DNA of 64,000 nt from Lamellibrachia satsuma (Eukaryota; Annelida; Polychaeta; Sabellida; Siboglinidae), in the NCBI GenBank assembly GCA_033239005.1, contig BSQZ01000098.1:502501-566500 (forward strand). Direction: 5' to 3'. A model generated the notes under the pieces. That model saw nothing but the letters and a program-made list of their open reading frames with translations. It was not told the DNA's origin and ran no database searches. Positions 1 to 64,000 of this stretch are shown here, piece after piece. The translations under genes were made by a program, and so were the position numbers. Positions within the stretch are counted from its first letter, which is position 1; each line of letters starts with the position of its first letter.

Positions 1-99
1 AAGTTTCTAGAATAAAAAGTAAAAGTCACGATTTCGAACCACTAGTGGCAAGTTTTTTCTCACCAAGCCAATATGGATGCGATTCATGATCGCTAACAC

Positions 100-375
100 A
101 AACAGTAGAACATGCCCTGGATGGCACCTACACAAGAATGCTGCGAAAACTCAAAATGTGTCGTGGTGCCATCAGATGACCAACCAAGAACTGTACGGCT
201 CCCTCCCAAGGATCACCACCATCGTGAGACAACAGCGTCTTTGTCTGTCAGGTCATGTGATGCGTCATGACCAAGTTGCCAACAAAGTCCTGCTCTGGAA
301 GCCCAATGGCCCTCGGAGAAGAGGTCGACCAACAACAACTCTGCAAAACATCCTAGCAGGACAAATTTACTAACT
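100..375 (+). pseudogene. Decayed non-LTR retrotransposon C-terminal fragment
   Basis: The translation around 165-373 reads LYGSLPRITTIVRQQRL, then LSGHVMRHD and RRRGRPTTT. This is the arrangement (LYG.LPR, R..L.GH..R, GRP) found at the C-terminal end of many animal endonuclease/reverse-transcriptase polyproteins. The segment just before it, LDGTYTRMLRK (117-149), belongs to the same domain but sits in another frame, so there is a frameshift near 150. No RT palm is present; the piece is truncated by the window edge or by 5' truncation. The call rests on motif recall. A dead copy is almost certain; the clade is not. Confidence 0.6.
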
Positions 376-1724
376 GCAATGAAGAGCTGAAACCTCTGGA
401 TGGAAATCATCATGTCACCACATTAAGTGGATGACATAAGTAAGTGGCAAGTGATACTGCAGAATCATCTTTGAATTCTCTCTTTCAGAGCAGTTTAGTG
501 ATGCCAGCAGGACGTGCCAGTAGACTTTGACCTAATTTACTTTCTGACCTAACCATGAAAATGACCTCATAGTCACATAGAGTCGCCAAACTACTCATGT
601 ATCTACCATATATATACACATGTGACGTGGTCAAAACATTACTCTTGCATATAAACATGTTAGTCTATTCTTTTTTAAGACAAGGTTGGCTCTATAGGGA
701 ACTTAAACCAACTACATGTTAATCTATTCTTACTACTGTTTGTATTACAACTGAACAGTAAACCATTCTGACGCTTGCTTCTAAACAACCGCTATCACTG
801 TCAACGGTACGGTGAATGAATGGAAAGTCCCTGTCTCTTAGCACTTCCTTGTCACCAGTGACGTCACATTGAAGCTTGCCGATAATCGTGGTAAAAATAT
901 GCATAATCGAGACAGGCCGGTAAAACAGAGTATTATTTGGAATTATTAATTAATTGAATTCTAATAGATTTTTTGGTGTTGTGAAAATGGAAATGTACTA
1001 CAAGATGGAATATAATATGATTTCAAGTAATCATTGTTTTTATTCCCTTTAAATAAGGATTTGACATGGATTGTCACAACAGGCCTTTTACAATGGTGGC
1101 CAGTATGTGAACATAATTAGGAAAACATCACGAATTGTGCTGTAAAGTCATAGATGTCTGTAATGGATTTTTACTATAAAAAGTACACAAAAGTAATGTT
1201 TTCTTGAAGTAGAAACAGTGAAATTACGCTGTAATTAATTTAATTTACATTATGCAATATACTGTAAACATGTAACTGAAATAAAGTTCTATCTAAATTG
1301 GTATGGAATGATTCCATGTATGATGTATTGGAATTTATTTGTTAATCAACTTAATGAACAGAATAATGATCATTTATGGTGACTCAATACGCCACAAACA
1401 CGTCTATGATTTTATGGCAATGTTCTAATGATGTGTAGGCCCAACGGTTCACCCAGACTGTTCACCCTCACTGTTCACTCACCGAGACTGTTCACTCTCA
1501 CTGTTCACTCACCCAGACTGTTCACCTTCACTGTTCACTCACCCAGACTGTTCAACCCTAACTGTGCAGGTCAACAATAAAACAGTGAAAGTCACATTGA
1601 TATGTTATGTACTGGCAGCTAGTGCTTTCATAATTAATTTATGTTGTGGTTCAACCCGAATTTTAAATAATTTTCTGCAATTTCGTGTGCATGGATATAT
1701 TAATGACGTAATTTTTTCTTTCAG
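376..1724. other. Upstream region of MTRFR, mostly without features
   Basis: AT-rich sequence with no convincing exon. It holds a perfect CRE palindrome (TGACGTCA, 859-866) and a small 30-bp tandem repeat (1446-1564, about four copies of a TTCACTCACCCAGACTGTTC unit). A polypyrimidine tract ending in TTTCTTTCAG at 1715-1724 looks like the 3' splice site of the first MTRFR coding exon. A non-coding first exon probably lies here or further left; I cannot place it. Confidence 0.4.
859..866. promoter_or_regulatory. CRE-like palindrome TGACGTCA
   Basis: A perfect CREB/ATF consensus lies 859 bases upstream of the splice acceptor for the MTRFR coding exon. It could mark the MTRFR promoter. An 8-bp site is expected by chance about once per 65 kb, so on its own this is weak evidence. 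Confidence 0.25.
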
Positions 1725-1860
1725 GTTGTCGAGAACAATGAAATGACCAAGACATTTGATGGATGATTAAATAGGAAGCAGTGTTATTGTGATGAATTGT
1801 TCTCATTTGAGACAGATGGATTTAATCTAATCTTGTCTGTTTGACATTGGATACAGACAA

Positions 1861-4491
1861 ATGATGAGTTTGTTGATAACTGCAAAAAATGCACATTTGG
1901 CCAACTTAATGCAGGTCTTCATTGCCTGCAAACTATGTTTGCCTGGCAAACCTCTGTTGGTCAGATGTCTGCATTTCAACACCAGATGGAGGTGTTGTAG
2001 CACTGCTGCGCCACCGGGCGGGAAATACAAAGATCACAGATTGTATGTCGATAATGGAACTTTGTTTGAATATGACTCGCCGGATAGTGAAAGACGAAAA
2101 TATACTCTTATGGTGGAACAATCCAAGTTAACAAATACCTGCAGAAAATGTGAGACCGTTTCACCGAAAACTTGGTCTTGGATCTTCGCCCGATTTGCGG
2201 TGTTGGAGCCAGTAGGAGCATACAGACATCACAGCACTGTGAGCTTTATAGGAAGTCATGACTTTATGGTGACTTGGACGTGTAGATCATCATTCTGTGA
2301 TCATCAACACACTTCAAAGAGGCAGAAGCACGACAGACCTGACTACCCGCCATTAGATGAATCGCAGCTTGAAGAGATGTACACGAAGGGCAGCGGACCC
2401 GGAGGACAGTCCGTCAACAAGACGTCCAACTGCATCGTACTTAAACATGTTCCTACGGGAATTGTTATAAAGGTACGAAAGTTCTTCCTCAAAGTTCCCT
2501 GTGTAAGAGGTGAGGTTAGTAGTAGGTGTGTAATGCTCCACTGTCTGTTTTGGGTAGTTTCCTTCATCCTTGTCTTGGGTAGTCTCCTTCACCCTTGTCT
2601 TGGGTAGTCTCCTTCATCCTTGTCTTGGGTAGTCTCCTTCACCCTTGTCTTGGGTAGTCTCCTTCACCCTTGTCTTGGGTAGTCTCCTTCACCCTTGTCT
2701 TGGGTAGTCTCCTTCATCCTTGTCTTGGGTAGTCTCCTTCATCCTTGTCTTGGGTAGTCTCCTTCATCCTTGTCCTGGGTAGTCTCCGTCACCCTTCTCT
2801 TGGGTAGTCTCCTTCACCCTTGTCTTGGGTAGTCTCCTTCACCCTTGTCTTCGGTAGTCTCCTTCGCCCTTGTCTTGGGTAGTCTCCTTCGTCCATGTCT
2901 TGGGTAGTCTCCTTCGCCCTTGTCTTGGGTAGTCTCCTTCATCCTTGTCTTGGGTATTCTCCTTCAACCTTGTCTTGGGTATTCTCCTTCACCCTTGTTT
3001 TGGGTATTCTCCTTTGCCCTTGTCTTGGCTAGTCTCCTTCATCCTTGTCTTGGGTATTCTCCTTCACCCTTGTTTTGGGTATTCTCCTTTGCCCTTGTCT
3101 TGGGTAGTCTCCTTCATCCTTGTCTTGGGTAGTCTCCTTTATCCTTGTCTTGGGTATTCTCCTTCACCCTTGTTTTGGGTATTCTCCTTTGCCCTTGTCT
3201 TGGGTATTCTCCTTTGCCCTTGTCTTGGGTAGTCTCCTTCATCCTTGTCTTGGGTATTCTCCTTCACCCTTGTTTTGGGTATTCTCCTTTGCCCTTGTCT
3301 TGGGTATTCTCCTTTGCCCTTGTCTTGGGTATTCTCCTTCACCCTTGTCTTGGGTAGTCTCCTTCATCCTTGTCTTGGGTAGTCTCCTTCATCCTTGTCT
3401 TGGGTAGTCTCCTTCATCCTTGTCTTGGGTAGTCTCCTTCATCCTTGTCTTGGGTAGTCTCCTTCATCCTTGTCTTGGGTATTCTCCTTCACCCTTGTCT
3501 TGGGTAGTCTCCTTCATCCTTGTCTTGGGTAGTCTCCTTCATCCTTGTCTTGGGTAGTCTCCTTCATCCTTGTCTTGGGTATTCTCCTTCACCCTATCTT
3601 CATTGAGAAGCACAAGTTATCCTGGTCTTGCTACAAAGACTGCCCTTGTAAGGAGCAGCCTCTTAAAAGGAACAGCTTTGAAAGCCATGTGCTGTTTGCC
3701 CAGTTAGTCACCCTCGCTTGTACCCAGGGATATAAGGAACATCAGATATATAGAACAATATTGGCCTAGTCCCAACTCCCAACATGTCACATAATCCATA
3801 CACTGACAATCCGCTGTATCTACACAATTATTATTATTATGTTTATTTACTGTAATATATGGATGACCATTGTTTATTTACTGTAATATATGGATGACCA
3901 TTGTTTATTTACTGTAATATATGGATGACCATTGTTTATTTACTGTAATATATGGATGACCATTGTTTATTTACTGTAATATATGGGTGACCATTGTTTA
4001 TTTACTGTAATATATGGATGACCATTGATATTCAACTGCTTTAATTTCTGGTGTCTGGACAAAGCAATCAAAATCAGATTCACATTTAAAAACATGTCTT
4101 AATGTGTACTGATGTTTTACAAAGTTCTGTCATGTGTATGTTCGACGTGGAACATTTTATAGTGTTACATTTATTTATGAATATAACTCTTTTAAATTTA
4201 TCTCTACTTTAAATAATAGCAGGATGTAAAGCGCCACAGAATAAATGTGGTGTAAATATTGTATTTTGGTATATTTTGTTATAGTGTCATGAAACCCGCT
4301 CATTACACGACAATCGGAAGTTGGCACGGCTTCGTCTTCAGGAGAGACTCGATGTGTTTTACAATGGAGAGAACAGTTTTGTGGAACAACAGAAGAAGGA
4401 GTTTGCAAGGAAGAGACAGGAGAAGAAAAAACAGACACGGGAAAGGCTAACAAGACTTAGGGAGTTTAAGGAGAGGGAGGGAATCAAGTAG
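1861..4491 (+). CDS. MTRFR: Mitochondrial translation release factor in rescue (MTRFR / C12orf65), 2 coding exons
   Basis: Coding exons 1861-2472 and 4285-4491 join in phase 0 to give 272 residues. Residues about 160-204 hold the class I release-factor GGQ core: [15 protein letters not shown] followed by [12 protein letters not shown]. Exon 2 continues [14 protein letters not shown], then [10 protein letters not shown], and ends in a Lys/Arg-rich tail ([14 protein letters not shown]). This order matches vertebrate MTRFR, which is about 166 aa and lacks a codon-recognition domain. In that family the protein works with a partner (MTRES1) to release peptidyl-tRNA from split, stalled mitochondrial large ribosomal subunits; this is family knowledge. 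The donor at 2473 (GTACG) and acceptor at 4283-4284 (TATAG) are clean. The N-terminal 150 residues are longer than usual; Arg/Ser-containing, acid-poor sequence near the start could be a mitochondrial presequence, but an internal start is possible. The first ATG after the acceptor at 1724 was chosen. It converges with the long coiled-coil gene. Confidence 0.9.
2545..3592. repeat. 25-bp minisatellite in the MTRFR intron (about 42 copies)
   Basis: The unit is CTTGTCTTGGGTAGTCTCCT plus TCATC. Variants alternate (GTAGTC or GTATTC, CATCC, CACCC or GCCCT) and form blocks. It starts about 70 bases after the exon 1 donor. The long open frames across it, on both strands, only reflect the lack of stops in the unit. 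Confidence 0.97.
3839..4027. repeat. 31-bp tandem repeat (6 copies)
   Basis: The unit begins TATGGATGACCATTGTTTAT and ends TTACTGTAATA. Near-identical copies lie in the MTRFR intron, 260 bases before exon 2. Confidence 0.95.
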
Positions 4492-4644
4492 ATGGGATGT
4501 TTAGATGGTGCTGTACTGGTAATGAATTTCCCCAAGACTTTTACATGCAATAAGAAGAAAGCTAGATTATATGGTCTTATAAGGCCTTTGTGTAATGTTT
4601 TACACATATTGTTGTCATAAAAATTTTGAAATGGTAAACAGTTC

Positions 4645-5081
4645 ATCACCCGATTTATTGATGTGGAAATGGGCTCTAACAAATTTAGTGATGTGGAAAT
4701 GGGCTCCAACAAATTTATTGATGTGGAAATGGCCTCTAACAAATTTGCTGATGTGGAAATGGGCTCTAATAAATTTATTGATGTGGAAATGGGCTCCAAC
4801 AAATTTATTGATGTGGAAATGGGCTCTAACAAATTTATTGATGTGGAAATGGGCTCCAACAAATTTATTGATGTGGAAATGGGTTCTAACAAATTTATTG
4901 ATGTGGAAATGGGCTCTAACAAATTTATTGATGTGGAAATGGGCTCCAACAAATTTATTGATGTGGAAATGGGCTCTAACAAATTTATTGATGTGGAAAT
5001 GGGCTCTAACAAATTTGTTGATGTGGAAATGGGCTCTAACAAATTTGTTGATGTGGAAATGGGCTCTAACAAATTTGTTGG
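4645..5081. repeat. 30-bp minisatellite downstream of MTRFR (about 14 copies)
   Basis: The unit is GATGTGGAAATGGGCTCTAA plus CAAATTTATT. It starts about 155 bases after the MTRFR stop. One unit carries AATAAA (4768-4773) where the others have AACAAA; this is the first AATAAA I see after the stop and could serve as a poly(A) signal. Because the unit is a multiple of three, open frames of 160-237 codons run through it on both strands; they are not genes. Confidence 0.95.
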
Positions 5082-7081
5082 AAAGATGACGTGTATTCTG
5101 TGTATTTACGATTCAAAATATCAAAGAGAACTGCAATTTTTATAGAGCGCATCTCAGATCTGATTGGTTGATATTGTAAGTGGAACAAAGTACACAACCA
5201 CGTTTGTAGTGGTGGTTGCAGAGAGGAGACAGCAATATCACTGCTGGTTAGTGAGGGTGAACACAGCAATATCACTGCTGGTTAGTGAGGGTGAACGCAA
5301 TCATTAGACTACATTTTGTAGCACACAGCTTAGAAACATCATTTTATTACATTGAAACAGGATAAAAGAAACATGATGCCATGAGTAGGTAGATACAGTA
5401 ACAGTGGCTTATAGCAACAGGTAGTGTGCACATGGAGGGAATAGTGATGTCATGATTGTGTAAACCTTTCATTGTAAACATTCACTCCTGATTCAAGAGA
5501 AGATTATCTCTCCCAAATCTACACCACGGTCACTTCAGTTTCACAATCCTTCATTTTGCATCAGGCTATGTGTGTCTTTGCATTTACATTGAAAAGGCTT
5601 TGTCTTAAAATATAACTGCAATATTTTACATGTTTGCTTGTTAAACACTTAAAAATGTTGCCAACTGTACACATTTAGAGGGTTACATATGCCTTTCATA
5701 TGCCTTTCATATGCATGACAATCCTACCTATGTGAAGATTTCCTGCTAAAATGTCACATAAGACGCATGCAACTATGCCATGCTGATGGTACAATTCAAC
5801 GTCAACATACCAAGTGTCTAATTACTCATTATTCAATTAATATGTTTTAATGTAACTTAATTACAGTTTGTGTATTTTACAGTCAACAACAAAGTGGTTT
5901 TAGCTTTACAGAATAGTCCTGTATCACAGAAACAAACAGAACAAGATAATCACAACTAGAAACATGTATAAAATGCTACAAGGTAATAAATGTAAAAATT
6001 ATCACAGAATTTTTTTAAGCACACCACAAAACCACAAAATATTAAAAGCAACTTACAAAATCATAGTCAATAATAATACGCATTAGTTTAAGGCAATCAT
6101 GTTGATAACGTGTTAAAAAATAAATAATCAAAAATGATTACTACAATGTAAAAACTACCAGCAGATGAAATATATTTGTTGTTTCAGTATCAAAACAACC
6201 GGGTCTTGACAGTCTGACGGAAAACAAAACGTAACATTAAGCGTCTAACGATAAGTTGTCTGACCACTACTGGTACTGCCATCTGGTGAACATGAAAAGA
6301 AAAGTTGAAATTATCTTTGCAACACCATATCAATTGTTACAATAACAAAAATAACCAAGACATAGGTAGGATGTCAAAGTTACTTTTTGATGGCGACACA
6401 AACATAACTTCAAGTATGCCACATTTCACAAAACACAGGTGTGATTGCATCAACAGTATCTGACAATACATTAGTGCAACCTGCAGGATGACTCTCAACT
6501 GCGTCAAATTTGTACGAAATGTTTAAATTAGTATTGACAACAACATGAGAGATCCTCTCAAAATGTCTGTGTACGGGCATACTTAATATCGTACTTGATA
6601 TCACTGTACTTGATATCACTGGACTTGATATTGCTGTCTTTGATATCACTGTACTTGATATCACAGTACTTGATATCATTTGTTTGTAATGGCCTATAGC
6701 TAGGATGGTAAAAGGTAAATTCATCAAGAATACTTCTTCATAGTACAGTTACATGATGGGAACCATCCATTTTGGATACTAAGAATACTTCTTCATAGTA
6801 CAGTTACATGATGGGAACCATCCATTTTGGATACTCATCCTTCATGGACTAGTGTTATAAAATGAACCAAGACAAATAAATTGTTGGCGTACCTATGCAT
6901 CCATTAAGTGTCCTATTAAAAGAACCACAGTATTTCCTCTAGCATCATTAACTATGAATGTCACAGTTCAACTAAGATATGATGAAATCACAGGTATTCA
7001 GAACTTGTGTTTTCTCAGAAACGCTGTCCTTAAGTCCAGGATGTCTCCTATAGTGTTCAGCAGACAAGACAGAAGTTGCTT
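5082..7081 (-). other. Intergenic region and probable 3' UTR of the coiled-coil gene
   Basis: No exon is seen. Small repeats are present: a 34-bp duplication (5229-5296, ACAGCAATATCACTGCTGGT unit), a 15-bp TACTTGATATCACTG array (6589-6678, about 6 copies) and a 55-bp duplication (6728-6835). The first minus-strand AATAAA after the stop at 7082 is at 5348-5343, so the 3' UTR could run about 1.75 kb; this is inference. Confidence 0.4.
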
Positions 7082-7168
7082 CTATCTAACAAAGACTGCT
7101 GTGTGTGCAGTTGGTCGGCAGGCTCGCTGCTGTAGCTGGGCGTAGGCTCGTTCCAACTGCATTAGTTC
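7082..7168 (-). CDS. Coiled-coil gene, last coding exon (24)
   Basis: It encodes ELMQLERAYAQLQQRACRPT, then AHTAVFVR and TAG at 7084-7082. The acceptor is GTATGTTGCAG. The C-terminal tail after the coil is short. Confidence 0.83.
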   Translation of the reverse strand, partial: ELMQLERAYAQLQQRACRPTAHTAVFVR

Positions 7169-10100
7169 CTGCAACATACACCAGGGGTGCTTGAAATGTG
7201 TTGGCTCATGTCAACATCAGCTCATGGAAATGCGGAAAAGTTCGCAGTAAATTTGAAATCACTTGAATCTAAAGAAATACCGTGCCTAGAATGGCCTCGT
7301 GCCTAGAATGGTTTCATGTGCCTAGAATGGCCTTGTGTTCCTAGAATGGTTTCATGTGCCTAGAATGGCCTTGTGTTCCTAGAGTGGCCTCGTGTTCAAC
7401 AAACAGATTGATTTTAACGTGAATTTTGTGTTCTGAAAATTACAAAACGTGGGAAAGTGAGAACAAGTGGACAAACTATATCCAATCTGAAAACAGTAAT
7501 GTCATTGTCATGTTTTGATTTTCCTGAACAGTTTGTCACAACATTTGAAGTGATGCAGTGATAGGTATAAGATGCTAAAGCCTGGTAAATGATGGAACAG
7601 GAACGATGGCAGCGTATGAAAACAGGCCTTTATAAGACCAATGTTGACACTGCTAAAGTGATAAAATACCCATGTACAGCACCCATAACCTTAAACTATT
7701 AATCCATTCAACTATTCATTTGTTTTCTTTCTTCCCCAGTGAGTGATGGTTCTTCCCGTTAGCAATATATAATGTGCTAGCCCAGTTGCCCGGCGTTGCA
7801 AGGGAGAAACGACAAGGGCTTACGACTCCTTGCACCACCCAGTCATGTTCTGGTCGTGCAATGCCAATGGCAATGACATCTTTGCACCACAAAAATCACG
7901 TACAACTGCATTTGGTAGAAGTTTGACGTAGATGAAGTAACAAAAGTTGAATCACACAGAGTGGTGCTAACAATTGCATGTAACTATTACTCTGAGTTAC
8001 ATCATTTACATCAAATGTACAAATTGGTTCCTTTGACATAATACCCCACCACCTGGGGGAATTTCAAGTATTTTTAATGTACGAACCATCCCTAAGGCCC
8101 CCAGGCACATCTACACAATTTCAGCCCCATGTGAAACTGATGGAGATATATGAGGGAACAGACAGAGGCACAATCTACTTTATATTAAAGATGTAGATGA
8201 GATGACACTATTTTAGCAATGCTAATAAAAAAGATGTAGCGTTTCAAGGTCTGGAAATGTAAAAAATTAAGTGTGGTTTTCTAACCCGACAGCAGCTAGC
8301 ACAGTTTGATCTCAGAAGAAGACACCACATCTACCACACAACGCGCCCTCGTTTCCAACTTTGCCCTACCTTGGTCTGTTGTGTCAGTGTGCTCTGTAGT
8401 TTAGAGATCTCGAGCATCTTCTGGTTGAGGATGTGAGAATTTTGTTCGGCGCGGTCCTCCGCCATCTTGGCACGACCTTCGGCCTCCTCTGCTCTCAACT
8501 CGTACTGGCGTACGCTGCGCTCCGGCTGTAGACACAGAAACAGCGGTATGGTACGTGACGATGATAACTCTCAGAACTCGGTGATAGCGATAATGTACAG
8601 CAAGGTTATGTGCAATGAAGAAGTATTTTAAAATAAAACAAGAAATCAAAATGTTACAAATGACTAAATCTTTATGGCAATGCAAAATTTATGGTCATGT
8701 GACACAAACTGCAGAAGGAATTGGTGGAGGTCCTGGCCAATGTATTGGATCAGGGCATAAAGATGGTGGGGGTCGGTCACAGAGGGTGACCTAGTGGTGG
8801 AGTGACCCCCACCGATACCATGTGAATTGTATATAAGTCAGTAGTGGTACAGATAGTACTGGTAGTGGGTAGCTGATAGGCATGATTTACTAATTACAGT
8901 ATGTGTAAACACCTTTTGGGGGCCGGCATGCTTGCTGAGATTATTGGATGTATCTTATTTTGATGGTGTATGCTTGCCTAATTTCCTGCTCCTTAATTAA
9001 TAAATCTAAATGTCATTCTTTGGCCTATTTCAATCTACGCTGGACTTGTATTGTTATTTTGCATAAATATCCAGACATATATACACATTTCTAGTAAGGC
9101 AAAACTATATCAAATTTATATTCCAAGAGAACAAAGTCTGCTTCATGCCAAGAAGGCAGGGCTTAATCATCTACATAGGGTGGGACAAGGGTAATGTAAG
9201 CCTACCATGTTTTGGCAGTTAGCTGAAAGATCTGGCACAGAGATGCTCAGTCTCCCGGCTTTCTTCAGATTAGCGTTCTCCATCTGCAGTATCTTCACCT
9301 TGCCCTGCAGTTGCCGTAGCAACTGTGTCGTCTCGGGGCTCTCTGTGTTATCTGTTGGGCCTGTGTTGTATGCCATGCTCTGGGGGGGAAATAGGGGAGA
9401 CTGCGGCTAGTTGTAACATGGATAAGTTGTAACATGGGTAAGTTGTAACATGGATAAGTTGTAACATGGGTACGTTGCAACATGGGTAAGTTGCAACATG
9501 GGTAAGTTGTAACATGGATAAGTTGTAACATGGGTAAGTTGTAACATGGATAAGTTGTAACATGGGTAAGTTGTAACATGGGTAAGTTGTAACATGGATA
9601 AGTTGTAACATGGGTAAGTTGTAACATGGGTAAGTTGCAACATGGGTAAGTTGCAACATGGGTAAGTTGTAACATGGATAAGTTGTAACATGGGTAAGTT
9701 GTAACATGGGTAAGTTGCAACATGAGTAAGTTGTAACATGGGTAAGTTGTAACAGACGTACCACAGATTACTTACTAATGCAAATGATTTTGCAAGGTAG
9801 CAGTATTTTCATCAATAGTTTTAATCATGTCACATCAAAGCCATTAATTGCATATATATGCTACAGTTTGTCACAATGGTAAAATATATATATGTCACAA
9901 CTTGCCCCACAAAGTGGTAAATTGTAACATTTTAAACCTTGTAAAACATATCATTGCACAAATGTGTATTGCATTAAAACTCCATCTTCAACAGATTTAG
10001 CCCATCATAAATCTGATTTGTTGATGTCCAAATACGTAGTGTTTGAATAGTTTAAGGAACATCTGGAGTCAGTAATGCATATGTTTGGTTCAAATAATCA

Positions 10101-13100
10101 AAAGATTTTTAGTCATTAGATCTGATAAGGCTCAAAATAGTCTGAAATAGTAAATACTGCAGGTCAATGCTGATCATGGGGTGACTTCCGTCTTCTCACC
10201 AATCACATGACAAAGTTACAACATTTCAATAAGGGTGAAATTCACGAATTGCCGGCTTTTCCATTTTCTCTCCAATTAGTGTTTAACCAAACACTAAGTA
10301 ATTTAATAGTTTGCCTGATGATTTCACCAAAACTACTTATGTACAAAAGTTGGACAAACGAGCTAGCATGCTGCAGTGATACTAGGTAGGTTTGATTTTT
10401 TCACAAAATTAATTTGAAATGAGACTAGCGAAAAAAACAAATTGAGGAGGGACCTTTAAGTGAATTGAGGAGGGACCTTTAAGTGAATTTAAGAGGGACC
10501 TTTAAGTGAATTGAGGAGGGACCTTTAAGTGAATTGAAGAGGGACCTTTAAGTGAATTGAGAAGGGACCTTTAAGTGAATTGAGAAGGGACCTTTAAGTG
10601 AATTGAGGAGGAACCTTTAAGTGAATTGAGGAGGGACCTTTAAGTGAATTGAGAAGGGACCTTTAAGTGAATTGAGGAGGGACCTTTAAGTGAATTGAGG
10701 AGGGACCTTTAAGTGAATTGAGGAGGAACTTTTAAGTGAATTGAGGAGGGACCTTTAAGTGAATTGAGGAGGGACCTTTAAGTGAATTAAGGATGGATCT
10801 TTAAGCAGGCACTTACTTATGTTGCTTTTGTTACAACTAGCACTAGTCTCCCCTAGATGTAACACTAAAACAAGATGAGAATTTCATACTGAAAAAGGCT
10901 AGCTTTGCAAGTGAAGGCAAACCGTTCTGAAGAGATTCATCAGACTTGTGATTGTAATCTTTTAATCATTTCTCAAGTTAATTTATCTAGTTGCAATGTT
11001 CACTCTGATGAAGACCGCTAAAAGCTGTCAAAATGTTACAAAGAAAAAATGTAAAATTGATTGTAAAAAATTATTAAATGATTAATTGAAGACAACTTGG
11101 AGAAACAGAATGGCAAAATATATTTCATAACTTGTTTGTTAACATACCCTTTTGCAAAGAATGTCACACTACTATATGATGTGCAACAATTATTTGGAAT
11201 GTTATGATTTGCATAATTTATGCTGTATATGAGCAGTTTTGTATTTAAACAGGCTAGAAAAATGTGCATTAAAGCATTGAAACACAAGATAATTTACAAA
11301 GTGATGAAAACTAGTAACTAAGAGATGAAAACATCATTTAGGAAATGATCAAGAAAAATTTTTAATCACTGAACATTTTAAGTTTTGGGGATTAAAATCA
11401 TTTAATGAAAAATCGCTTTTCCTCAGGCAATTTTCACTAAAAATTCTAACTTTATTTCTGTAACTATTTCGTTACACTTACCAATCGAAGTAGCTCGTGT
11501 TTCAGCCTCTCCATTTCCCTCTTCATCCCCTCCCGTTCACGTTCCCATTCAGCCCTGTTTTTGTTAGCATCCTTCCCCCTCCTGACATAAACAATTATAA
11601 CTGAGTATATGACAACAACCAGAGAATATGACAACAACCAGAGTATATGACAACAACCAGAGAATATGACAACAACCAGAGTATATGACAACAACTAGAG
11701 TTGTTGTGGCATTGTACTGTTGAGGGCACTTTGCAAAAAACTAGATATAGTTGACAAATCATTCATGTAATCTATTTAGACCATATAAACGAACAGGCAG
11801 GTAATTGAAATTACAAACAATCTAATCTAATATTCCCATATTCCTACACAATCATGACACTACTTTTTACTTCACAAACATGTTGATATTATTACTTTAC
11901 AAATTATTCTACACATATTCAAATATGTTTAGTGTTAAATAGCAAAGAGAATCAGTTAAAAACTGCTTCATTGAAATATGCATACACTGTTTGCTACATG
12001 GAATTAACTGACTAAAACAGGTCATCTGAAATAGAATAACACTAACAGTTATGGTTGTGAGTAAACACACAAGGTGTGTTGTGAGTAAACACACAAGGTG
12101 TGTTGTGAGTAAACACACAAGGTGTGTTGTGAGTAAACACACAAGGTGTGTTGTGAGTAAACACGCAAGGTGTGTTGTGAGTAAACACACAAGGTGTGTT
12201 GTGGGTAAACACGCAAGGTGTGTTGTGAGTAAACACACAAGGTGTGAGGGCTACGGTGCTACAAGTCATCTATGTAAAGCCATGTTAGTCTCATGCTCAA
12301 ACAACTTGGAAAAAAGTGCAAATTTAAAAAAGTCAAACTGGTGATACAAAAACAAAGAAAACAAACTGACAAATCATGAAAGTATAACATTTACATGACA
12401 AGTACCACAATTACATGACGAATACAACACTTACATGACGAGTACAACGCTTACATGATGAGTACAAGCTGTACAACACTTACATGATGAGTACAACACT
12501 TACATGATGAGTAGAAGCTGTACAACACTTACATGACGAGTACAACACTTACATGACGAGTACAACACTTACATGACGAGTACAAGCTGTACAACACTTA
12601 CATGACGAGTACAACACTTACATGATGAGTAGAAGCTGTACAACACTTACATGACGAGTACAACACTTACATGACGAGTACAACACTTACATGACAAGTA
12701 CAAGCTGTACAACACTTACATGACGAGTACAACACTTACATGATGAGTAGAAGCTGTACAACACTTACATGACAAGGACAACACTTACATGATGAGTACA
12801 ACACTTACATGACGAGTACAAGCTGTACAACACTTACATGACGAGTACAAGCTGTACAACACTTACATGACGAGTACAACACTTACATGACGAGTAGAAG
12901 CTGTACAACACTTACATGACGAGTACAACACTTACATGACAAGGACATTAGGCAAGGTGGATCAGGGATTAAGAAATTGCTCAAACAGACACAGTTAAAA
13001 AAAATGGGTGTCACAATCAGAGACAAATAATAAGGTATATTTCCCCCTGGTGGGTACAATATGGTACATGACCACACTGCAAACTTCCCTGTGGGTGCAA

Positions 13101-16100
13101 GTTCTGATGAAAAATCTTAATTTGTTGGCATTGCAGTGGCTCTAAAGACATCACGTCTTCCCCAAGGTAAATTTAGAGAAACCTTTCTTTTGTTCCAATG
13201 CAATATAGAGCAACAAAATACACTGAGACTAAGACAAAAGTCGTGGCATATCTAGGATCACACAAGGGGACATCAGGTTATACACAAACAATAAATATCT
13301 AAGCCAAGGGGGACTATGGCCTAATGCCCCCTAGGACCATGGCCTAATGGTCCCCCTACATATGCCACAGGAAACAAGCAAATCAAATCAGCAAAATTCT
13401 GAAAAAGCATCAACAGCAAAAACTGTGATTAAATTCGAATAAACAACAAAGATAATTAGCAACTCAAGGCATAACTTGTAAGAATGGCAAAGACTGGCCT
13501 TCAAAACCACAGCAAACTTGATCAACGGAGCAAACCAAAACAAACACATATAAGCAGTATCAATATATAAGTTGACAACTCAGGTTCATGATCTGCAAGC
13601 ATTATTTACTTCTCCAGTTCTCTTGCCATCTCCTCCTGAAACTTCTTGGCGAGTTTCTCGACTGTTGAAGCCTTCCACGTGCTCATGTTGCGCTGTATCT
13701 CCTGTAGTTCGTTGTCGCGGTCTCGCAATGTCTTACTCAATGTTTTGCCCTTTCCCAGCATACGGTGCAACTTGTCCACTTCGTCCAAGTGTTCCTGCAA
13801 GAGTCACAGGGTGTGCCACGCTGGGTCAGCTTACGCAGTCACAGCGTGCACCAAACCGAATGCACCACTAGGTGGTGCTTTGAGGTGGATGGTATATTTA
13901 CATGATAGGATGGTTGAGACAAATGATGGGATCACACAGAGTGACTTTTGGATGGAAGTTCAAAATGTGAGATTTTGAAAGTGAAACTGAAATGGTGAAT
14001 GTGAAAGTGTCAAAAGGGCAAAAGAAAAACAGGTAATGTTAAGTGTGAAAATAAGCATAACAATTTTGCTTTGAAAATGAAGGGGAAGGTGGGGCATGTC
14101 CGAACCCATGCCTGCATCCCATCAAAGGTATAATGCCCCCTATTTGATGAACTAATTAGGTCAAAAGGGTTTATTTTGGCCTCCATAACTATAGTGTATA
14201 TAGTAGTTAACAACAGCCACTTACCAAACTACAAATCCTTTATGAAAACAATATCTTAGAAAAATGTAACCTGTGTGGTTCTGCCCCATTACCCTGGGAT
14301 AGAGGGTAAGTCACTCAGCACAGAATGCGAGTTGCACTGGTAGTGGATAAAAGAGTCATATGCCATATGGAACAATACCAAACAGTGCCTGTCATTCAAA
14401 ACCAGTTAACACCTGTAATGGTGGTTGATGCAGCCCTGGTAAACAACATGGTGATCAGATAGGTGGTGACAATTAAACATATTATTAATACAATGTCCAC
14501 ATCATACCACTACTAGTATCAAAGCAAAATTATAGTCACTTCTACTGGAACACGCCACTGTGTGGATATGCCTCACTGTGTGGATATGCCCCCTGCTACA
14601 GTTGCCAAAGATAACCAAATTTCGAAATCAAATCATGAGTTCAGACGTTTGTTGTGGCTTTGTATAACACAAACCACGTGGCGTGGTCAATAATGAGGTA
14701 TATGGACATGCCTCAGTATGTGGACATGCCTCACTGTGTGGACATGCCTCAGTGTGTGGACATGCCTCAGTGTGTGGACATGCCTCAGTATGTGGACATG
14801 CCTCAGTGTGTGGACACACCTCACTGTGTGGACATGCCTCAGTGTGTGGACATGCCTCAATGTGTGGACATGCCTCAGTATGCAGATACACCTCACTGTG
14901 TGGACATGTCTCAGTGTGTGGACACACCTCACTGTGTTGACATGCCTCAGTATGTGGACACACCTCACTGTGTTGATATGCCTCAGTGTGTGGACACACC
15001 TCACTAAGTGGACATGCCTCAGTATGTGGACACACCTCACTGTGTGGACATGCCACAGTATGTGGACATGCCTCACTGTGTGGACATGCCTCACTGTGTG
15101 GACATGCCTCAGTATGTGGACATGCCACAGTGTGTGGACATGCCTCACTGTGTGGACATGCCTCACTAAGTGGACATGCCTCACTGTGTGGACATGCCTC
15201 AGTATGTGGACATGCCTCACTGTGTGGACATGCCCCAGTGTGTGAACATGCCTCATTGTGTGGACTTGCCTCACTGTGTGGACATGCCCCAGTGTGTGGA
15301 TATGCCTCACTGTATGGACATGCCTCACTGTGTGGACATGCCCCAGTGTGTGGACATGCCCCACTATGTGGACATGCCTCAGTATGTGGACATGCCTAAC
15401 TATGTGGACATGCCTCACTATGTGGACATGCCTCACTGTGTGGACATGCCTCACTGTGTGGACATGCCACAGTATGTGGACATGCCTCACTGTGTGGACA
15501 TGCCTCACTGTGTGGACATGCCTCAGTATGTGGACATGCCACAGTGTGTGGACATGCCTCACTGTGTGGAAATGCCTCACTAAGTGGACATGCCTCACTG
15601 TGTGGACATGCCTCAGTATGTGGACATGCCTCACTGTGTGGACATGCCCCAGTGTGTGAACATGCCTCATTGTGTGGACTTGCCTCACTGTGTGGACATG
15701 CCCCAGTGTGTGGACATGCCTCACTGTGTGGACATGCCTCACTGTGTGGACATGCCCCAGTGTGTGGACATGCCTCACTATGTGGACATGCCTCAGTATG
15801 TGGACATGCCTCACTATGTGGACATGCCTCACTGTGTGGACATGCCTCACTGTGTGGACATGCCTCACTGTGTGGACATGCCTCACTGTGTGGACATGCC
15901 TCACTGTGTGGACTTGCCTCACTGTGTGGACATGCCCCAGTGTGTGGACATGCCTCACTGTGTGGAGTTTGTGGACATGCCTCACTATGTGGACATGCCT
16001 CACTATGTGGACATGCCTCACTGTATGGACATGCCTCACTGTGTGGACTTGCCCCATATATTCCCCTATTGTTGAGGCTGTTAACTGAAATTATTAAAAG

Positions 16101-19100
16101 GACGAGAAACCAAATGCTGAAATAAAATTACAAATGAAAAATCATCAACATTAAATTGCTAAAGTGAAAGCACACCTAGACAACATGCAACTAGTAATGT
16201 CCAGTAATTAATAGTTGTGATATTCTGTTGTTAATATGTCTTATACGTTAACACACCAAATCCCTTCACCACAAATTAGTTATAACTGTTTAGAATATTT
16301 ATTGGGTGATGCTTACACACGCTGGGCAAACGCATAAAGGCCACATTTGTTGTTCAGGAGAAGACCACTCTAGAAAGAGCAAACATATTCAAGAGAGATT
16401 ACCACTAGCTGCTATAAAGGTCAGGGTGTCTGTTGCAAATTATGTCCAAGTAATTCATGTAGATATTTTCATTCAAGATATCGCTGATAAAGACTATATT
16501 ACAAACAGGATCAAAATAACTGGAATTATTTGGCAGTATTTGGCAGACATTGTTTTTTATGTTTAAATAAATTAATATACAAAGAGTTTGCTAGTTAATG
16601 AAATGAATGTGTATAGATATGGTACACTCCCATGTAATTAAACAAAATTATATTTGCCAGAGAACTTATTAATAAAAAGAAAGTAATTCAGAGTATGTTT
16701 TCTCTTCAAAATATATAGCATTCACATTTTAAAATTAAGCACACTTCAGGGAATTTGTTGCAATCTGCCAATGACTGGTAGGCCTTTTAATAATGTAAAG
16801 TGTGGTTTGATCAGGGTTAAGGCAGATTTCCACAGAGGCATGATAACAGAGTATTTATCATTAAATTGCTAAAAACACAATTTAATGTTTAGTTTATTTG
16901 ATTAATCCTAGTCATTTCAATGAACTCCAAAGGACGTTGTACAAAAAGTTAACTTTTATATTTGAATAATAGAGATTTTAGGCACACTGTGAAAAAACAA
17001 AACCAAAAGGAGCACAGTGTAGTTAAATAGTAATGATTATATGACAGTTAATTCAATTGGAAAAATCAACAAATTGGTTAGATAACTCTCATATTTTACA
17101 GCAGCATCTGAATCGACATAAACATTTGCACATTCATCTACACTTAAGACAATGAAAAACACTTAAACTGTTGATAAAAAATATAAATAATAAAATCATA
17201 CAAATGAAAACAATTCTAGAAAACATCATAAAAACATGCAGTAACCAAAACCACAATAAGTTGACTAAGACAAACTTACTTGTTCCCAGGGTTTGCCAGG
17301 ATTCTGCTTTAAACACAGCCAAATAACACAAGTTACACACATCAGTGACAATTCTGCAGGGCTCTGTAAAATTACACACAATTTAAAATGCCCCTTCAAG
17401 ATATTTCAGTCAAAGGTATGATGGGAAATCTGGCATATTTATATAGATATGTTGCTATGGAAACCAGAGAAGCTGTATACCTTGATGAGTCTGTCTTTGA
17501 GCATCTCTAGGGCCTCTAGTTTCTCCGTCTGCATCTTCTGTCTCAACGCCTCCAACTCCTCCTTCTGGGAACAAGGAGAAGGAAGGAAATTAAGGAGTGT
17601 CTCCCTGTCTGAATCCCTGCTACGTTATCTCATGAAATGAAGAAATTAATTTGGTAGACTTTTACAGCTTCTGGTTGAGGTTCTGCCACTCATTGTGTAG
17701 ATGGACCTTGTAGTTGTTTCAGAATTAAGGAAGATACAAAGGCTGAGAAACATTGAGAACACCAGAACCGTACACAGACCTTCTCGTTGTCCGTCCTTGT
17801 CAGACTGTGTTTCTGTTCTTCCAACTGTTCAGTCATCGTCTGCATTCGTTGTCTCAGCTCCTCCCCGAGGGTGCGCAGACTCGACTGAAATAAATATGTA
17901 TATTAAATATTGTAACAGCTTTACAAAGGCTAAATGCCAATAACATATTATGTAAAATATATGGTAAAAAGTTAAAAAGGAAAACAGTATTCGGAAGATC
18001 TTTACTGACTAAAAAATTGCATAAATAAAAGGTTTTGTTCATGGCTTAGAAACTCATTATCATATTGAGAAAAAAGTGCATCCATGAATTAAAGACATGC
18101 AACTCCCATAGCCATGAGCCACTTCATGTGATTTCCGTCTGCACATTCAGACCAATCCACATCACAGCCATCTCTATGAGACCAACTGCCTACTGGGACT
18201 AAACTTATCCTACGACTAATAAAGGCTAACTCTATGATAAGACCATTTACTACCTAAACAATTATAATGAGACTATTATTTACATCCACACTCCACATTC
18301 CACATCCCACATCCACACTTCACATCCACACTCCACATTCACACTCCACTTCCACACTCCACATCCACACTCCACATCCACACTCCACTTCCACACTCCA
18401 CATCCACACTCCACATTCACACTCCACATCCACACTCCACATCCACACTCCAAATCCACACTCCATATCCACGCACTTCACATCCACACCAAACATTTAA
18501 TTCCTTCTGCAAGATATTAATGACAAGTTTCTTCAATACTGGCACAATAACCTAAAATAACATTTTAAATCCCTAATCCATATTCAACTGTTGAGAGTCG
18601 ATTAAGAAACAACAATATGTTAGTAACATGAGTGACACGAACCATGGCTGCAGTGAGACTGGAGGTCGGTCTGATGGAACTTCTCAGGTAGCCAACAGGA
18701 CGACATGGTGACCAACCATTGTAGCTGTGGACACAAACACATGTCACCACTTGGACACAAACACATGGCATCACTTGGACACAAACACATGGCATCACTT
18801 GGACACAAACACATGGCATCACTTGGACACAAACACATGGCATCACTTGGACACAAACACATGGCATCACTTGGACACAAACACATAGTATCACTTGGAC
18901 ACAAACACATGGCATCACTTGGACACAAACACGTGGCATCACTTGGACACAAACACGTGGAATCACTTGGACACAAACGCATGGCATCACTTAGACACAA
19001 ACACATAGCATCACTTGGACACAAACACATGGCATCACTTGGACACAAACACGTGGAATCACTTGGACACAAACACATGGAATCACTTGGACACAAACAA

Positions 19101-22100
19101 GTGGAATCACTTGGACACAAACAAGTGGAATCACTTGGACACAAACACATGGCATCACTTGGACACAAACACATGGCATCACTTAGACACAAACACATGG
19201 CCTCACTTGGACACAAACACATGGCATCACTTGGACCCAAACACGTGTCATCAGTTAGACAAAGACATACTGCAACAATGAAGTGCTCAAAAACTCTCTC
19301 ATTGGAGACACGAGTGCCTGTGTAAAACTCTCTCATTGGAGACATGAGTTCCTGTGTAAAACTCTCTCATTGGAGACATGAGTTCCTGTGTAAAACTCTC
19401 TCATTGGAGACACGAGTTCCTGTGTAAAACTCTCTCATTGGAGACACGAGTGCCTGTGTAAAACTCTCTCATTGGAGACACGAGTGCCTGTGTAAAACTC
19501 TCTCATTGGAGACACGAGTGCCTGTGTAAAACTCTCTCATTGGAGACATGAGTTCCTGTGTAAAACTCTCTCATTGGAGACATGAGTTCCTGTGTAAAAC
19601 TCTCTCAATGGAGACATGAGTTCCTGTGTAAAACTCTCTCAATGGAGACACGAGTGCCTGTGTAAAACTCTCTCATTGGAGACACGAGTGCCTGTGTAAA
19701 ACTCTCTCATTGGAGACACGAGTGCCTGTGTAAAACTCTCTCATTGGAGACACGAGTGCCTGTGTAAAACTCTCTCATTGGAGACATGAGTTCCTGTGTA
19801 AAACTCTCTCAATGGAGACATGAGTGCCTGTGTAAAACTCTCTCATTGGAGACACGAGTTCCTGTGTAAAACTCTCTCATTGGAGACATGAGTGCCTGTG
19901 TAAAACTCTCTCATTGGAGACACGAGTGCCTGTGTAAAACTCTCTCATTGGAGACAGGAGTGCCTGTGTAAAACCCTCTCATTGGAGACACGAGTGCCTG
20001 TGTAAAACTCTCTCATTGGAGACACGAGTGCTTGTGTAAAACTCTCTCATTGGAGACACGAGTGCCTGTGTAAAACTCTCTCATTGGAGACAAGAGTTCC
20101 TGTGTAAAACTCTCTCAATGGAGACACGAGTGCCTGTGTAAAACCCTCTCATTGGAGACACGAGTGCCTGTGTAAAACCCTCTCATTGGAGACACGAGTG
20201 CCTGTGTAAAACTCTCTCATTGGAGACACGAGTGCCTGTGTAAAACTCTCTCATTGGAGACATGAGTTCCTGTGTAAAACTCTCTCAATGGAGACACGAG
20301 TGCCTATGTAAAACAACTTCATATCCAACCAAATATGGATTTGTAATATTTAATGCAAAAACTGACAATTAAATTAATAGACAGATATCAATGTGTAAAG
20401 TTTGCAATATCTAATTACTGTATATTATTAAAAAATTGATAGGATTACAGTAGTGGCTAATTTAAGGGAAATCCCAAAATGTAAAACATCAATCTGTAAG
20501 CCACATTATTCAACAACACTGGGCATAATGTATTACGTATCATTTATTACATAATTTCATGTTGATTTGTCAACTGCCTCCACTTTGCAACCAATAAAGC
20601 TCAAATATGATCATGTAACTAAGAAAGTCGTCTGCCTCACCTTGAGAAGGTGACCTTGCGAGGGAGTTGGCCTAGCAGCTCCACAATGCTGCGACACTCC
20701 TCATTGAGGTCATTGATGACTTTCTTGTCATGTCTGTCAGTCAGTGCAACGGTTTCCTCCTCACGAGACTTGAGGCTGTAGCGCTCATTCCTCAGCTGCT
20801 GAATCTCAGCCTCCTGGTGTTTGATCGTCTCCCGCAGATGTTCGATCGATCGGTGAGTCTCCTGCAACCAATCAGCTGTCAGGACAGGATATTTTCCCAC
20901 TAAAATTCTCTCTGTGTGTTACCTGACCTTTTCAAAATACTGTATTCTACCTAATAAACGTTCATACAGTACACTCGAAAAATGTCAAGGAATCTGTTCT
21001 TATAAGTGTACACCAACAATTTTTCTCTAGACAATAAGTAACTGTTTAACACTTGTGGTGCCATTTGGTGATTAATGTGGAACAACTGAAAAGTTGTGCC
21101 AACTGTTTAACACCAGATGGCGACACTTTTCAGTTGTTCCACACCAGTCAAATTACAATAATTATGGATCCTGCCGATTAAAAAGGGGTGTACGCTAATT
21201 AGGGCATATATGCTTAATAGGTCGAATGTGGAATATTGAAACAAAATCTGCATTTCAATTTTTTTATATAAAAATGCATTAAGAATATAAAGATAAATTA
21301 ATATGTTTTACTTGTTTATAACTCAGCAATGTATATACCAATGGTCTATGTAAATGTATATATCTATGTTAAATGTATATATGTATGTTAAATGTATATA
21401 TGTATGTTAAATGTATAGTTCATTCTTAGCAGTTTACTTAACCATGCAAGTTGTATAATAAATGTATTCATGTTAACATACAACAGAACCTCACAAATAA
21501 GACCACTCATAGCACTTGTGGTCTTAATTACGAGGCAGCCTTAACTGTTCATGGAGTCAATATTAATCATAACATTTTAGGGATTTTGAAAAAAGTGGTT
21601 GAATTTTTTATGTTCTTAATACCAAGGTGATCATTAGGTGAGGTTCCACAGTATAATATCAAGGTGATCATTAGGTGAGGTTCCACTGTATAATATGACA
21701 GACCTTCTCAATGCCTTCTCTGAGCAGGTCCAGTTCACGTTCTTTTTCAAGTTCAGCCGCCTCTTTGGCCACATTGACCGCGGTCATCTTTTCACGGTAG
21801 GCCTGACGGGCGTGACTCCGAGCCTCCTCCAACTCCTGGGGGAGAAAGGTTGTTTGTTACCAGTTGGTGGGGGGTGGGTTGACTGTGGGGGGTGATGGCC
21901 AAATCTTAATTACACTTACAACACATGTTTGTAATTATACTGCCAACAAATTATTATTATTTTATAAATTCATAAATCAATAAATATTTTATATAAATAT
22001 TGTTATAGTTATTTTATTTATATCTGGTGAATCCTGTAATAAAATACCAACATTTACAGGGAATGTGATTTACACTTCTGTCTTATTGTCCTTGAGTCAC

Positions 22101-25100
22101 TGTAAGACTTGAACACAAGTAGGTGGCATGTGGACTTATAACTTTAACTTAATTTAAAGTGACAAGATGGAAATGCCAACAATGATTGGAATGAGGCAAG
22201 TGGAAGACCACATATGAGACAGATGGATGAGATCAGGGACATAAGATGGATGAGATCAGGGACATAAGATGGATGAGATCAGGGACATAAGATGGATGAT
22301 ATCAGGGTTATAAGATGGATGAGATCAGGGTTATAAGATGGATGATATCAGGGATATAAGATGGATGAGATCAGGGTTATAAGATAGATGAGATCAGGGA
22401 TATAAGATGGATGAGATCAGGGTTATAAGATGGATGATATCAGGGATACAAGATGGATGAGATCAGGGTTATAAGATAGATGAGATCAGGGTTATAAGAT
22501 GGATGAGGTCAGGGACTTAAGATGGATGAGATCAGGGATACAACAAAGCTGACGAAGGATGAGTTGATGGCAGTAACAAGAGACAGGATTGCTTAAAAAC
22601 AGCTCATCATCACCAAAAGTCATACGATTTGACGGAAACAGTTACATTGACAGTAACTTCAAAGAAGAAGAACCACAAAGTCGACAAGAACCACTGCTGC
22701 CAGAAAGAACCACTGCTGCCAGAAAGAACCACTGCTGTCAGAAAGAACCACTGCTGTCAGAAAGAACCACTGCTGTTGACAAATACCACTGCTGTTGACA
22801 AGAACCACTGCTGTCAGAAAGAACCGCTGCTGTCAGCAAAAACCACTGCTGTTGACAAGAACCACTGCTGTCAGAAAGAACCACTGCTGTCAGAAAGAAC
22901 CACTGCTGTTGACAAAAACCACTGCTGTTGACAAGAACCACTGCTGTCAGAAAGAACCACTGATGTTGACAAGGACCACTGCTGCCAGAAAGAACCACTG
23001 CTGTCAGAAAGAACCACTGCTGTCAGAAAGAACCACTGCTGTCAACAAGAACCACTGCTGTTGACAAGAACCACTGTTGTTGACAAGAACCACTGCTGTC
23101 AGAATCAACCACTGCTGCCAGAAACAACCACTGATGTTGACAAGGACCACTGCTGCCAGAAAGAACCACTGCTGTCAACAAGAACCACTGCTGTTGACAA
23201 GAACCACTGCTGTTGACAAGAACCACTGCTGTCAGAAAGAACCACTGCTGTCAGAAAGAACCACTGCTGTCAGAAAGAACCACTGCTGTTGACAAGAACC
23301 ACTGCTGCCAGAAAGAACCACTGCTGCCAGAAAGAACCACTGCTGTCAGAAAGAACCACTGCTGCCAGAAAGAACCACTGCTGTCAGAAAGAACCACTGC
23401 TGTCAGAAAGAACCACTGCTGTCAGAAAGAACCACTGCTGTCAGAAAGAACCACTGCTGTTGACAAGAACCACCGCTGTCAGAAAGAACCACTGCTGTCA
23501 GAAAGAACCACTGCTGTCAGAAAGAACCACTGCTGTCAGAAAGAACCACTGCTGTCAGAAAGAACCACTGCTGCCAGAAAGAACCACTGCTGTCAGAAAG
23601 AACCACTGCTGCCAGAAAGAACCACTGCTGTCAGAAAGAACCACTGCTGCCAGAAAGAACCACTGCTGTCAGAAAGAACCACTGCTGTCAGAAAGAACCA
23701 CTGCTGTCAGAAAGAACCACTGCTGTCAGAAAGAACCACTGCTGTCAGAAAGAACCACTGCTGCCAGAAAGAACCACTGCTGCCAGAAAGAACCACTGCT
23801 GTCAGAAAGAACCACTGCTGTCAGAAAGAACCACTGCTGCCAGAAAGAACCACTGCTGTCAGAAAGAACCACTGCTGTCAGAAAGAACCACTGCTGTCAG
23901 AAAGAACCACTGCTGTCAGAAAGAACCACTGCTGTCAACAAGAACCACTGCTGTCAGAAAGAACCACTGCTGTCAACAAAAACTACTGCTGTCAGAAAGA
24001 ACCACTGCTGTCAGCAAGAACCACTGCTGTCTGCGTACCTTCTTGAGTTGTGTAATCTGGAGCTGATGTTTCTCGACCAGGTCCCTCTCCCGGGCCATGT
24101 CCTCATTGACCCGGGAGACAGCCTTCTCCAGTTCTCCTTGGGCCCTCAGGGAGGCCTGCTTCACCTCCTCTCCCTTCTCCAGCTCCCAACGTCTCCTCTC
24201 CTCCTCCAGCACACAGTGCATCTGTGGGACACAGACCATGGTTGATTTGCCCACTAGTGCACATGTTAATATGTTTATGATGTTTTATCATCATGTTAAT
24301 AAAAAACATGATGATAAAACATCATAAACATTCCTGACATCCACTGACACTATGTTACCAATGTTCTGTCAAAGTTCTGTCAAAATCACACACATCCAGC
24401 TCTGTTAATCATGTTCCAAACATGCTTAACCTCAAAATTAACAGTTTTTGCATTTGGGATGTGACTGTTTTCTCCTAAATGTTGTGTAACTGAAATTTCT
24501 GTGACTTTAATATGAGAATTATGAAAGGTTAGACTTATAAAGATGACCATTTTTCAAGAACACAAAGTTACAAAGACTCCGGAGGGAGAGTACGACAGTG
24601 TCAACATAAATTAGTGTATAAATTCCACCAAAAAACGGCTTTGGCCATGTAACTGAACAACTTAGCACAGGTGTCCACATCTACTCATGGAAAAGCAGGA
24701 AACTCTTGTCCACACCTCGTGCATTTCGATGAAAAAGTGGAAACTGTGACCAAGTGGAAAAAGCAGTATTAACTGTGTGTGTGTGTGTGTGCGCGTGCGT
24801 GCGTGCGTACATGTGTGGGTGTGTGTGCGGGGGGTGTGTGTGGGTGCATGCATGCATGCACGTGTGTGTGTGGCAAATCCAATCTGACATTCTGTCCAGT
24901 AGTTTCGACTGCACTGACCGTGGCCTGAGTGTCCTTGCAGGCCGCCTGGACCTTAGTCTGGATGGACATCTCCTGCTCCTTCAGTCTGTCCTTTAAGACT
25001 TCCACCTCTACTTCCCTCGCCTGGTACATAATATAAAAAAAGTTTATTATTATTCAATTTTATTTCAATTTTATTATTTCATTTATTAACTATTATTATT

Positions 25101-28100
25101 ATTATAAATTTTCATTATTTAATAAATAACAATAAATAATTGATAATAACCAATCAATAACTAATAATCAATCACTAATAATAACTACTAAAATAGAATA
25201 TTTTCAAGTTTACAATGTTGTATGTACTAATGTGGCGAGACACAACATGAGTTGACATCTATTGCTAAACCACACTAAGGTCATATGTACTAATGTGGCG
25301 AGACACAACATGAGTTGACATCTATTGCTAAACCACACTAAGGTCATATGTACTAATGTGGCGAGGCACAACATGAGTTGACATCTATTGCTAAACCACA
25401 CTACGGTCATATGTACTAATGTGGCGAGACACAACATGAGTTGACATCTATTGCTAAACCACACTAAGGTCATATGTACTAATGTGGCGAGACACAACAT
25501 GAGTTGACATCTATTGCTAAACCACACTAAGGTCATATGTACTAATGTGGCAAGACACACCATGTGTTGACATCTATTGCTAAACCACACTAAGGTCATA
25601 TGTACTAATGTGGCGAGACACAACATGAGTTGACATCTATTGCTAAACCACACTAAGGTCATATGTACTAATGTGGCGAGGCACAACATGAGTTGACATC
25701 TATTGCTAAACCACACTAAGGTCATATGTACTAATGTGGCGAGACACAACATGAGTTGACATCTATTGCTAAACCACACTAAGGTCATATGTACTAATGT
25801 GGCGAGACACAACATGAGTTGACATCTATTGCTAAACCACACTAAGGTCATATGTACTAATGTGGCGAGACACACCATGTGTTGACATCTATTGCTAAAC
25901 CACACTAAGGTCATATGTACTAATGTGGCGAGACACAACATGAGTTGACATCTATTGCTAAACCACACTAAGGTCATATGTACTAATGTGGCAAGACACA
26001 CCATATGTTGACATCTATTGGTAAACCACACTAAGGTCATATTTAAAATGATCAGGACAGATATCTTGATGAGATGACTGAATGAGTGACTCACAGTGAA
26101 TCGCCCCTGCAGCTCAGTCAGTTGCTGCTTCAGCTGCATCTCCAGCTGTCGCAGCAGCTGTGCCTGCTGCTGCCTGAGCCTGTCCTCCAGATCCACCATG
26201 GCCTGAGCCTTCTCTGTCTCTGCCGTTTCCCTCAACTGCACCAACGCCAGCTCCTGGTGACAGAACAACACTATCAAGACAAGTCACAATAAAACTACCC
26301 ACATTTTTTTTACCCTGATTTGTTTTTATTCGCTGATTTAGTCAGAAAATAATTTGGTTCTTGCGTATGTGTCAGTTTTGAACTGATGATCTGTCATTTG
26401 CCGGTTGACAAATGTGGGCCATATCCTTGATGATCTGTCATTTAACTGTTAACAAATGTGGGCTATATCCTTGATGATCTGTCATTGCCTGATGATCTGT
26501 CATTTGCCGATTGACAAATGTGGGCCATATCCTTCATGATCTGTCATTTAACTGCTGACAAATGTGGGCTATATACTTGATGATCTGTCATTTGCCTGTT
26601 CACAAATGTGGGCCATATCCTTGATGATCTGTCATTTAACTGCTGACAAATGTGGGCTACATCCTTGATGATCTGTCATTTGCTTGTTGAAAAATGTGGG
26701 CCATATCCTTGATGATCTGTCATTGCCTGTTGACAAATGTGGGCCATATCCTTGATGATCTGTCATTGCCTGTTGACAAATGTGGGCCATATCCTTGATG
26801 ATCTGTCATTGCCTGTTGACAAATGTGGGCCATATCCTTGATGATCTGTCATTTGCCTGTTCACAAATGTGGGCCATATCCTTGATGATCTGTCATTTGC
26901 CTGTTGACAAATGTGGGCCATATCCTTGATGATCTGTCATTTGCCTGTTCACAAAAGTGGGCCATATCCTTGATGATCTGTCATTTGCCTGTTCACAAAT
27001 GTGGGCCATATCCTTGATGATCTGTCATTTGCCTGTTGACAAATGTGGGCCATATCCTTGATGATCTGTCATTTGCCTGTTCACAAATGTGGGCCATATC
27101 CGTGATGATCTGTCATTGCCTGTTGCAATTGCCACTAATGTCAGTTAACCGGCACTTTCTAAACACATAGGTTCCACTTTTTTCAAAAATGGAGTCCACT
27201 ATTTCCTTATAGAAAGGCCCAATTTCCCAATACAACAACCTGCAAAGAGAACACTCGTTCCAAACCATAACTGTTGGCATTTACTTGAGGGTCAGTCAGT
27301 GTGACTGTCACAGACTGCCCCCCCCACACACCCACACCTTTACTTGAGGGTCAGTCAGGGTGACTGTCAGACTCCCCCCACAACCTTTACTTGAGGGTCA
27401 GTCAGGGTGACTGTCAGACTCCCCCCACAACCTTTACTTGAGGGTCAGTCAGGGTGACTGTCAGACTCCCCCCACAACCTTTACTTGAGGGTCAGTCAGG
27501 GTGACTGTCAGGCTCCCCCCACAACCTTTACTTGAGGGTCAGTCAGGGTGACTGTCAGGCTACCCCCACAACCTTTACTTGAGGGTCAGTCAGGGTGACT
27601 GTCAGGCTACCCCTCCACATGCACACACCTTCTCCTCCTTCAGGTTGGCTGTGCTCCGATCCATCTCCTCGTGAGCTGCCTCTCGTCGTTCCAGCTCGCG
27701 AGCTGCCTCGTGTTCTAGCTCCAACACACGCTCCCTGGGAGAGCAGGAGCAAATAACAGTAGACATCAGCAAATGACAGTAAACATCAGCAAATAATAAT
27801 AAACACCAGCAAATAACAGTTAGCATCAGCAAATGACAGAAAACATCAGCAAATGAGAATAAACATCAATAAATGACAGTAAACAACATAAATAATATTA
27901 TTTTGTCATTTACAAGATTTAACGAGATTTAACAAGATTGCCATCCAAGGCATAGGCCCAGATGGCAAGTGGACAAGGAAGCCATCGGCTTATTAAGACT
28001 CCAACATTTTTAATCTACGTGTAACCCGCACGCCTGAGATATGTGTCAACCTTGTTTTTAAACATATTCACGCTGCTAGCAGTTACACAATCTGTAGACA

Positions 28101-28664
28101 ATTTGTTCCATTCATTGATTGTCCTTTGTGAGAACGAGTGCTTCCTGATATCAAATATACACTGATGCTTTACTAGTGCTACTTCATGTACCTCATGTAC
28201 CTCATGTACCTCATGTCCATTAATGAACATTAACATTAATTTGTTGGTTAACATGAAAAGTTTTATACATACCAGCAAATTTTTAACTGCAATAAAATTG
28301 CCCAATTAAAACTTTTCATAATTTCTGTTGAATAATTTGCTTGAAATTTATCAAATTCCCCATTTAGAAAGTCTTGAATTACATTATATTTATGAAAGTC
28401 AGTTAAACTAGCAAGGAAATTCAAGGAAATAACAATAAAATTACAAATTTACCCAGAAAACAAGTAACACTGTATTCATTCACACAACTGCATGATTAGA
28501 TAGACCCAGGGTGTTTTAAGGCCTTTCATATGGGCAAAATGCCTGTATACAGACCTGTTCTGCCCACACGAGACAGATTAACAATAATCATATTTAATTT
28601 TAAAGCTTCCCTGGGCACAGCAGCCAAAAACACCCAATACCATATATGTGGGTAGCAGCTAGCT

Positions 28665-28748
<84 letters not shown>

Positions 28749-31700
28749 TACCAACAGTTACTTTTCAATGCTGCCATCCAGATATTTATAACCTGATCTG
28801 AGTGAGATGTACCAAAGAAGCAATCGCACGCCATCGCCAATTTGGTATAGTAATTTAGCTGGTATTCATAAAATACATGAATTCTCTCCATAAAGTTGGA
28901 ACACGTTAACAGGCTTCTGTGTCGTCAAATCTTGCTACTTGGGTTTTAGCTTAATTTGTTTATAATAAAGCAGCCAGTTGCCTGGCATTGCACAGGAGAA
29001 AAAGGCAATCACTGCAGGAGCTTTTGACTCTTCTTGCATTACCCAGTCACACTTTACTAGGACAATGGCAATGACAACTTCATTACCCCATGTCACGTAC
29101 AACTGTTGGTTTCACGAAGCGTTCGTAGACATGGGTGTTTGATGTAGATTTTATTTTTGAAATTTTTTTAATGTATGAACCACCCCACGGGCCCCTGGCA
29201 CCATGGACTCTCAGACACCATGGGCACCCAGGCACGTCTACCAAATTTTAGCCATATACGTGTGAAACTGATGGAGATGTGAGGAACAAGCTACTTTATT
29301 ATAAGATGTGCTACCAATATGCATGCTGAAAAATCAGTAATTTTTATAAATTAACAGACGCATCCTTTCAACCAACCCCCACCCACCTACACCCTAAACT
29401 CCCGGCTGTGGGATCTGCTCTTTCCCTGTGTCCCCACTCTTCCAACATCTACCGTCCATTTAAAACAAGGCATACAGAGAGCCACTGGTCACCTGAGTTG
29501 CAGAACTTGTTCATCTTTGTGGTCAGTCTCAACCTGGACCGCGGCCAGTTTGGTGGTGACATCGGTCAGTTGGCTGTGTAGTTTGGCCATCTGGTTGTTC
29601 AGGTTTGACCGCACCTCAACCAGTTGTTCCTGCTGGTCACTCTTGAGCTCCTCGGACTCCTCCTGGTGAGCCTGGACAGACACGGTGGACTGAAGAATCT
29701 CCCTAAACTCCACAGTCGACTGAAGAACATTTCCCACTTCTCCCTAAGCTCCACAGTGGACTGAAGAACCTTTCCCACTTCTCCCTAAGCCCCACAGTGG
29801 AGTGAAGAGCCTTTCCCATTTCTCCCTAAGCCCCACAGTGGACTGAAGAACCTTTCCCACTTCTCTCTAACCCCCACAGTGGACTGAAGAACCTTTCCCA
29901 CTTCTCTCTAACCTCCACAGTGGACTGAAGAACCTTTCCCACTTCTCTCTAACCTCCACAGTGGACTGAAGAACCTTTCCCACTTCTCTCTAACCTCCAC
30001 AGTGGACTGAAGAACCTTTCCCACTTCTCTCTAACCTCCACAGTGGACTGAAGAACCTTTCCCACTTCTCTCTAACCTCCACAGTGGACTGAAGAACCTT
30101 TCCCACTTCTCCCTAAGCTCCACAGTGGACTGAAGAACCTTTCCCACTTCTCCCTAAGCCCCACAGTGGAGTGAAGAGCCTTTCCCATTTCTCCCTAAGC
30201 CCCACAGTGGACTGAAGAACCTTTCCCACTTCTCTCTAACCCCCACAGTGGACTGAAGAACCTTTCCCACTTCTCTCTAACCTCCACAGTGGACTGAAGA
30301 ACCTTTCCCACTTCTCTCTAACCTCCACAGTGGACTGAAGAACCTTTCCCACTTCTCTCTAACCTCCACAGTGGACTGAAGAACCTTTCCCACTTCTCTC
30401 TAACCTCCACAGTGGACTGAAGAACCTTTCCCACTTCTCTCTAACCCCCACAGTGGACTGAAGAACCTTTCCCACTTCTCTCTAACCTCCACAGTGGACT
30501 GAAGAACCTTTCCCACTTCTCTCTAACCTCCACAGTGGACTGAAGAACCTTTCCCACTTCTCTCTAACCCCCACAGTGGACTGAAGAACCTTTCCCACTT
30601 CTCTCTAACCTCCACAGTGGACTGAAGAACCTTTCCCACTTCTCTCTAACCTCCACAGTGGACTGAAGAACCTTTCCCACTTCTCTCTAACCTCCACAGT
30701 GGACTGAAGAACCTTCCCCACTTCTCTCTAACCTCCACAGTGGACTGAAGAACCTTTCCCACTTCTCTCTAACCTCCACAGTGGACTGAAGAACCTTTCC
30801 CACTTCTCTCTAACCTCCACAGTGGACTGAAGAACCTTTCCCACTTCTCTCTAACATCCACAGTGGACTGAAGAACCTTTCCCACTTCTCTCTAACCTCC
30901 ACAGTGGACTGAAGAACCTTTCCCACTTCTCTCTAACCTCCACAGTGGACTGAAGAACCTTTCCCACTTCTCTCTAACCTCCACAGTGGACTGAAGAACC
31001 TTTCCCACTTCTCTCTAACCTCCACAGTGGACTGAAGAACCTTTCCCACTTCTCTCTAACATCCACAGTGGACTGAAGAACCTTTCCCACTTCTCTCTAA
31101 CCTCCACAGTGGACTGAAGAACCTTTCCCACTTCTCTCTAACCTCCACAGTGGACTGAAGAACCTTTCCCACTTCTCTCTAACCTCCACAGTGGACTGAA
31201 GAACCTTTCCCACTTCTCTCTAACCTCCACAGTGGACTGAAGAACCTTTCCCACTTCTCTCTAACCTCCACAGTGGACTGAAGAACCTTTCCCACTTCTC
31301 TCTAACCTCCACAGTGGACTGAAGAACCTTTCCCACTTCTCTCTAACCTCCACAGTGGACTGAAGAACCTTTCCCACTTCTCTCTAACCCCCACAGTGGA
31401 CTGAAGAACCTTTCCCACTTCTCTCTAACCTCCACAGTGGACTGAAGAACCTTTCCCACTTCTCTCTAACCTCCACAGTGGACTGAAGAACCTTTCCCAC
31501 TTCTCTCTAACATCCACAGTGGACTGAAGAACCTTTCCCACTTCTCTCTAACCTCCACAGTGGACTGAAGAACCTTTCCCACTTCTCTCTAACCTCCACA
31601 GTGGACTGAAGAACCTTTCCCACTTCTCTCTAACCTCCACAGTGGACTGAAGAACCTTTCCCACTTCTCTCTAACCTCCACAGTGGACTGAAGAACCTTT

Positions 31701-34700
31701 CCCACTTCTCTCTAACCTCCACAGTGGACTGAAGAACCTTTCCCACTTCTCTCTAACCTCCACAGTGGACTGAAGAACCTTTCTCACTACTCTCTAATCT
31801 CCACAGTGGACTCACTCAACTATTGACAACTTGATCTACATGGATAATGGGAAGAACCATTCACTGTATAATCCCGTGGACACCCAGTGGACACCCAGTG
31901 GATAGCATAAGTCACTGAGAATTAGAAGGCATGAAATAAAACATGTCACTTGTAGAGATAATGATCAAATAATTTGAGTGATGTGGTTACGTCAATGGAT
32001 ACTGTTCTTCGTTATCTACACTAATAATAATTTTTTCCAATCTGCTTTTAAAATTGGAGGTATTGTCACTGCTGAAAATGTCAGGGCTTAAGGAATTCCA
32101 GTCTGTAGCTGTACATGGAAAGAAACTATACTATTGATATGGCAAACTTATATGAGTCAGCCTAACCCTTTGGTTTTGATGCACTACTGAGCTCGTGTTC
32201 TGGAGGATTTTGCCTCAATAGAAGTTGTTCTTATTGTATTGTACAATTACATTTTATGCTGCATATTATATACAAACTCTGTGGCTTCCAATAACACGGC
32301 ATGGCTTGATTGCTGGAGTCATACAGTTATTGTACTATACAATGACCTTGGTGTGAACACCATAGAGCTGTTGATACACTGCAGCTAGTAGCTCGAACTG
32401 GCTCGAAACAGCTGTGCATGGATGAGTCGTGCGCCGTGAAGAAAGTTTTGTGTCCCAAGCTGCTATATTTTGTGTGAATCTCAATTAAGTCATTATCTGC
32501 TGCACAGTCCCTAGTTCACAACTCACTTGGTATCATTAATTCAATACAGCATATCGGAAGTTCAAGGAGAGAATACAAACCATCTCTGTCTAAGGGGATC
32601 ATAGATTATATAAAGTATTACAACAACAGCAGACAGACAGAATCTGGACATGACAAGTGCTTGGAAAGCTCTCATATGTATAGACATGGAGGAGGGAAAG
32701 TAACACGGCAGCACTCAACTTGTCATGGGAAAAAAGAAGAAGAGACAAGTAAGAACCTTGATGAGTTGTTTCTTCTCCTTCTCTAGCTGTCGGTACTTCT
32801 TCTCCAACTTTCCCAGTTTCTCCCTCGCTGCCTCACTCTCCCCTTGGGTCTCCTCCAGACGGGCCTGCTCCCTCTGCATCTCCTACAAGGAGAGGGTACA
32901 CACCCCACATGAGTCATGACACCCAATGGCTTACTACAGATACTGTTTGGTAGAAGACAATGCACTAACAGAAGTGTACTTATTCAAAACTAAATAGACA
33001 GAATTCAATGTAACAAAGCTGTAATCATTCTGAATAATATAGTTTAATTAAACCACTAAGATAAGTTAATCTGTGCCTTTATTTAATATAAAGAGGGAGA
33101 TATAAGACCGTATCATCACTATGAAAAAATGTAATGCAGTTTTTTCTGTTGTTTTATTATTTCAATAAAACTCTTATGCACTGTATATCTGTGAAGTACT
33201 TTAAAGGTCCGTGACACATGGCACGTCCAACTTCTGTATAGTGAACAACTTTGCCATGCCTACCTCCTGCAGGGAGTCAGTCTTGGAGCGAGACTTCCTC
33301 TGTTCAGCGGCCAGGTTGTCTTTGAGAGAGGACACCTGCTTTGTCAACTCCCTCGCCTCCTTCTCCCTCTCCACCAGACTTGACTGGATCCTATCTCTCT
33401 CCTCCGTCACCTTTGTCACCTGACATGACACATCAGGACAGAAAGATAAAACTTTAATGACACAAGACAACTTAATTTCCCACCTGATGTCTGAATGTGG
33501 CAATTATTTCAAGTTAATTTCAGGAACATCATTTCAGGTTAATTTTAACATGATTTAAAAAAGTAAGTACAATTCACTTGACTGGAATATTGGAAAATCA
33601 GACATATTACTGCTGAACCTGTAGTTATAACAGGTGCTTACAGATGGCACCACTTACTTCCTGTTGTAGTTGTGCTGTAGCGCCATTGTGTCCCTCCTGT
33701 GGCTCCTCCTGGTGTTCATGCAGTGTCTCCAACTCGCGTTGTTTTGACTGAAGTTGTTCCACCAGACAGTCCAGTTCCTTCCTTGCTGAGTCTCGCTTGA
33801 ACTCAGCCAGCATCAACTCTGTCCTGCAAAGACAACATGAAACAAGAACTACATTTGTCAGCCTTTCAAAAGTACTGAAGCAGTCATGGCATCTATTGTA
33901 GAAGCATCCACATTCTCTGCATGATATTATTGTATAGAGAAATTTCATAACTCACACTACTATGGGAGATGACGTTACATACTGCAAGATGGTGAATCAT
34001 CACTCTTAGTAAGACATAGTCTGATAATGCTACCATGCAGGTCAGTTCAAAAAGTTGTTTGTTTAAAAACTGAAGTGATCATAAATGTTAAACTTAGCAG
34101 ATCAGTGAGAGAAGCTGCTATATCACATCATACCTAGCGTCCTCTGCTCCTGCTCGGTTCTCCTTCAGTTGCCTCTCTGTGTTCTTGATCTCTGCTCGAC
34201 TCTCTCTCATTAGTTCCTGCAGCTTCTTTATGGTCAGCTCAATCATCTGAGGCAGAAACAAGTTAATCCAAACTGGTAGTCATCAAAATATGAACATTTT
34301 CTCATCTTCTGAGTGTGATGTTTTATCGACACCGTGTCTTTGTGACTGACCACAGTCTTGACATTTTTCTGACAATAAACTGGGAGGAATATAAAAAAAC
34401 ACTGAAATAACTAAGCTGATCCCAAAACTGAGAGATCATAGTTAAAAAGATTCTGCAAAAACTGGGTTGGCTATAGAAACAATTATTATCATTTTTGATT
34501 TGGACTTTTAAGATTGGTTTGACTTTTCATTGTTGGAATGAATGACAATGAAAATGCATAACGTTTGAACAAGCAATACCTGTTTGTCTTTCTTGGCTGT
34601 CTGGACACTCATGCTGAGGCCAATGAACTGCCTCTGCAGGTGTTCCATGGCTTCAACCTGTAAGCAACATTAATGTTTAAACAGTACTACATTTATTTTA

Positions 34701-37700
34701 CAGCTGTTTCCTTGAAAGCTATATACGCATTTTACTAAAATGCCTGAAACAAAATTACACAAGGAAAATACATATAAAACCATGTTTAACTATTAAGATT
34801 AATTTAAAGGTAAACTACTTCAATTATAAGTAAAAATTAATGTTCCTTTTAATTTAAAAACTAAGCTAAATTTAAAGGAACTTTGGTTATAATAACAAAT
34901 ACGATATTAGCACAAGTATATATTATCATAGTCACAGCTGCAAATTAATGTTGATGTAATCTGCTAGGTTAATTTCCCTGACATACTCCACCCACTACAA
35001 ACACTAGACTGTGTTTGCAGTGTTTACACAAAAGATAACTGCCTATCAATAATATACACCTAAAAAGTTCTTGTAAAATACACTCTAAGATTGGTAATTT
35101 TCTCATCATTCTGTTCAAAAAAAGAATTGAAGTATACCAAGGATAGCATTTCCTAATATATCAGTGTGTAAGTTGATTCCGTATTCTGTTACAGTCGAGT
35201 CTCATTATAATGCGGTGGTCGGGGTTCACGATTTCGGACCGTGTTGTAAGTGAGGCATGTTAGATGTTCCCATATCAGCCACCAGGGGACTACTAAACAA
35301 CAGCGATCTCCATCCTCGGTACCAAGAATGATGTCGAAGCCACTGCCACTGTGCGCTAGTCTTGCTGTCTATACACAGTTAATATAGCTTGTTAAAACGA
35401 GTCAACTGGCGTCAATATGACATGTATTATTTTTTACATATAATACACTGTTGAATGTTAAACTGAATAAAATGCATGTATATGTACAGTTATGGAATAA
35501 ATTTGTTTTTATGAACTGGTACAGATTGATCGACTAATTCGATTCGAAAATAATAACTTGAATCTGAGTAACCAAACACGTATATGTTGACACATGCAGT
35601 GAGAAAGTTGATTAAACATTAAAAACAACAATTATAGATTGCATCAATAATTATTTCACTTTGTCGTTGAGTTTGGCTTGGCATTGTGAATACTTAGATT
35701 TATGATGCAATGGAAGCATGCCATTTCACCCATTTTATACTGGTGTTGGCTACTGAATAGTATTTAAGACTATTTGATTGATTCTTATGCAAGGCAGTTT
35801 TTTTAAATCTCAATTGTGACTTAGAAACTGCCGAGGTGAGGGCGACGCCAGCATAGAATAAACATTGAAACAACACCACTCGTTCATTGTTCACCTAATG
35901 TTCATGGAGAACCGTCAATTGTGACTTAGAAACTGCCGAGGTGAGGGCAACACCAGCATAGAATAAACATTGAAACAACACCACTCATTCATTGTTCACC
36001 TAATGTTCATGGAGAACCGTCAATTGTGACTTAGAAACTGCCGAGGTGAGGGCGACGCCAGCATAGAATAAACATTAAAACAACACCACTCGTTCATTGT
36101 TCACCTAATGTTCATGGAGAACCGTCAATTGTGACTTAGAAACTGCCGAGGTGAGGGCGACGCCAGCATAGAATAAACATTGAAACAACACCACTCGTTC
36201 ATTGTTCACCTAATGTTCATGGAGAACCGTCAATGCAGTTCTAAGTAGGTTTGACAAATATGAGGAGTACATCTTGCAAAACAAGCGCTAGTTAGGAAAT
36301 ATATTAGTCTAGTGATCATAGCATCGGCACATGAATGTAGGGCAAAATGCCCTCCTAAAGACAACTATTCCCATTCCACCTGGTGGCCGAAAATCGGAGT
36401 CCATGATCGACCACGTTATATCCGAATCTGTGTTATAATGGGGCATGTAATAACAAGGCCCGTCTGCACATTCACATTGAAAATAAGTTAGATAGCTTTT
36501 GGAACCTTCGTGGTTCCTTCTTGGGCATTCAAAATTAGTTGTTGTCCAGTGTCATGTGACCTTGATGTTGATTGTCACATGACAGCAGGCTGCATGAAAA
36601 TCATTGGAATGTTGTAGCCGCCATCTCGGTTTATCTCTAGGTTCTTTTCACTAATTTTAATAGCTTCACTTTTCATTCTCCAACATCCCAGTGATGGAGC
36701 TGCTGTCATGTGACAATCAACATCCAGGTCACATGATACTGGACAGCAGCCCATTCAAACACTGATAAAGGAATCGTGAAGGTTCCAAAATCTCCGTAGA
36801 GCAATAGCAGTATTCTGACAGATATCTAACTTATTTTCAAAATTTCCTTATAAACCTTTTCATAAATGAAACTTGATGTTCTAAGAAATATTTGTTGTGA
36901 CAACTCTTCCATTTGTGGGCAGTGATACAAACACTTAGGGTAGGTACAATTTCAATGATTTATATTACACCATCTTGCAAATCAATACATACAACAAACT
37001 TTCCAAAAAAGGAGAAAAAAATAAACCCACCTGTTGCCCTTGCCTCCGCAACACGGCTTCAGCGCTGGTCGTTGCCATGGCAATGTGTTTCTTCGTTTTC
37101 TTTGGGGTGACCATGTTCCTCCATGCAGCCTTCATGCGCTCCGTGTCAAACATCTGCTCCAACTCCTGTCTCACCTGGGCTGACTCCTTCTCCAGCTCCT
37201 CCGCATCTCCCTCCAGCCCATAATCACTCTCCGGCTCCTTTTTGTGCTCCCTGGGCCCTGCTCCCTTCAGTCTACAAGTACACATCAATGATATCCCTTC
37301 AGTCTGCAAGTAAACATCAATGATATCCCTTCACTCTGCAAATAAACATCAATTATATCCATTCAGTCTGCAAGTAAACATCAATGATATCCCTTCAGTC
37401 TGCAAGTAAACATCAATTATATCCCTTCAGTCTGCAAGTAAACATCAATGATATCCATTCAGTCTGCAAGTAAACATCAATGATATCCCTTCAGTCTGCA
37501 GGTACACATCAATGATATCCCTTCAGTCTGTAAGTACACATCAATGATATCCCTTCAGTTTGCAAGTACAAATCAATGATATCCCTTCAGTCTGCATATA
37601 CACATCAATGATATCCCTTCGGTCTGCAAGTACACATTAATGATATCCCTTCAGTGTGCAAGTAAACATCAACGATATCCCTTCAGTCTGCAAGTACACA

Positions 37701-40700
37701 TCAATGATATCCCTTCAGTCTGCAAGTACACATCAATGATATCCTTTCAGTCTGCAAGTACACATCAATGATATCTTAAAAGTCCCGCCTCAAAAGTACT
37801 CATTCTCACAAAGGACAATAAATGTATGGAACAAATTATCTACGGATTGTGTAATTGTCAACAGTGTGAATATGTTTAAAAACAAAGTTGGCAAATTTCT
37901 CAGGAGGGCAGATTACACATAGATGAACACTTGGAATCTTGATAAGCCAATGGCTTCCTTGTCCACTTGCCATCTGGGTGTTTTGCCTTGGATGGCAATC
38001 TTGTTAAATGTTGTTAAATCAGGTTAATTTGATTTTTTCATTCCTCTCATTTTACAAACATTTCACGCTGAACTGAACATATCAAGTCTCCACAGCAGCT
38101 TGCTGGATCTAGTATCCACAGTGGCTTGCTGGCTCTAGTATCCACAGCGGCTTGCTGGCTCTAGTATCTACAGTGGCTTGCTGGCTCTAGTATCCACAGT
38201 GGCTTGCTGGCTCTAGTATCCACAGCGGATTGCTGGCTCTAGTATCTACAGTGGCTTGCTGGCTCTAGTATCCACAGTGGCTTGCTGGCTCTAGTATCCA
38301 CAGCGGCTTGCTGGCTCTAGTATCCACAGTGGCTTGTTGGCTCTAGTATCCACAGTGGCTTGCTGGCTCTAGTCTCCACAGTGGTTTGCTGGCTCTAGTA
38401 TCCACAGTGGCTTGCTGGCTCTAGTATCCACAGTGGCTTGCTGGCTCTAGTATCCACAGTGGCTTGCTGGTTCTAGTATCCACAGTGGCTTGCTGGCTCT
38501 AGCATCCACAGTGGCTTGCTTGCTCTAGTATCCACAGTGGCTTGCTGGTTCTAGTATCAACAGTGGCTTGCTAGCTCTAGTGTCCACATCAGCTTGCTGG
38601 CTCTAATATCCACAACAGCTTGCTGGCTCTAGTATCCACAGTGGCTTACTGACTCTAGTATCCACAGTGGCTTGCTGGCTCTAGTACCCACAGCGGCTTC
38701 CTGGCTCTAGTATCCACAGTGGCTTACTGGCTCTAGTATCCACAGCAGCTTCCTGTCTCTAGTATCCACAACAGCTTGCTGGCTCTAATATCCACAACAG
38801 CTTGCTGGCTCTAGTATCCACAACAGCTTGCTGGCTCTAGTATCCACAGCGGCTTCCTGGCTCTAGTATCCACAGTGGCTTGCTGACTCTAGTATCAACA
38901 GTGGCTTCCTGACTCTAGTATCCACAGCGGCTTCCTGTCTCTAGTATCCACAGCGGCTTCCTGTCTCTAGTGTCCACAGCAGCTTCCTGGTTCTAGTATC
39001 CACAGTGGCTTGTTGGCTCTAGTATCCACAATGGCTTGCTGGCTCTAGTATCCACAACGGCTTGCTGGCTCTATTATCCACAGTGGTTTGTTGGCTCTAG
39101 TATCCACAGTGGCTTCCTGGCTCTAGTATCCACAGTGGCTTCCTGGTTCTAGTATCCACAGTGGCTTGCTGGCTCTATTATCCACAGTGGTTTGTTGGCT
39201 CTAGTATCCACAGTGGCTTACTGGCTCTAGTATCCACAGTGGCTTGCTGACTCTAGTATCCACAGTGGCTTCCTGGATCTAGTATCCACAGTGGCTTGCT
39301 GGCTCTATTATCCACAGTGGTTTGTTGACTCTAGTATCCACAGTGGTTTGCTGGTTCTAGTATCCACATTGGCTTGCTGGTTCTAGTATCCACAGTGGTT
39401 TGCTGGCTCTAGTATCCACAGTGGCTTCCTGGCTCTAGTATCCACAGTGGCTTGCTGGCTCTAGTATCCACAGTGGCTTGCTGGCTCTAGTATCCACATT
39501 GGCTTCCTGGCTCTAGTATCCACAGTGGCTTCCTGGCTCTAGTATCCACAGTGGCTTCCTGGCTCTAGTATCCACAGTGGTTTGCTGGCTCTAGTGTCCA
39601 CAGTGGCTTACTGGCTCTAGTATCCACAGTGGCTTCCTGGCTCTAGTGTCCACAGTGGCTTCCTGGCTCTAGTATCCACAGTGGTTTGCTGGCTCTAGTG
39701 TCCACAGTGAATTGCTGGCTCTAGTATCCACAGTGGTTTGCTGGCTCTAGTGTCCACAGTGGCTTGCTGGCTCTAGTATCCACAGTGGCTTGCTGGCTCT
39801 AGTATCCACAGTGGCTTGCTGGCTCTAGTATCCACAGTGGCTTGCTGGCTCTAGTATCCACAGTGGCTTCCTGGCTCATCTGTACACATTTGTTATTTAG
39901 TTTCAGTGAAGTAATTTTACCAGATCTGGTTGAAATTTGGTAAAAAAAGCAAAAGTGGTCCAGCTCTACATGCAATGATGTATGGCAGTTCACACTTTCA
40001 CAATTTACCAGATATGACAGTCAAAGTCAATTTTTATGACGATTTCAACAAAAGTACACACTTTTTTATTCATATATTATTTAAACTATTCACACTACAA
40101 ATTAGATTGTCAGCGAACCTGATTCTATTTACACACTACAAATTAAATATCAATGAACCTGATTCTATTCACACACTACAAATTAAATATCAATGAACTT
40201 GATTCTATTCACACACTACAAATTAAATATCAATGAACCTGATTCTATTCACACACTACAAATTAAATATCAATGAACCTGATTCTATTCACACACTACA
40301 AATTAGAATATTAACGAACCTGATTCTATTCACACACTACAAATTAAATATCAATGAACCTGATTCTTTTCACACACTACAAATTAGAATATTCATGATG
40401 GGATTAATGAATGGTGGAAGGAATGTAACTATAGAACACGTTAATCAAATTTTATCTCTCTCAGAAACAATGTTTGGGTGTTTTTTTGTTTGTGGATTGT
40501 TTGAAAATTCTGAATTTAATGTGTCTAAAGCTGTCATATTTATTACTGGATAAAAAAAATATGTCAATGATTTTTTAAATCTTAACACACTTGATTTTTT
40601 ATGGTGTACACTGTAGTGCTAAATGTATTGTGAATGCCAACCAGCAGCTTAGAGTCATCTAATAACACCTGGAAGACTCGTCCAGCATGAGGGAGGGGAC

Positions 40701-43700
40701 AGGGGAAATGGGTCAAGAGTGTAGAGGGGTCAAGAGAGAGGATAGGGGTCAAGAGAGGGGAGATGGGTCAAGATAGGGGAGATGGGTCAAGACAGGGGAG
40801 ATGGAAGACATTATTATACAGAGTTCATTTTATTATCTTACATTTTGTCAAATGTAACTGTAAGTCTCAGACCTGATTGTCCAAGGCACCAGGCAGTGGC
40901 TACTGTCTGTACTGCGTGGACTGCTTCACCATTGCAGTGGGAGTGACAACAGTTTCCAGGCTGGCTCCAGACTGGCTCCAGGCTGTCTCCAGACTGTCTC
41001 CAGACTGGCTCCAGGCTGGCTCCAGACTGGCTCCAGACTGTCTCCAGGCTAGCTCCAGGCTGCCTCCAGACTGTCTCCAGACTGGCTCCAGGTTGGCGTC
41101 AAACTGGGAAGACTGTTATTTAACCACTTTTGGACATTACAATTGTCATGACTGGTAAGTAACTGTAATCACTGTTGACACTGTAAATGTGTCTACATAA
41201 TGTGTATACATAATATGTGCACATATTATGTGTACATGTACATAATATGTGTACATGTCTGCTTTTATGTAATGTGTGTACATAATGTTGCTTTTCAATA
41301 TACAGTTGATTCACCGGTTGCATTGTTTCATTGCTTATAGTAGTCGTAGTCTTTCTTAGATGAATGACGGCAGTAGTGGTAGCATACAGCCTTTCTTAGA
41401 TGAATGACGGCAGTAGTGGTAGCATGCAGCCTTTCTTAGATGAATGACGGCAGTAGTGGTAGCATACAGCCTTTCTTAGATGAATGACGGCAGTAGTGGT
41501 AGCATACAGCCTTTCTTAGATGAATGACGGCAGTAGTGGTAGCATGCAGTCTTTCTTAGATGAATGACGGCAGTAGTGGTAGCATACAGCCTTTCTTAGA
41601 TGAATGACAGCAGTAGTGGTAGCATGCAGCCTTTCTTAGATGAATGACGGCAGTAGTGGTAGCATGCAGCCTTTCTTAGATGAATGACGGCAGTAGTGGT
41701 AGCATGCAGCCTTTCTTAGATGAATGACGGCAGTAGTGGTAGCATGCAGCCTTTCTTAGATGAATGACGGCAGTAGTGGTAGCATGCAGCCTTTCTTAGA
41801 TGAATGACGGCAGTAGTGGTAGCATGCAGCCTTTCTTAGATGAATGACGGCAGTAGTGGTAGCATGCAGCCTTTCTTAGATGAATGACGGCAGTAGTGGT
41901 AGCATGCAGCCTTTCTTAGATGAATGACGGCAGTAGTGGTAGCATGCAGCCTTTCTTAGATGAATGACGGCAGTAGTGGTAGCATGCAGCCTTTCTTAGA
42001 TGAATGACGGCAGTAGTGGTAGCATGCAGCCTTTCTTAGATGAATGACGGCAGTAGTGGTAGCATGCAGCCTTTCTTAGATGAATGACGGCAGTAGTGGT
42101 AGCATGCAGCCTTTCTTAGATGAATGACGGCAGTAGTGGTAGCATGCAGCCTTTCTTAGATGAATGACGGCAGTAGTGGTAGCATGCAGCCTTTCTTAGA
42201 TGAATGACGGCAGTAGTGGTAGCATGCAGCCTTTCTTAGATGAATGACGGCAGTAGTGGTAGCATGCAGCCTTTCTTAGATGAATGACGGCAGTAGTGGT
42301 AGCATGCAGCCTTTCTTAGATGAATGACGGCAGTAGTGGTAGCATGCAGCCTTTCTTAGATGAATGACGGCAGTAGTCGTAGCATGCAGCCTTTCTTAGA
42401 TGAATGACGGCAGTAGTGGTAGCATGCAGCCTTTCTTAGATGAATGACGGCAGTAGTCGTAGCATGCAGCCTTTCTTAGATGAATGACGGCAGTAGTCGT
42501 AGCATGCAGCCTTTCTTAGATGAATGACGGCAGTAGTCGTAGCATGCAGCCTTTCTTAGATGAATGACGGCAGTAGTCGTAGCATGCAGCCTTTCTTAGA
42601 TGAATGACGGCAGTAGTCGTAGCATGCAGCCTTTCTTAGATGAATGACGGCAGTAGTCGTAGCATGCAGCCTTTCTTAGATGAATGACGGCAGTAGTCGT
42701 AGCATGCAGCCTTTCTTAGATGAATGACGGCAGTAGTCGTAGCATGCAGCCTTTCTTAGATGAATGACGGCAGTAGTCGTAGCATGCAGCCTTTCTTAGA
42801 TGAATGACGGCAGTAGTCGTAGCATGCAGCCTTTCTTAGATGAATGACGGCATGAGTCGTAGCATGCAGCCTTTCTTAGATGAATGACGGCATGAGTCGT
42901 AGCATGCAGCCTTTCTTAGATGAATGACGGCAGTAGTCGTAGCATGCAGCCTTTCTTAGATGAATGACGGCAGTAGTCGTAGCATGCAGCCTTTCTTAGA
43001 TGAATGACGGCAGTAGTGGTAGCATGCAGCCTTTCTTAGATGAATGACGGCAGTAGTGGTAGCATGCAGCCTTTCTTAGATGAATGACGGCAGTAGTGGT
43101 AGCATGCAGCCTTTCTTAGATGAATGACGGCAGTAGTGGTAGCATGCAGCCTTTCTTAGATGAATGACGGCAGTAGTGGTAGCATGCAGCCTTTCTTAGA
43201 TGAATGACGGCAGTAGTCGTAGCATGCAGCCTTTCTTAGATGAATGACGGCAGTAGTCGTAGCATGCAGCCTTTCTTAGATGAATGACGGCAGTAGTGGT
43301 AGCATGCAGCCTTTCTTAGATGAATGACGGCAGTAGTGGTAGCATGCAGCCTTTCTTAGATGAATGACGGCAGTAGTCGTAGCATGCAGCCTTTCTTAGA
43401 TGAATGACGGCAGTAGTCGTAGCATGCAGCCTTTCTTAGATGAATGACGGCAGTAGTCGTAGCATGCAGCCTTTCTTAGATGAATGACGGCAGTAGTCGT
43501 AGCATGCAGCCTTTCTTAGATGAATGACGGCAGTAGTCGTAGCATGCAGCCTTTCTTAGATGAATGACGGCAGTAGTCGTAGCATGCAGCCTTTCTTAGA
43601 TGAATGACGGCAGTAGTCGTAGCATGCAGCCTTTCTTAGATGAATGACGGCAGTAGTGGTAGCATACAGCCTTTCTTAGATGAATGACGGCAGTAGTCGT

Positions 43701-44001
43701 AGCATACAGCCTTTCTTAGATGAATGACGGCAGTAGTGGTAGCATACAGCCTTTCTTAGATGAATGACGGCAGTAGTGGTAGCATACAGCCTTTCTTAGA
43801 TGAATGACGGCAGTAGTCGTAGCATACAGTCTTTCTTAGATGAATGACGGCAGTAGTCGTAGCATACAGCCTTTCTTAGATGAATGACGGCAGTTTCAGA
43901 GTTTCAATGAAAACATTCTGTCTGACATCAACAACATATTTTTTGTGACAACTTTATTTTGTGTTTCCCTTTTAAACTGGTACAACATCACTACTCACAT
44001 T

Positions 44002-44083
<82 letters not shown>

Positions 44084-47000
44084 ACTGAGATGAAATGATC
44101 TTAAATAATTTTCAAACATATTCAACAAATCCATAGAACCTACAAAAAAAAAACGCATCCATATATGATCTTACCATTACCAACATTTTTCTTAACAATT
44201 ATTTCTCTATGTCATAATTATTCAGATACATGCAATGTAATGTCATGTCACATTTTCTTGTAGATTATATAACAAGGACAATCCACATATTTAATGGGTT
44301 ATGTATAACAGCAAATACTGTTACATAACAACTAAAGAAGACGTCTACAATCTTGATATTTCAAACTTATAAACATGCAAAATCAAAGGGAGATTTATCA
44401 TTAATTAACCCTGTTATAAAATAGGAAGTTTATGACATTTGAAGAAGCCCGAAACGCCTGTTCTTATGAAGTCATACTGATCTGGTCTAGTACTGACTAT
44501 CAGTATCACTAATAACAACATTATTCACATGCACATGTTGATAACAACATCATTCACATGCACATGTTGATAACAACATCACTCACATGCATATGCTGAT
44601 AACAACATCATTCACATGCTGATAACAACATCATTCACATAAACATGTTGATAACAACATCATTCACATGAACATGTTGATAACAACATCATTCACATGT
44701 ACATGTTGATGACAACATCATTCACATCACATTCACATTGTTGTGTCTAACAAACTAATGTCATGGAACACTCATTAAAGTGTTTAACAAATTAATGTCA
44801 TGGAACACTCATTAAAGTGTTTAACAAATTAATGTCATGGAACACTCATTAAAGTGTTTAACAAATTAATGTCATGGAACACTCATTAAAGTGTTTAATT
44901 AACGTGATGAGAACATTCAGCTTCATCATTCAACACGACTGGGTCAGACTCAACTAGAAATTATCTGAAGACAATCATAGGATTCATACTTCAAGTGTCA
45001 ATGAAATGTCAATTTGACAAAACAGTGTCCTGTACACTGCAGCACAGCGTCCTGTACACTGCAGCACAGTGTCCTGTACACTGCGGCACAGTGTCCTGTG
45101 CACTGCGGCACAGTGTCCTGTGTACTGCGGCACAGTGTCCTGTGTACTGCGGCACAGTGTCCTGTACACTGCGGCACAGTGTCCTGTACACTGCGGCACA
45201 GTGTCCTGTGCACTGCGGCACAGTGTCCTGTGCACTGCGGCACAGTGTCCTGTGTACTGCGGCACAGTGTCCTGTACACTGCGGCACAGTGTCCTGTACA
45301 CTGCGGCACAGTGTCCTGTGCACTGCGGCACAGTGTCCTGTGCACTGCGGCACAGTGTCCTGTGCACTGCGGCACAGTGTCCTGTGCACTGCGGCACAGT
45401 GTCCTGCACACTGCGGCACAGTGTCCTGTGCACTGCGGCACAGTGTCCTGTGCACTGCGGCACAGTGTCCTGTGCACTGCGGCACAGTGTCCTGTGCACT
45501 GCGGCACAGTGTCCTGTGCACTGCAACACAGTGTCCTGTGCACTGCGGCACAGTGTCCTGTGCACTGCGGCACAGTGTCCTGTGCACTGCGGCACAGTGT
45601 CCTGTACACTGCGGCACAGTGTCCTGTACATGATCAATGTTAATCCAACCACATCAGAAGAATGACAACAGGATATACAAGATCCAAGTATGTCAGTGAT
45701 TTCCCAACCACGGTATTCACATCCTTAATAATCATCAATAAAGCCTGCTTTTAAGGCCCACCATGTCTTGTAAGGCCCACCATGTCTTGTAAGGCCCACC
45801 ATGTCTTGTAAGGCCCACCATGATGCCTCTTGTTTCCTGTAGATCCCTATTCCTTCCATCCCTTCTTCAGCTGCACAAATGCACTTTTCCCAGGCTGATC
45901 GAATTCCCCTAGGTCATCCTGTGGTACTGTCATATGAATACAGGAGGCGCCACTGTTCCCTAACAAACTGTGGCTGACACTGCACGCTCGCCTTTTCTTC
46001 ACCTGATTTGTTATACCAAATCGCTCCTCCGTAACATCAATTTGAGTTGGCTCTGTAGCACTCTGAATGCATGCGTTAGTGGATATGTTACTGTATGTCT
46101 CGTATAAGGAGGGGAAGAGCTCGTTGTTATGCCAAGTGTCCAGTGACTCTGATGAAGTCTTCCTCGGATGTACTTTCATGATATAGAACTGACACTTCCC
46201 GCACAGATAGGGCATGATATGTATCGACAGATACAATGCGATCTCGGCGGTGTTCCAATACGGCGGTGTCTGTGTGATGCTGTCAGACACAGTCGGCTCG
46301 TCACTGGTGAGATCAGATGTAGACCAGTTGTCTGGGACCCCCTCACTCCCGTACCTATGTTCTGCGTCCTCAGATGATTCACCAAACAGACCGTTCACGT
46401 CAATGCACAAATTCTGTTGTGAATCCCTGAAGGGGAAGTTGTACTTGAATTCATCCTCCTCGAAGCTGGGGAGGTATGCTGGTACACTTGTACATCGGTA
46501 CATGGACGATTCATCATTGGAATGCTTTGAGTTACTTTCAATGTCATCCTGCACTTCTGAACTACTCAGCCATTGTTCTGTGTCATAATATGTTGTCGAG
46601 CATGCTGATGCTCCTTCAGAGCTGTCATCGTGGTAACAGGTGTCATTGGGGATGACCAAAGTTGTCTGTTGCACTGAGCTCTCAGCGTCGTCCACTAGTA
46701 AATCCATGTCCCTGATCTCTTCCTGGATGTCCAGACAGTCTACCTCTATGACAGTCACTGGGGAGATGGTCATGGGTGAGCGACTGGGGGAGGACAGGCT
46801 TGAGTTTCGGCTGACCGACAAGAGTGACTCAGATATCGACTGGAACCCAGAGTCGTTGACTTTGGTGGGAGCGAGGCACTGTGGATTGTTGAGGATATTG
46901 TCGACTTCAAGGCTGTCTGAGTGGTGAAGGCTGCTGCTGCTACTACTACTACTCACTACAATAAAAGGCAGCCCTGTAGATGACAGACTGCAATGTGATG

Positions 47001-50000
47001 AACGTGGAGGTTCTTCTTCACTGATGATGGTTGTGAAGCCTTTGTACGTCTTCACATCTTGATGCTCCTTCATCACCCAGTGGTGCTCAGTGGGCACCTC
47101 GCATCCTTCCTCAGTCTCAGTCTTCTTCACCGGGACATCACCTAAACTCGGCTGATTCCAGCCCTCTCCCAGATCATCTATTATTAAGTCTCCCTCTTCT
47201 GGCCAACCCTGCTCTCCCAGACTGTCATCAGCAGTCCCTTTTCCCATCTCCTCTCCCTGCTCCTTGGTTTCCACCACTGGGACTGTAGATGGCACCCCAG
47301 TGTCCTGACATTTGACCGGTACCCCAGTGACCGTGGGTTCCTGCAGGATGGTGGCGAGACTTCGACTGCGTTGAGATGCGAACCGTTCCCATCGCTTCTT
47401 CCTCAGTTTCTCCTGCTGTGAGCTGAGCAGCAGCATTGGGTTCCTCTCAGGCACAGACCTCAACTCATGACCTTTCTGCACCTGCCATCCATTGCCTGAA
47501 GGCACGGTCTCATCATACATGTTATCTGCTACAGAACTCTGCTTGTGCTGCAACAAACTGCCTTCACTGAATTCGCCCCCACCGTTGCTGTTGTCACCAG
47601 AGAACTCATTCTCTGACCTGCCGGGCAGGTGCTCCTGCGTCATCTGGCGGAGACGGAAATCAACAGCATCGTTGATCCATTGCTGACTTACATGCTCATA
47701 ATGCTGGTCCTGAATGTGACGAGTCTTCTCCACCCAGTCATGCAGGAATCTCTTCGGAATGAAGTGATCTGACTGGCAGAATCCAAGGTTCATCAACACG
47801 TCCTCGGCCGGCAGGGGCATCGGGATGGACAAGCGGTCATCTCTCAAGTCTCTTCTGTCTGGCCGGCCCTGGTCACTCACTGCAGTGTGCATGTGAGACA
47901 TCTCGCAGTCAGTGGACAAGGATCCAGTGCTGGTGCTGAAGGAACTCTGAGAAGACAGGTTCGACGTCCTGTGTCTTTGTAAAAACTGGCGGGGTAGGGA
48001 CGTCTTGCTCCCAGTGTTCACCCTGTCTTTTGGTGCCCTTCCATAGAACCCACGGGAGGTGGGTTTATTGCCTTGCCACTGGGCCCTATCTTCCCTCTGC
48101 CATCCCACGAACTGCTGACGTCCTTCCTCAGGGAAGAAATTTTTTCTGTAAAACCCATGTTGGTCCAGTGTCCCTGAGGTCACTGAGCCATGATCGATGC
48201 TAGACACCGATGAACAGGAAGATTCATATGTGTTTTGTCGCGGCCGGTGCATTGTTGTGGTTGTCAACTCAACCGTGTGAACAAATTGTCCTGGATATCA
48301 CAAGTCTGTCACTCTCAGGCCACCTACAAAACACAAATGTGACACATGTTGTTATATGAGACATCTGACAAGTCACTGAACACTTAGTAGCAGTCATCGG
48401 GAAGAACTCCGGGTGTGTGAAACTACCTTCTGTTACGATCCATATTCTTACGGCTCAGTGATATAATACTGACTTCACAATCAAAATTCACTGCCAAGTG
48501 TTCAAACATTCCACTGAAGCAAATGTTAATATTTCGACCTTAGACGTACAAGAACTTTGAATGAACGATACACCACATCTTGCTGGCTGCACCGCGCCAT
48601 GTGTGATCAGTGATTGTAGGAGGTAGGGCATGTGTAGGGTATGTGTAGGGTATGTGTAGGGCATGTGTAGGGCATTTGTAGCACCACTGTCCTATGAGAC
48701 CTGATCATTCTGACTACTTGATGCACATTCTGAGAAGACAACAGTGAATCATGAGTGCAAACAACTTCCATCATCTAACAAGACACAGATATTATAAGGG
48801 AGAATTAATGTTTTAACAACTCCAAATAATAGGTTTGTAGAAAACAAGATAAAATCCAAGAACTTTCAAAATCTTAAAGAAGCCCAACAACTTTGCACTA
48901 ACCACTACTGACAATAGGGATTCTACATTTTGAGATCCCCAATCCCAAGTAGACCTATGTAGGGAAGAGGAAGTTGTATTTGTGGATTTGTGGGGATGTT
49001 TTGTTGGGAGGGCTGACGTGTTCATGAGGGACGGGCTTCATCTAAGTGGAAGGGTGCAGCAGTGTTTGTGGATGAACTCTCAGCAACAGTCGACAGTGGC
49101 ATGGGTAACATCAAAACTATTTTTGGTAGTAAACATTGTTTAAACTAGAAGCGCAGTGGGGTTACTCAGAGGTGCCTCAAACAGGACAAGAGGCCACAAC
49201 ACAAACCAGTAACAAAATGTCTGCAAAACATTTCTGAAGCTGCTCAAATGCATAGTAAATAAGAAAAACAAATTAAACATTATTGTAGAAGATATTGACC
49301 CTCATATAATTGAAATAACTGAATCATGGGCCAGCATAGACATAACAGATGCTGAATTAGGACTGACAGGTTATGTACTGTTTAGGAGAGATCGAATAGG
49401 AAGAAGGGGAGGGGGAGTCATTTTATATATTAAAGAATCTATTCAGGTTTATAAAATAAATTTAGAAAGGGAAGCAGATTGCGATGAAGCTGTCTAGTGC
49501 AATATAGTTACAGGAAATTCAACAGTAACTATTGGATTAGTTTACCGAAGTCCAAACATAAATGAAGAGGATAACACAAAAATACAAACTGCTATAAAGG
49601 AAGTGAGTAAAGGGGAAGGTATCATAATGGGAGATTTTAACCACATACATATAAAATGAAAATCTGTAGAGAGTACAGGGGGTGATGACCAACAGTTTCT
49701 ATTTTTAATACAGGATAGCTTCCTTACTCAACACGTAACCAACCAGGGGAGAGAATGTATTAGATATAGTTCTGTCTTCACAAAATGAATTAGTGGACAA
49801 TGTCAAAATACATGAACCATTGGGTAACAGTGATCATAATCAAATAAATTTTGACATCAAAGTAAAATCAGAAAGTAAAAATAAAAAAAACGTATAGGAG
49901 AAACTTCCACAAAGGTAAATATAAAGATACGAGAGAATACTTAGCAAAGCTAGATTGGAATAACATGCAGAGAAGTAATACAGAAACTGAATACTGGAAC

Positions 50001-53000
50001 ATTCTAAAATATGAAATTGAGAGTATCATTGATCAATTTGTTCCCTTGAAAAAATAAAACGGTCTAGAAAGAAACACTTGTCAAAAAAGCTATTAGTAAA
50101 ATAGCATACAAGCAAACTATGTGGAGGGTTTATAGGCGTAGCAGAAAGGATGAAGACTACACAAATTACAAAGAGGCACTTAATGCAGCTACAAATGAAA
50201 TTAGACAATCTAAAAGAAGCTATGAACCAACATGTAACATGAAAAATGACAGCAAGAGTTTTTATGCATATGTCAGGAGTAAACAAAACGTACAAGACAA
50301 GAACCTCTAGAAGACAGTGCTGGAAATATAATATCACAAGGTTTTTAATGGCAGTAGACCTAAATGGATATTTCAGTTCAGTGTTTACCAGAGAGGATAA
50401 TAGTTCATTACCAGTATCAGATGCTAAATTTAAGGAGGCTAAATCGGACTATTTAGGCAGTTAGTAGTAATTCCAGAAATGGTATCTAAGAAAATAAAAG
50501 CAATGAAGGATAATAAATCAACTGGAGTGGATGGAATTCTGCTCAAACTACTAATGAAAACAGTAGAACAAATTAATATACCACTTGCAAGAGTGTTCTA
50601 CTTGTCATTAAAAGAGGGAGTGGTTCCTTCTGAATGGAAAGAAGCAAACATCATACCATTATTTAAAAAGGGTTCGAGAAATAAGTCAGAGACCAGACCA
50701 GTGAGTTTAACATCAGTGATTTGTATATTATTACAAAGCTTAATTAAAGACCATATGGTAGACTTCTTTCTTAGGCATAAATTATTAAACCCATCTCAAC
50801 ATGGATTCCTAAAAGCGAGGTCATGCTTAACAAATATGTTGTGTTTTTTGGAAGAAATCACTAAGTGGATAGACGAGGGATCGCCAGTAGATTGATTATA
50901 TATTTATTGTTCTTAGTATATATCAGTAACTTAGACGATAATATAACATGCAACATGCTGAAATTTGCGGATGACACATTTACAAAACGACCTAGACAAA
51001 TTAGTTAAATGGTCTGAAAAATGGCAGATGTTATTCAAATTTGGACATATTGTTCTAGGTACTATTGTAAAAGAAAAGGACTTAGGAGTAATAAGCGCTG
51101 ATATGAAAGTTTCAGAGCAGTGTCGTATTGCAGCTTCAAAGGGTAATCAAATTCTTGGATTGATTAGAAGAAATCTAACATATAAGGACAAAAAGCAATA
51201 GTTAAGCCTCGTTTAGAATACTGTATACAAGTGTGGAGATGATTGAAATGATTCCAGAACTGGGAGACTTAGATATGAAGAACGCCTAAAAGAATGTGGT
51301 TTAACAACCCTAGAGACAAGGATGCTAAGAGGAGATCAAACTGAAGTTTTTAAGATATTGAATGAGTATGAAAATATTTTTTATCAATCAAGAAAGATAG
51401 TAGAACTTTCTTGAGTGATAAAAAATTCTTGGGTAACATTAGTAAAGGATAATAAATTCTTAGGTAACATTAGTAAAGGATCAATGTAGATTGGATATGA
51501 GGAAGTACTCATTCTCACAGAGGACAATAAATTAATGGAACAAACTGTCTACAGATTGTGTAACTGCTAGCAGCGTGAATATGTTTAAAAACAAGGTTGA
51601 CACATATCTCAGGAGGGCAGATTACACATAGATAACAAAAATTTGGATTCTCGATAAGCCAATCGCTTCCTTGTCCACTTGCCATCTGGGCCTTTGCCTT
51701 GGATGGCAATATTGTTAAATCTTATTAAATCTAGACCTGAACTGACACTGGACAGATTACAGAATCAATATTCTAACCTCTCCCTACATGACAATTCTCC
51801 AATATAGATAAAACATCACCCAATACAGACCTCAGTCCAAGGACTTGACCAACACCACTGAATCACACCTGTATGTGGACATATTGACCACTAATGACCA
51901 GACAGCAACATCGCCACAAATGGACTAAGAGTGTTAGCAAACATAACTATAAATGCCGTTGTTATTAGCAACTCTTGTAGTTTCACCAGGAAATCATTAC
52001 TTGCAGCCAACAGATCTGATGAAATATATTGAAATAACACTTTATAAACAACTAACTGCAGTAAAACTTTCTGAAGATCAATATTTAATTAATATAACAT
52101 GGCTCGAATTTCTTCATGCTTTCTCAATTTAAACTTTTCATTTGAAAATTACACAAAACAACAGATTTACCATCACTATATAGAAATAAGAGAATCAACC
52201 GAGAGAAGACAAAACAGAAAGACAAAACAGAGCACTTGGATATGAAACCATGCTAAACATTTCATTATTGACTACCTACCAATAAAGAGATCACTTTGTC
52301 TTGGAACTGTCAGAGAACGCCTCAGTGCGTGAACTAGTCACCACCTCCACTGACGTTCGGCTTGATACTCTTTGAAAGCTGAGGACTAGTGAGTCTTTAT
52401 AAAGGGACATCCAGAGTTACTATAGCAACAGTGAGACTTTTGTAGACATGTTGTTGACAGGATAAAGAGAAGGACATGGGAGCTGGGTGTCATCAGATCA
52501 GACAGAGGTGACAATTGATGCTAACACAGAGATGATGTCAACTGAGTCAAACAGCATGAGAAGTGCATAAGCAAGTACCAAACAGTTAAAACATTGTGCA
52601 GTGGACGGACATCCATATTGTACTAATGAAAATAAAAACGCAGTAATCAATTACACTATAATCATAATTTATTACACTATAAGCTGGTATCATTACCACA
52701 AACTGTCTCAACAGTTTTCATGTTCTGTAACTACTTTGTGAAATCAATCCTCATTTTTGCCACTAAAGAATTCCTGTTTAACTAATTGTTTCCCGTTTTA
52801 CGATTATTTAAACAATAACATAAAAATATAATATCATATAATAACGTAATGATAAAAGATAATTACACTTACCATATTGTTGCCTATTGTTCCCACTGGA
52901 GGGATGACCTTTAGCTTCAAAAGATGGCCACATGAGTGTCACTCTCTAAGTTGCAGCATTACAAGATGCCATAGTAAAAAGAACCAACTGTGGCAATGTT

Positions 53001-56000
53001 TTCCTGGAAGTGTCATAGGTCAGCAGAGTGTCATGGGTCATAGGTCAGCAGTGTCATGGGTCATATGGGTCATAGGTCAGCAGATTGTCATGGGTCATAT
53101 GAGTATGAGCAGCTTATATTGTGTAGGTGGCAATCACCGTTGGTCAGATTGCTGACCAGTTGAAAGCTGGCAAAAATGTAGGTCTGTAAAAATTTTAACA
53201 TAATTTTGTAAAGTCAAGGACTGTCATGCTTAGTGTTATGTTATAAACAAATGTCAAATATGAAGTTAGATTTATAATGAAAGTCTGAAATTAAATAAAC
53301 AATTTGGTGCTGGTTCTTTGTGTTGATGAAAAGTTAAATGCAACATCAAAGTGATCAAACCAGATTCTCACAGTGCATGCAGTTATCCTTTGTTATGGAC
53401 GAAGGTTGATGTGGTGAAATCATTTCTCAAATATGGTCATCAATTAACAACTAATGAGAAATGGGTCAGTTCCATAAAACATTAATATTTACTTACTTTA
53501 AACGATGGTAAAATGTTTTTCATATTGGAGAACCTGAGCAACTTGCCCAGCCTAAAAAACCCTGGTGCTTCGTATCTCGATGCGCATAAGAAAGCTAACT
53601 AGTTTCTTTCCCCTCCACTAGGTGAATTGACACAACAAAGATCTTGAAACAGCCACAACTATGAACCTGAATGATTCTCTGGTGACTAAAACATAGTCTG
53701 ACTTTTGAAAATATAGAAAATACTAGTAAATAAAATTAGATAAATAAGAAACATATAATTTATGAATAATAATAAAACTATAATAACAAATAACAAAATA
53801 TATATAAATAATATAAAATAAGTCAAATGATAACTAATAAAAAATAATGTTAAGGTAAAACACTAAAAATTAAATAATAATATAATATAATACTAAAATA
53901 GTAAAATGCATATTCTGCCTAGCTTCTGATTCTCTGGAACTGTGTCATGAGACCAGACAAGCCATACTATTGTTGGTGTGAACTACTATAGCTGAACCTT
54001 TTTGGATTGAAATCTAACTCAGATTCAACAGTTGAACACTAGTTGAAACACAACTCAGATTCAACAGTTGAACACTAGTTGAAACTCAACTGAGATTCAA
54101 CAGTTGAACACGAGTTGAAACCCAACTGAGATTCAACAGTTGAACACGAGTTGAAACTCAACTCAGATTCAACAGTTGAACACGAGTTGAAACTCAACTC
54201 AGATTCAACAGTTGAACATGAGTTGAAACCCAACTGAGATTCAACAGTTGAACATGAGTTGAAACCCAACTCAGATTCAACAGTTGAACCCGAGTTGAAA
54301 CCCAACTCAGATTCAACAGTTGAACCCGAGTTGAAACCCAACTCAGATTCAACAGTTGAACCTGAGTTGAAACCCAACTCAGATTCAACAGTTGAACCCG
54401 AGTTGAAACCCAACTGAGATTCAACAGTTGAACACGAGTTGAAACTCAACTCAGATTCAACAGTTGAACACGAGTTGAAACTCAACTCAGATTCAACAGT
54501 TGAACACGAGTTGAAACTCAACTCAGATTCAACAGTTGAACCCGAGTTGAAACTCAACTGAGATTCAACAGTTGAACACGAGTTGAAACCCAACTCAGAT
54601 TCAACAGTTGAACACGAGTTGAAACTCAACTCAGATTCAACAGTTGAACCCGAGTTGAAACCCAACTCAGATTCAACAGTTGAACCCGAGTTGAAACTCA
54701 ACTGAGATTCAACAGTTGAACCCGAGTTGAAACCCAACTGAGATTCAACAGTTGAACATGAGTTGAAACTCAACTCAGATTCAACAGTTGAACACGAGTT
54801 GAAACTCAACTCAGATTCAACAGTTGAACCCGAGTTGAAACCCAACTCAGATTCAACAGTTGAACCCGAGTTGAAACTCAACTCAGATTCAACAGTTTAA
54901 CACAAGGTGAAACTCAACTCATTTGTATGTGAAATTTTCAGTTGCTAATTAAGTAGTTGAAATTCAGAGTTTCAGTTGAGTTTGGGTTGAACTTCAGTGA
55001 CTGAAAGTCCCATGTATTATTTTGTTTGGGAAACCAGTAATCCAAGAGTGTGCATGGTGTGTGGCCAAGTACTGGAATAGGTGTTACCCAGTTACCAAGG
55101 CAACCAATGTATCCTGTCTTATTAACCACTGGTGACAATTAATGAAAACAACCACACAATGTGAACAATGTGACATCCTGGCACATACTTTGCACTCTCT
55201 CACCATCTGTACTTATAGACTTAAATTACCGGTAGATGTCAGGTAAATGGTAGAATTTGTCTGGAAAAAAATGCATATTCTTAAAAATCACTTTGTTATT
55301 GTTTTTTTTATATATAAACAAGAATATGCAGAACTACTTTAAATGTTGAAAGGACCTTTTTAATTCTGCTAATATGTACTGTTGTTTTTATAATGTTTTT
55401 ATCATGTTTGATATGTTCAATGCCAAACATTTTATACAGTCTTATATTTTTTGTTTTATTTTTATTCTTACAGTTATTATTTATAAATATATCTCTTTTA
55501 AATATATCTCCATCATGAGTAATAACGTGATGAACGCTCCCTAGAGCACTTGCTTCATTCAGTGAATATGGCGTATTATATTATTATTTATTCATTCAGA
55601 ACGTAACTCTACCACAACTACACAGGGGCATTAATACAGACATTAAACTCTGTTGATCAAAGTCATTACGGAACAAGATTAAGGAAGTAGACATGTACCA
55701 AACTATAAACTTGCTTGTGTACCCAGGTGTGCCATTTCTAACTGTGCCTTGTCAAACAGATAGTCTAGAGAAGGAGCTCCTGGCTGACATCTCGGACTCT
55801 AGGTTCAAGGCAGGTTTTGTTCAATAGATATTACTGTTGGCAAGGAGCTCCCACCAGTCCTTCTCCACTTGTGTCACATGACCTTGGTCATGTGACATGC
55901 CTGTATCAAAGTAAGGCAGGTTTTGTTCAATAGATATTACTGTTGGCAAGGAGCTCCCACCAGTTCTTCTCCACTTGTGTCACATGACCTTGGTCATGTG

Positions 56001-57271
56001 ACATGCCTGTATCAAAGTCAGTCTGCCGATGAAGACCAAGTGAGTCGGCCAAAATATTCGGAACAAATACTAGATGTAATCAACATCTCAAGTATCATAT
56101 TCCAAGAAACTGGAACATCCAGTCAAGGTTTTATCATGTTTGTTTGTTTCAACAGATCATTTTACTTTTGTTTGTTCAGGAAATGTTTTGACTGCATTCA
56201 GCTGAACAATATTAGTCATGTGATATTTAAAGGGAAACAAAAGTCATGGTTTTGGGCCTATGTACTTTGCACCTTGTTGAACACACAGCATCTTAATTTC
56301 ATGGGCTGGACCAACCTCCAAATTATCAAGATCGTTACTAGCTGTCAGGCATCTCTGCCATGTAACAGCTATGGATTCCATTCCTAGAAGATTTAATTCC
56401 TAGCAATGTTGTGACTCTGTTTTCACACATTTCCATTTAGTTTTACAGGAAGAAATTAATTCCTTGTAATTATCACACCTTTGGTTTCAGAGAGAATGTG
56501 TCATATTCCATTACATCTCTGGTTAACAACATGCTGTAGTTTAGAAGGAATTCACCTCTGATGTCACCAGCATTTTCCTGGTTGATTTTGGAGAATAATC
56601 CACCAGGGGGATTACAAAAAGTTGGCACTAGGTGGCTTGTTCCCGAACACAATTTATTTATTTAAAATGATACAGTTTGAGGTTGTATGAAAATAGATCA
56701 CTGGGTTTGTTCAGGGTGGATTAATGGGGGGGGGTTGGGCGCATGGTAGAATCAACTGATATACCCCAGTAAGGGTGATTCAGGGAATATGAATACTGTA
56801 TGAAGGTATAATTCCTTCAGAATGGAAAGAGGTAAACATTACGCCGCTATGTAAGAAGGGATCGAGGAACAAGTCAGAAAATTACAGACCAGTGAGTTTA
56901 ACATGAGTTGTATGTAAATTACTCGAAACACTAATTAGAGACCATATGGTTGAATTCCTTGTAAAACATAAATTAATAAATACATCTCAACAAGGGTTCT
57001 TAAAAGCAAGGTCATGTCTTACTAATCTCTTATGTTTTTTTGAAGAAATTACAAAGTGGGTAGATGACGGGTCACCAGTGGATGTCTACTTAGATTTTCA
57101 GAAAGCTTTCGATAAAGTGCCACATCAAAGATTGATACTTAAACTAAAAGCCCATGGTATAGGCAATGATGTAATTAACTGGATAGAAAAATGGCTTACA
57201 CACAGAAGACAGAGAGTAATAGTAGATGGTGAGATTTCAAACTGGAAATCTGGCAGTATTAGGCCCTATAC

Positions 57272-57331
<60 letters not shown>

Positions 57332-58730
57332 GATTTGGAAGATGACATATCTAAAGTACTAAAATTTGCAGATGACACAAAAGTATTCAGAAAGGTTACT
57401 AATGATACAGATAAACAAAGTTTACAGGATGATCTAGATAAATTAGTTAAATGGTCAGAAAAATGGCAAATGTTATTAAATTTTGGGAAGTGTAAATGTA
57501 TACACATAGGACATGGAAACATGGATGAAGAATATAAAATGGGGGAAGCTGTACTAGGTAGAACCACACAAGAAAAGGACTTAGGAGTAACATTTAGTGC
57601 TGAGGTGAAAGTTTCAAAGCAATGTGGGGTTGCTGCTTTGAAAGGAAATAAAATTCTAGGGCTAATTAGGAGAACTATCACGTATAAGGAGAAACATCTA
57701 ATTGTACCCCTGTACAAAGCAATAGTTAGACCACATTTGGAATATTGTATACAAGCATGGAGGCCATATCATAAAAAGATATAGACAAGTTAGAAAGAAT
57801 ACAACGAAGAGCAACTAAAATGATTCCAGAATTGAGAGACCTTAGTTATGAAAGTCGCTTATTACAATGTGGTTTGACAACACTAGAGACCAGGAGACTA
57901 AGAGGAGACAAAATAGAAAGCTCTGCACAACAATTTTTGTCTATGTTACTATACTGTTTATGACATTGATTATATTTGGTAACGTAGTGTCACTTACTTC
58001 CTATTGAAAAAATGTGTGACATAAAGAAGTAGGTGCTATCAAATCAACCTTGAATAACCCCCCCTTAACAAACATCAAAGTAGAACAATTATGTGACCAA
58101 TTGTGGCAAACGATGTGCATTTTAACAATTAAGTTTTTGTGGGTTTTTTTCAATTTGGAAATGCACTAAGTTCGGACCATTTCCAATGTTCATGTCAACA
58201 AGGTACTATTAGTAACCTTTGCTATTTGTTGCTGTGAGATAATTCGTAATATTTTCATTAATTTGCTATGTGGTCATGAACATGTGTATGAGCATTATTG
58301 GCCTATTTTTTGGAGAAAAAGGGATTAGGCAAAATAGTAATTTTCTATTGCTATATAAACTAAACTCTTGACATTTTTTAATATGTTGTTTAATCAAGGA
58401 ATGTGCACAACTTGCAAAACTGGTTGTCATAGAACTTGTCCCACGTTCTCATTTTGGGTGTTGAAATTCATAAAATATCGGAAAAGTCTCAATTTAAGGC
58501 TGTAAAGGTATAGTAACTACATTCCTATTGAACCACAAGTTTATTACCAGTATCCGTGACAACATATGATAGCAAAATGGACCTTGTACTGTAACACAAC
58601 AATTAAACACATGCTGCTGAAATCACTCTGGGAAATTAAAGCAATTATATTTTTATTTTCGTGCACACATTTTCCTTCTGCTTATCATTTATTGATGTTA
58701 CGTCCTAAAACGCAGGTACCATTATATTAT

Positions 58731-58776
<46 letters not shown>

Positions 58777-61700
58777 TCATGTATCCCCAATGGTCTGTGA
58801 TATGTAGTGACTCGGCCACAGGCTGAGCATGATAAGTGGTCCCTGCTTTGGGGTTCATGGTCCCTGCTAGAGCCACACTTAACAAAAACCCTGTTATGTG
58901 AAGGTGGAAATAAATTTAGGTTCTATATCAACTGAAAAAGCATGAGGTAAAATTGAGAAGGATTCACATGAGATGACATTTACCTGTTTGATGATTTCTT
59001 TGATGTCTGTTTTCCCTTTGATGTTTTACTTGTTGGATGAAATTGTTCTTCAGAACCATTTTCAGTGCTTGTCCCATTGCTCAGACACCGTCTTGGTGTG
59101 CTATGGTGGGACTCTGTGGTCTCTGTCGGGGAGGCAAACCAAAATTAGATCTTGCTACAGCAATTATTCAAACCTGCTTCCTGTAATAATCCATGTCTAT
59201 CAAGAACATCAGTCCTTAGACATTTAACCACACATTCTTAGAAGAAAAATCTTGACCAATGAATATTTTCTACAACTTCATAATTAATCTGCTTACACCA
59301 AAATACAAGCATTTGGCAAATGATGGTGTGGCAGTTTCCTTTTAATGTTTGGGTGGTCTTTTCAACATACATTTTATTTTGAAGATAAGACTACTTTTTT
59401 TCATTATTAAAAAAAAATTAAGAACAAGTTTGTGATCAAATGAAACTGTTAAATGATGTAATCAATAGCATAGAGAGCATCTAATTGAAACACTCCATTG
59501 CTTCTGTTCGCAGTTCACAGGATAACAGCTGAACCTGTCTCAGGAGAGAATACGCCATAATGAAAGAAAGACTGGTTCGGTTATGAGACATGTTGTACCT
59601 TTGGGTTTGTAGTAGGCCATCTTGATCATGTTGAGGAGTCTGTTGTCAAAGCCAGACGTGTCCAGGTTACTGCTGTCTCCTCCTTCTGTACTGCTGCCTT
59701 CGTCCTCACTCACAGACTTGTCTGGGAGAAATAGGGACATCAACAGAGTCAACAGTGCAATGTTACCGTGACACATCAACAGAGTCAACAGTGCAATGTT
59801 ACCGTGACACATCAACAGAGTCAACAGTGCAATGTTACCGTGACACATCAACAGAGTCAACAGTGCAATGTTACCATGACACATCAACAGAGTCAACAGT
59901 CCAATGTTACCATGACACATCAACAGAGTCTACAGTGCAATGTAACTGTGATACATCAACAGAGTCAACAGTGCAATGTTACCATGACACATCAACAGAG
60001 TCAACAGTCCAATGTTACTGTGACACATCAACAGATTCAACAGTGCAGTGTTACTGTGACACATCAACAGGGTCAACAGTGCAATGTTACCGTGATACAT
60101 CAACAGAGTCAACAGTGCAATGTTACCATGACACATCAACAGAGTCAACAGTGCAATGTTACCATGACACATCAACAGAGTCAACAGTCCAATGTTACTG
60201 TGACACATCAACAGATTCAACAGTGCAGTGTTACTGTGACACATCAACAGGGTCAACAGTGCAATGTTACCATGACACATCAACAGAGTCAACAGTGCAA
60301 TGTTACTGTGACACATCAACAGAGTCAACAGTGCAATGTTACCATGACACATCAACAGATTCAACAGTGCAGTGTTACTGTGACACATCAACAGAGTCAA
60401 CAGTGCAATGTTACCGTGACACATCAACAGAGTCAACAGTGCAATGTTACCATGACACATCAACAGAGTCAACAGTGCAGTGTTACTGTGACACATCAAC
60501 AGAGTCAACAGGGCAGTGTTACCGTGACACATCAACAGGGTAAACAGTGCAATGTTACCGTGACACATCAACAGAGTCAACAGTGCAATGTTACCGTGAC
60601 ACATCAACAGTGCAATGTTACTGTGATACATCAACAGAGTCAACAGTGCAATGTAACTGTGATATATCAACAGAGTCAACAGTGCAATGTTACTGTGACA
60701 CATCAACATAGTCAACAGTGCAATGTTACCGTGATACATCAACAGAGTCAACAGTGCAATGTTACCATGACACATCAACAGATTCAACAGTGCAGTGTTA
60801 CTGTGACACATCAACAGAGTCAACAGGGCAGTGTTACCGTGACACATCAACAGGGTAAACAGTGCAATGTTACCGTGACACATCAACAGAGTCAACAGTG
60901 CAATGTTACCGTGACACATCAACAGTGCAATGTTACTGTGATACATCAACAGAGTCAACAGTGCAATGTTACTGTAATACATCAACAGAGTCAACAGTGC
61001 AATGTTACTGTGATACATCAACAGAGTCAACAATGCAATGTTACTGTGATACATCAACAGAGTCAACAGTGCAATGTTACTGTGATACATCAACAGAGTC
61101 AACAGTGCAATGTTACTGTGATACATCAACAGAGTCAACAGTGCAATGTTACTGTGATGCATCAACAGAGTCAACAGTGCAATGTTTCTGTGATGCATCA
61201 ACAGAGTCAACAAGGTGGAAATTATTATATCAGTCATCACACCACCCTTGAAACAAAAAATACAGGAATATTTTTTTTACAAAAACAAATGAATTTTTTA
61301 ACTTAAGGATTAAAAAGTTTGAGGTTTTTAAGAGATGAAATATAATATTACACACTGGCTAGTAAGTAGACTCATCTTTTGAGCTGGTGCAATTTAGACA
61401 AGACATGTTCACACAAAATCAGAAGTAAGCAGTAGATCATTCAACCATGAGATGTGTGTAAGATTCATAATTTAGAGTTGTTATTTCCTTGGTAATAAAT
61501 TAGTAAAATTTTACCATAATGGAATGGTGCACATTTCAGGGTATTTTAGTAGCACCATTAAATTGTTTTGTGTTTATTAAACCAAATAAAGGAATTTAAA
61601 GGAATATTTTGCAAAAATAAAAGAATATAAAGGAATTTTATGGGGTGGGACTAAAATAATACATTTAAAGGAATTTTCCTTAAAGTAAAGGGCCGGTCCG

Positions 61701-62029
61701 ACTACTGCTGCAAGTGGTCACTCATGGCTATATGCGGTCACTCACTGGTCACTCACCAAGTGCCGACTGGAAGCGTTCATGTATGATATGTGACTTGACT
61801 GTGTCTAGGTCACTGTCCACCATCAGATGGTCAAAGCTTGTGATTGGAACGGACGCGACATGTTTCACCATGATGTTGTGGAACTGTTTCTCAAAGTCCT
61901 CTGTCCGCACTGACTCAAGGTCACTCGGACATCTTGTCATCACCTTGGACCGACCCCTGCTGCCCCCACTGGTTGAACTCTTCAATGTGCCTTGAGGTGG
62001 TTTCACCTTCGATGCGCTGCCACTGCTGT
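7082..62029 (-). CDS. Large coiled-coil protein, 24 exons, 5' end outside the window
   Basis: Minus-strand exons, in order of transcription: 62029-61757, 59721-59599, 59122-58984, 37271-37031, 34657-34580, 34246-34134, 33823-33658, 33419-33264, 32882-32757, 29671-29493, 27734-27629, 26253-26095, 25020-24919, 24221-24039, 21835-21704, 20861-20641, 18682-18643, 17884-17780, 17564-17481, 13794-13610, 11581-11482, 9379-9206, 8525-8370 and 7168-7082. All junctions are phase-compatible with GT..AG borders, giving 1141 residues before the stop. The first about 180 residues are acidic and Ser-rich. A basic segment follows (TPKKTKKH in exon 4), then nearly unbroken heptad-rich helix, a conserved-looking LNEECRSIVELLG stretch in exon 16, a second coiled-coil block, and a short tail with RRACRPTAH-like basic residues. 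There is no enzyme domain, membrane segment or signal peptide. A centrosomal, ciliary or cytoskeletal scaffold is likely, but I cannot name the family. The weakest links are exon 17 (40 nt) and the 21.7-kb join of exons 3 and 4. Confidence 0.75.
7280..7392. repeat. Short tandem repeat, GTGCCTAGAATGGCC type (about 6 copies)
   Basis: Irregular 16-20 bp units in the last intron of the coiled-coil gene. Confidence 0.8.
7766..8190. mobile_element. MITE-like dispersed repeat, copy 1
   Basis: It shares a series of segments with 28960-29304 in the same orientation: AGTTGCCCGGCGTTGC, CACGTACAACTG, TTTTTAATGTACGAACCA and GTGAAACTGATGGAGAT. Its ends are AT-rich and roughly inverted (TATAATGTGCTAG and CTACTTTATATTA). 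It has no coding capacity. Two diverged copies in one window suggest a non-autonomous DNA element; the family is unknown. Confidence 0.6.
8370..8525 (-). CDS. Coiled-coil gene, exon 23
   Basis: It reads PERSVRQYELRAEEAEGRAK onward and ends KLQSTLTQQTK. The acceptor is TGTCTACAG and the donor GTAGGG. Phase 0 on both sides. Confidence 0.86.
9206..9379 (-). CDS. Coiled-coil gene, exon 22
   Basis: It reads SMAYNTGPTDNTESPETTQL, then a leucine-zipper-like helix (LLRQLQGKVKILQMENANLK) and GRLSISVPDLSANCQNM, which contains a basic-directed Ser motif. The acceptor is CCCCCCAG and the donor GTAGGC. A 16-bp array starts about 30 bases beyond the acceptor. Confidence 0.86.
9411..9753. repeat. 16-bp minisatellite (about 21 copies)
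   Basis: The unit is TTGTAACATGGGTAAG with GGATAAG and TTGCAAC variants. It lies next to the acceptor of exon 22. Since 16 is not a multiple of three, the 48-bp triple unit gives repeated open frames on the minus strand that are not genes. Confidence 0.96.
9754..10440. other. Intron sequence without recognised features
   Basis: AT-rich intronic DNA between two arrays; nothing coding or repeated is seen. Confidence 0.5.
10441..10797. repeat. 23-bp minisatellite (about 15 copies)
   Basis: The unit is AATTGAGGAGGGACCTTTAA plus GTG, very regular, with GAAGAGG and GAGAAGG variants. Confidence 0.97.
10798..11481. other. Intron sequence with a repeat-like motif
   Basis: Mostly AT-rich. Around 11000 it reads CTGATGAAGACCGCTAAAAG, a signature often seen at the 3' ends of dispersed animal repeats; similar wording occurs near 44440 and 56020. 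I cannot define an element. Confidence 0.3.
11482..11581 (-). CDS. Coiled-coil gene, exon 21
   Basis: It encodes RGKDANKNRAEWEREREGMK, then REMERLKHELLRL. The acceptor is TTATGTCAG and the donor GTAAGT. A 19-bp array (11602-11697) starts about 20 bases beyond the acceptor. Confidence 0.86.
11602..11697. repeat. 19-bp tandem repeat (5 copies)
   Basis: The unit is GAGTATATGACAACAACCA, with GAGAATATG alternating with GAGTATATG. It begins about 20 bases upstream (minus strand) of the exon 21 acceptor. Confidence 0.95.
12045..12246. repeat. 24-bp minisatellite (8 copies)
   Basis: The unit is GTGAGTAAACACACAAGGTG plus TGTT. The unit length is a multiple of three, so all frames without stops give cysteine-rich repeat ORFs; these are not considered genes. 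Confidence 0.96.
12403..12950. repeat. Composite 20/29-bp tandem array with higher-order structure
   Basis: A 20-bp unit (TACATGACGAGTACAACACT) alternates with a 29-bp form that carries an AAGCTGTAC insert. The two types follow each other in a recurring order, giving a higher-order period. Confidence 0.9.
12951..13609. other. Intron sequence without genes
   Basis: It contains a short near-duplicate around GGGGGACTATGGCCTAATGC (13309-13353) and otherwise nothing recognised. Confidence 0.4.
13610..13794 (-). CDS. Coiled-coil gene, exon 20
   Basis: It reads EHLDEVDKLHRMLGKGKTLS onward, with a WKASTVEKLAKKFQEEM helix. The acceptor is CTCTTGCAG and the donor GTAAAT. It ends with a split Lys codon completed by exon 21. 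Confidence 0.87.
13795..14550. other. Intron sequence without genes
   Basis: AT-rich intron upstream of exon 20; no exon or repeat is recognised. Confidence 0.4.
14555..16058. repeat. 18-bp minisatellite with higher-order repeats (over 75 copies)
   Basis: The unit is TGTGTGGACATGCCTCAC with CAGTATG, CAGTGTG, ACACC and CCCCAG variants. A block around 15241-15300 reappears near 15656-15715, so there is a higher-order duplication of about 414 bp (23 units). Because 18 is a multiple of three, every stop-free frame gives long 6-residue-repeat ORFs (up to 456 codons); these are artefacts of the unit. Confidence 0.97.
16059..17480. other. AT-rich intron without genes
   Basis: Very AT-rich sequence between the 18-bp array and exon 19. 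No exon, RNA gene or clear repeat is seen. Confidence 0.45.
17481..17564 (-). CDS. Coiled-coil gene, exon 19
   Basis: It encodes KEELEALRQKMQTEKLEALE, then MLKDRLIK. The acceptor is TTGTTCCCAG and the donor GTATAC. Confidence 0.86.
17780..17884 (-). CDS. Coiled-coil gene, exon 18
   Basis: It encodes SSLRTLGEELRQRMQTMTEQ, then LEEQKHSLTRTDNEK. The acceptor is TTTATTTCAG and the donor GTCTGT. Phase 0 on both sides. Confidence 0.86.
18283..18488. repeat. 13-bp minisatellite (about 15 copies)
   Basis: The unit is CCACACTCCACAT, C/A-rich on the plus strand. It lies in the intron between exons 17 and 18. Confidence 0.95.
18643..18682 (-). CDS. Candidate 40-nt micro-exon (exon 17) of the coiled-coil gene
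   Basis: Exon 16 leaves two bases while exon 18 starts in phase 0, so a 3n+1 exon is needed between them. This stretch reads SSIRPTSSLTAAM after the split Arg codon, has AG at 18684-18683 and GT at 18642-18641, and is exactly 40 nt. The acceptor tract is weak and the donor (GTTCGT) is atypical. An alternative is a different donor for exon 16. Confidence 0.5.
18725..19256. repeat. 24-bp minisatellite (about 22 copies)
   Basis: The unit is ACTTGGACACAAACACATGG plus CATC. It starts about 40 bases upstream of the proposed micro-exon. The multiple-of-three unit gives ORFs up to 241 codons, not genes. Confidence 0.96.
19286..20316. repeat. 34-bp minisatellite (about 30 copies)
   Basis: The unit begins CTCTCTCATTGGAGACACGA and ends GTGCCTGTGTAAAA, with ATGAGTTCC and CGAGTGCC variants interspersed. 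It directly follows the 24-bp array. Confidence 0.97.
20641..20861 (-). CDS. Coiled-coil gene, exon 16
   Basis: It reads ETHRSIEHLRETIKHQEAEI onward, then LNEECRSIVELLGQLPRKVT. The latter interrupts the charged heptads and looks like a conserved landmark of the family. The acceptor is GGTTGCAG and the donor GTGAGG. It leaves two bases. Confidence 0.87.
20862..21480. other. Intron with a hairpin and a 17-bp AT-rich repeat
   Basis: An inverted repeat at about 21078-21145 pairs GTGGAACAACTGAAAAGT with its complement. A 17-bp TATGTTAAATGTATATA repeat of about 4 copies lies at 21350-21420. Confidence 0.6.
21482..21692. mobile_element. MITE-like element with CAGTGGAACCTC-type ends
   Basis: The left end reads AACAGAACCTCACAAATAAG. 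The right end read on the minus strand is ACAGTGGAACCTCACCTAAT. The CAGTGGAACCTC type of terminus is familiar from short Tc1/pogo-type elements. The right end is duplicated in tandem (37 bp, 21623 and 21660). No coding capacity. Confidence 0.5.
21704..21835 (-). CDS. Coiled-coil gene, exon 15
   Basis: It reads ELEEARSHARQAYREKMTAV, then an Ala/Glu/Lys-rich helix ending LLREGIEK. The acceptor is TTCTCCCCCAG and the donor GTCTGT. A MITE-like element ends about 12 bases past the donor. Confidence 0.86.
22216..22545. repeat. 24-bp minisatellite (about 14 copies)
   Basis: The unit is AGATGGATGAGATCAGGGAC plus ATAA, with GGTTATAA and GATATCAGGG variants. Confidence 0.95.
22685..24028. repeat. 19-bp minisatellite (about 70 copies) abutting the exon 14 donor
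   Basis: The unit is CCACTGCTGTCAGAAAGAA with GTTGACAAGAA and GCCAGAAAGAA variants. Three units (57 bp) give a 19-residue repeat, so plus-strand frames of 277-318 codons stay open. They lack any non-repeat sequence and are not genes. Confidence 0.98.
24039..24221 (-). CDS. Coiled-coil gene, exon 14
   Basis: Coiled-coil of 61 residues starting MHCVLEEERRRWELEKGEEV and ending QLQITQLKK. The acceptor is GTGTCCCACAG and the donor GTACGC. The 19-bp array begins about 10 bases after the donor. Confidence 0.87.
24273..24329. repeat. Perfect 24-bp stem palindrome
   Basis: GTTTATGATGTTTTATCATC and the next four bases are repeated in perfect inverse after a loop of about nine bases (TAATAAAAA). It lies 50 bases upstream of the exon 14 acceptor. 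It could be a foldback remnant or a hairpin in the pre-mRNA. Confidence 0.9.
24330..24918. repeat. Intron with GT-rich microsatellite
   Basis: The microsatellite proper is 24774-24870 (GT, GC and TGCA runs). The rest is plain intron. Confidence 0.8.
24919..25020 (-). CDS. Coiled-coil gene, exon 13
   Basis: It encodes AREVEVEVLKDRLKEQEMSI, then QTKVQAACKDTQAT. The acceptor is ATGTACCAG and the donor GTCAGT. A GT-rich microsatellite follows in the intron (24774-24870). Confidence 0.85.
25220..26043. repeat. 63-bp minisatellite (13 copies) in frame with exon 12
   Basis: The unit contains GTACTAATGTGGCGAGACAC and GAGTTGACATCTATTGCTAA. On the minus strand it is read without stops as a 21-residue repeat with MTLVWFSNRC and LATLVH, in the same frame as exon 12 (26253-26095). 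The exon 12 donor is a good GTGAGT, so I consider it intronic. Confidence 0.96.
26095..26253 (-). CDS. Coiled-coil gene, exon 12
   Basis: Gln-rich coiled-coil, ELALVQLRETAETEKAQAMV onward, with LRQQQAQLLRQLEMQLKQQL. The acceptor is CTGTCACCAG and the donor GTGAGT. The reading frame stays open through the donor into the 63-bp repeat array for another 885 bases. Confidence 0.87.
26371..27122. repeat. 42-44 bp minisatellite (about 17 copies)
   Basis: The unit contains TGATGATCTGTCATTTGCCT and GACAAATGTGGGCCATATCC. Copy length varies slightly. Confidence 0.95.
27283..27620. repeat. 47-bp minisatellite (7 copies) at the exon 11 donor
   Basis: The unit contains ACTTGAGGGTCAGTCAGGGT and GACTCCCCCCACAACC. 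It ends within about 10 bases of the donor of exon 11. Confidence 0.95.
27629..27734 (-). CDS. Coiled-coil gene, exon 11
   Basis: It reads ERVLELEHEAARELERREAA, then HEEMDRSTANLKEEK. The acceptor is TGCTCTCCCAG and the donor GTGTGT. This 106-nt exon has a tandem array close to both of its ends (27746-27885 and 27283-27620). Confidence 0.87.
27746..27885. repeat. 20-bp tandem repeat (about 7 copies) at the exon 11 acceptor
   Basis: The unit is CAGCAAATGACAGTAAACAT, with ATAATAAAC variants. It starts about 12 bases beyond the acceptor. Confidence 0.92.
27912..28313 (-). mobile_element. CR1-like retrotransposon, 3' end fragment
   Basis: Minus-strand translation gives KHSFSQRTINEWNKLSTDCV, then SSVNMFKNKVDTYLRRAG, the typical C-terminus of CR1-like reverse-transcriptase polyproteins. 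It then shares GGATGGCAATCTTGTTAAAT with the 3' ends near 38000 and 51710. It includes a short HEV repeat (CATGTACCT units). A 5'-truncated copy. Confidence 0.8.
28314..28655. other. Intron sequence without features
   Basis: AT-rich; nothing recognised. Confidence 0.4.
28656..28746. repeat. CCAG tetranucleotide microsatellite (about 22 copies)
   Basis: AGCCAGCCAGCC run with a single CCTG interruption. Confidence 0.97.
28960..29304. mobile_element. MITE-like dispersed repeat, copy 2, with 15-bp TIRs
   Basis: The ends are TTATAATAAAGCAGC and, inverted, TTATAATAAAGTAGC (14 of 15 match). The interior matches 7766-8190 in several blocks (CAGTTGCCTGGCATTGC, CACGTACAACTG, GTGAAACTGATGGAGAT). It is non-coding. 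Confidence 0.7.
29493..29671 (-). CDS. Coiled-coil gene, exon 10
   Basis: It reads AHQEESEELKSDQQEQLVEV onward and ends DEQVLQL plus a split Arg codon. The acceptor is CTGTCCAG and the donor GTGACC. The 2.1-kb, 41-bp array starts about 15 bases beyond the acceptor. Confidence 0.87.
29686..31808. repeat. 41-bp minisatellite, 2.1 kb (about 51 copies)
   Basis: The unit is CTTCTCTCTAACCTCCACAG plus TGGACTGAAGAACCTTTCCC A. The first 500 bases show a five- to ten-unit pattern repeated once (CCCTAAGC units followed by CTCTAACC units), then the array is almost uniform. It starts about 15 bases past the exon 10 acceptor; on the minus strand each unit has GGTTCTTCAG, an acceptor-like string. Confidence 0.98.
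31809..32756. other. Intron sequence without genes
   Basis: No exon is found between the 41-bp array and exon 9. Confidence 0.4.
32757..32882 (-). CDS. Coiled-coil gene, exon 9
   Basis: Coiled-coil of 42 residues, EMQREQARLEETQGESEAAR onward, ending KEKKQLIK. The acceptor is CTTGTAG and the donor GTTCTT, which is less usual. Confidence 0.85.
33264..33419 (-). CDS. Coiled-coil gene, exon 8
   Basis: Charged coiled-coil of 52 residues starting VTKVTEERDRIQSSLVERE. The acceptor is CATGTCAG and the donor GTAGGC. Phase 0 on both sides. Confidence 0.87.
33658..33823 (-). CDS. Coiled-coil gene, exon 7
   Basis: It reads TELMLAEFKRDSARKELDCL, then VEQLQSKQRELETLHEHQ and a polar end. The acceptor is TTTGCAG and the donor GTAAGT. 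Confidence 0.87.
34134..34246 (-). CDS. Coiled-coil gene, exon 6
   Basis: Helical sequence MIELTIKKLQELMRESRAEI, then KNTERQLKENRAGAEDA. The donor is GTATGA. It ends with a split Arg codon completed by exon 7. Confidence 0.85.
34580..34657 (-). CDS. Coiled-coil gene, exon 5
   Basis: It encodes 26 residues, VEAMEHLQRQFIGLSMSVQT then AKKDKQ. Phase 0 on both sides. The acceptor is TTGCTTACAG and the donor GTATTG. Confidence 0.85.
35192..36460. mobile_element. Possible pogo/Tigger-type non-autonomous element
   Basis: The left end reads CAGTCGAGTCTCATTATAAT, close to the CAGTCGAACCTCGTTATAAC-type termini I associate with pogo-like MITEs. The right side near 36398-36450 has related GACCACGTTATATCCGAATC and GTGTTATAATGGGGC. 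It encloses the 105-bp tandem repeat. The right boundary is uncertain. Confidence 0.35.
35811..36230. repeat. 105-bp tandem repeat (4 copies)
   Basis: Copies start with CAATTGTGACTTAGAAACTG at 35811, 35916, 36021 and 36126. They are nearly identical, which suggests recent amplification. Confidence 0.97.
36471..36845. mobile_element. Foldback (long inverted repeat) element
   Basis: The arms about 36475-36630 and 36690-36842 are inverted copies sharing TGAAAATAAGTTAGATA, TTTTGGAACCTTC, TGTTGATTGTCACATGACAG and GTCCAGTGTCATGTGACC-like sequence. The arms differ by an indel of about 30 bases. The spacer is about 60 bases. No ORF. Confidence 0.8.
37031..37271 (-). CDS. Coiled-coil gene, exon 4
   Basis: It encodes LKGAGPREHKKEPESDYG, an acidic helix (EELEKESAQVRQELEQMFD), then RMKAAWRNMVTPKKTKKH and AEAVLRRQGQQ. 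The acceptor TACTTGTAG lies in the first unit of a 32-bp tandem array, and the donor is GTGGGT. The 241-nt length fits the phase on both sides. Confidence 0.85.
37261..37772. repeat. 32-bp minisatellite (16 copies) overlapping the exon 4 acceptor
   Basis: The unit is CCTTCAGTCTGCAAGTACAC plus ATCAATGATATC. The acceptor of exon 4 lies in the first, slightly diverged unit (TCTACAAG instead of TCTGCAAG). On the minus strand every unit reads TACTTGCAG followed by ACTGAAGGGA, the same junction as at exon 4. Confidence 0.97.
37786..38035 (+). mobile_element. CR1-like retrotransposon, 3' end fragment
   Basis: It shares with 51480-51745 the segment starting AAGTACTCATTCTCAC, then ATATGTTTAAAAACAAAGTT and the end GGATGGCAATCTTGTTAAAT. 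It codes for the end of the RT polyprotein and is 5'-truncated. Confidence 0.8.
38094..39874. repeat. 26-bp minisatellite, 1.8 kb (about 68 copies)
   Basis: The unit is TGGCTTGCTGGCTCTAGTAT plus CCACAG. Variants (TTCCTGG, TTTGCTGG, AACAGC) are mixed, so it is older or less homogenised than the 40-bp array. Confidence 0.97.
40094..40391. repeat. 40-bp tandem repeat (about 7 copies)
   Basis: The unit includes AAATATCAATGAACCTGATT and CTATTCACACACTACAAATT. Confidence 0.95.
40700..41110. repeat. Two small arrays: GGGGAGATGGGTCAAGA type and CTCCAGACTGG type
   Basis: 40715-40805 has about 5 irregular 20-bp G-rich units. 40955-41100 has about 14 units of a 10-11 bp CTGGCTCCAGA motif. No coding exon is seen. 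Confidence 0.85.
41343..43893. repeat. 40-bp satellite-like array, 2.55 kb (about 64 copies)
   Basis: The unit is AGCATGCAGCCTTTCTTAGA plus TGAATGACGGCAGTAGTGGT. It is nearly perfect. Unit variants are zoned: CATACAGC at both ends, CATGCAGC inside, and GTCGT replacing GTGGT in blocks about 42370-42990, 43210-43260 and 43370-43640. Two adjacent units (about 42850-42900) share CATGAGTCG. Confidence 0.98.
43894..44508. repeat. AT dinucleotide microsatellite and plain sequence
   Basis: 44008-44076 is a pure (AT)n of about 34 units followed by ACACAC. The remainder is AT-rich with no features. Confidence 0.9.
44509..44897. repeat. Two tandem repeats, 29 bp (about 7 copies) and 37 bp (4 copies)
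   Basis: The first unit is TGATAACAACATCATTCACA plus TGCACATGT (44509-44735). The second begins AACAAACTAATGTCATGGAA and ends CACTCATTAAAGTGTTT (44750-44897). Confidence 0.93.
45024..45629. repeat. 22-bp minisatellite (about 27 copies) downstream of the ITPRID-like gene
   Basis: The unit is CAGTGTCCTGTGCACTGCGG plus CA; GTGCAC alternates with GTACAC and GTGTAC. Open frames of about 200 codons run through it on both strands; they contain only the repeat. Confidence 0.97.
45747..45822. repeat. 19-bp tandem repeat (4 copies)
   Basis: The unit is TAAGGCCCACCATGTCTTG. It lies in the presumed 3' UTR of the ITPRID-like gene. Confidence 0.93.
45847..48252 (-). CDS. ITPRID/TESPA1 (KRAP)-like protein, single coding exon, nested gene
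   Basis: One open frame of 801 residues from ATG at 48252 to TAG at 45847. Residues about 149-170 read AEDVLMNLGFCQSDHFIPKR. This closely follows the pattern AEDVL..LGF.Q.DH....IP.RF of the KRAP/TESPA1/ITPRID family. Proteins of that family bind inositol trisphosphate receptors and position them at actin or in T cells; this is family knowledge and its transfer here is inference. The rest is Ser-rich and acidic with basic patches (QEKLRKKRWERFASQRSRSL, about 270-290) and a poly-Ser run near 430; no membrane segment. The rest of the KRAP domain is not obvious, so the family call is moderate. An in-frame TGA lies upstream of the ATG in the same exon, and an acceptor (TTTTGTAG) at 48325-48324 shows a spliced 5' UTR. 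The coding frame starts at ATG rather than an upstream TTG at 48267. Confidence 0.75.
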   Translation of the reverse strand: MHRPRQNTYESSCSSVSSIDHGSVTSGTLDQHGFYRKNFFPEEGRQQFVGWQREDRAQWQGNKPTSRGFYGRAPKDRVNTGSKTSLPRQFLQRHRTSNLSSQSSFSTSTGSLSTDCEMSHMHTAVSDQGRPDRRDLRDDRLSIPMPLPAEDVLMNLGFCQSDHFIPKRFLHDWVEKTRHIQDQHYEHVSQQWINDAVDFRLRQMTQEHLPGRSENEFSGDNSNGGGEFSEGSLLQHKQSSVADNMYDETVPSGNGWQVQKGHELRSVPERNPMLLLSSQQEKLRKKRWERFASQRSRSLATILQEPTVTGVPVKCQDTGVPSTVPVVETKEQGEEMGKGTADDSLGEQGWPEEGDLIIDDLGEGWNQPSLGDVPVKKTETEEGCEVPTEHHWVMKEHQDVKTYKGFTTIISEEEPPRSSHCSLSSTGLPFIVVSSSSSSSSLHHSDSLEVDNILNNPQCLAPTKVNDSGFQSISESLLSVSRNSSLSSPSRSPMTISPVTVIEVDCLDIQEEIRDMDLLVDDAESSVQQTTLVIPNDTCYHDDSSEGASACSTTYYDTEQWLSSSEVQDDIESNSKHSNDESSMYRCTSVPAYLPSFEEDEFKYNFPFRDSQQNLCIDVNGLFGESSEDAEHRYGSEGVPDNWSTSDLTSDEPTVSDSITQTPPYWNTAEIALYLSIHIMPYLCGKCQFYIMKVHPRKTSSESLDTWHNNELFPSLYETYSNISTNACIQSATEPTQIDVTEERFGITNQVKKRRACSVSHSLLGNSGASCIHMTVPQDDLGEFDQPGKSAFVQLKKGWKE
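48253..48323 (-). other. 5' UTR part of the ITPRID-like coding exon
   Basis: The acceptor TTTTGTAG precedes 48323. The stretch carries a TGA in frame with the start codon, which rules out coding sequence being spliced onto it in this frame. Confidence 0.55.
48324..48930. other. 5' intron of the ITPRID-like gene
   Basis: No exon is seen. A small GTGTAGGGTAT-type tandem repeat (11-12 bp units) lies at 48627-48680. Confidence 0.4.
48930..51745 (+). mobile_element. CR1-like non-LTR retrotransposon, nearly full length but damaged
   Basis: Domains in order, with several stops and frameshifts: a segment FVGRADVFMRDGLHLSG (about 48985-49045) resembling the end of an SGNH/esterase-like domain seen in CR1-like elements; an AP endonuclease-like part with ITESWAS, GGGVILYIKESI and MGDFNH (49300-49650); a linker; then the reverse transcriptase with EWKEANIIPLFKKGS, QHGFLKARSCLTN and LCFLEEITKWIDEGSPVD (50470-50895). 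The central palm is deleted after SPVD, and the frame resumes near LKFADDT (50958). The C-terminus and the 3' end GGATGGCAATATTGTTAAAT follow (to about 51745). It is inserted in the 5' intron of the ITPRID-like gene, opposite strand. Inactive. Confidence 0.85.
51746..52279. other. 5' intron of the ITPRID-like gene
   Basis: Plain AT-rich sequence; no features recognised. Confidence 0.4.
52280..52372 (-). other. Candidate non-coding first exon of the ITPRID-like gene
   Basis: On the minus strand, sequence starting about 30 bases after a TATA box runs to a strong donor, TTG followed by GTAGGT (52279-52274). It would splice to the acceptor at 48324. No long ORF. This is inference without expression data. 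Confidence 0.35.
52395..52404 (-). promoter_or_regulatory. TATA-box-like sequence CTTTATAAAG
   Basis: A palindromic CTTTATAAAG lies at the right distance from the proposed first exon of the ITPRID-like gene. Being a palindrome it does not itself show direction. Confidence 0.35.
52405..54005. other. Region upstream of the nested gene, no genes
   Basis: AT-rich. It contains irregular GTCATGGGTCATAGGTCAGCAG repeats at 53014-53110 and a very AT-rich stretch at 53700-53910. Confidence 0.45.
54010..54915. repeat. 36-bp palindromic minisatellite (about 25 copies)
   Basis: The unit is CAACTCAGATTCAACAGTTG plus AACACGAGTTGAAACT. Each unit contains the dyad TTCAACAGTTGAA, and at the unit junction GAGTTGAAACTCAACTC. 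The 36-bp unit leaves a 268-codon minus-strand frame open; this is a repeat artefact. Confidence 0.97.
54916..55810. other. AT-rich sequence without genes
   Basis: No exon or repeat is recognised. Confidence 0.4.
55811..56022. repeat. 106-bp tandem duplication with an internal palindrome
   Basis: Two almost identical copies start CAGGTTTTGTTCAATAGATA at 55811 and 55917. Each contains GTCACATGACCTTGGTCATG followed by TGAC, an inverted repeat with a two-base centre. Confidence 0.96.
56023..56800. other. Sequence without genes
   Basis: It begins with CTGCCGATGAAGACCAAGTG, a dispersed-repeat signature; otherwise nothing definite. Confidence 0.35.
56806..57945 (+). mobile_element. CR1-like reverse transcriptase fragment, second copy
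   Basis: Translation gives SEWKEVNITPLCKKGSRNKS, QQGFLKARSCLTNL, then VYLDFQKAFDKVPHQRLILK, and after a gap LKFADDTKVF and LGLIRR, LYKAIVRPHLEYCIQAW and RRATKMIPELRDLSYESRL. The two catalytic regions (DFQKAFD and FADD) are intact, but there is a stop near 56908, a small deletion plus frameshift near 57255-57270, and an expanded TA run (57279-57327). It is missing both ends, including the 3' end found in the other copies. Inactive. Confidence 0.88.
57946..58983. other. Intron sequence with a TA microsatellite
   Basis: (TA)n at 58736-58775. No exon is seen. Confidence 0.5.
58984..59122 (-). CDS. Coiled-coil gene, exon 3
   Basis: It reads TTESHHSTPRRCLSNGTSTE and then a Lys/Ser-rich end (TSKGKQTSKKSSN): low complexity, polar and probably disordered. 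The acceptor is CCCGACAG and the donor GTAAAT. It leaves two bases (AG) that need one base from the next exon; exon 4 at 37271 supplies it (AGA, Arg). Confidence 0.75.
59599..59721 (-). CDS. Coiled-coil gene, exon 2
   Basis: An acidic exon reading KSVSEDEGSSTEGGDSSN, then FDNRLLNMIKMAYYKPK. The acceptor is TTTCTCCCAG and the donor GTACAA. The split Asp codon with exon 1 and split Glu codon with exon 3 fit. A 36-bp array begins about 15 bases beyond its acceptor. Confidence 0.8.
59736..61212. repeat. 36-bp minisatellite (about 41 copies) at the exon 2 acceptor
   Basis: The unit is AGAGTCAACAGTGCAATGTT plus ACCGTGACACATCAAC. Higher-order blocks are visible: a stretch with a short unit (CATCAACAGTGCAATG) recurs near 60600 and 60920. 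The 36-bp unit leaves frames of 262-512 codons open on both strands; they hold only the 12-residue repeat. Confidence 0.97.
61213..61756. other. Intron sequence without features
   Basis: AT-rich, with an A-run and AAAGGAATTT-like short repeats near 61590-61690. Confidence 0.4.
61757..62029 (-). CDS. Coiled-coil gene, exon 1 seen in the window (internal exon)
   Basis: It encodes 90 residues starting SSGSASKVKPPQGTLKSST, with a Gly/Ser/Arg-rich stretch and then a structured part (EDFEKQFHNIMVKH, PITSFDHLMVDSDLDTVKSH). The acceptor is TTACAG and the donor GTGAGT. It starts with two bases of a split codon, so earlier coding exons lie beyond 62029, probably outside the window. Confidence 0.8.
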
Positions 62030-63344
62030 CTGTAATCACACGGTACACATGGTGTAAAGTAAGTAAAATTACAAAGATGGCCACTGATGTCGTAAAACAC
62101 AAACTGATACAATAATTATACAGACCTGCCACATTGTTTTGGGTGTATTTTTCACTCCAAATTCTGCTTAACATTGTAGTAATCCGTTTAATGTTTTTTA
62201 TTGGTGAATTGGCCTACAACATTTCTGTTTTGATCACGTGGCACCATCTACCACGCTATGAAATATACTTATATCAAATAAAAACTGCTTAATTTCACAG
62301 AAAATTTGCCTAGCATCAAAAGTATTTGGGCTTCAATTACTAAGTTTGTTATTCAAGTTTATATTATGAGGTTGACACAAGAAAATATCCTTTATCAAGA
62401 TTTTTCAATTTGAAACAAATCCTTAACACAAACGGGATATGGCTGTATTCCTTCAGAAATTCCAAAAACCTGTACTGCATACGGGATCCATTCAATGTGG
62501 CAAGTCAGCACTTGTATATCAAAACACGCAATCACATCAAAGTTATATAATAAACTTGTACCAATGTTGAACACGTGCTGCACATGTTACCCCTGACAAA
62601 CCTATCCAGTCAATCACTCTCAACTTCTCTGAGATGTGTGGACCCAGTCTATCAAATAGCGGCATCACCCCCTATCACAGTACAGGCACATTCTTGCAAA
62701 ATCTGAGTGAATGTTCTTCTCCCAGATCTTTAACTGCAGTGAACGAGTCCCTGCAGCCTCCTGCAAGAGGCTCATGATCTAACCATTACTTCACATTCCA
62801 TCCTTTAGCAAGGAAATAATCAAGCAACAAAGCACGAGGATCAAGCACCTTCTGATATTGTTTCCATGGCTACTTCACAGGCAATCCTCAGCCAATCCAT
62901 TCAGCATGTCCGTGTTTTACTGTACAACTCCACTTGTCATAACTCCAAGTGATCCCACACTGTTCCTAGTGATAGTATATGTTCTAACAGGTCACGCATG
63001 GCTGGGAATGTTCTGCCAAGTGGACTGACAGGTTGTCAATCACAATCCAAGGTACTTTGAGAAAAACCTAGGCTCTCTAACTGGAAATGTCCATAGAATC
63101 TACAGACGGAATATTTGTCTGACATGTGGACAGATTCAGTCAAGCATGACCGTTTGCTCAGTCATGCATGAAGACAAACACATCTACAATACGAATAGAG
63201 TATGCATGAGCCATGAATATCTGATACAGGTATTATATGAATAGTGTATATTCAATACGATGGTGCAATAAAAGAAGATGAAATGAGTTCACTGAATGGT
63301 GTCTGGCTTAAAATACAACAAATGTGCGTCGTGCAGCACGTAAC
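62030..63344. other. Intron or upstream sequence of the coiled-coil gene
   Basis: No further coding exon could be identified by frame and splice signals. Confidence 0.4.
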
Positions 63345-63858
63345 TGTAATACAACATAAACAACATACAGCAACATACAACAGCATAAAGCAACATACAA
63401 CAACATACAGCAACATACAGTAACATACAGTAACATACAGCAACATACAGCAACATACAGCAACATACAACAACATACAGTACCATACAGCAACATACAG
63501 CAACATACAGCAACATACAACAACATACAGCAACATACAACAGCATACAGTCACATACAGCAACATACAGCAACATACAACAACATACAACAACATACAG
63601 TACCATACAGCAACATACAGCAATATACAGCAACATACAGCAACATACAACAACATACAGCAACATACAACAACATACAGCAACATACAACAACATACAG
63701 CAACATACAACAACATACAGCAACATACAGCAACATACAAAAACATACAGCAACATACAGTAACATAGAGCAACATACAGTAACATACAGCAACATACAG
63801 CAACATACAACAACATACAACAACATATAGTAGCATACAAAAACATACAGCAATATGG
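63345..63858. repeat. 10-bp minisatellite (about 51 copies)
   Basis: The unit is CAACATACAG with TAACATACAG and CAACATACAA variants. On the minus strand the 30-bp triple unit produces Cys/Leu/Val repeat ORFs up to 194 codons; these are not genes. Confidence 0.97.
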
Positions 63859-64000
63859 CATTACAAATTTATTTAAAAATACACCTTTAAGTAACTGTCT
63901 GATAAATATTAAAATGATAAGGTATAATTAAATGTGCTACAAAAATATCATAAATCCATTGTACAATAATTAAATTTAGAGTCTGTTCTACAATATTTTA

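Follow-up and report, generated by a model that had tools for sequence, protein, structure and literature searches.

Minisatellites are usually treated as being randomly placed in introns. The closest described system is that of the amphioxus mirages, which are minisatellites that duplicate exon-intron borders (PMC3087553; PMC3902484 on PGBD5). In the available passages of these two papers, mirages are located at both 5´ and 3´ boundaries, vary in unit length and are unstable in length, and splicing is apparently undisturbed. Excerpts on two further systems report that the Caenorhabditis elegans intronic minisatellite CeRep25B is over-represented near alternatively spliced regions (PMC4039745), and that intron gain occurred by tandem genomic duplication in potato RdRp (PMC4974935). 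The opening of the abstract of PMC8096271 presents human VNTRs and does not mention a spike at splice signals. The passages at hand from the Ridgeia genome paper are confined to methods and to totals of repeats and introns, and a search of a Daphnia tandem-repeat study for splicing-related terms found no passage. In the open-access literature, we found no report of splice-edge arrays in annelids and no match for vestimentiferans combined with minisatellites.

Here we analysed a stretch of 64,000 nucleotides from the tubeworm Lamellibrachia satsuma (the window), in which tandem arrays lie beside the splice sites of a coiled-coil gene. The pattern is true and sharp in this one gene.

The coiled-coil gene and its surroundings

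The window contains the following features besides the arrays:

7082..62029, minus strand: coiled-coil gene with 23 coding exons in the window, modelled from open frames and GT/AG sites
1831-4491, plus strand: second gene, in which an RF-1 domain was recognized (Pfam PF00472, E 4e-10), with donor 2472 and acceptor 4285 placed by GT/AG
45847-48297, minus strand: open frame of 816 codons inside the 22-kb intron of the coiled-coil gene, on the same strand
49213-51400 and 56812-57963, plus strand: mutually similar fragments of a non-LTR retrotransposon, with an RVT_1 match at 56907-57329

The final model of the coiled-coil gene is a single open frame of 1104 codons with one terminal stop. It starts at 62029 and ends at 7082, the same limits that were given by a sequence-only reading of this DNA. 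Two of the exons were missed at first; they were revealed by the L. satsuma protein P0001, and their edges were placed afterwards. Exon 1 begins with an acceptor, which suggests that further exons may lie outside the window. The first-modelled protein, from which these two exons were absent, shares 91% identity with P0001 (88% of the query) and 72% with P0002 of Ridgeia piscesae (over 87%). Distant homologues were found in Lingula, Tubulanus, Owenia and molluscs, and the names that the homologues bear are generic or doubtful. Searches by tblastn with P0001 and P0002, which are both predicted proteins, matched exons 3 to 23, and the matches end mostly within a few residues of the modelled splice sites. 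Exon 1 is matched by several relatives and exon 2 by P0019, with 88% identity over 42 residues. Exon pieces matched no Pfam family above its curated cut-off, four homologues matched none at E 0.001, and a two-exon piece of the gene matched no solved structure. The open frame that runs across every modelled junction suggests that the mRNA is spliced normally despite the arrays.

The introns range from 215 bp to 22.3 kb, a wider span than the 1-5 kb assumed in the sequence-only reading. Seven of the 22 lack an array of score at least 100, and these seven are 215-697 bp long. The open frame at 45847-48297 is probably a nested gene. It was left out of the coiled-coil model because it has a stop codon of its own and the phase is kept when exon 2 is joined straight to exon 3. 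This frame matched no Pfam family, and its product (MNLGF...IPKRFL) presumably resembles ITPRID/TESPA-type proteins. If the sequence-only reading counted it as exon 3, as the numbering suggests, then the earlier exon numbers equal the present ones plus one from exon 3 on. A 19-bp array (45748-45822) lies downstream of the nested frame, with its end 24 bp from the stop codon, and is another array near a gene edge.

The RF-1 domain gene, which we take to be MTRFR-like, has a 25-bp array of 1050 bp in its intron. The arrays nearest to its sites 2472 and 4285 are 73 and 257 bp away, which places 0/2 within 30 bp. An uninterrupted AT run is located at 57280-57328 within the retrotransposon stretch, and a dispersed repeat recurs at 27940-28164, 37794-38020 and 51482-51731.

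Arrays at splice sites of the coiled-coil gene

Arrays were defined as TRF rows and merged, and 87 rows yielded 58 arrays that occupy 37% of the window. The arrays that touch splice sites of the coiled-coil gene are listed below; "earlier" refers to the exon number in the sequence-only reading.

59737..61212, minus strand: 36-bp array, 15 bp upstream of the exon 2 acceptor (exon 59721-59599; earlier exon 2)
37262..37775, minus strand: 32-bp array, 4 bp upstream of the modelled exon 3 acceptor (37257; earlier exon 4)
29698..31812, minus strand: 41-bp array, 26 bp upstream of the exon 9 acceptor (29671; earlier exon 10)
27748..27885, minus strand: 20-bp array, 13 bp upstream of the exon 10 acceptor (27734; earlier exon 11)
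27331..27619, minus strand: 47-bp array, starting 9 bp after the exon 10 donor (27629; earlier exon 11)
25221..26042, minus strand: 63-bp array, starting 52 bp after the exon 11 donor (26095; earlier exon 12)
22686..24031, minus strand: 19-bp array, starting 7 bp after the exon 13 donor (24039; earlier exon 14)
21617..21696, minus strand: 37-bp repeat of 2.2 copies, starting 7 bp after the exon 14 donor (21704; absent from the earlier list)
18728..19261, minus strand: 24-bp array, 3 bp upstream of the exon 16 acceptor (18724; earlier exon 17)
11603..11701, minus strand: 19-bp array, 21 bp upstream of the exon 20 acceptor (11581; earlier exon 21)
9409..9754, minus strand: 16-bp array, 29 bp upstream of the exon 21 acceptor (9379; earlier exon 22)

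Acceptors are 3, 4, 13, 15, 21, 26 and 29 bp from their arrays, and donors 7, 7, 9 and 52 bp. All ten of the array-splice contacts that the sequence-only reading had listed were recovered by TRF and the rebuilt gene model. Its suggestion that arrays are tolerated only near exons does not suit this gene, since 11 of 49 arrays are within 60 bp of a splice site and the others are farther away. The majority of the acceptors in array-bearing introns (8/15) have no array within 30 bp, and the array nearest to the exon 1 acceptor is 1.3 kb away. At TRF defaults, no array edge runs into an exon. With looser TRF settings, four rows overlap three exons; these include the exon 10 donor array, for which the row at 27280-27657 enters the exon by 29 bp.

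The exon 3 acceptor is ambiguous. The unit of the array at 37262..37775 contains an acceptor-like TACTTGCAG, which scores 5.6 as against -2.1 for the modelled acceptor, and an alternative TTGTAG sits in the last copy of the array. With a direct junction of exons 2 and 3, the reading phase demands the acceptor at 37257; if the 22-kb intron holds an unseen exon, the true exon 3 acceptor could be the array's own. The annotated protein does not settle the matter, because P0001 begins inside this array and its MCTCRLKG is translated array sequence, which indicates that gene prediction in Lamellibrachia can start within minisatellites.

To compare these distances with chance, arrays were re-placed within their own introns with array and intron lengths kept, so that position was drawn in array-collapsed introns. 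With arrays of TRF score at least 50, an array lies within 30 bp at 10 of the 30 ends of array-bearing introns as against 2.75 expected, and with a score of at least 100 and a period of at least 7, 10 ends are observed as against 2.07. In both sets, all of the 20,000 shuffles stayed below 10, which bears out the view of the sequence-only reading that such closeness (2.1-2.8 ends expected) is beyond random placement. When exons were instead dropped randomly into array-free sequence, 1.6 or 1.2 ends were expected (0/3000 draws). The excess persists at a score of at least 300 (7 ends within 30 bp as against 1.71 expected, p 0.00045) and with looser TRF settings (11 as against 4.22, p 0.00025). 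A scan of the threshold from 5 to 300 bp in the score at least 100 set gave a corrected p of 0/10,000, and of 0.0002 without the 22-kb intron. After removal of the doubtful sites, namely the ambiguous exon 3 acceptor, the sites of exon 2 and the 2.2-copy donor repeat, 7 of 26 ends remain as against 1.86 expected (p 0.0008). Acceptors alone are significant in 4/4 array sets (p 5e-5 to 7e-4); donors alone reach significance in 0/4 (p 0.07-0.35).

The excess is confined to short range. It vanishes at 300 bp, where 15 ends are observed as against 15.6 expected, and the zone from 30 to 100 bp holds one end as against about 4.3 expected (score at least 100 set). Gaps of at most 30 bp between arrays are at chance in both sets compared (3/34 as against 2.40 expected, p 0.44, and 2/20 as against 1.11), which gives no support to a general clustering of arrays. 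The closeness of arrays is specific to exon edges.

Sequence of the array edges, units and copies

At donors 27629, 24039 and 21704, the array is preceded by 9, 7 and 7 bases of intron, which comprise little beyond the donor hexamer, and three of the four donor-side arrays start within a few bases of the end of the hexamer. At acceptors, what separates the array from the exon is a pyrimidine-rich stretch plus AG, or only CAG or GCAG. The pyrimidine-rich stretch before the exon 16 acceptor is array sequence, and a degenerate copy of the array at 29698..31812 extends to about -9. A branch-like YTNAY motif lies inside the array in 4/7 acceptor cases; in the other 3/7, no YTNAY was found at -45 to -16. 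Where the flank is 3-15 bp, at least, the branch-point region is array sequence, and in some cases the arrays themselves then supply branch-point and pyrimidine sequence. The sense unit at 59737..61212 has no AG and contains the branch-like motifs TTGAC and TTGAT.

Enrichment of splice motifs in acceptor-side units is not general. AG-free sense units number 4/7 on the acceptor side as against 1.9 expected (p 0.052), and 4/19 among free units as against 3.84 expected, with two long free units left out. The best acceptor score of an acceptor-side unit is the 5.6 of the array at 37262; one donor-side unit scores 6.6, and free units score up to 8.1.

The sequence-only reading had assigned each array its own unit, and this agrees with a comparison of 39 units (period at least 12, score at least 130), in which the sole similar pair consists of two TRF rows of one array. 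The arrays thus do not derive from a shared unit or from a single mobile repeat. The units show no significant likeness to the exons beside them: by shuffling, 0/11 are similar at p<0.05 to the 40 bases of exon next to them, and the lowest value, 0.054, belongs to the exon 10 donor array (27629). Copy similarity from the exon edge outward follows no consistent gradient, with unit cutting that is crude for a few arrays.

Sequences of relatives were examined as open frames cut from genome contigs in a protein database. P0022, from an ENA contig of 614,582 bases, carries exon 21 with an array of the window's 16-bp unit. At the end of the array and the beginning of the flank, its residues agree with those of the window, and the preceding repeats differ, which indicates that, in this one contig, the array interior changes and the edge stays. 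A frame change in P0022 points to a different length of the C run before exon 21. P0016, whose contig is also listed with 614,582 bases, is identical to the window over its own length, and the contig of this length is therefore very close to the window. P0019, whose contig has 402,826 bases, includes exon 2, and inspection by eye of the 30 visible codons upstream showed no repetition, in contrast to the 1.5-kb array of the window at this place; that array is thus probably young and lineage-specific. In P0019, a retrotransposon-like stretch lies within about ten codons after the exon 2 donor, and other repeats can therefore adjoin splice signals. P0018, P0020, P0021, P0023 and P0024 carry little or nothing on arrays at the edges tested, and a search with P0001 in viral and genome contig collections found no relative.

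Explanations and relation to known systems

We tentatively favor, with somewhat less than even confidence, the explanation that intron ends are where tandem duplications are seeded or retained and that selection on splice signals sets the exon-side edge. Short tandem duplications would preferentially appear or persist within the final tens of intron bases beside the exon, and slippage or unequal exchange would then expand them into minisatellites. Selection would remove copies that take in the GT...AG signals or the exon, so that the exon-side edge would rest at the limit of the splice signal, which is near +8 to +10 for donors and, for acceptors, the pyrimidine tract or a position just upstream of it. 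Both the seeding at the junction and the selection behind the sharp edge are what we infer. The molecular event could be break repair, replication slippage or a process linked to transcription; the R-loops, splice-linked breaks and template switching proposed in the sequence-only reading are candidates. The seeding view is limited to one gene, the units hold no founder derived from a junction, and neither the second gene nor the exon 1 acceptor has an array beside it. If array birth is tied to exon borders, a mutational process would read gene structure and introns would grow from their ends, a question within direct reach of the tubeworm assemblies and RNA reads that exist.

The main rival is erosion to a barrier, in which arrays would arise anywhere and neutral deletions would strip the unique flank until only the splice signal remains. 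Array edges just outside the signals, the single end at 30-100 bp and the several acceptors that keep little beyond the pyrimidine tract and AG are all consistent with it. However, erosion should shrink the gaps between arrays too, and the flat array-array gaps weaken it, in a test that is incomplete because arrays that have fully met were merged by the script. Erosion seems somewhat unlikely to us; if true, it would show cleanly how small the selected part of an intron is. A local accident, real in one repeat-rich gene chosen as striking within a genome that follows random placement, appears rather improbable. The gene was indeed chosen after being seen, and the second gene contributes no contact, but the corrected p values, with and without the largest intron, allow for many scanned genes, if not for an unlimited number.

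Arrays could also have been born when introns were about 100-300 bp long, necessarily near splice sites, with later insertions lengthening the other side. The short introns that lack arrays today fit such a history, and the 30-bp count alone is easily reached with ancestral introns of 100 bp (P 0.71) and sometimes with those of 150 bp (P 0.23). Many more ends would, however, be placed within 100 bp: at least 10 ends within 30 bp together with at most 11 within 100 bp occurred in 0/4000 runs at each of six lengths from 80 to 300 bp, and the joint probability for the looser array set (at most 12 within 100 bp) was at most 0.00075, under a model that assumes insertions of 200-1500 bp and whose outcome depends on that choice. 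This makes the short-intron history very improbable. The least probable explanation is that arrays are kept for splicing, with AG-free, repeated branch-point/pyrimidine units that strengthen weak exons. The share of AG-free units on the acceptor side, with the 19 free units at expectation, and the YTNAY motifs inside arrays point in this direction, but these statistics are marginal. Moreover, the acceptor-like site in the unit at 37262 would be harmful rather than helpful, acceptor-like sites elsewhere are no rarer or commoner in kind, and one relative (P0019) has no array beside exon 2.

The explanation by seeding at intron ends can be extended to a process that acts throughout vestimentiferan genomes, seeds tandem duplications at exon-intron junctions and is the same as that behind lancelet mirages, after copies that invaded exons were purged. 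We regard this extension as unlikely; if true, minisatellites and intron growth would have a general, lineage-amplified source that transcription or splicing might trigger.

Among the systems described above, as far as their available passages go, the tubeworm arrays share with human minisatellite VNTRs the tandem repetition of units of at least 7 bp (PMC8096271), and with potato RdRp a tandem duplication tied to intron structure (PMC4974935). The potato case is one of intron gain, whereas exons 3 to 23 of the present gene are matched in Ridgeia and the intervening introns contain the arrays. CeRep25B is one named repeat near alternative splicing (PMC4039745), in contrast to the tubeworm units, which are unrelated to each other. 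The likeness is closest to the amphioxus mirages, which are also tandem arrays of varied units at exon borders, 5´ and 3´ alike (PMC3087553; PMC3902484); in the tubeworm, 11 array edges lie within 52 bp of a splice site and 10 within 30 bp. With respect to instability of length or composition between haplotypes, P0022, which may be a haplotype or another species, has different inner copies at exon 21. With respect to splice signals in the copies, the unit at 37262 scores above the modelled acceptor, 4/7 acceptor-side units are AG-free, and free units score as high. Mirage units, as the passages of the two papers describe them, span the boundary and copy the exon, whereas at TRF default settings the tubeworm arrays end before the exon is reached. 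Significant exon similarity was found in none of the 11 units, the arrays at 37262 and 27331-27619 being doubtful cases, and for this reason the arrays are not classed as mirages. Their hosts also differ, mirages being described from lancelets (PMC3087553; PMC3902484) and the present arrays from an annelid. Judged by this analogy, the tubeworm arrays may well be a product of the same process as mirages, and the tubeworm pattern is a variant of a mirage-like curiosity, which it resembles but with which it is not identical.
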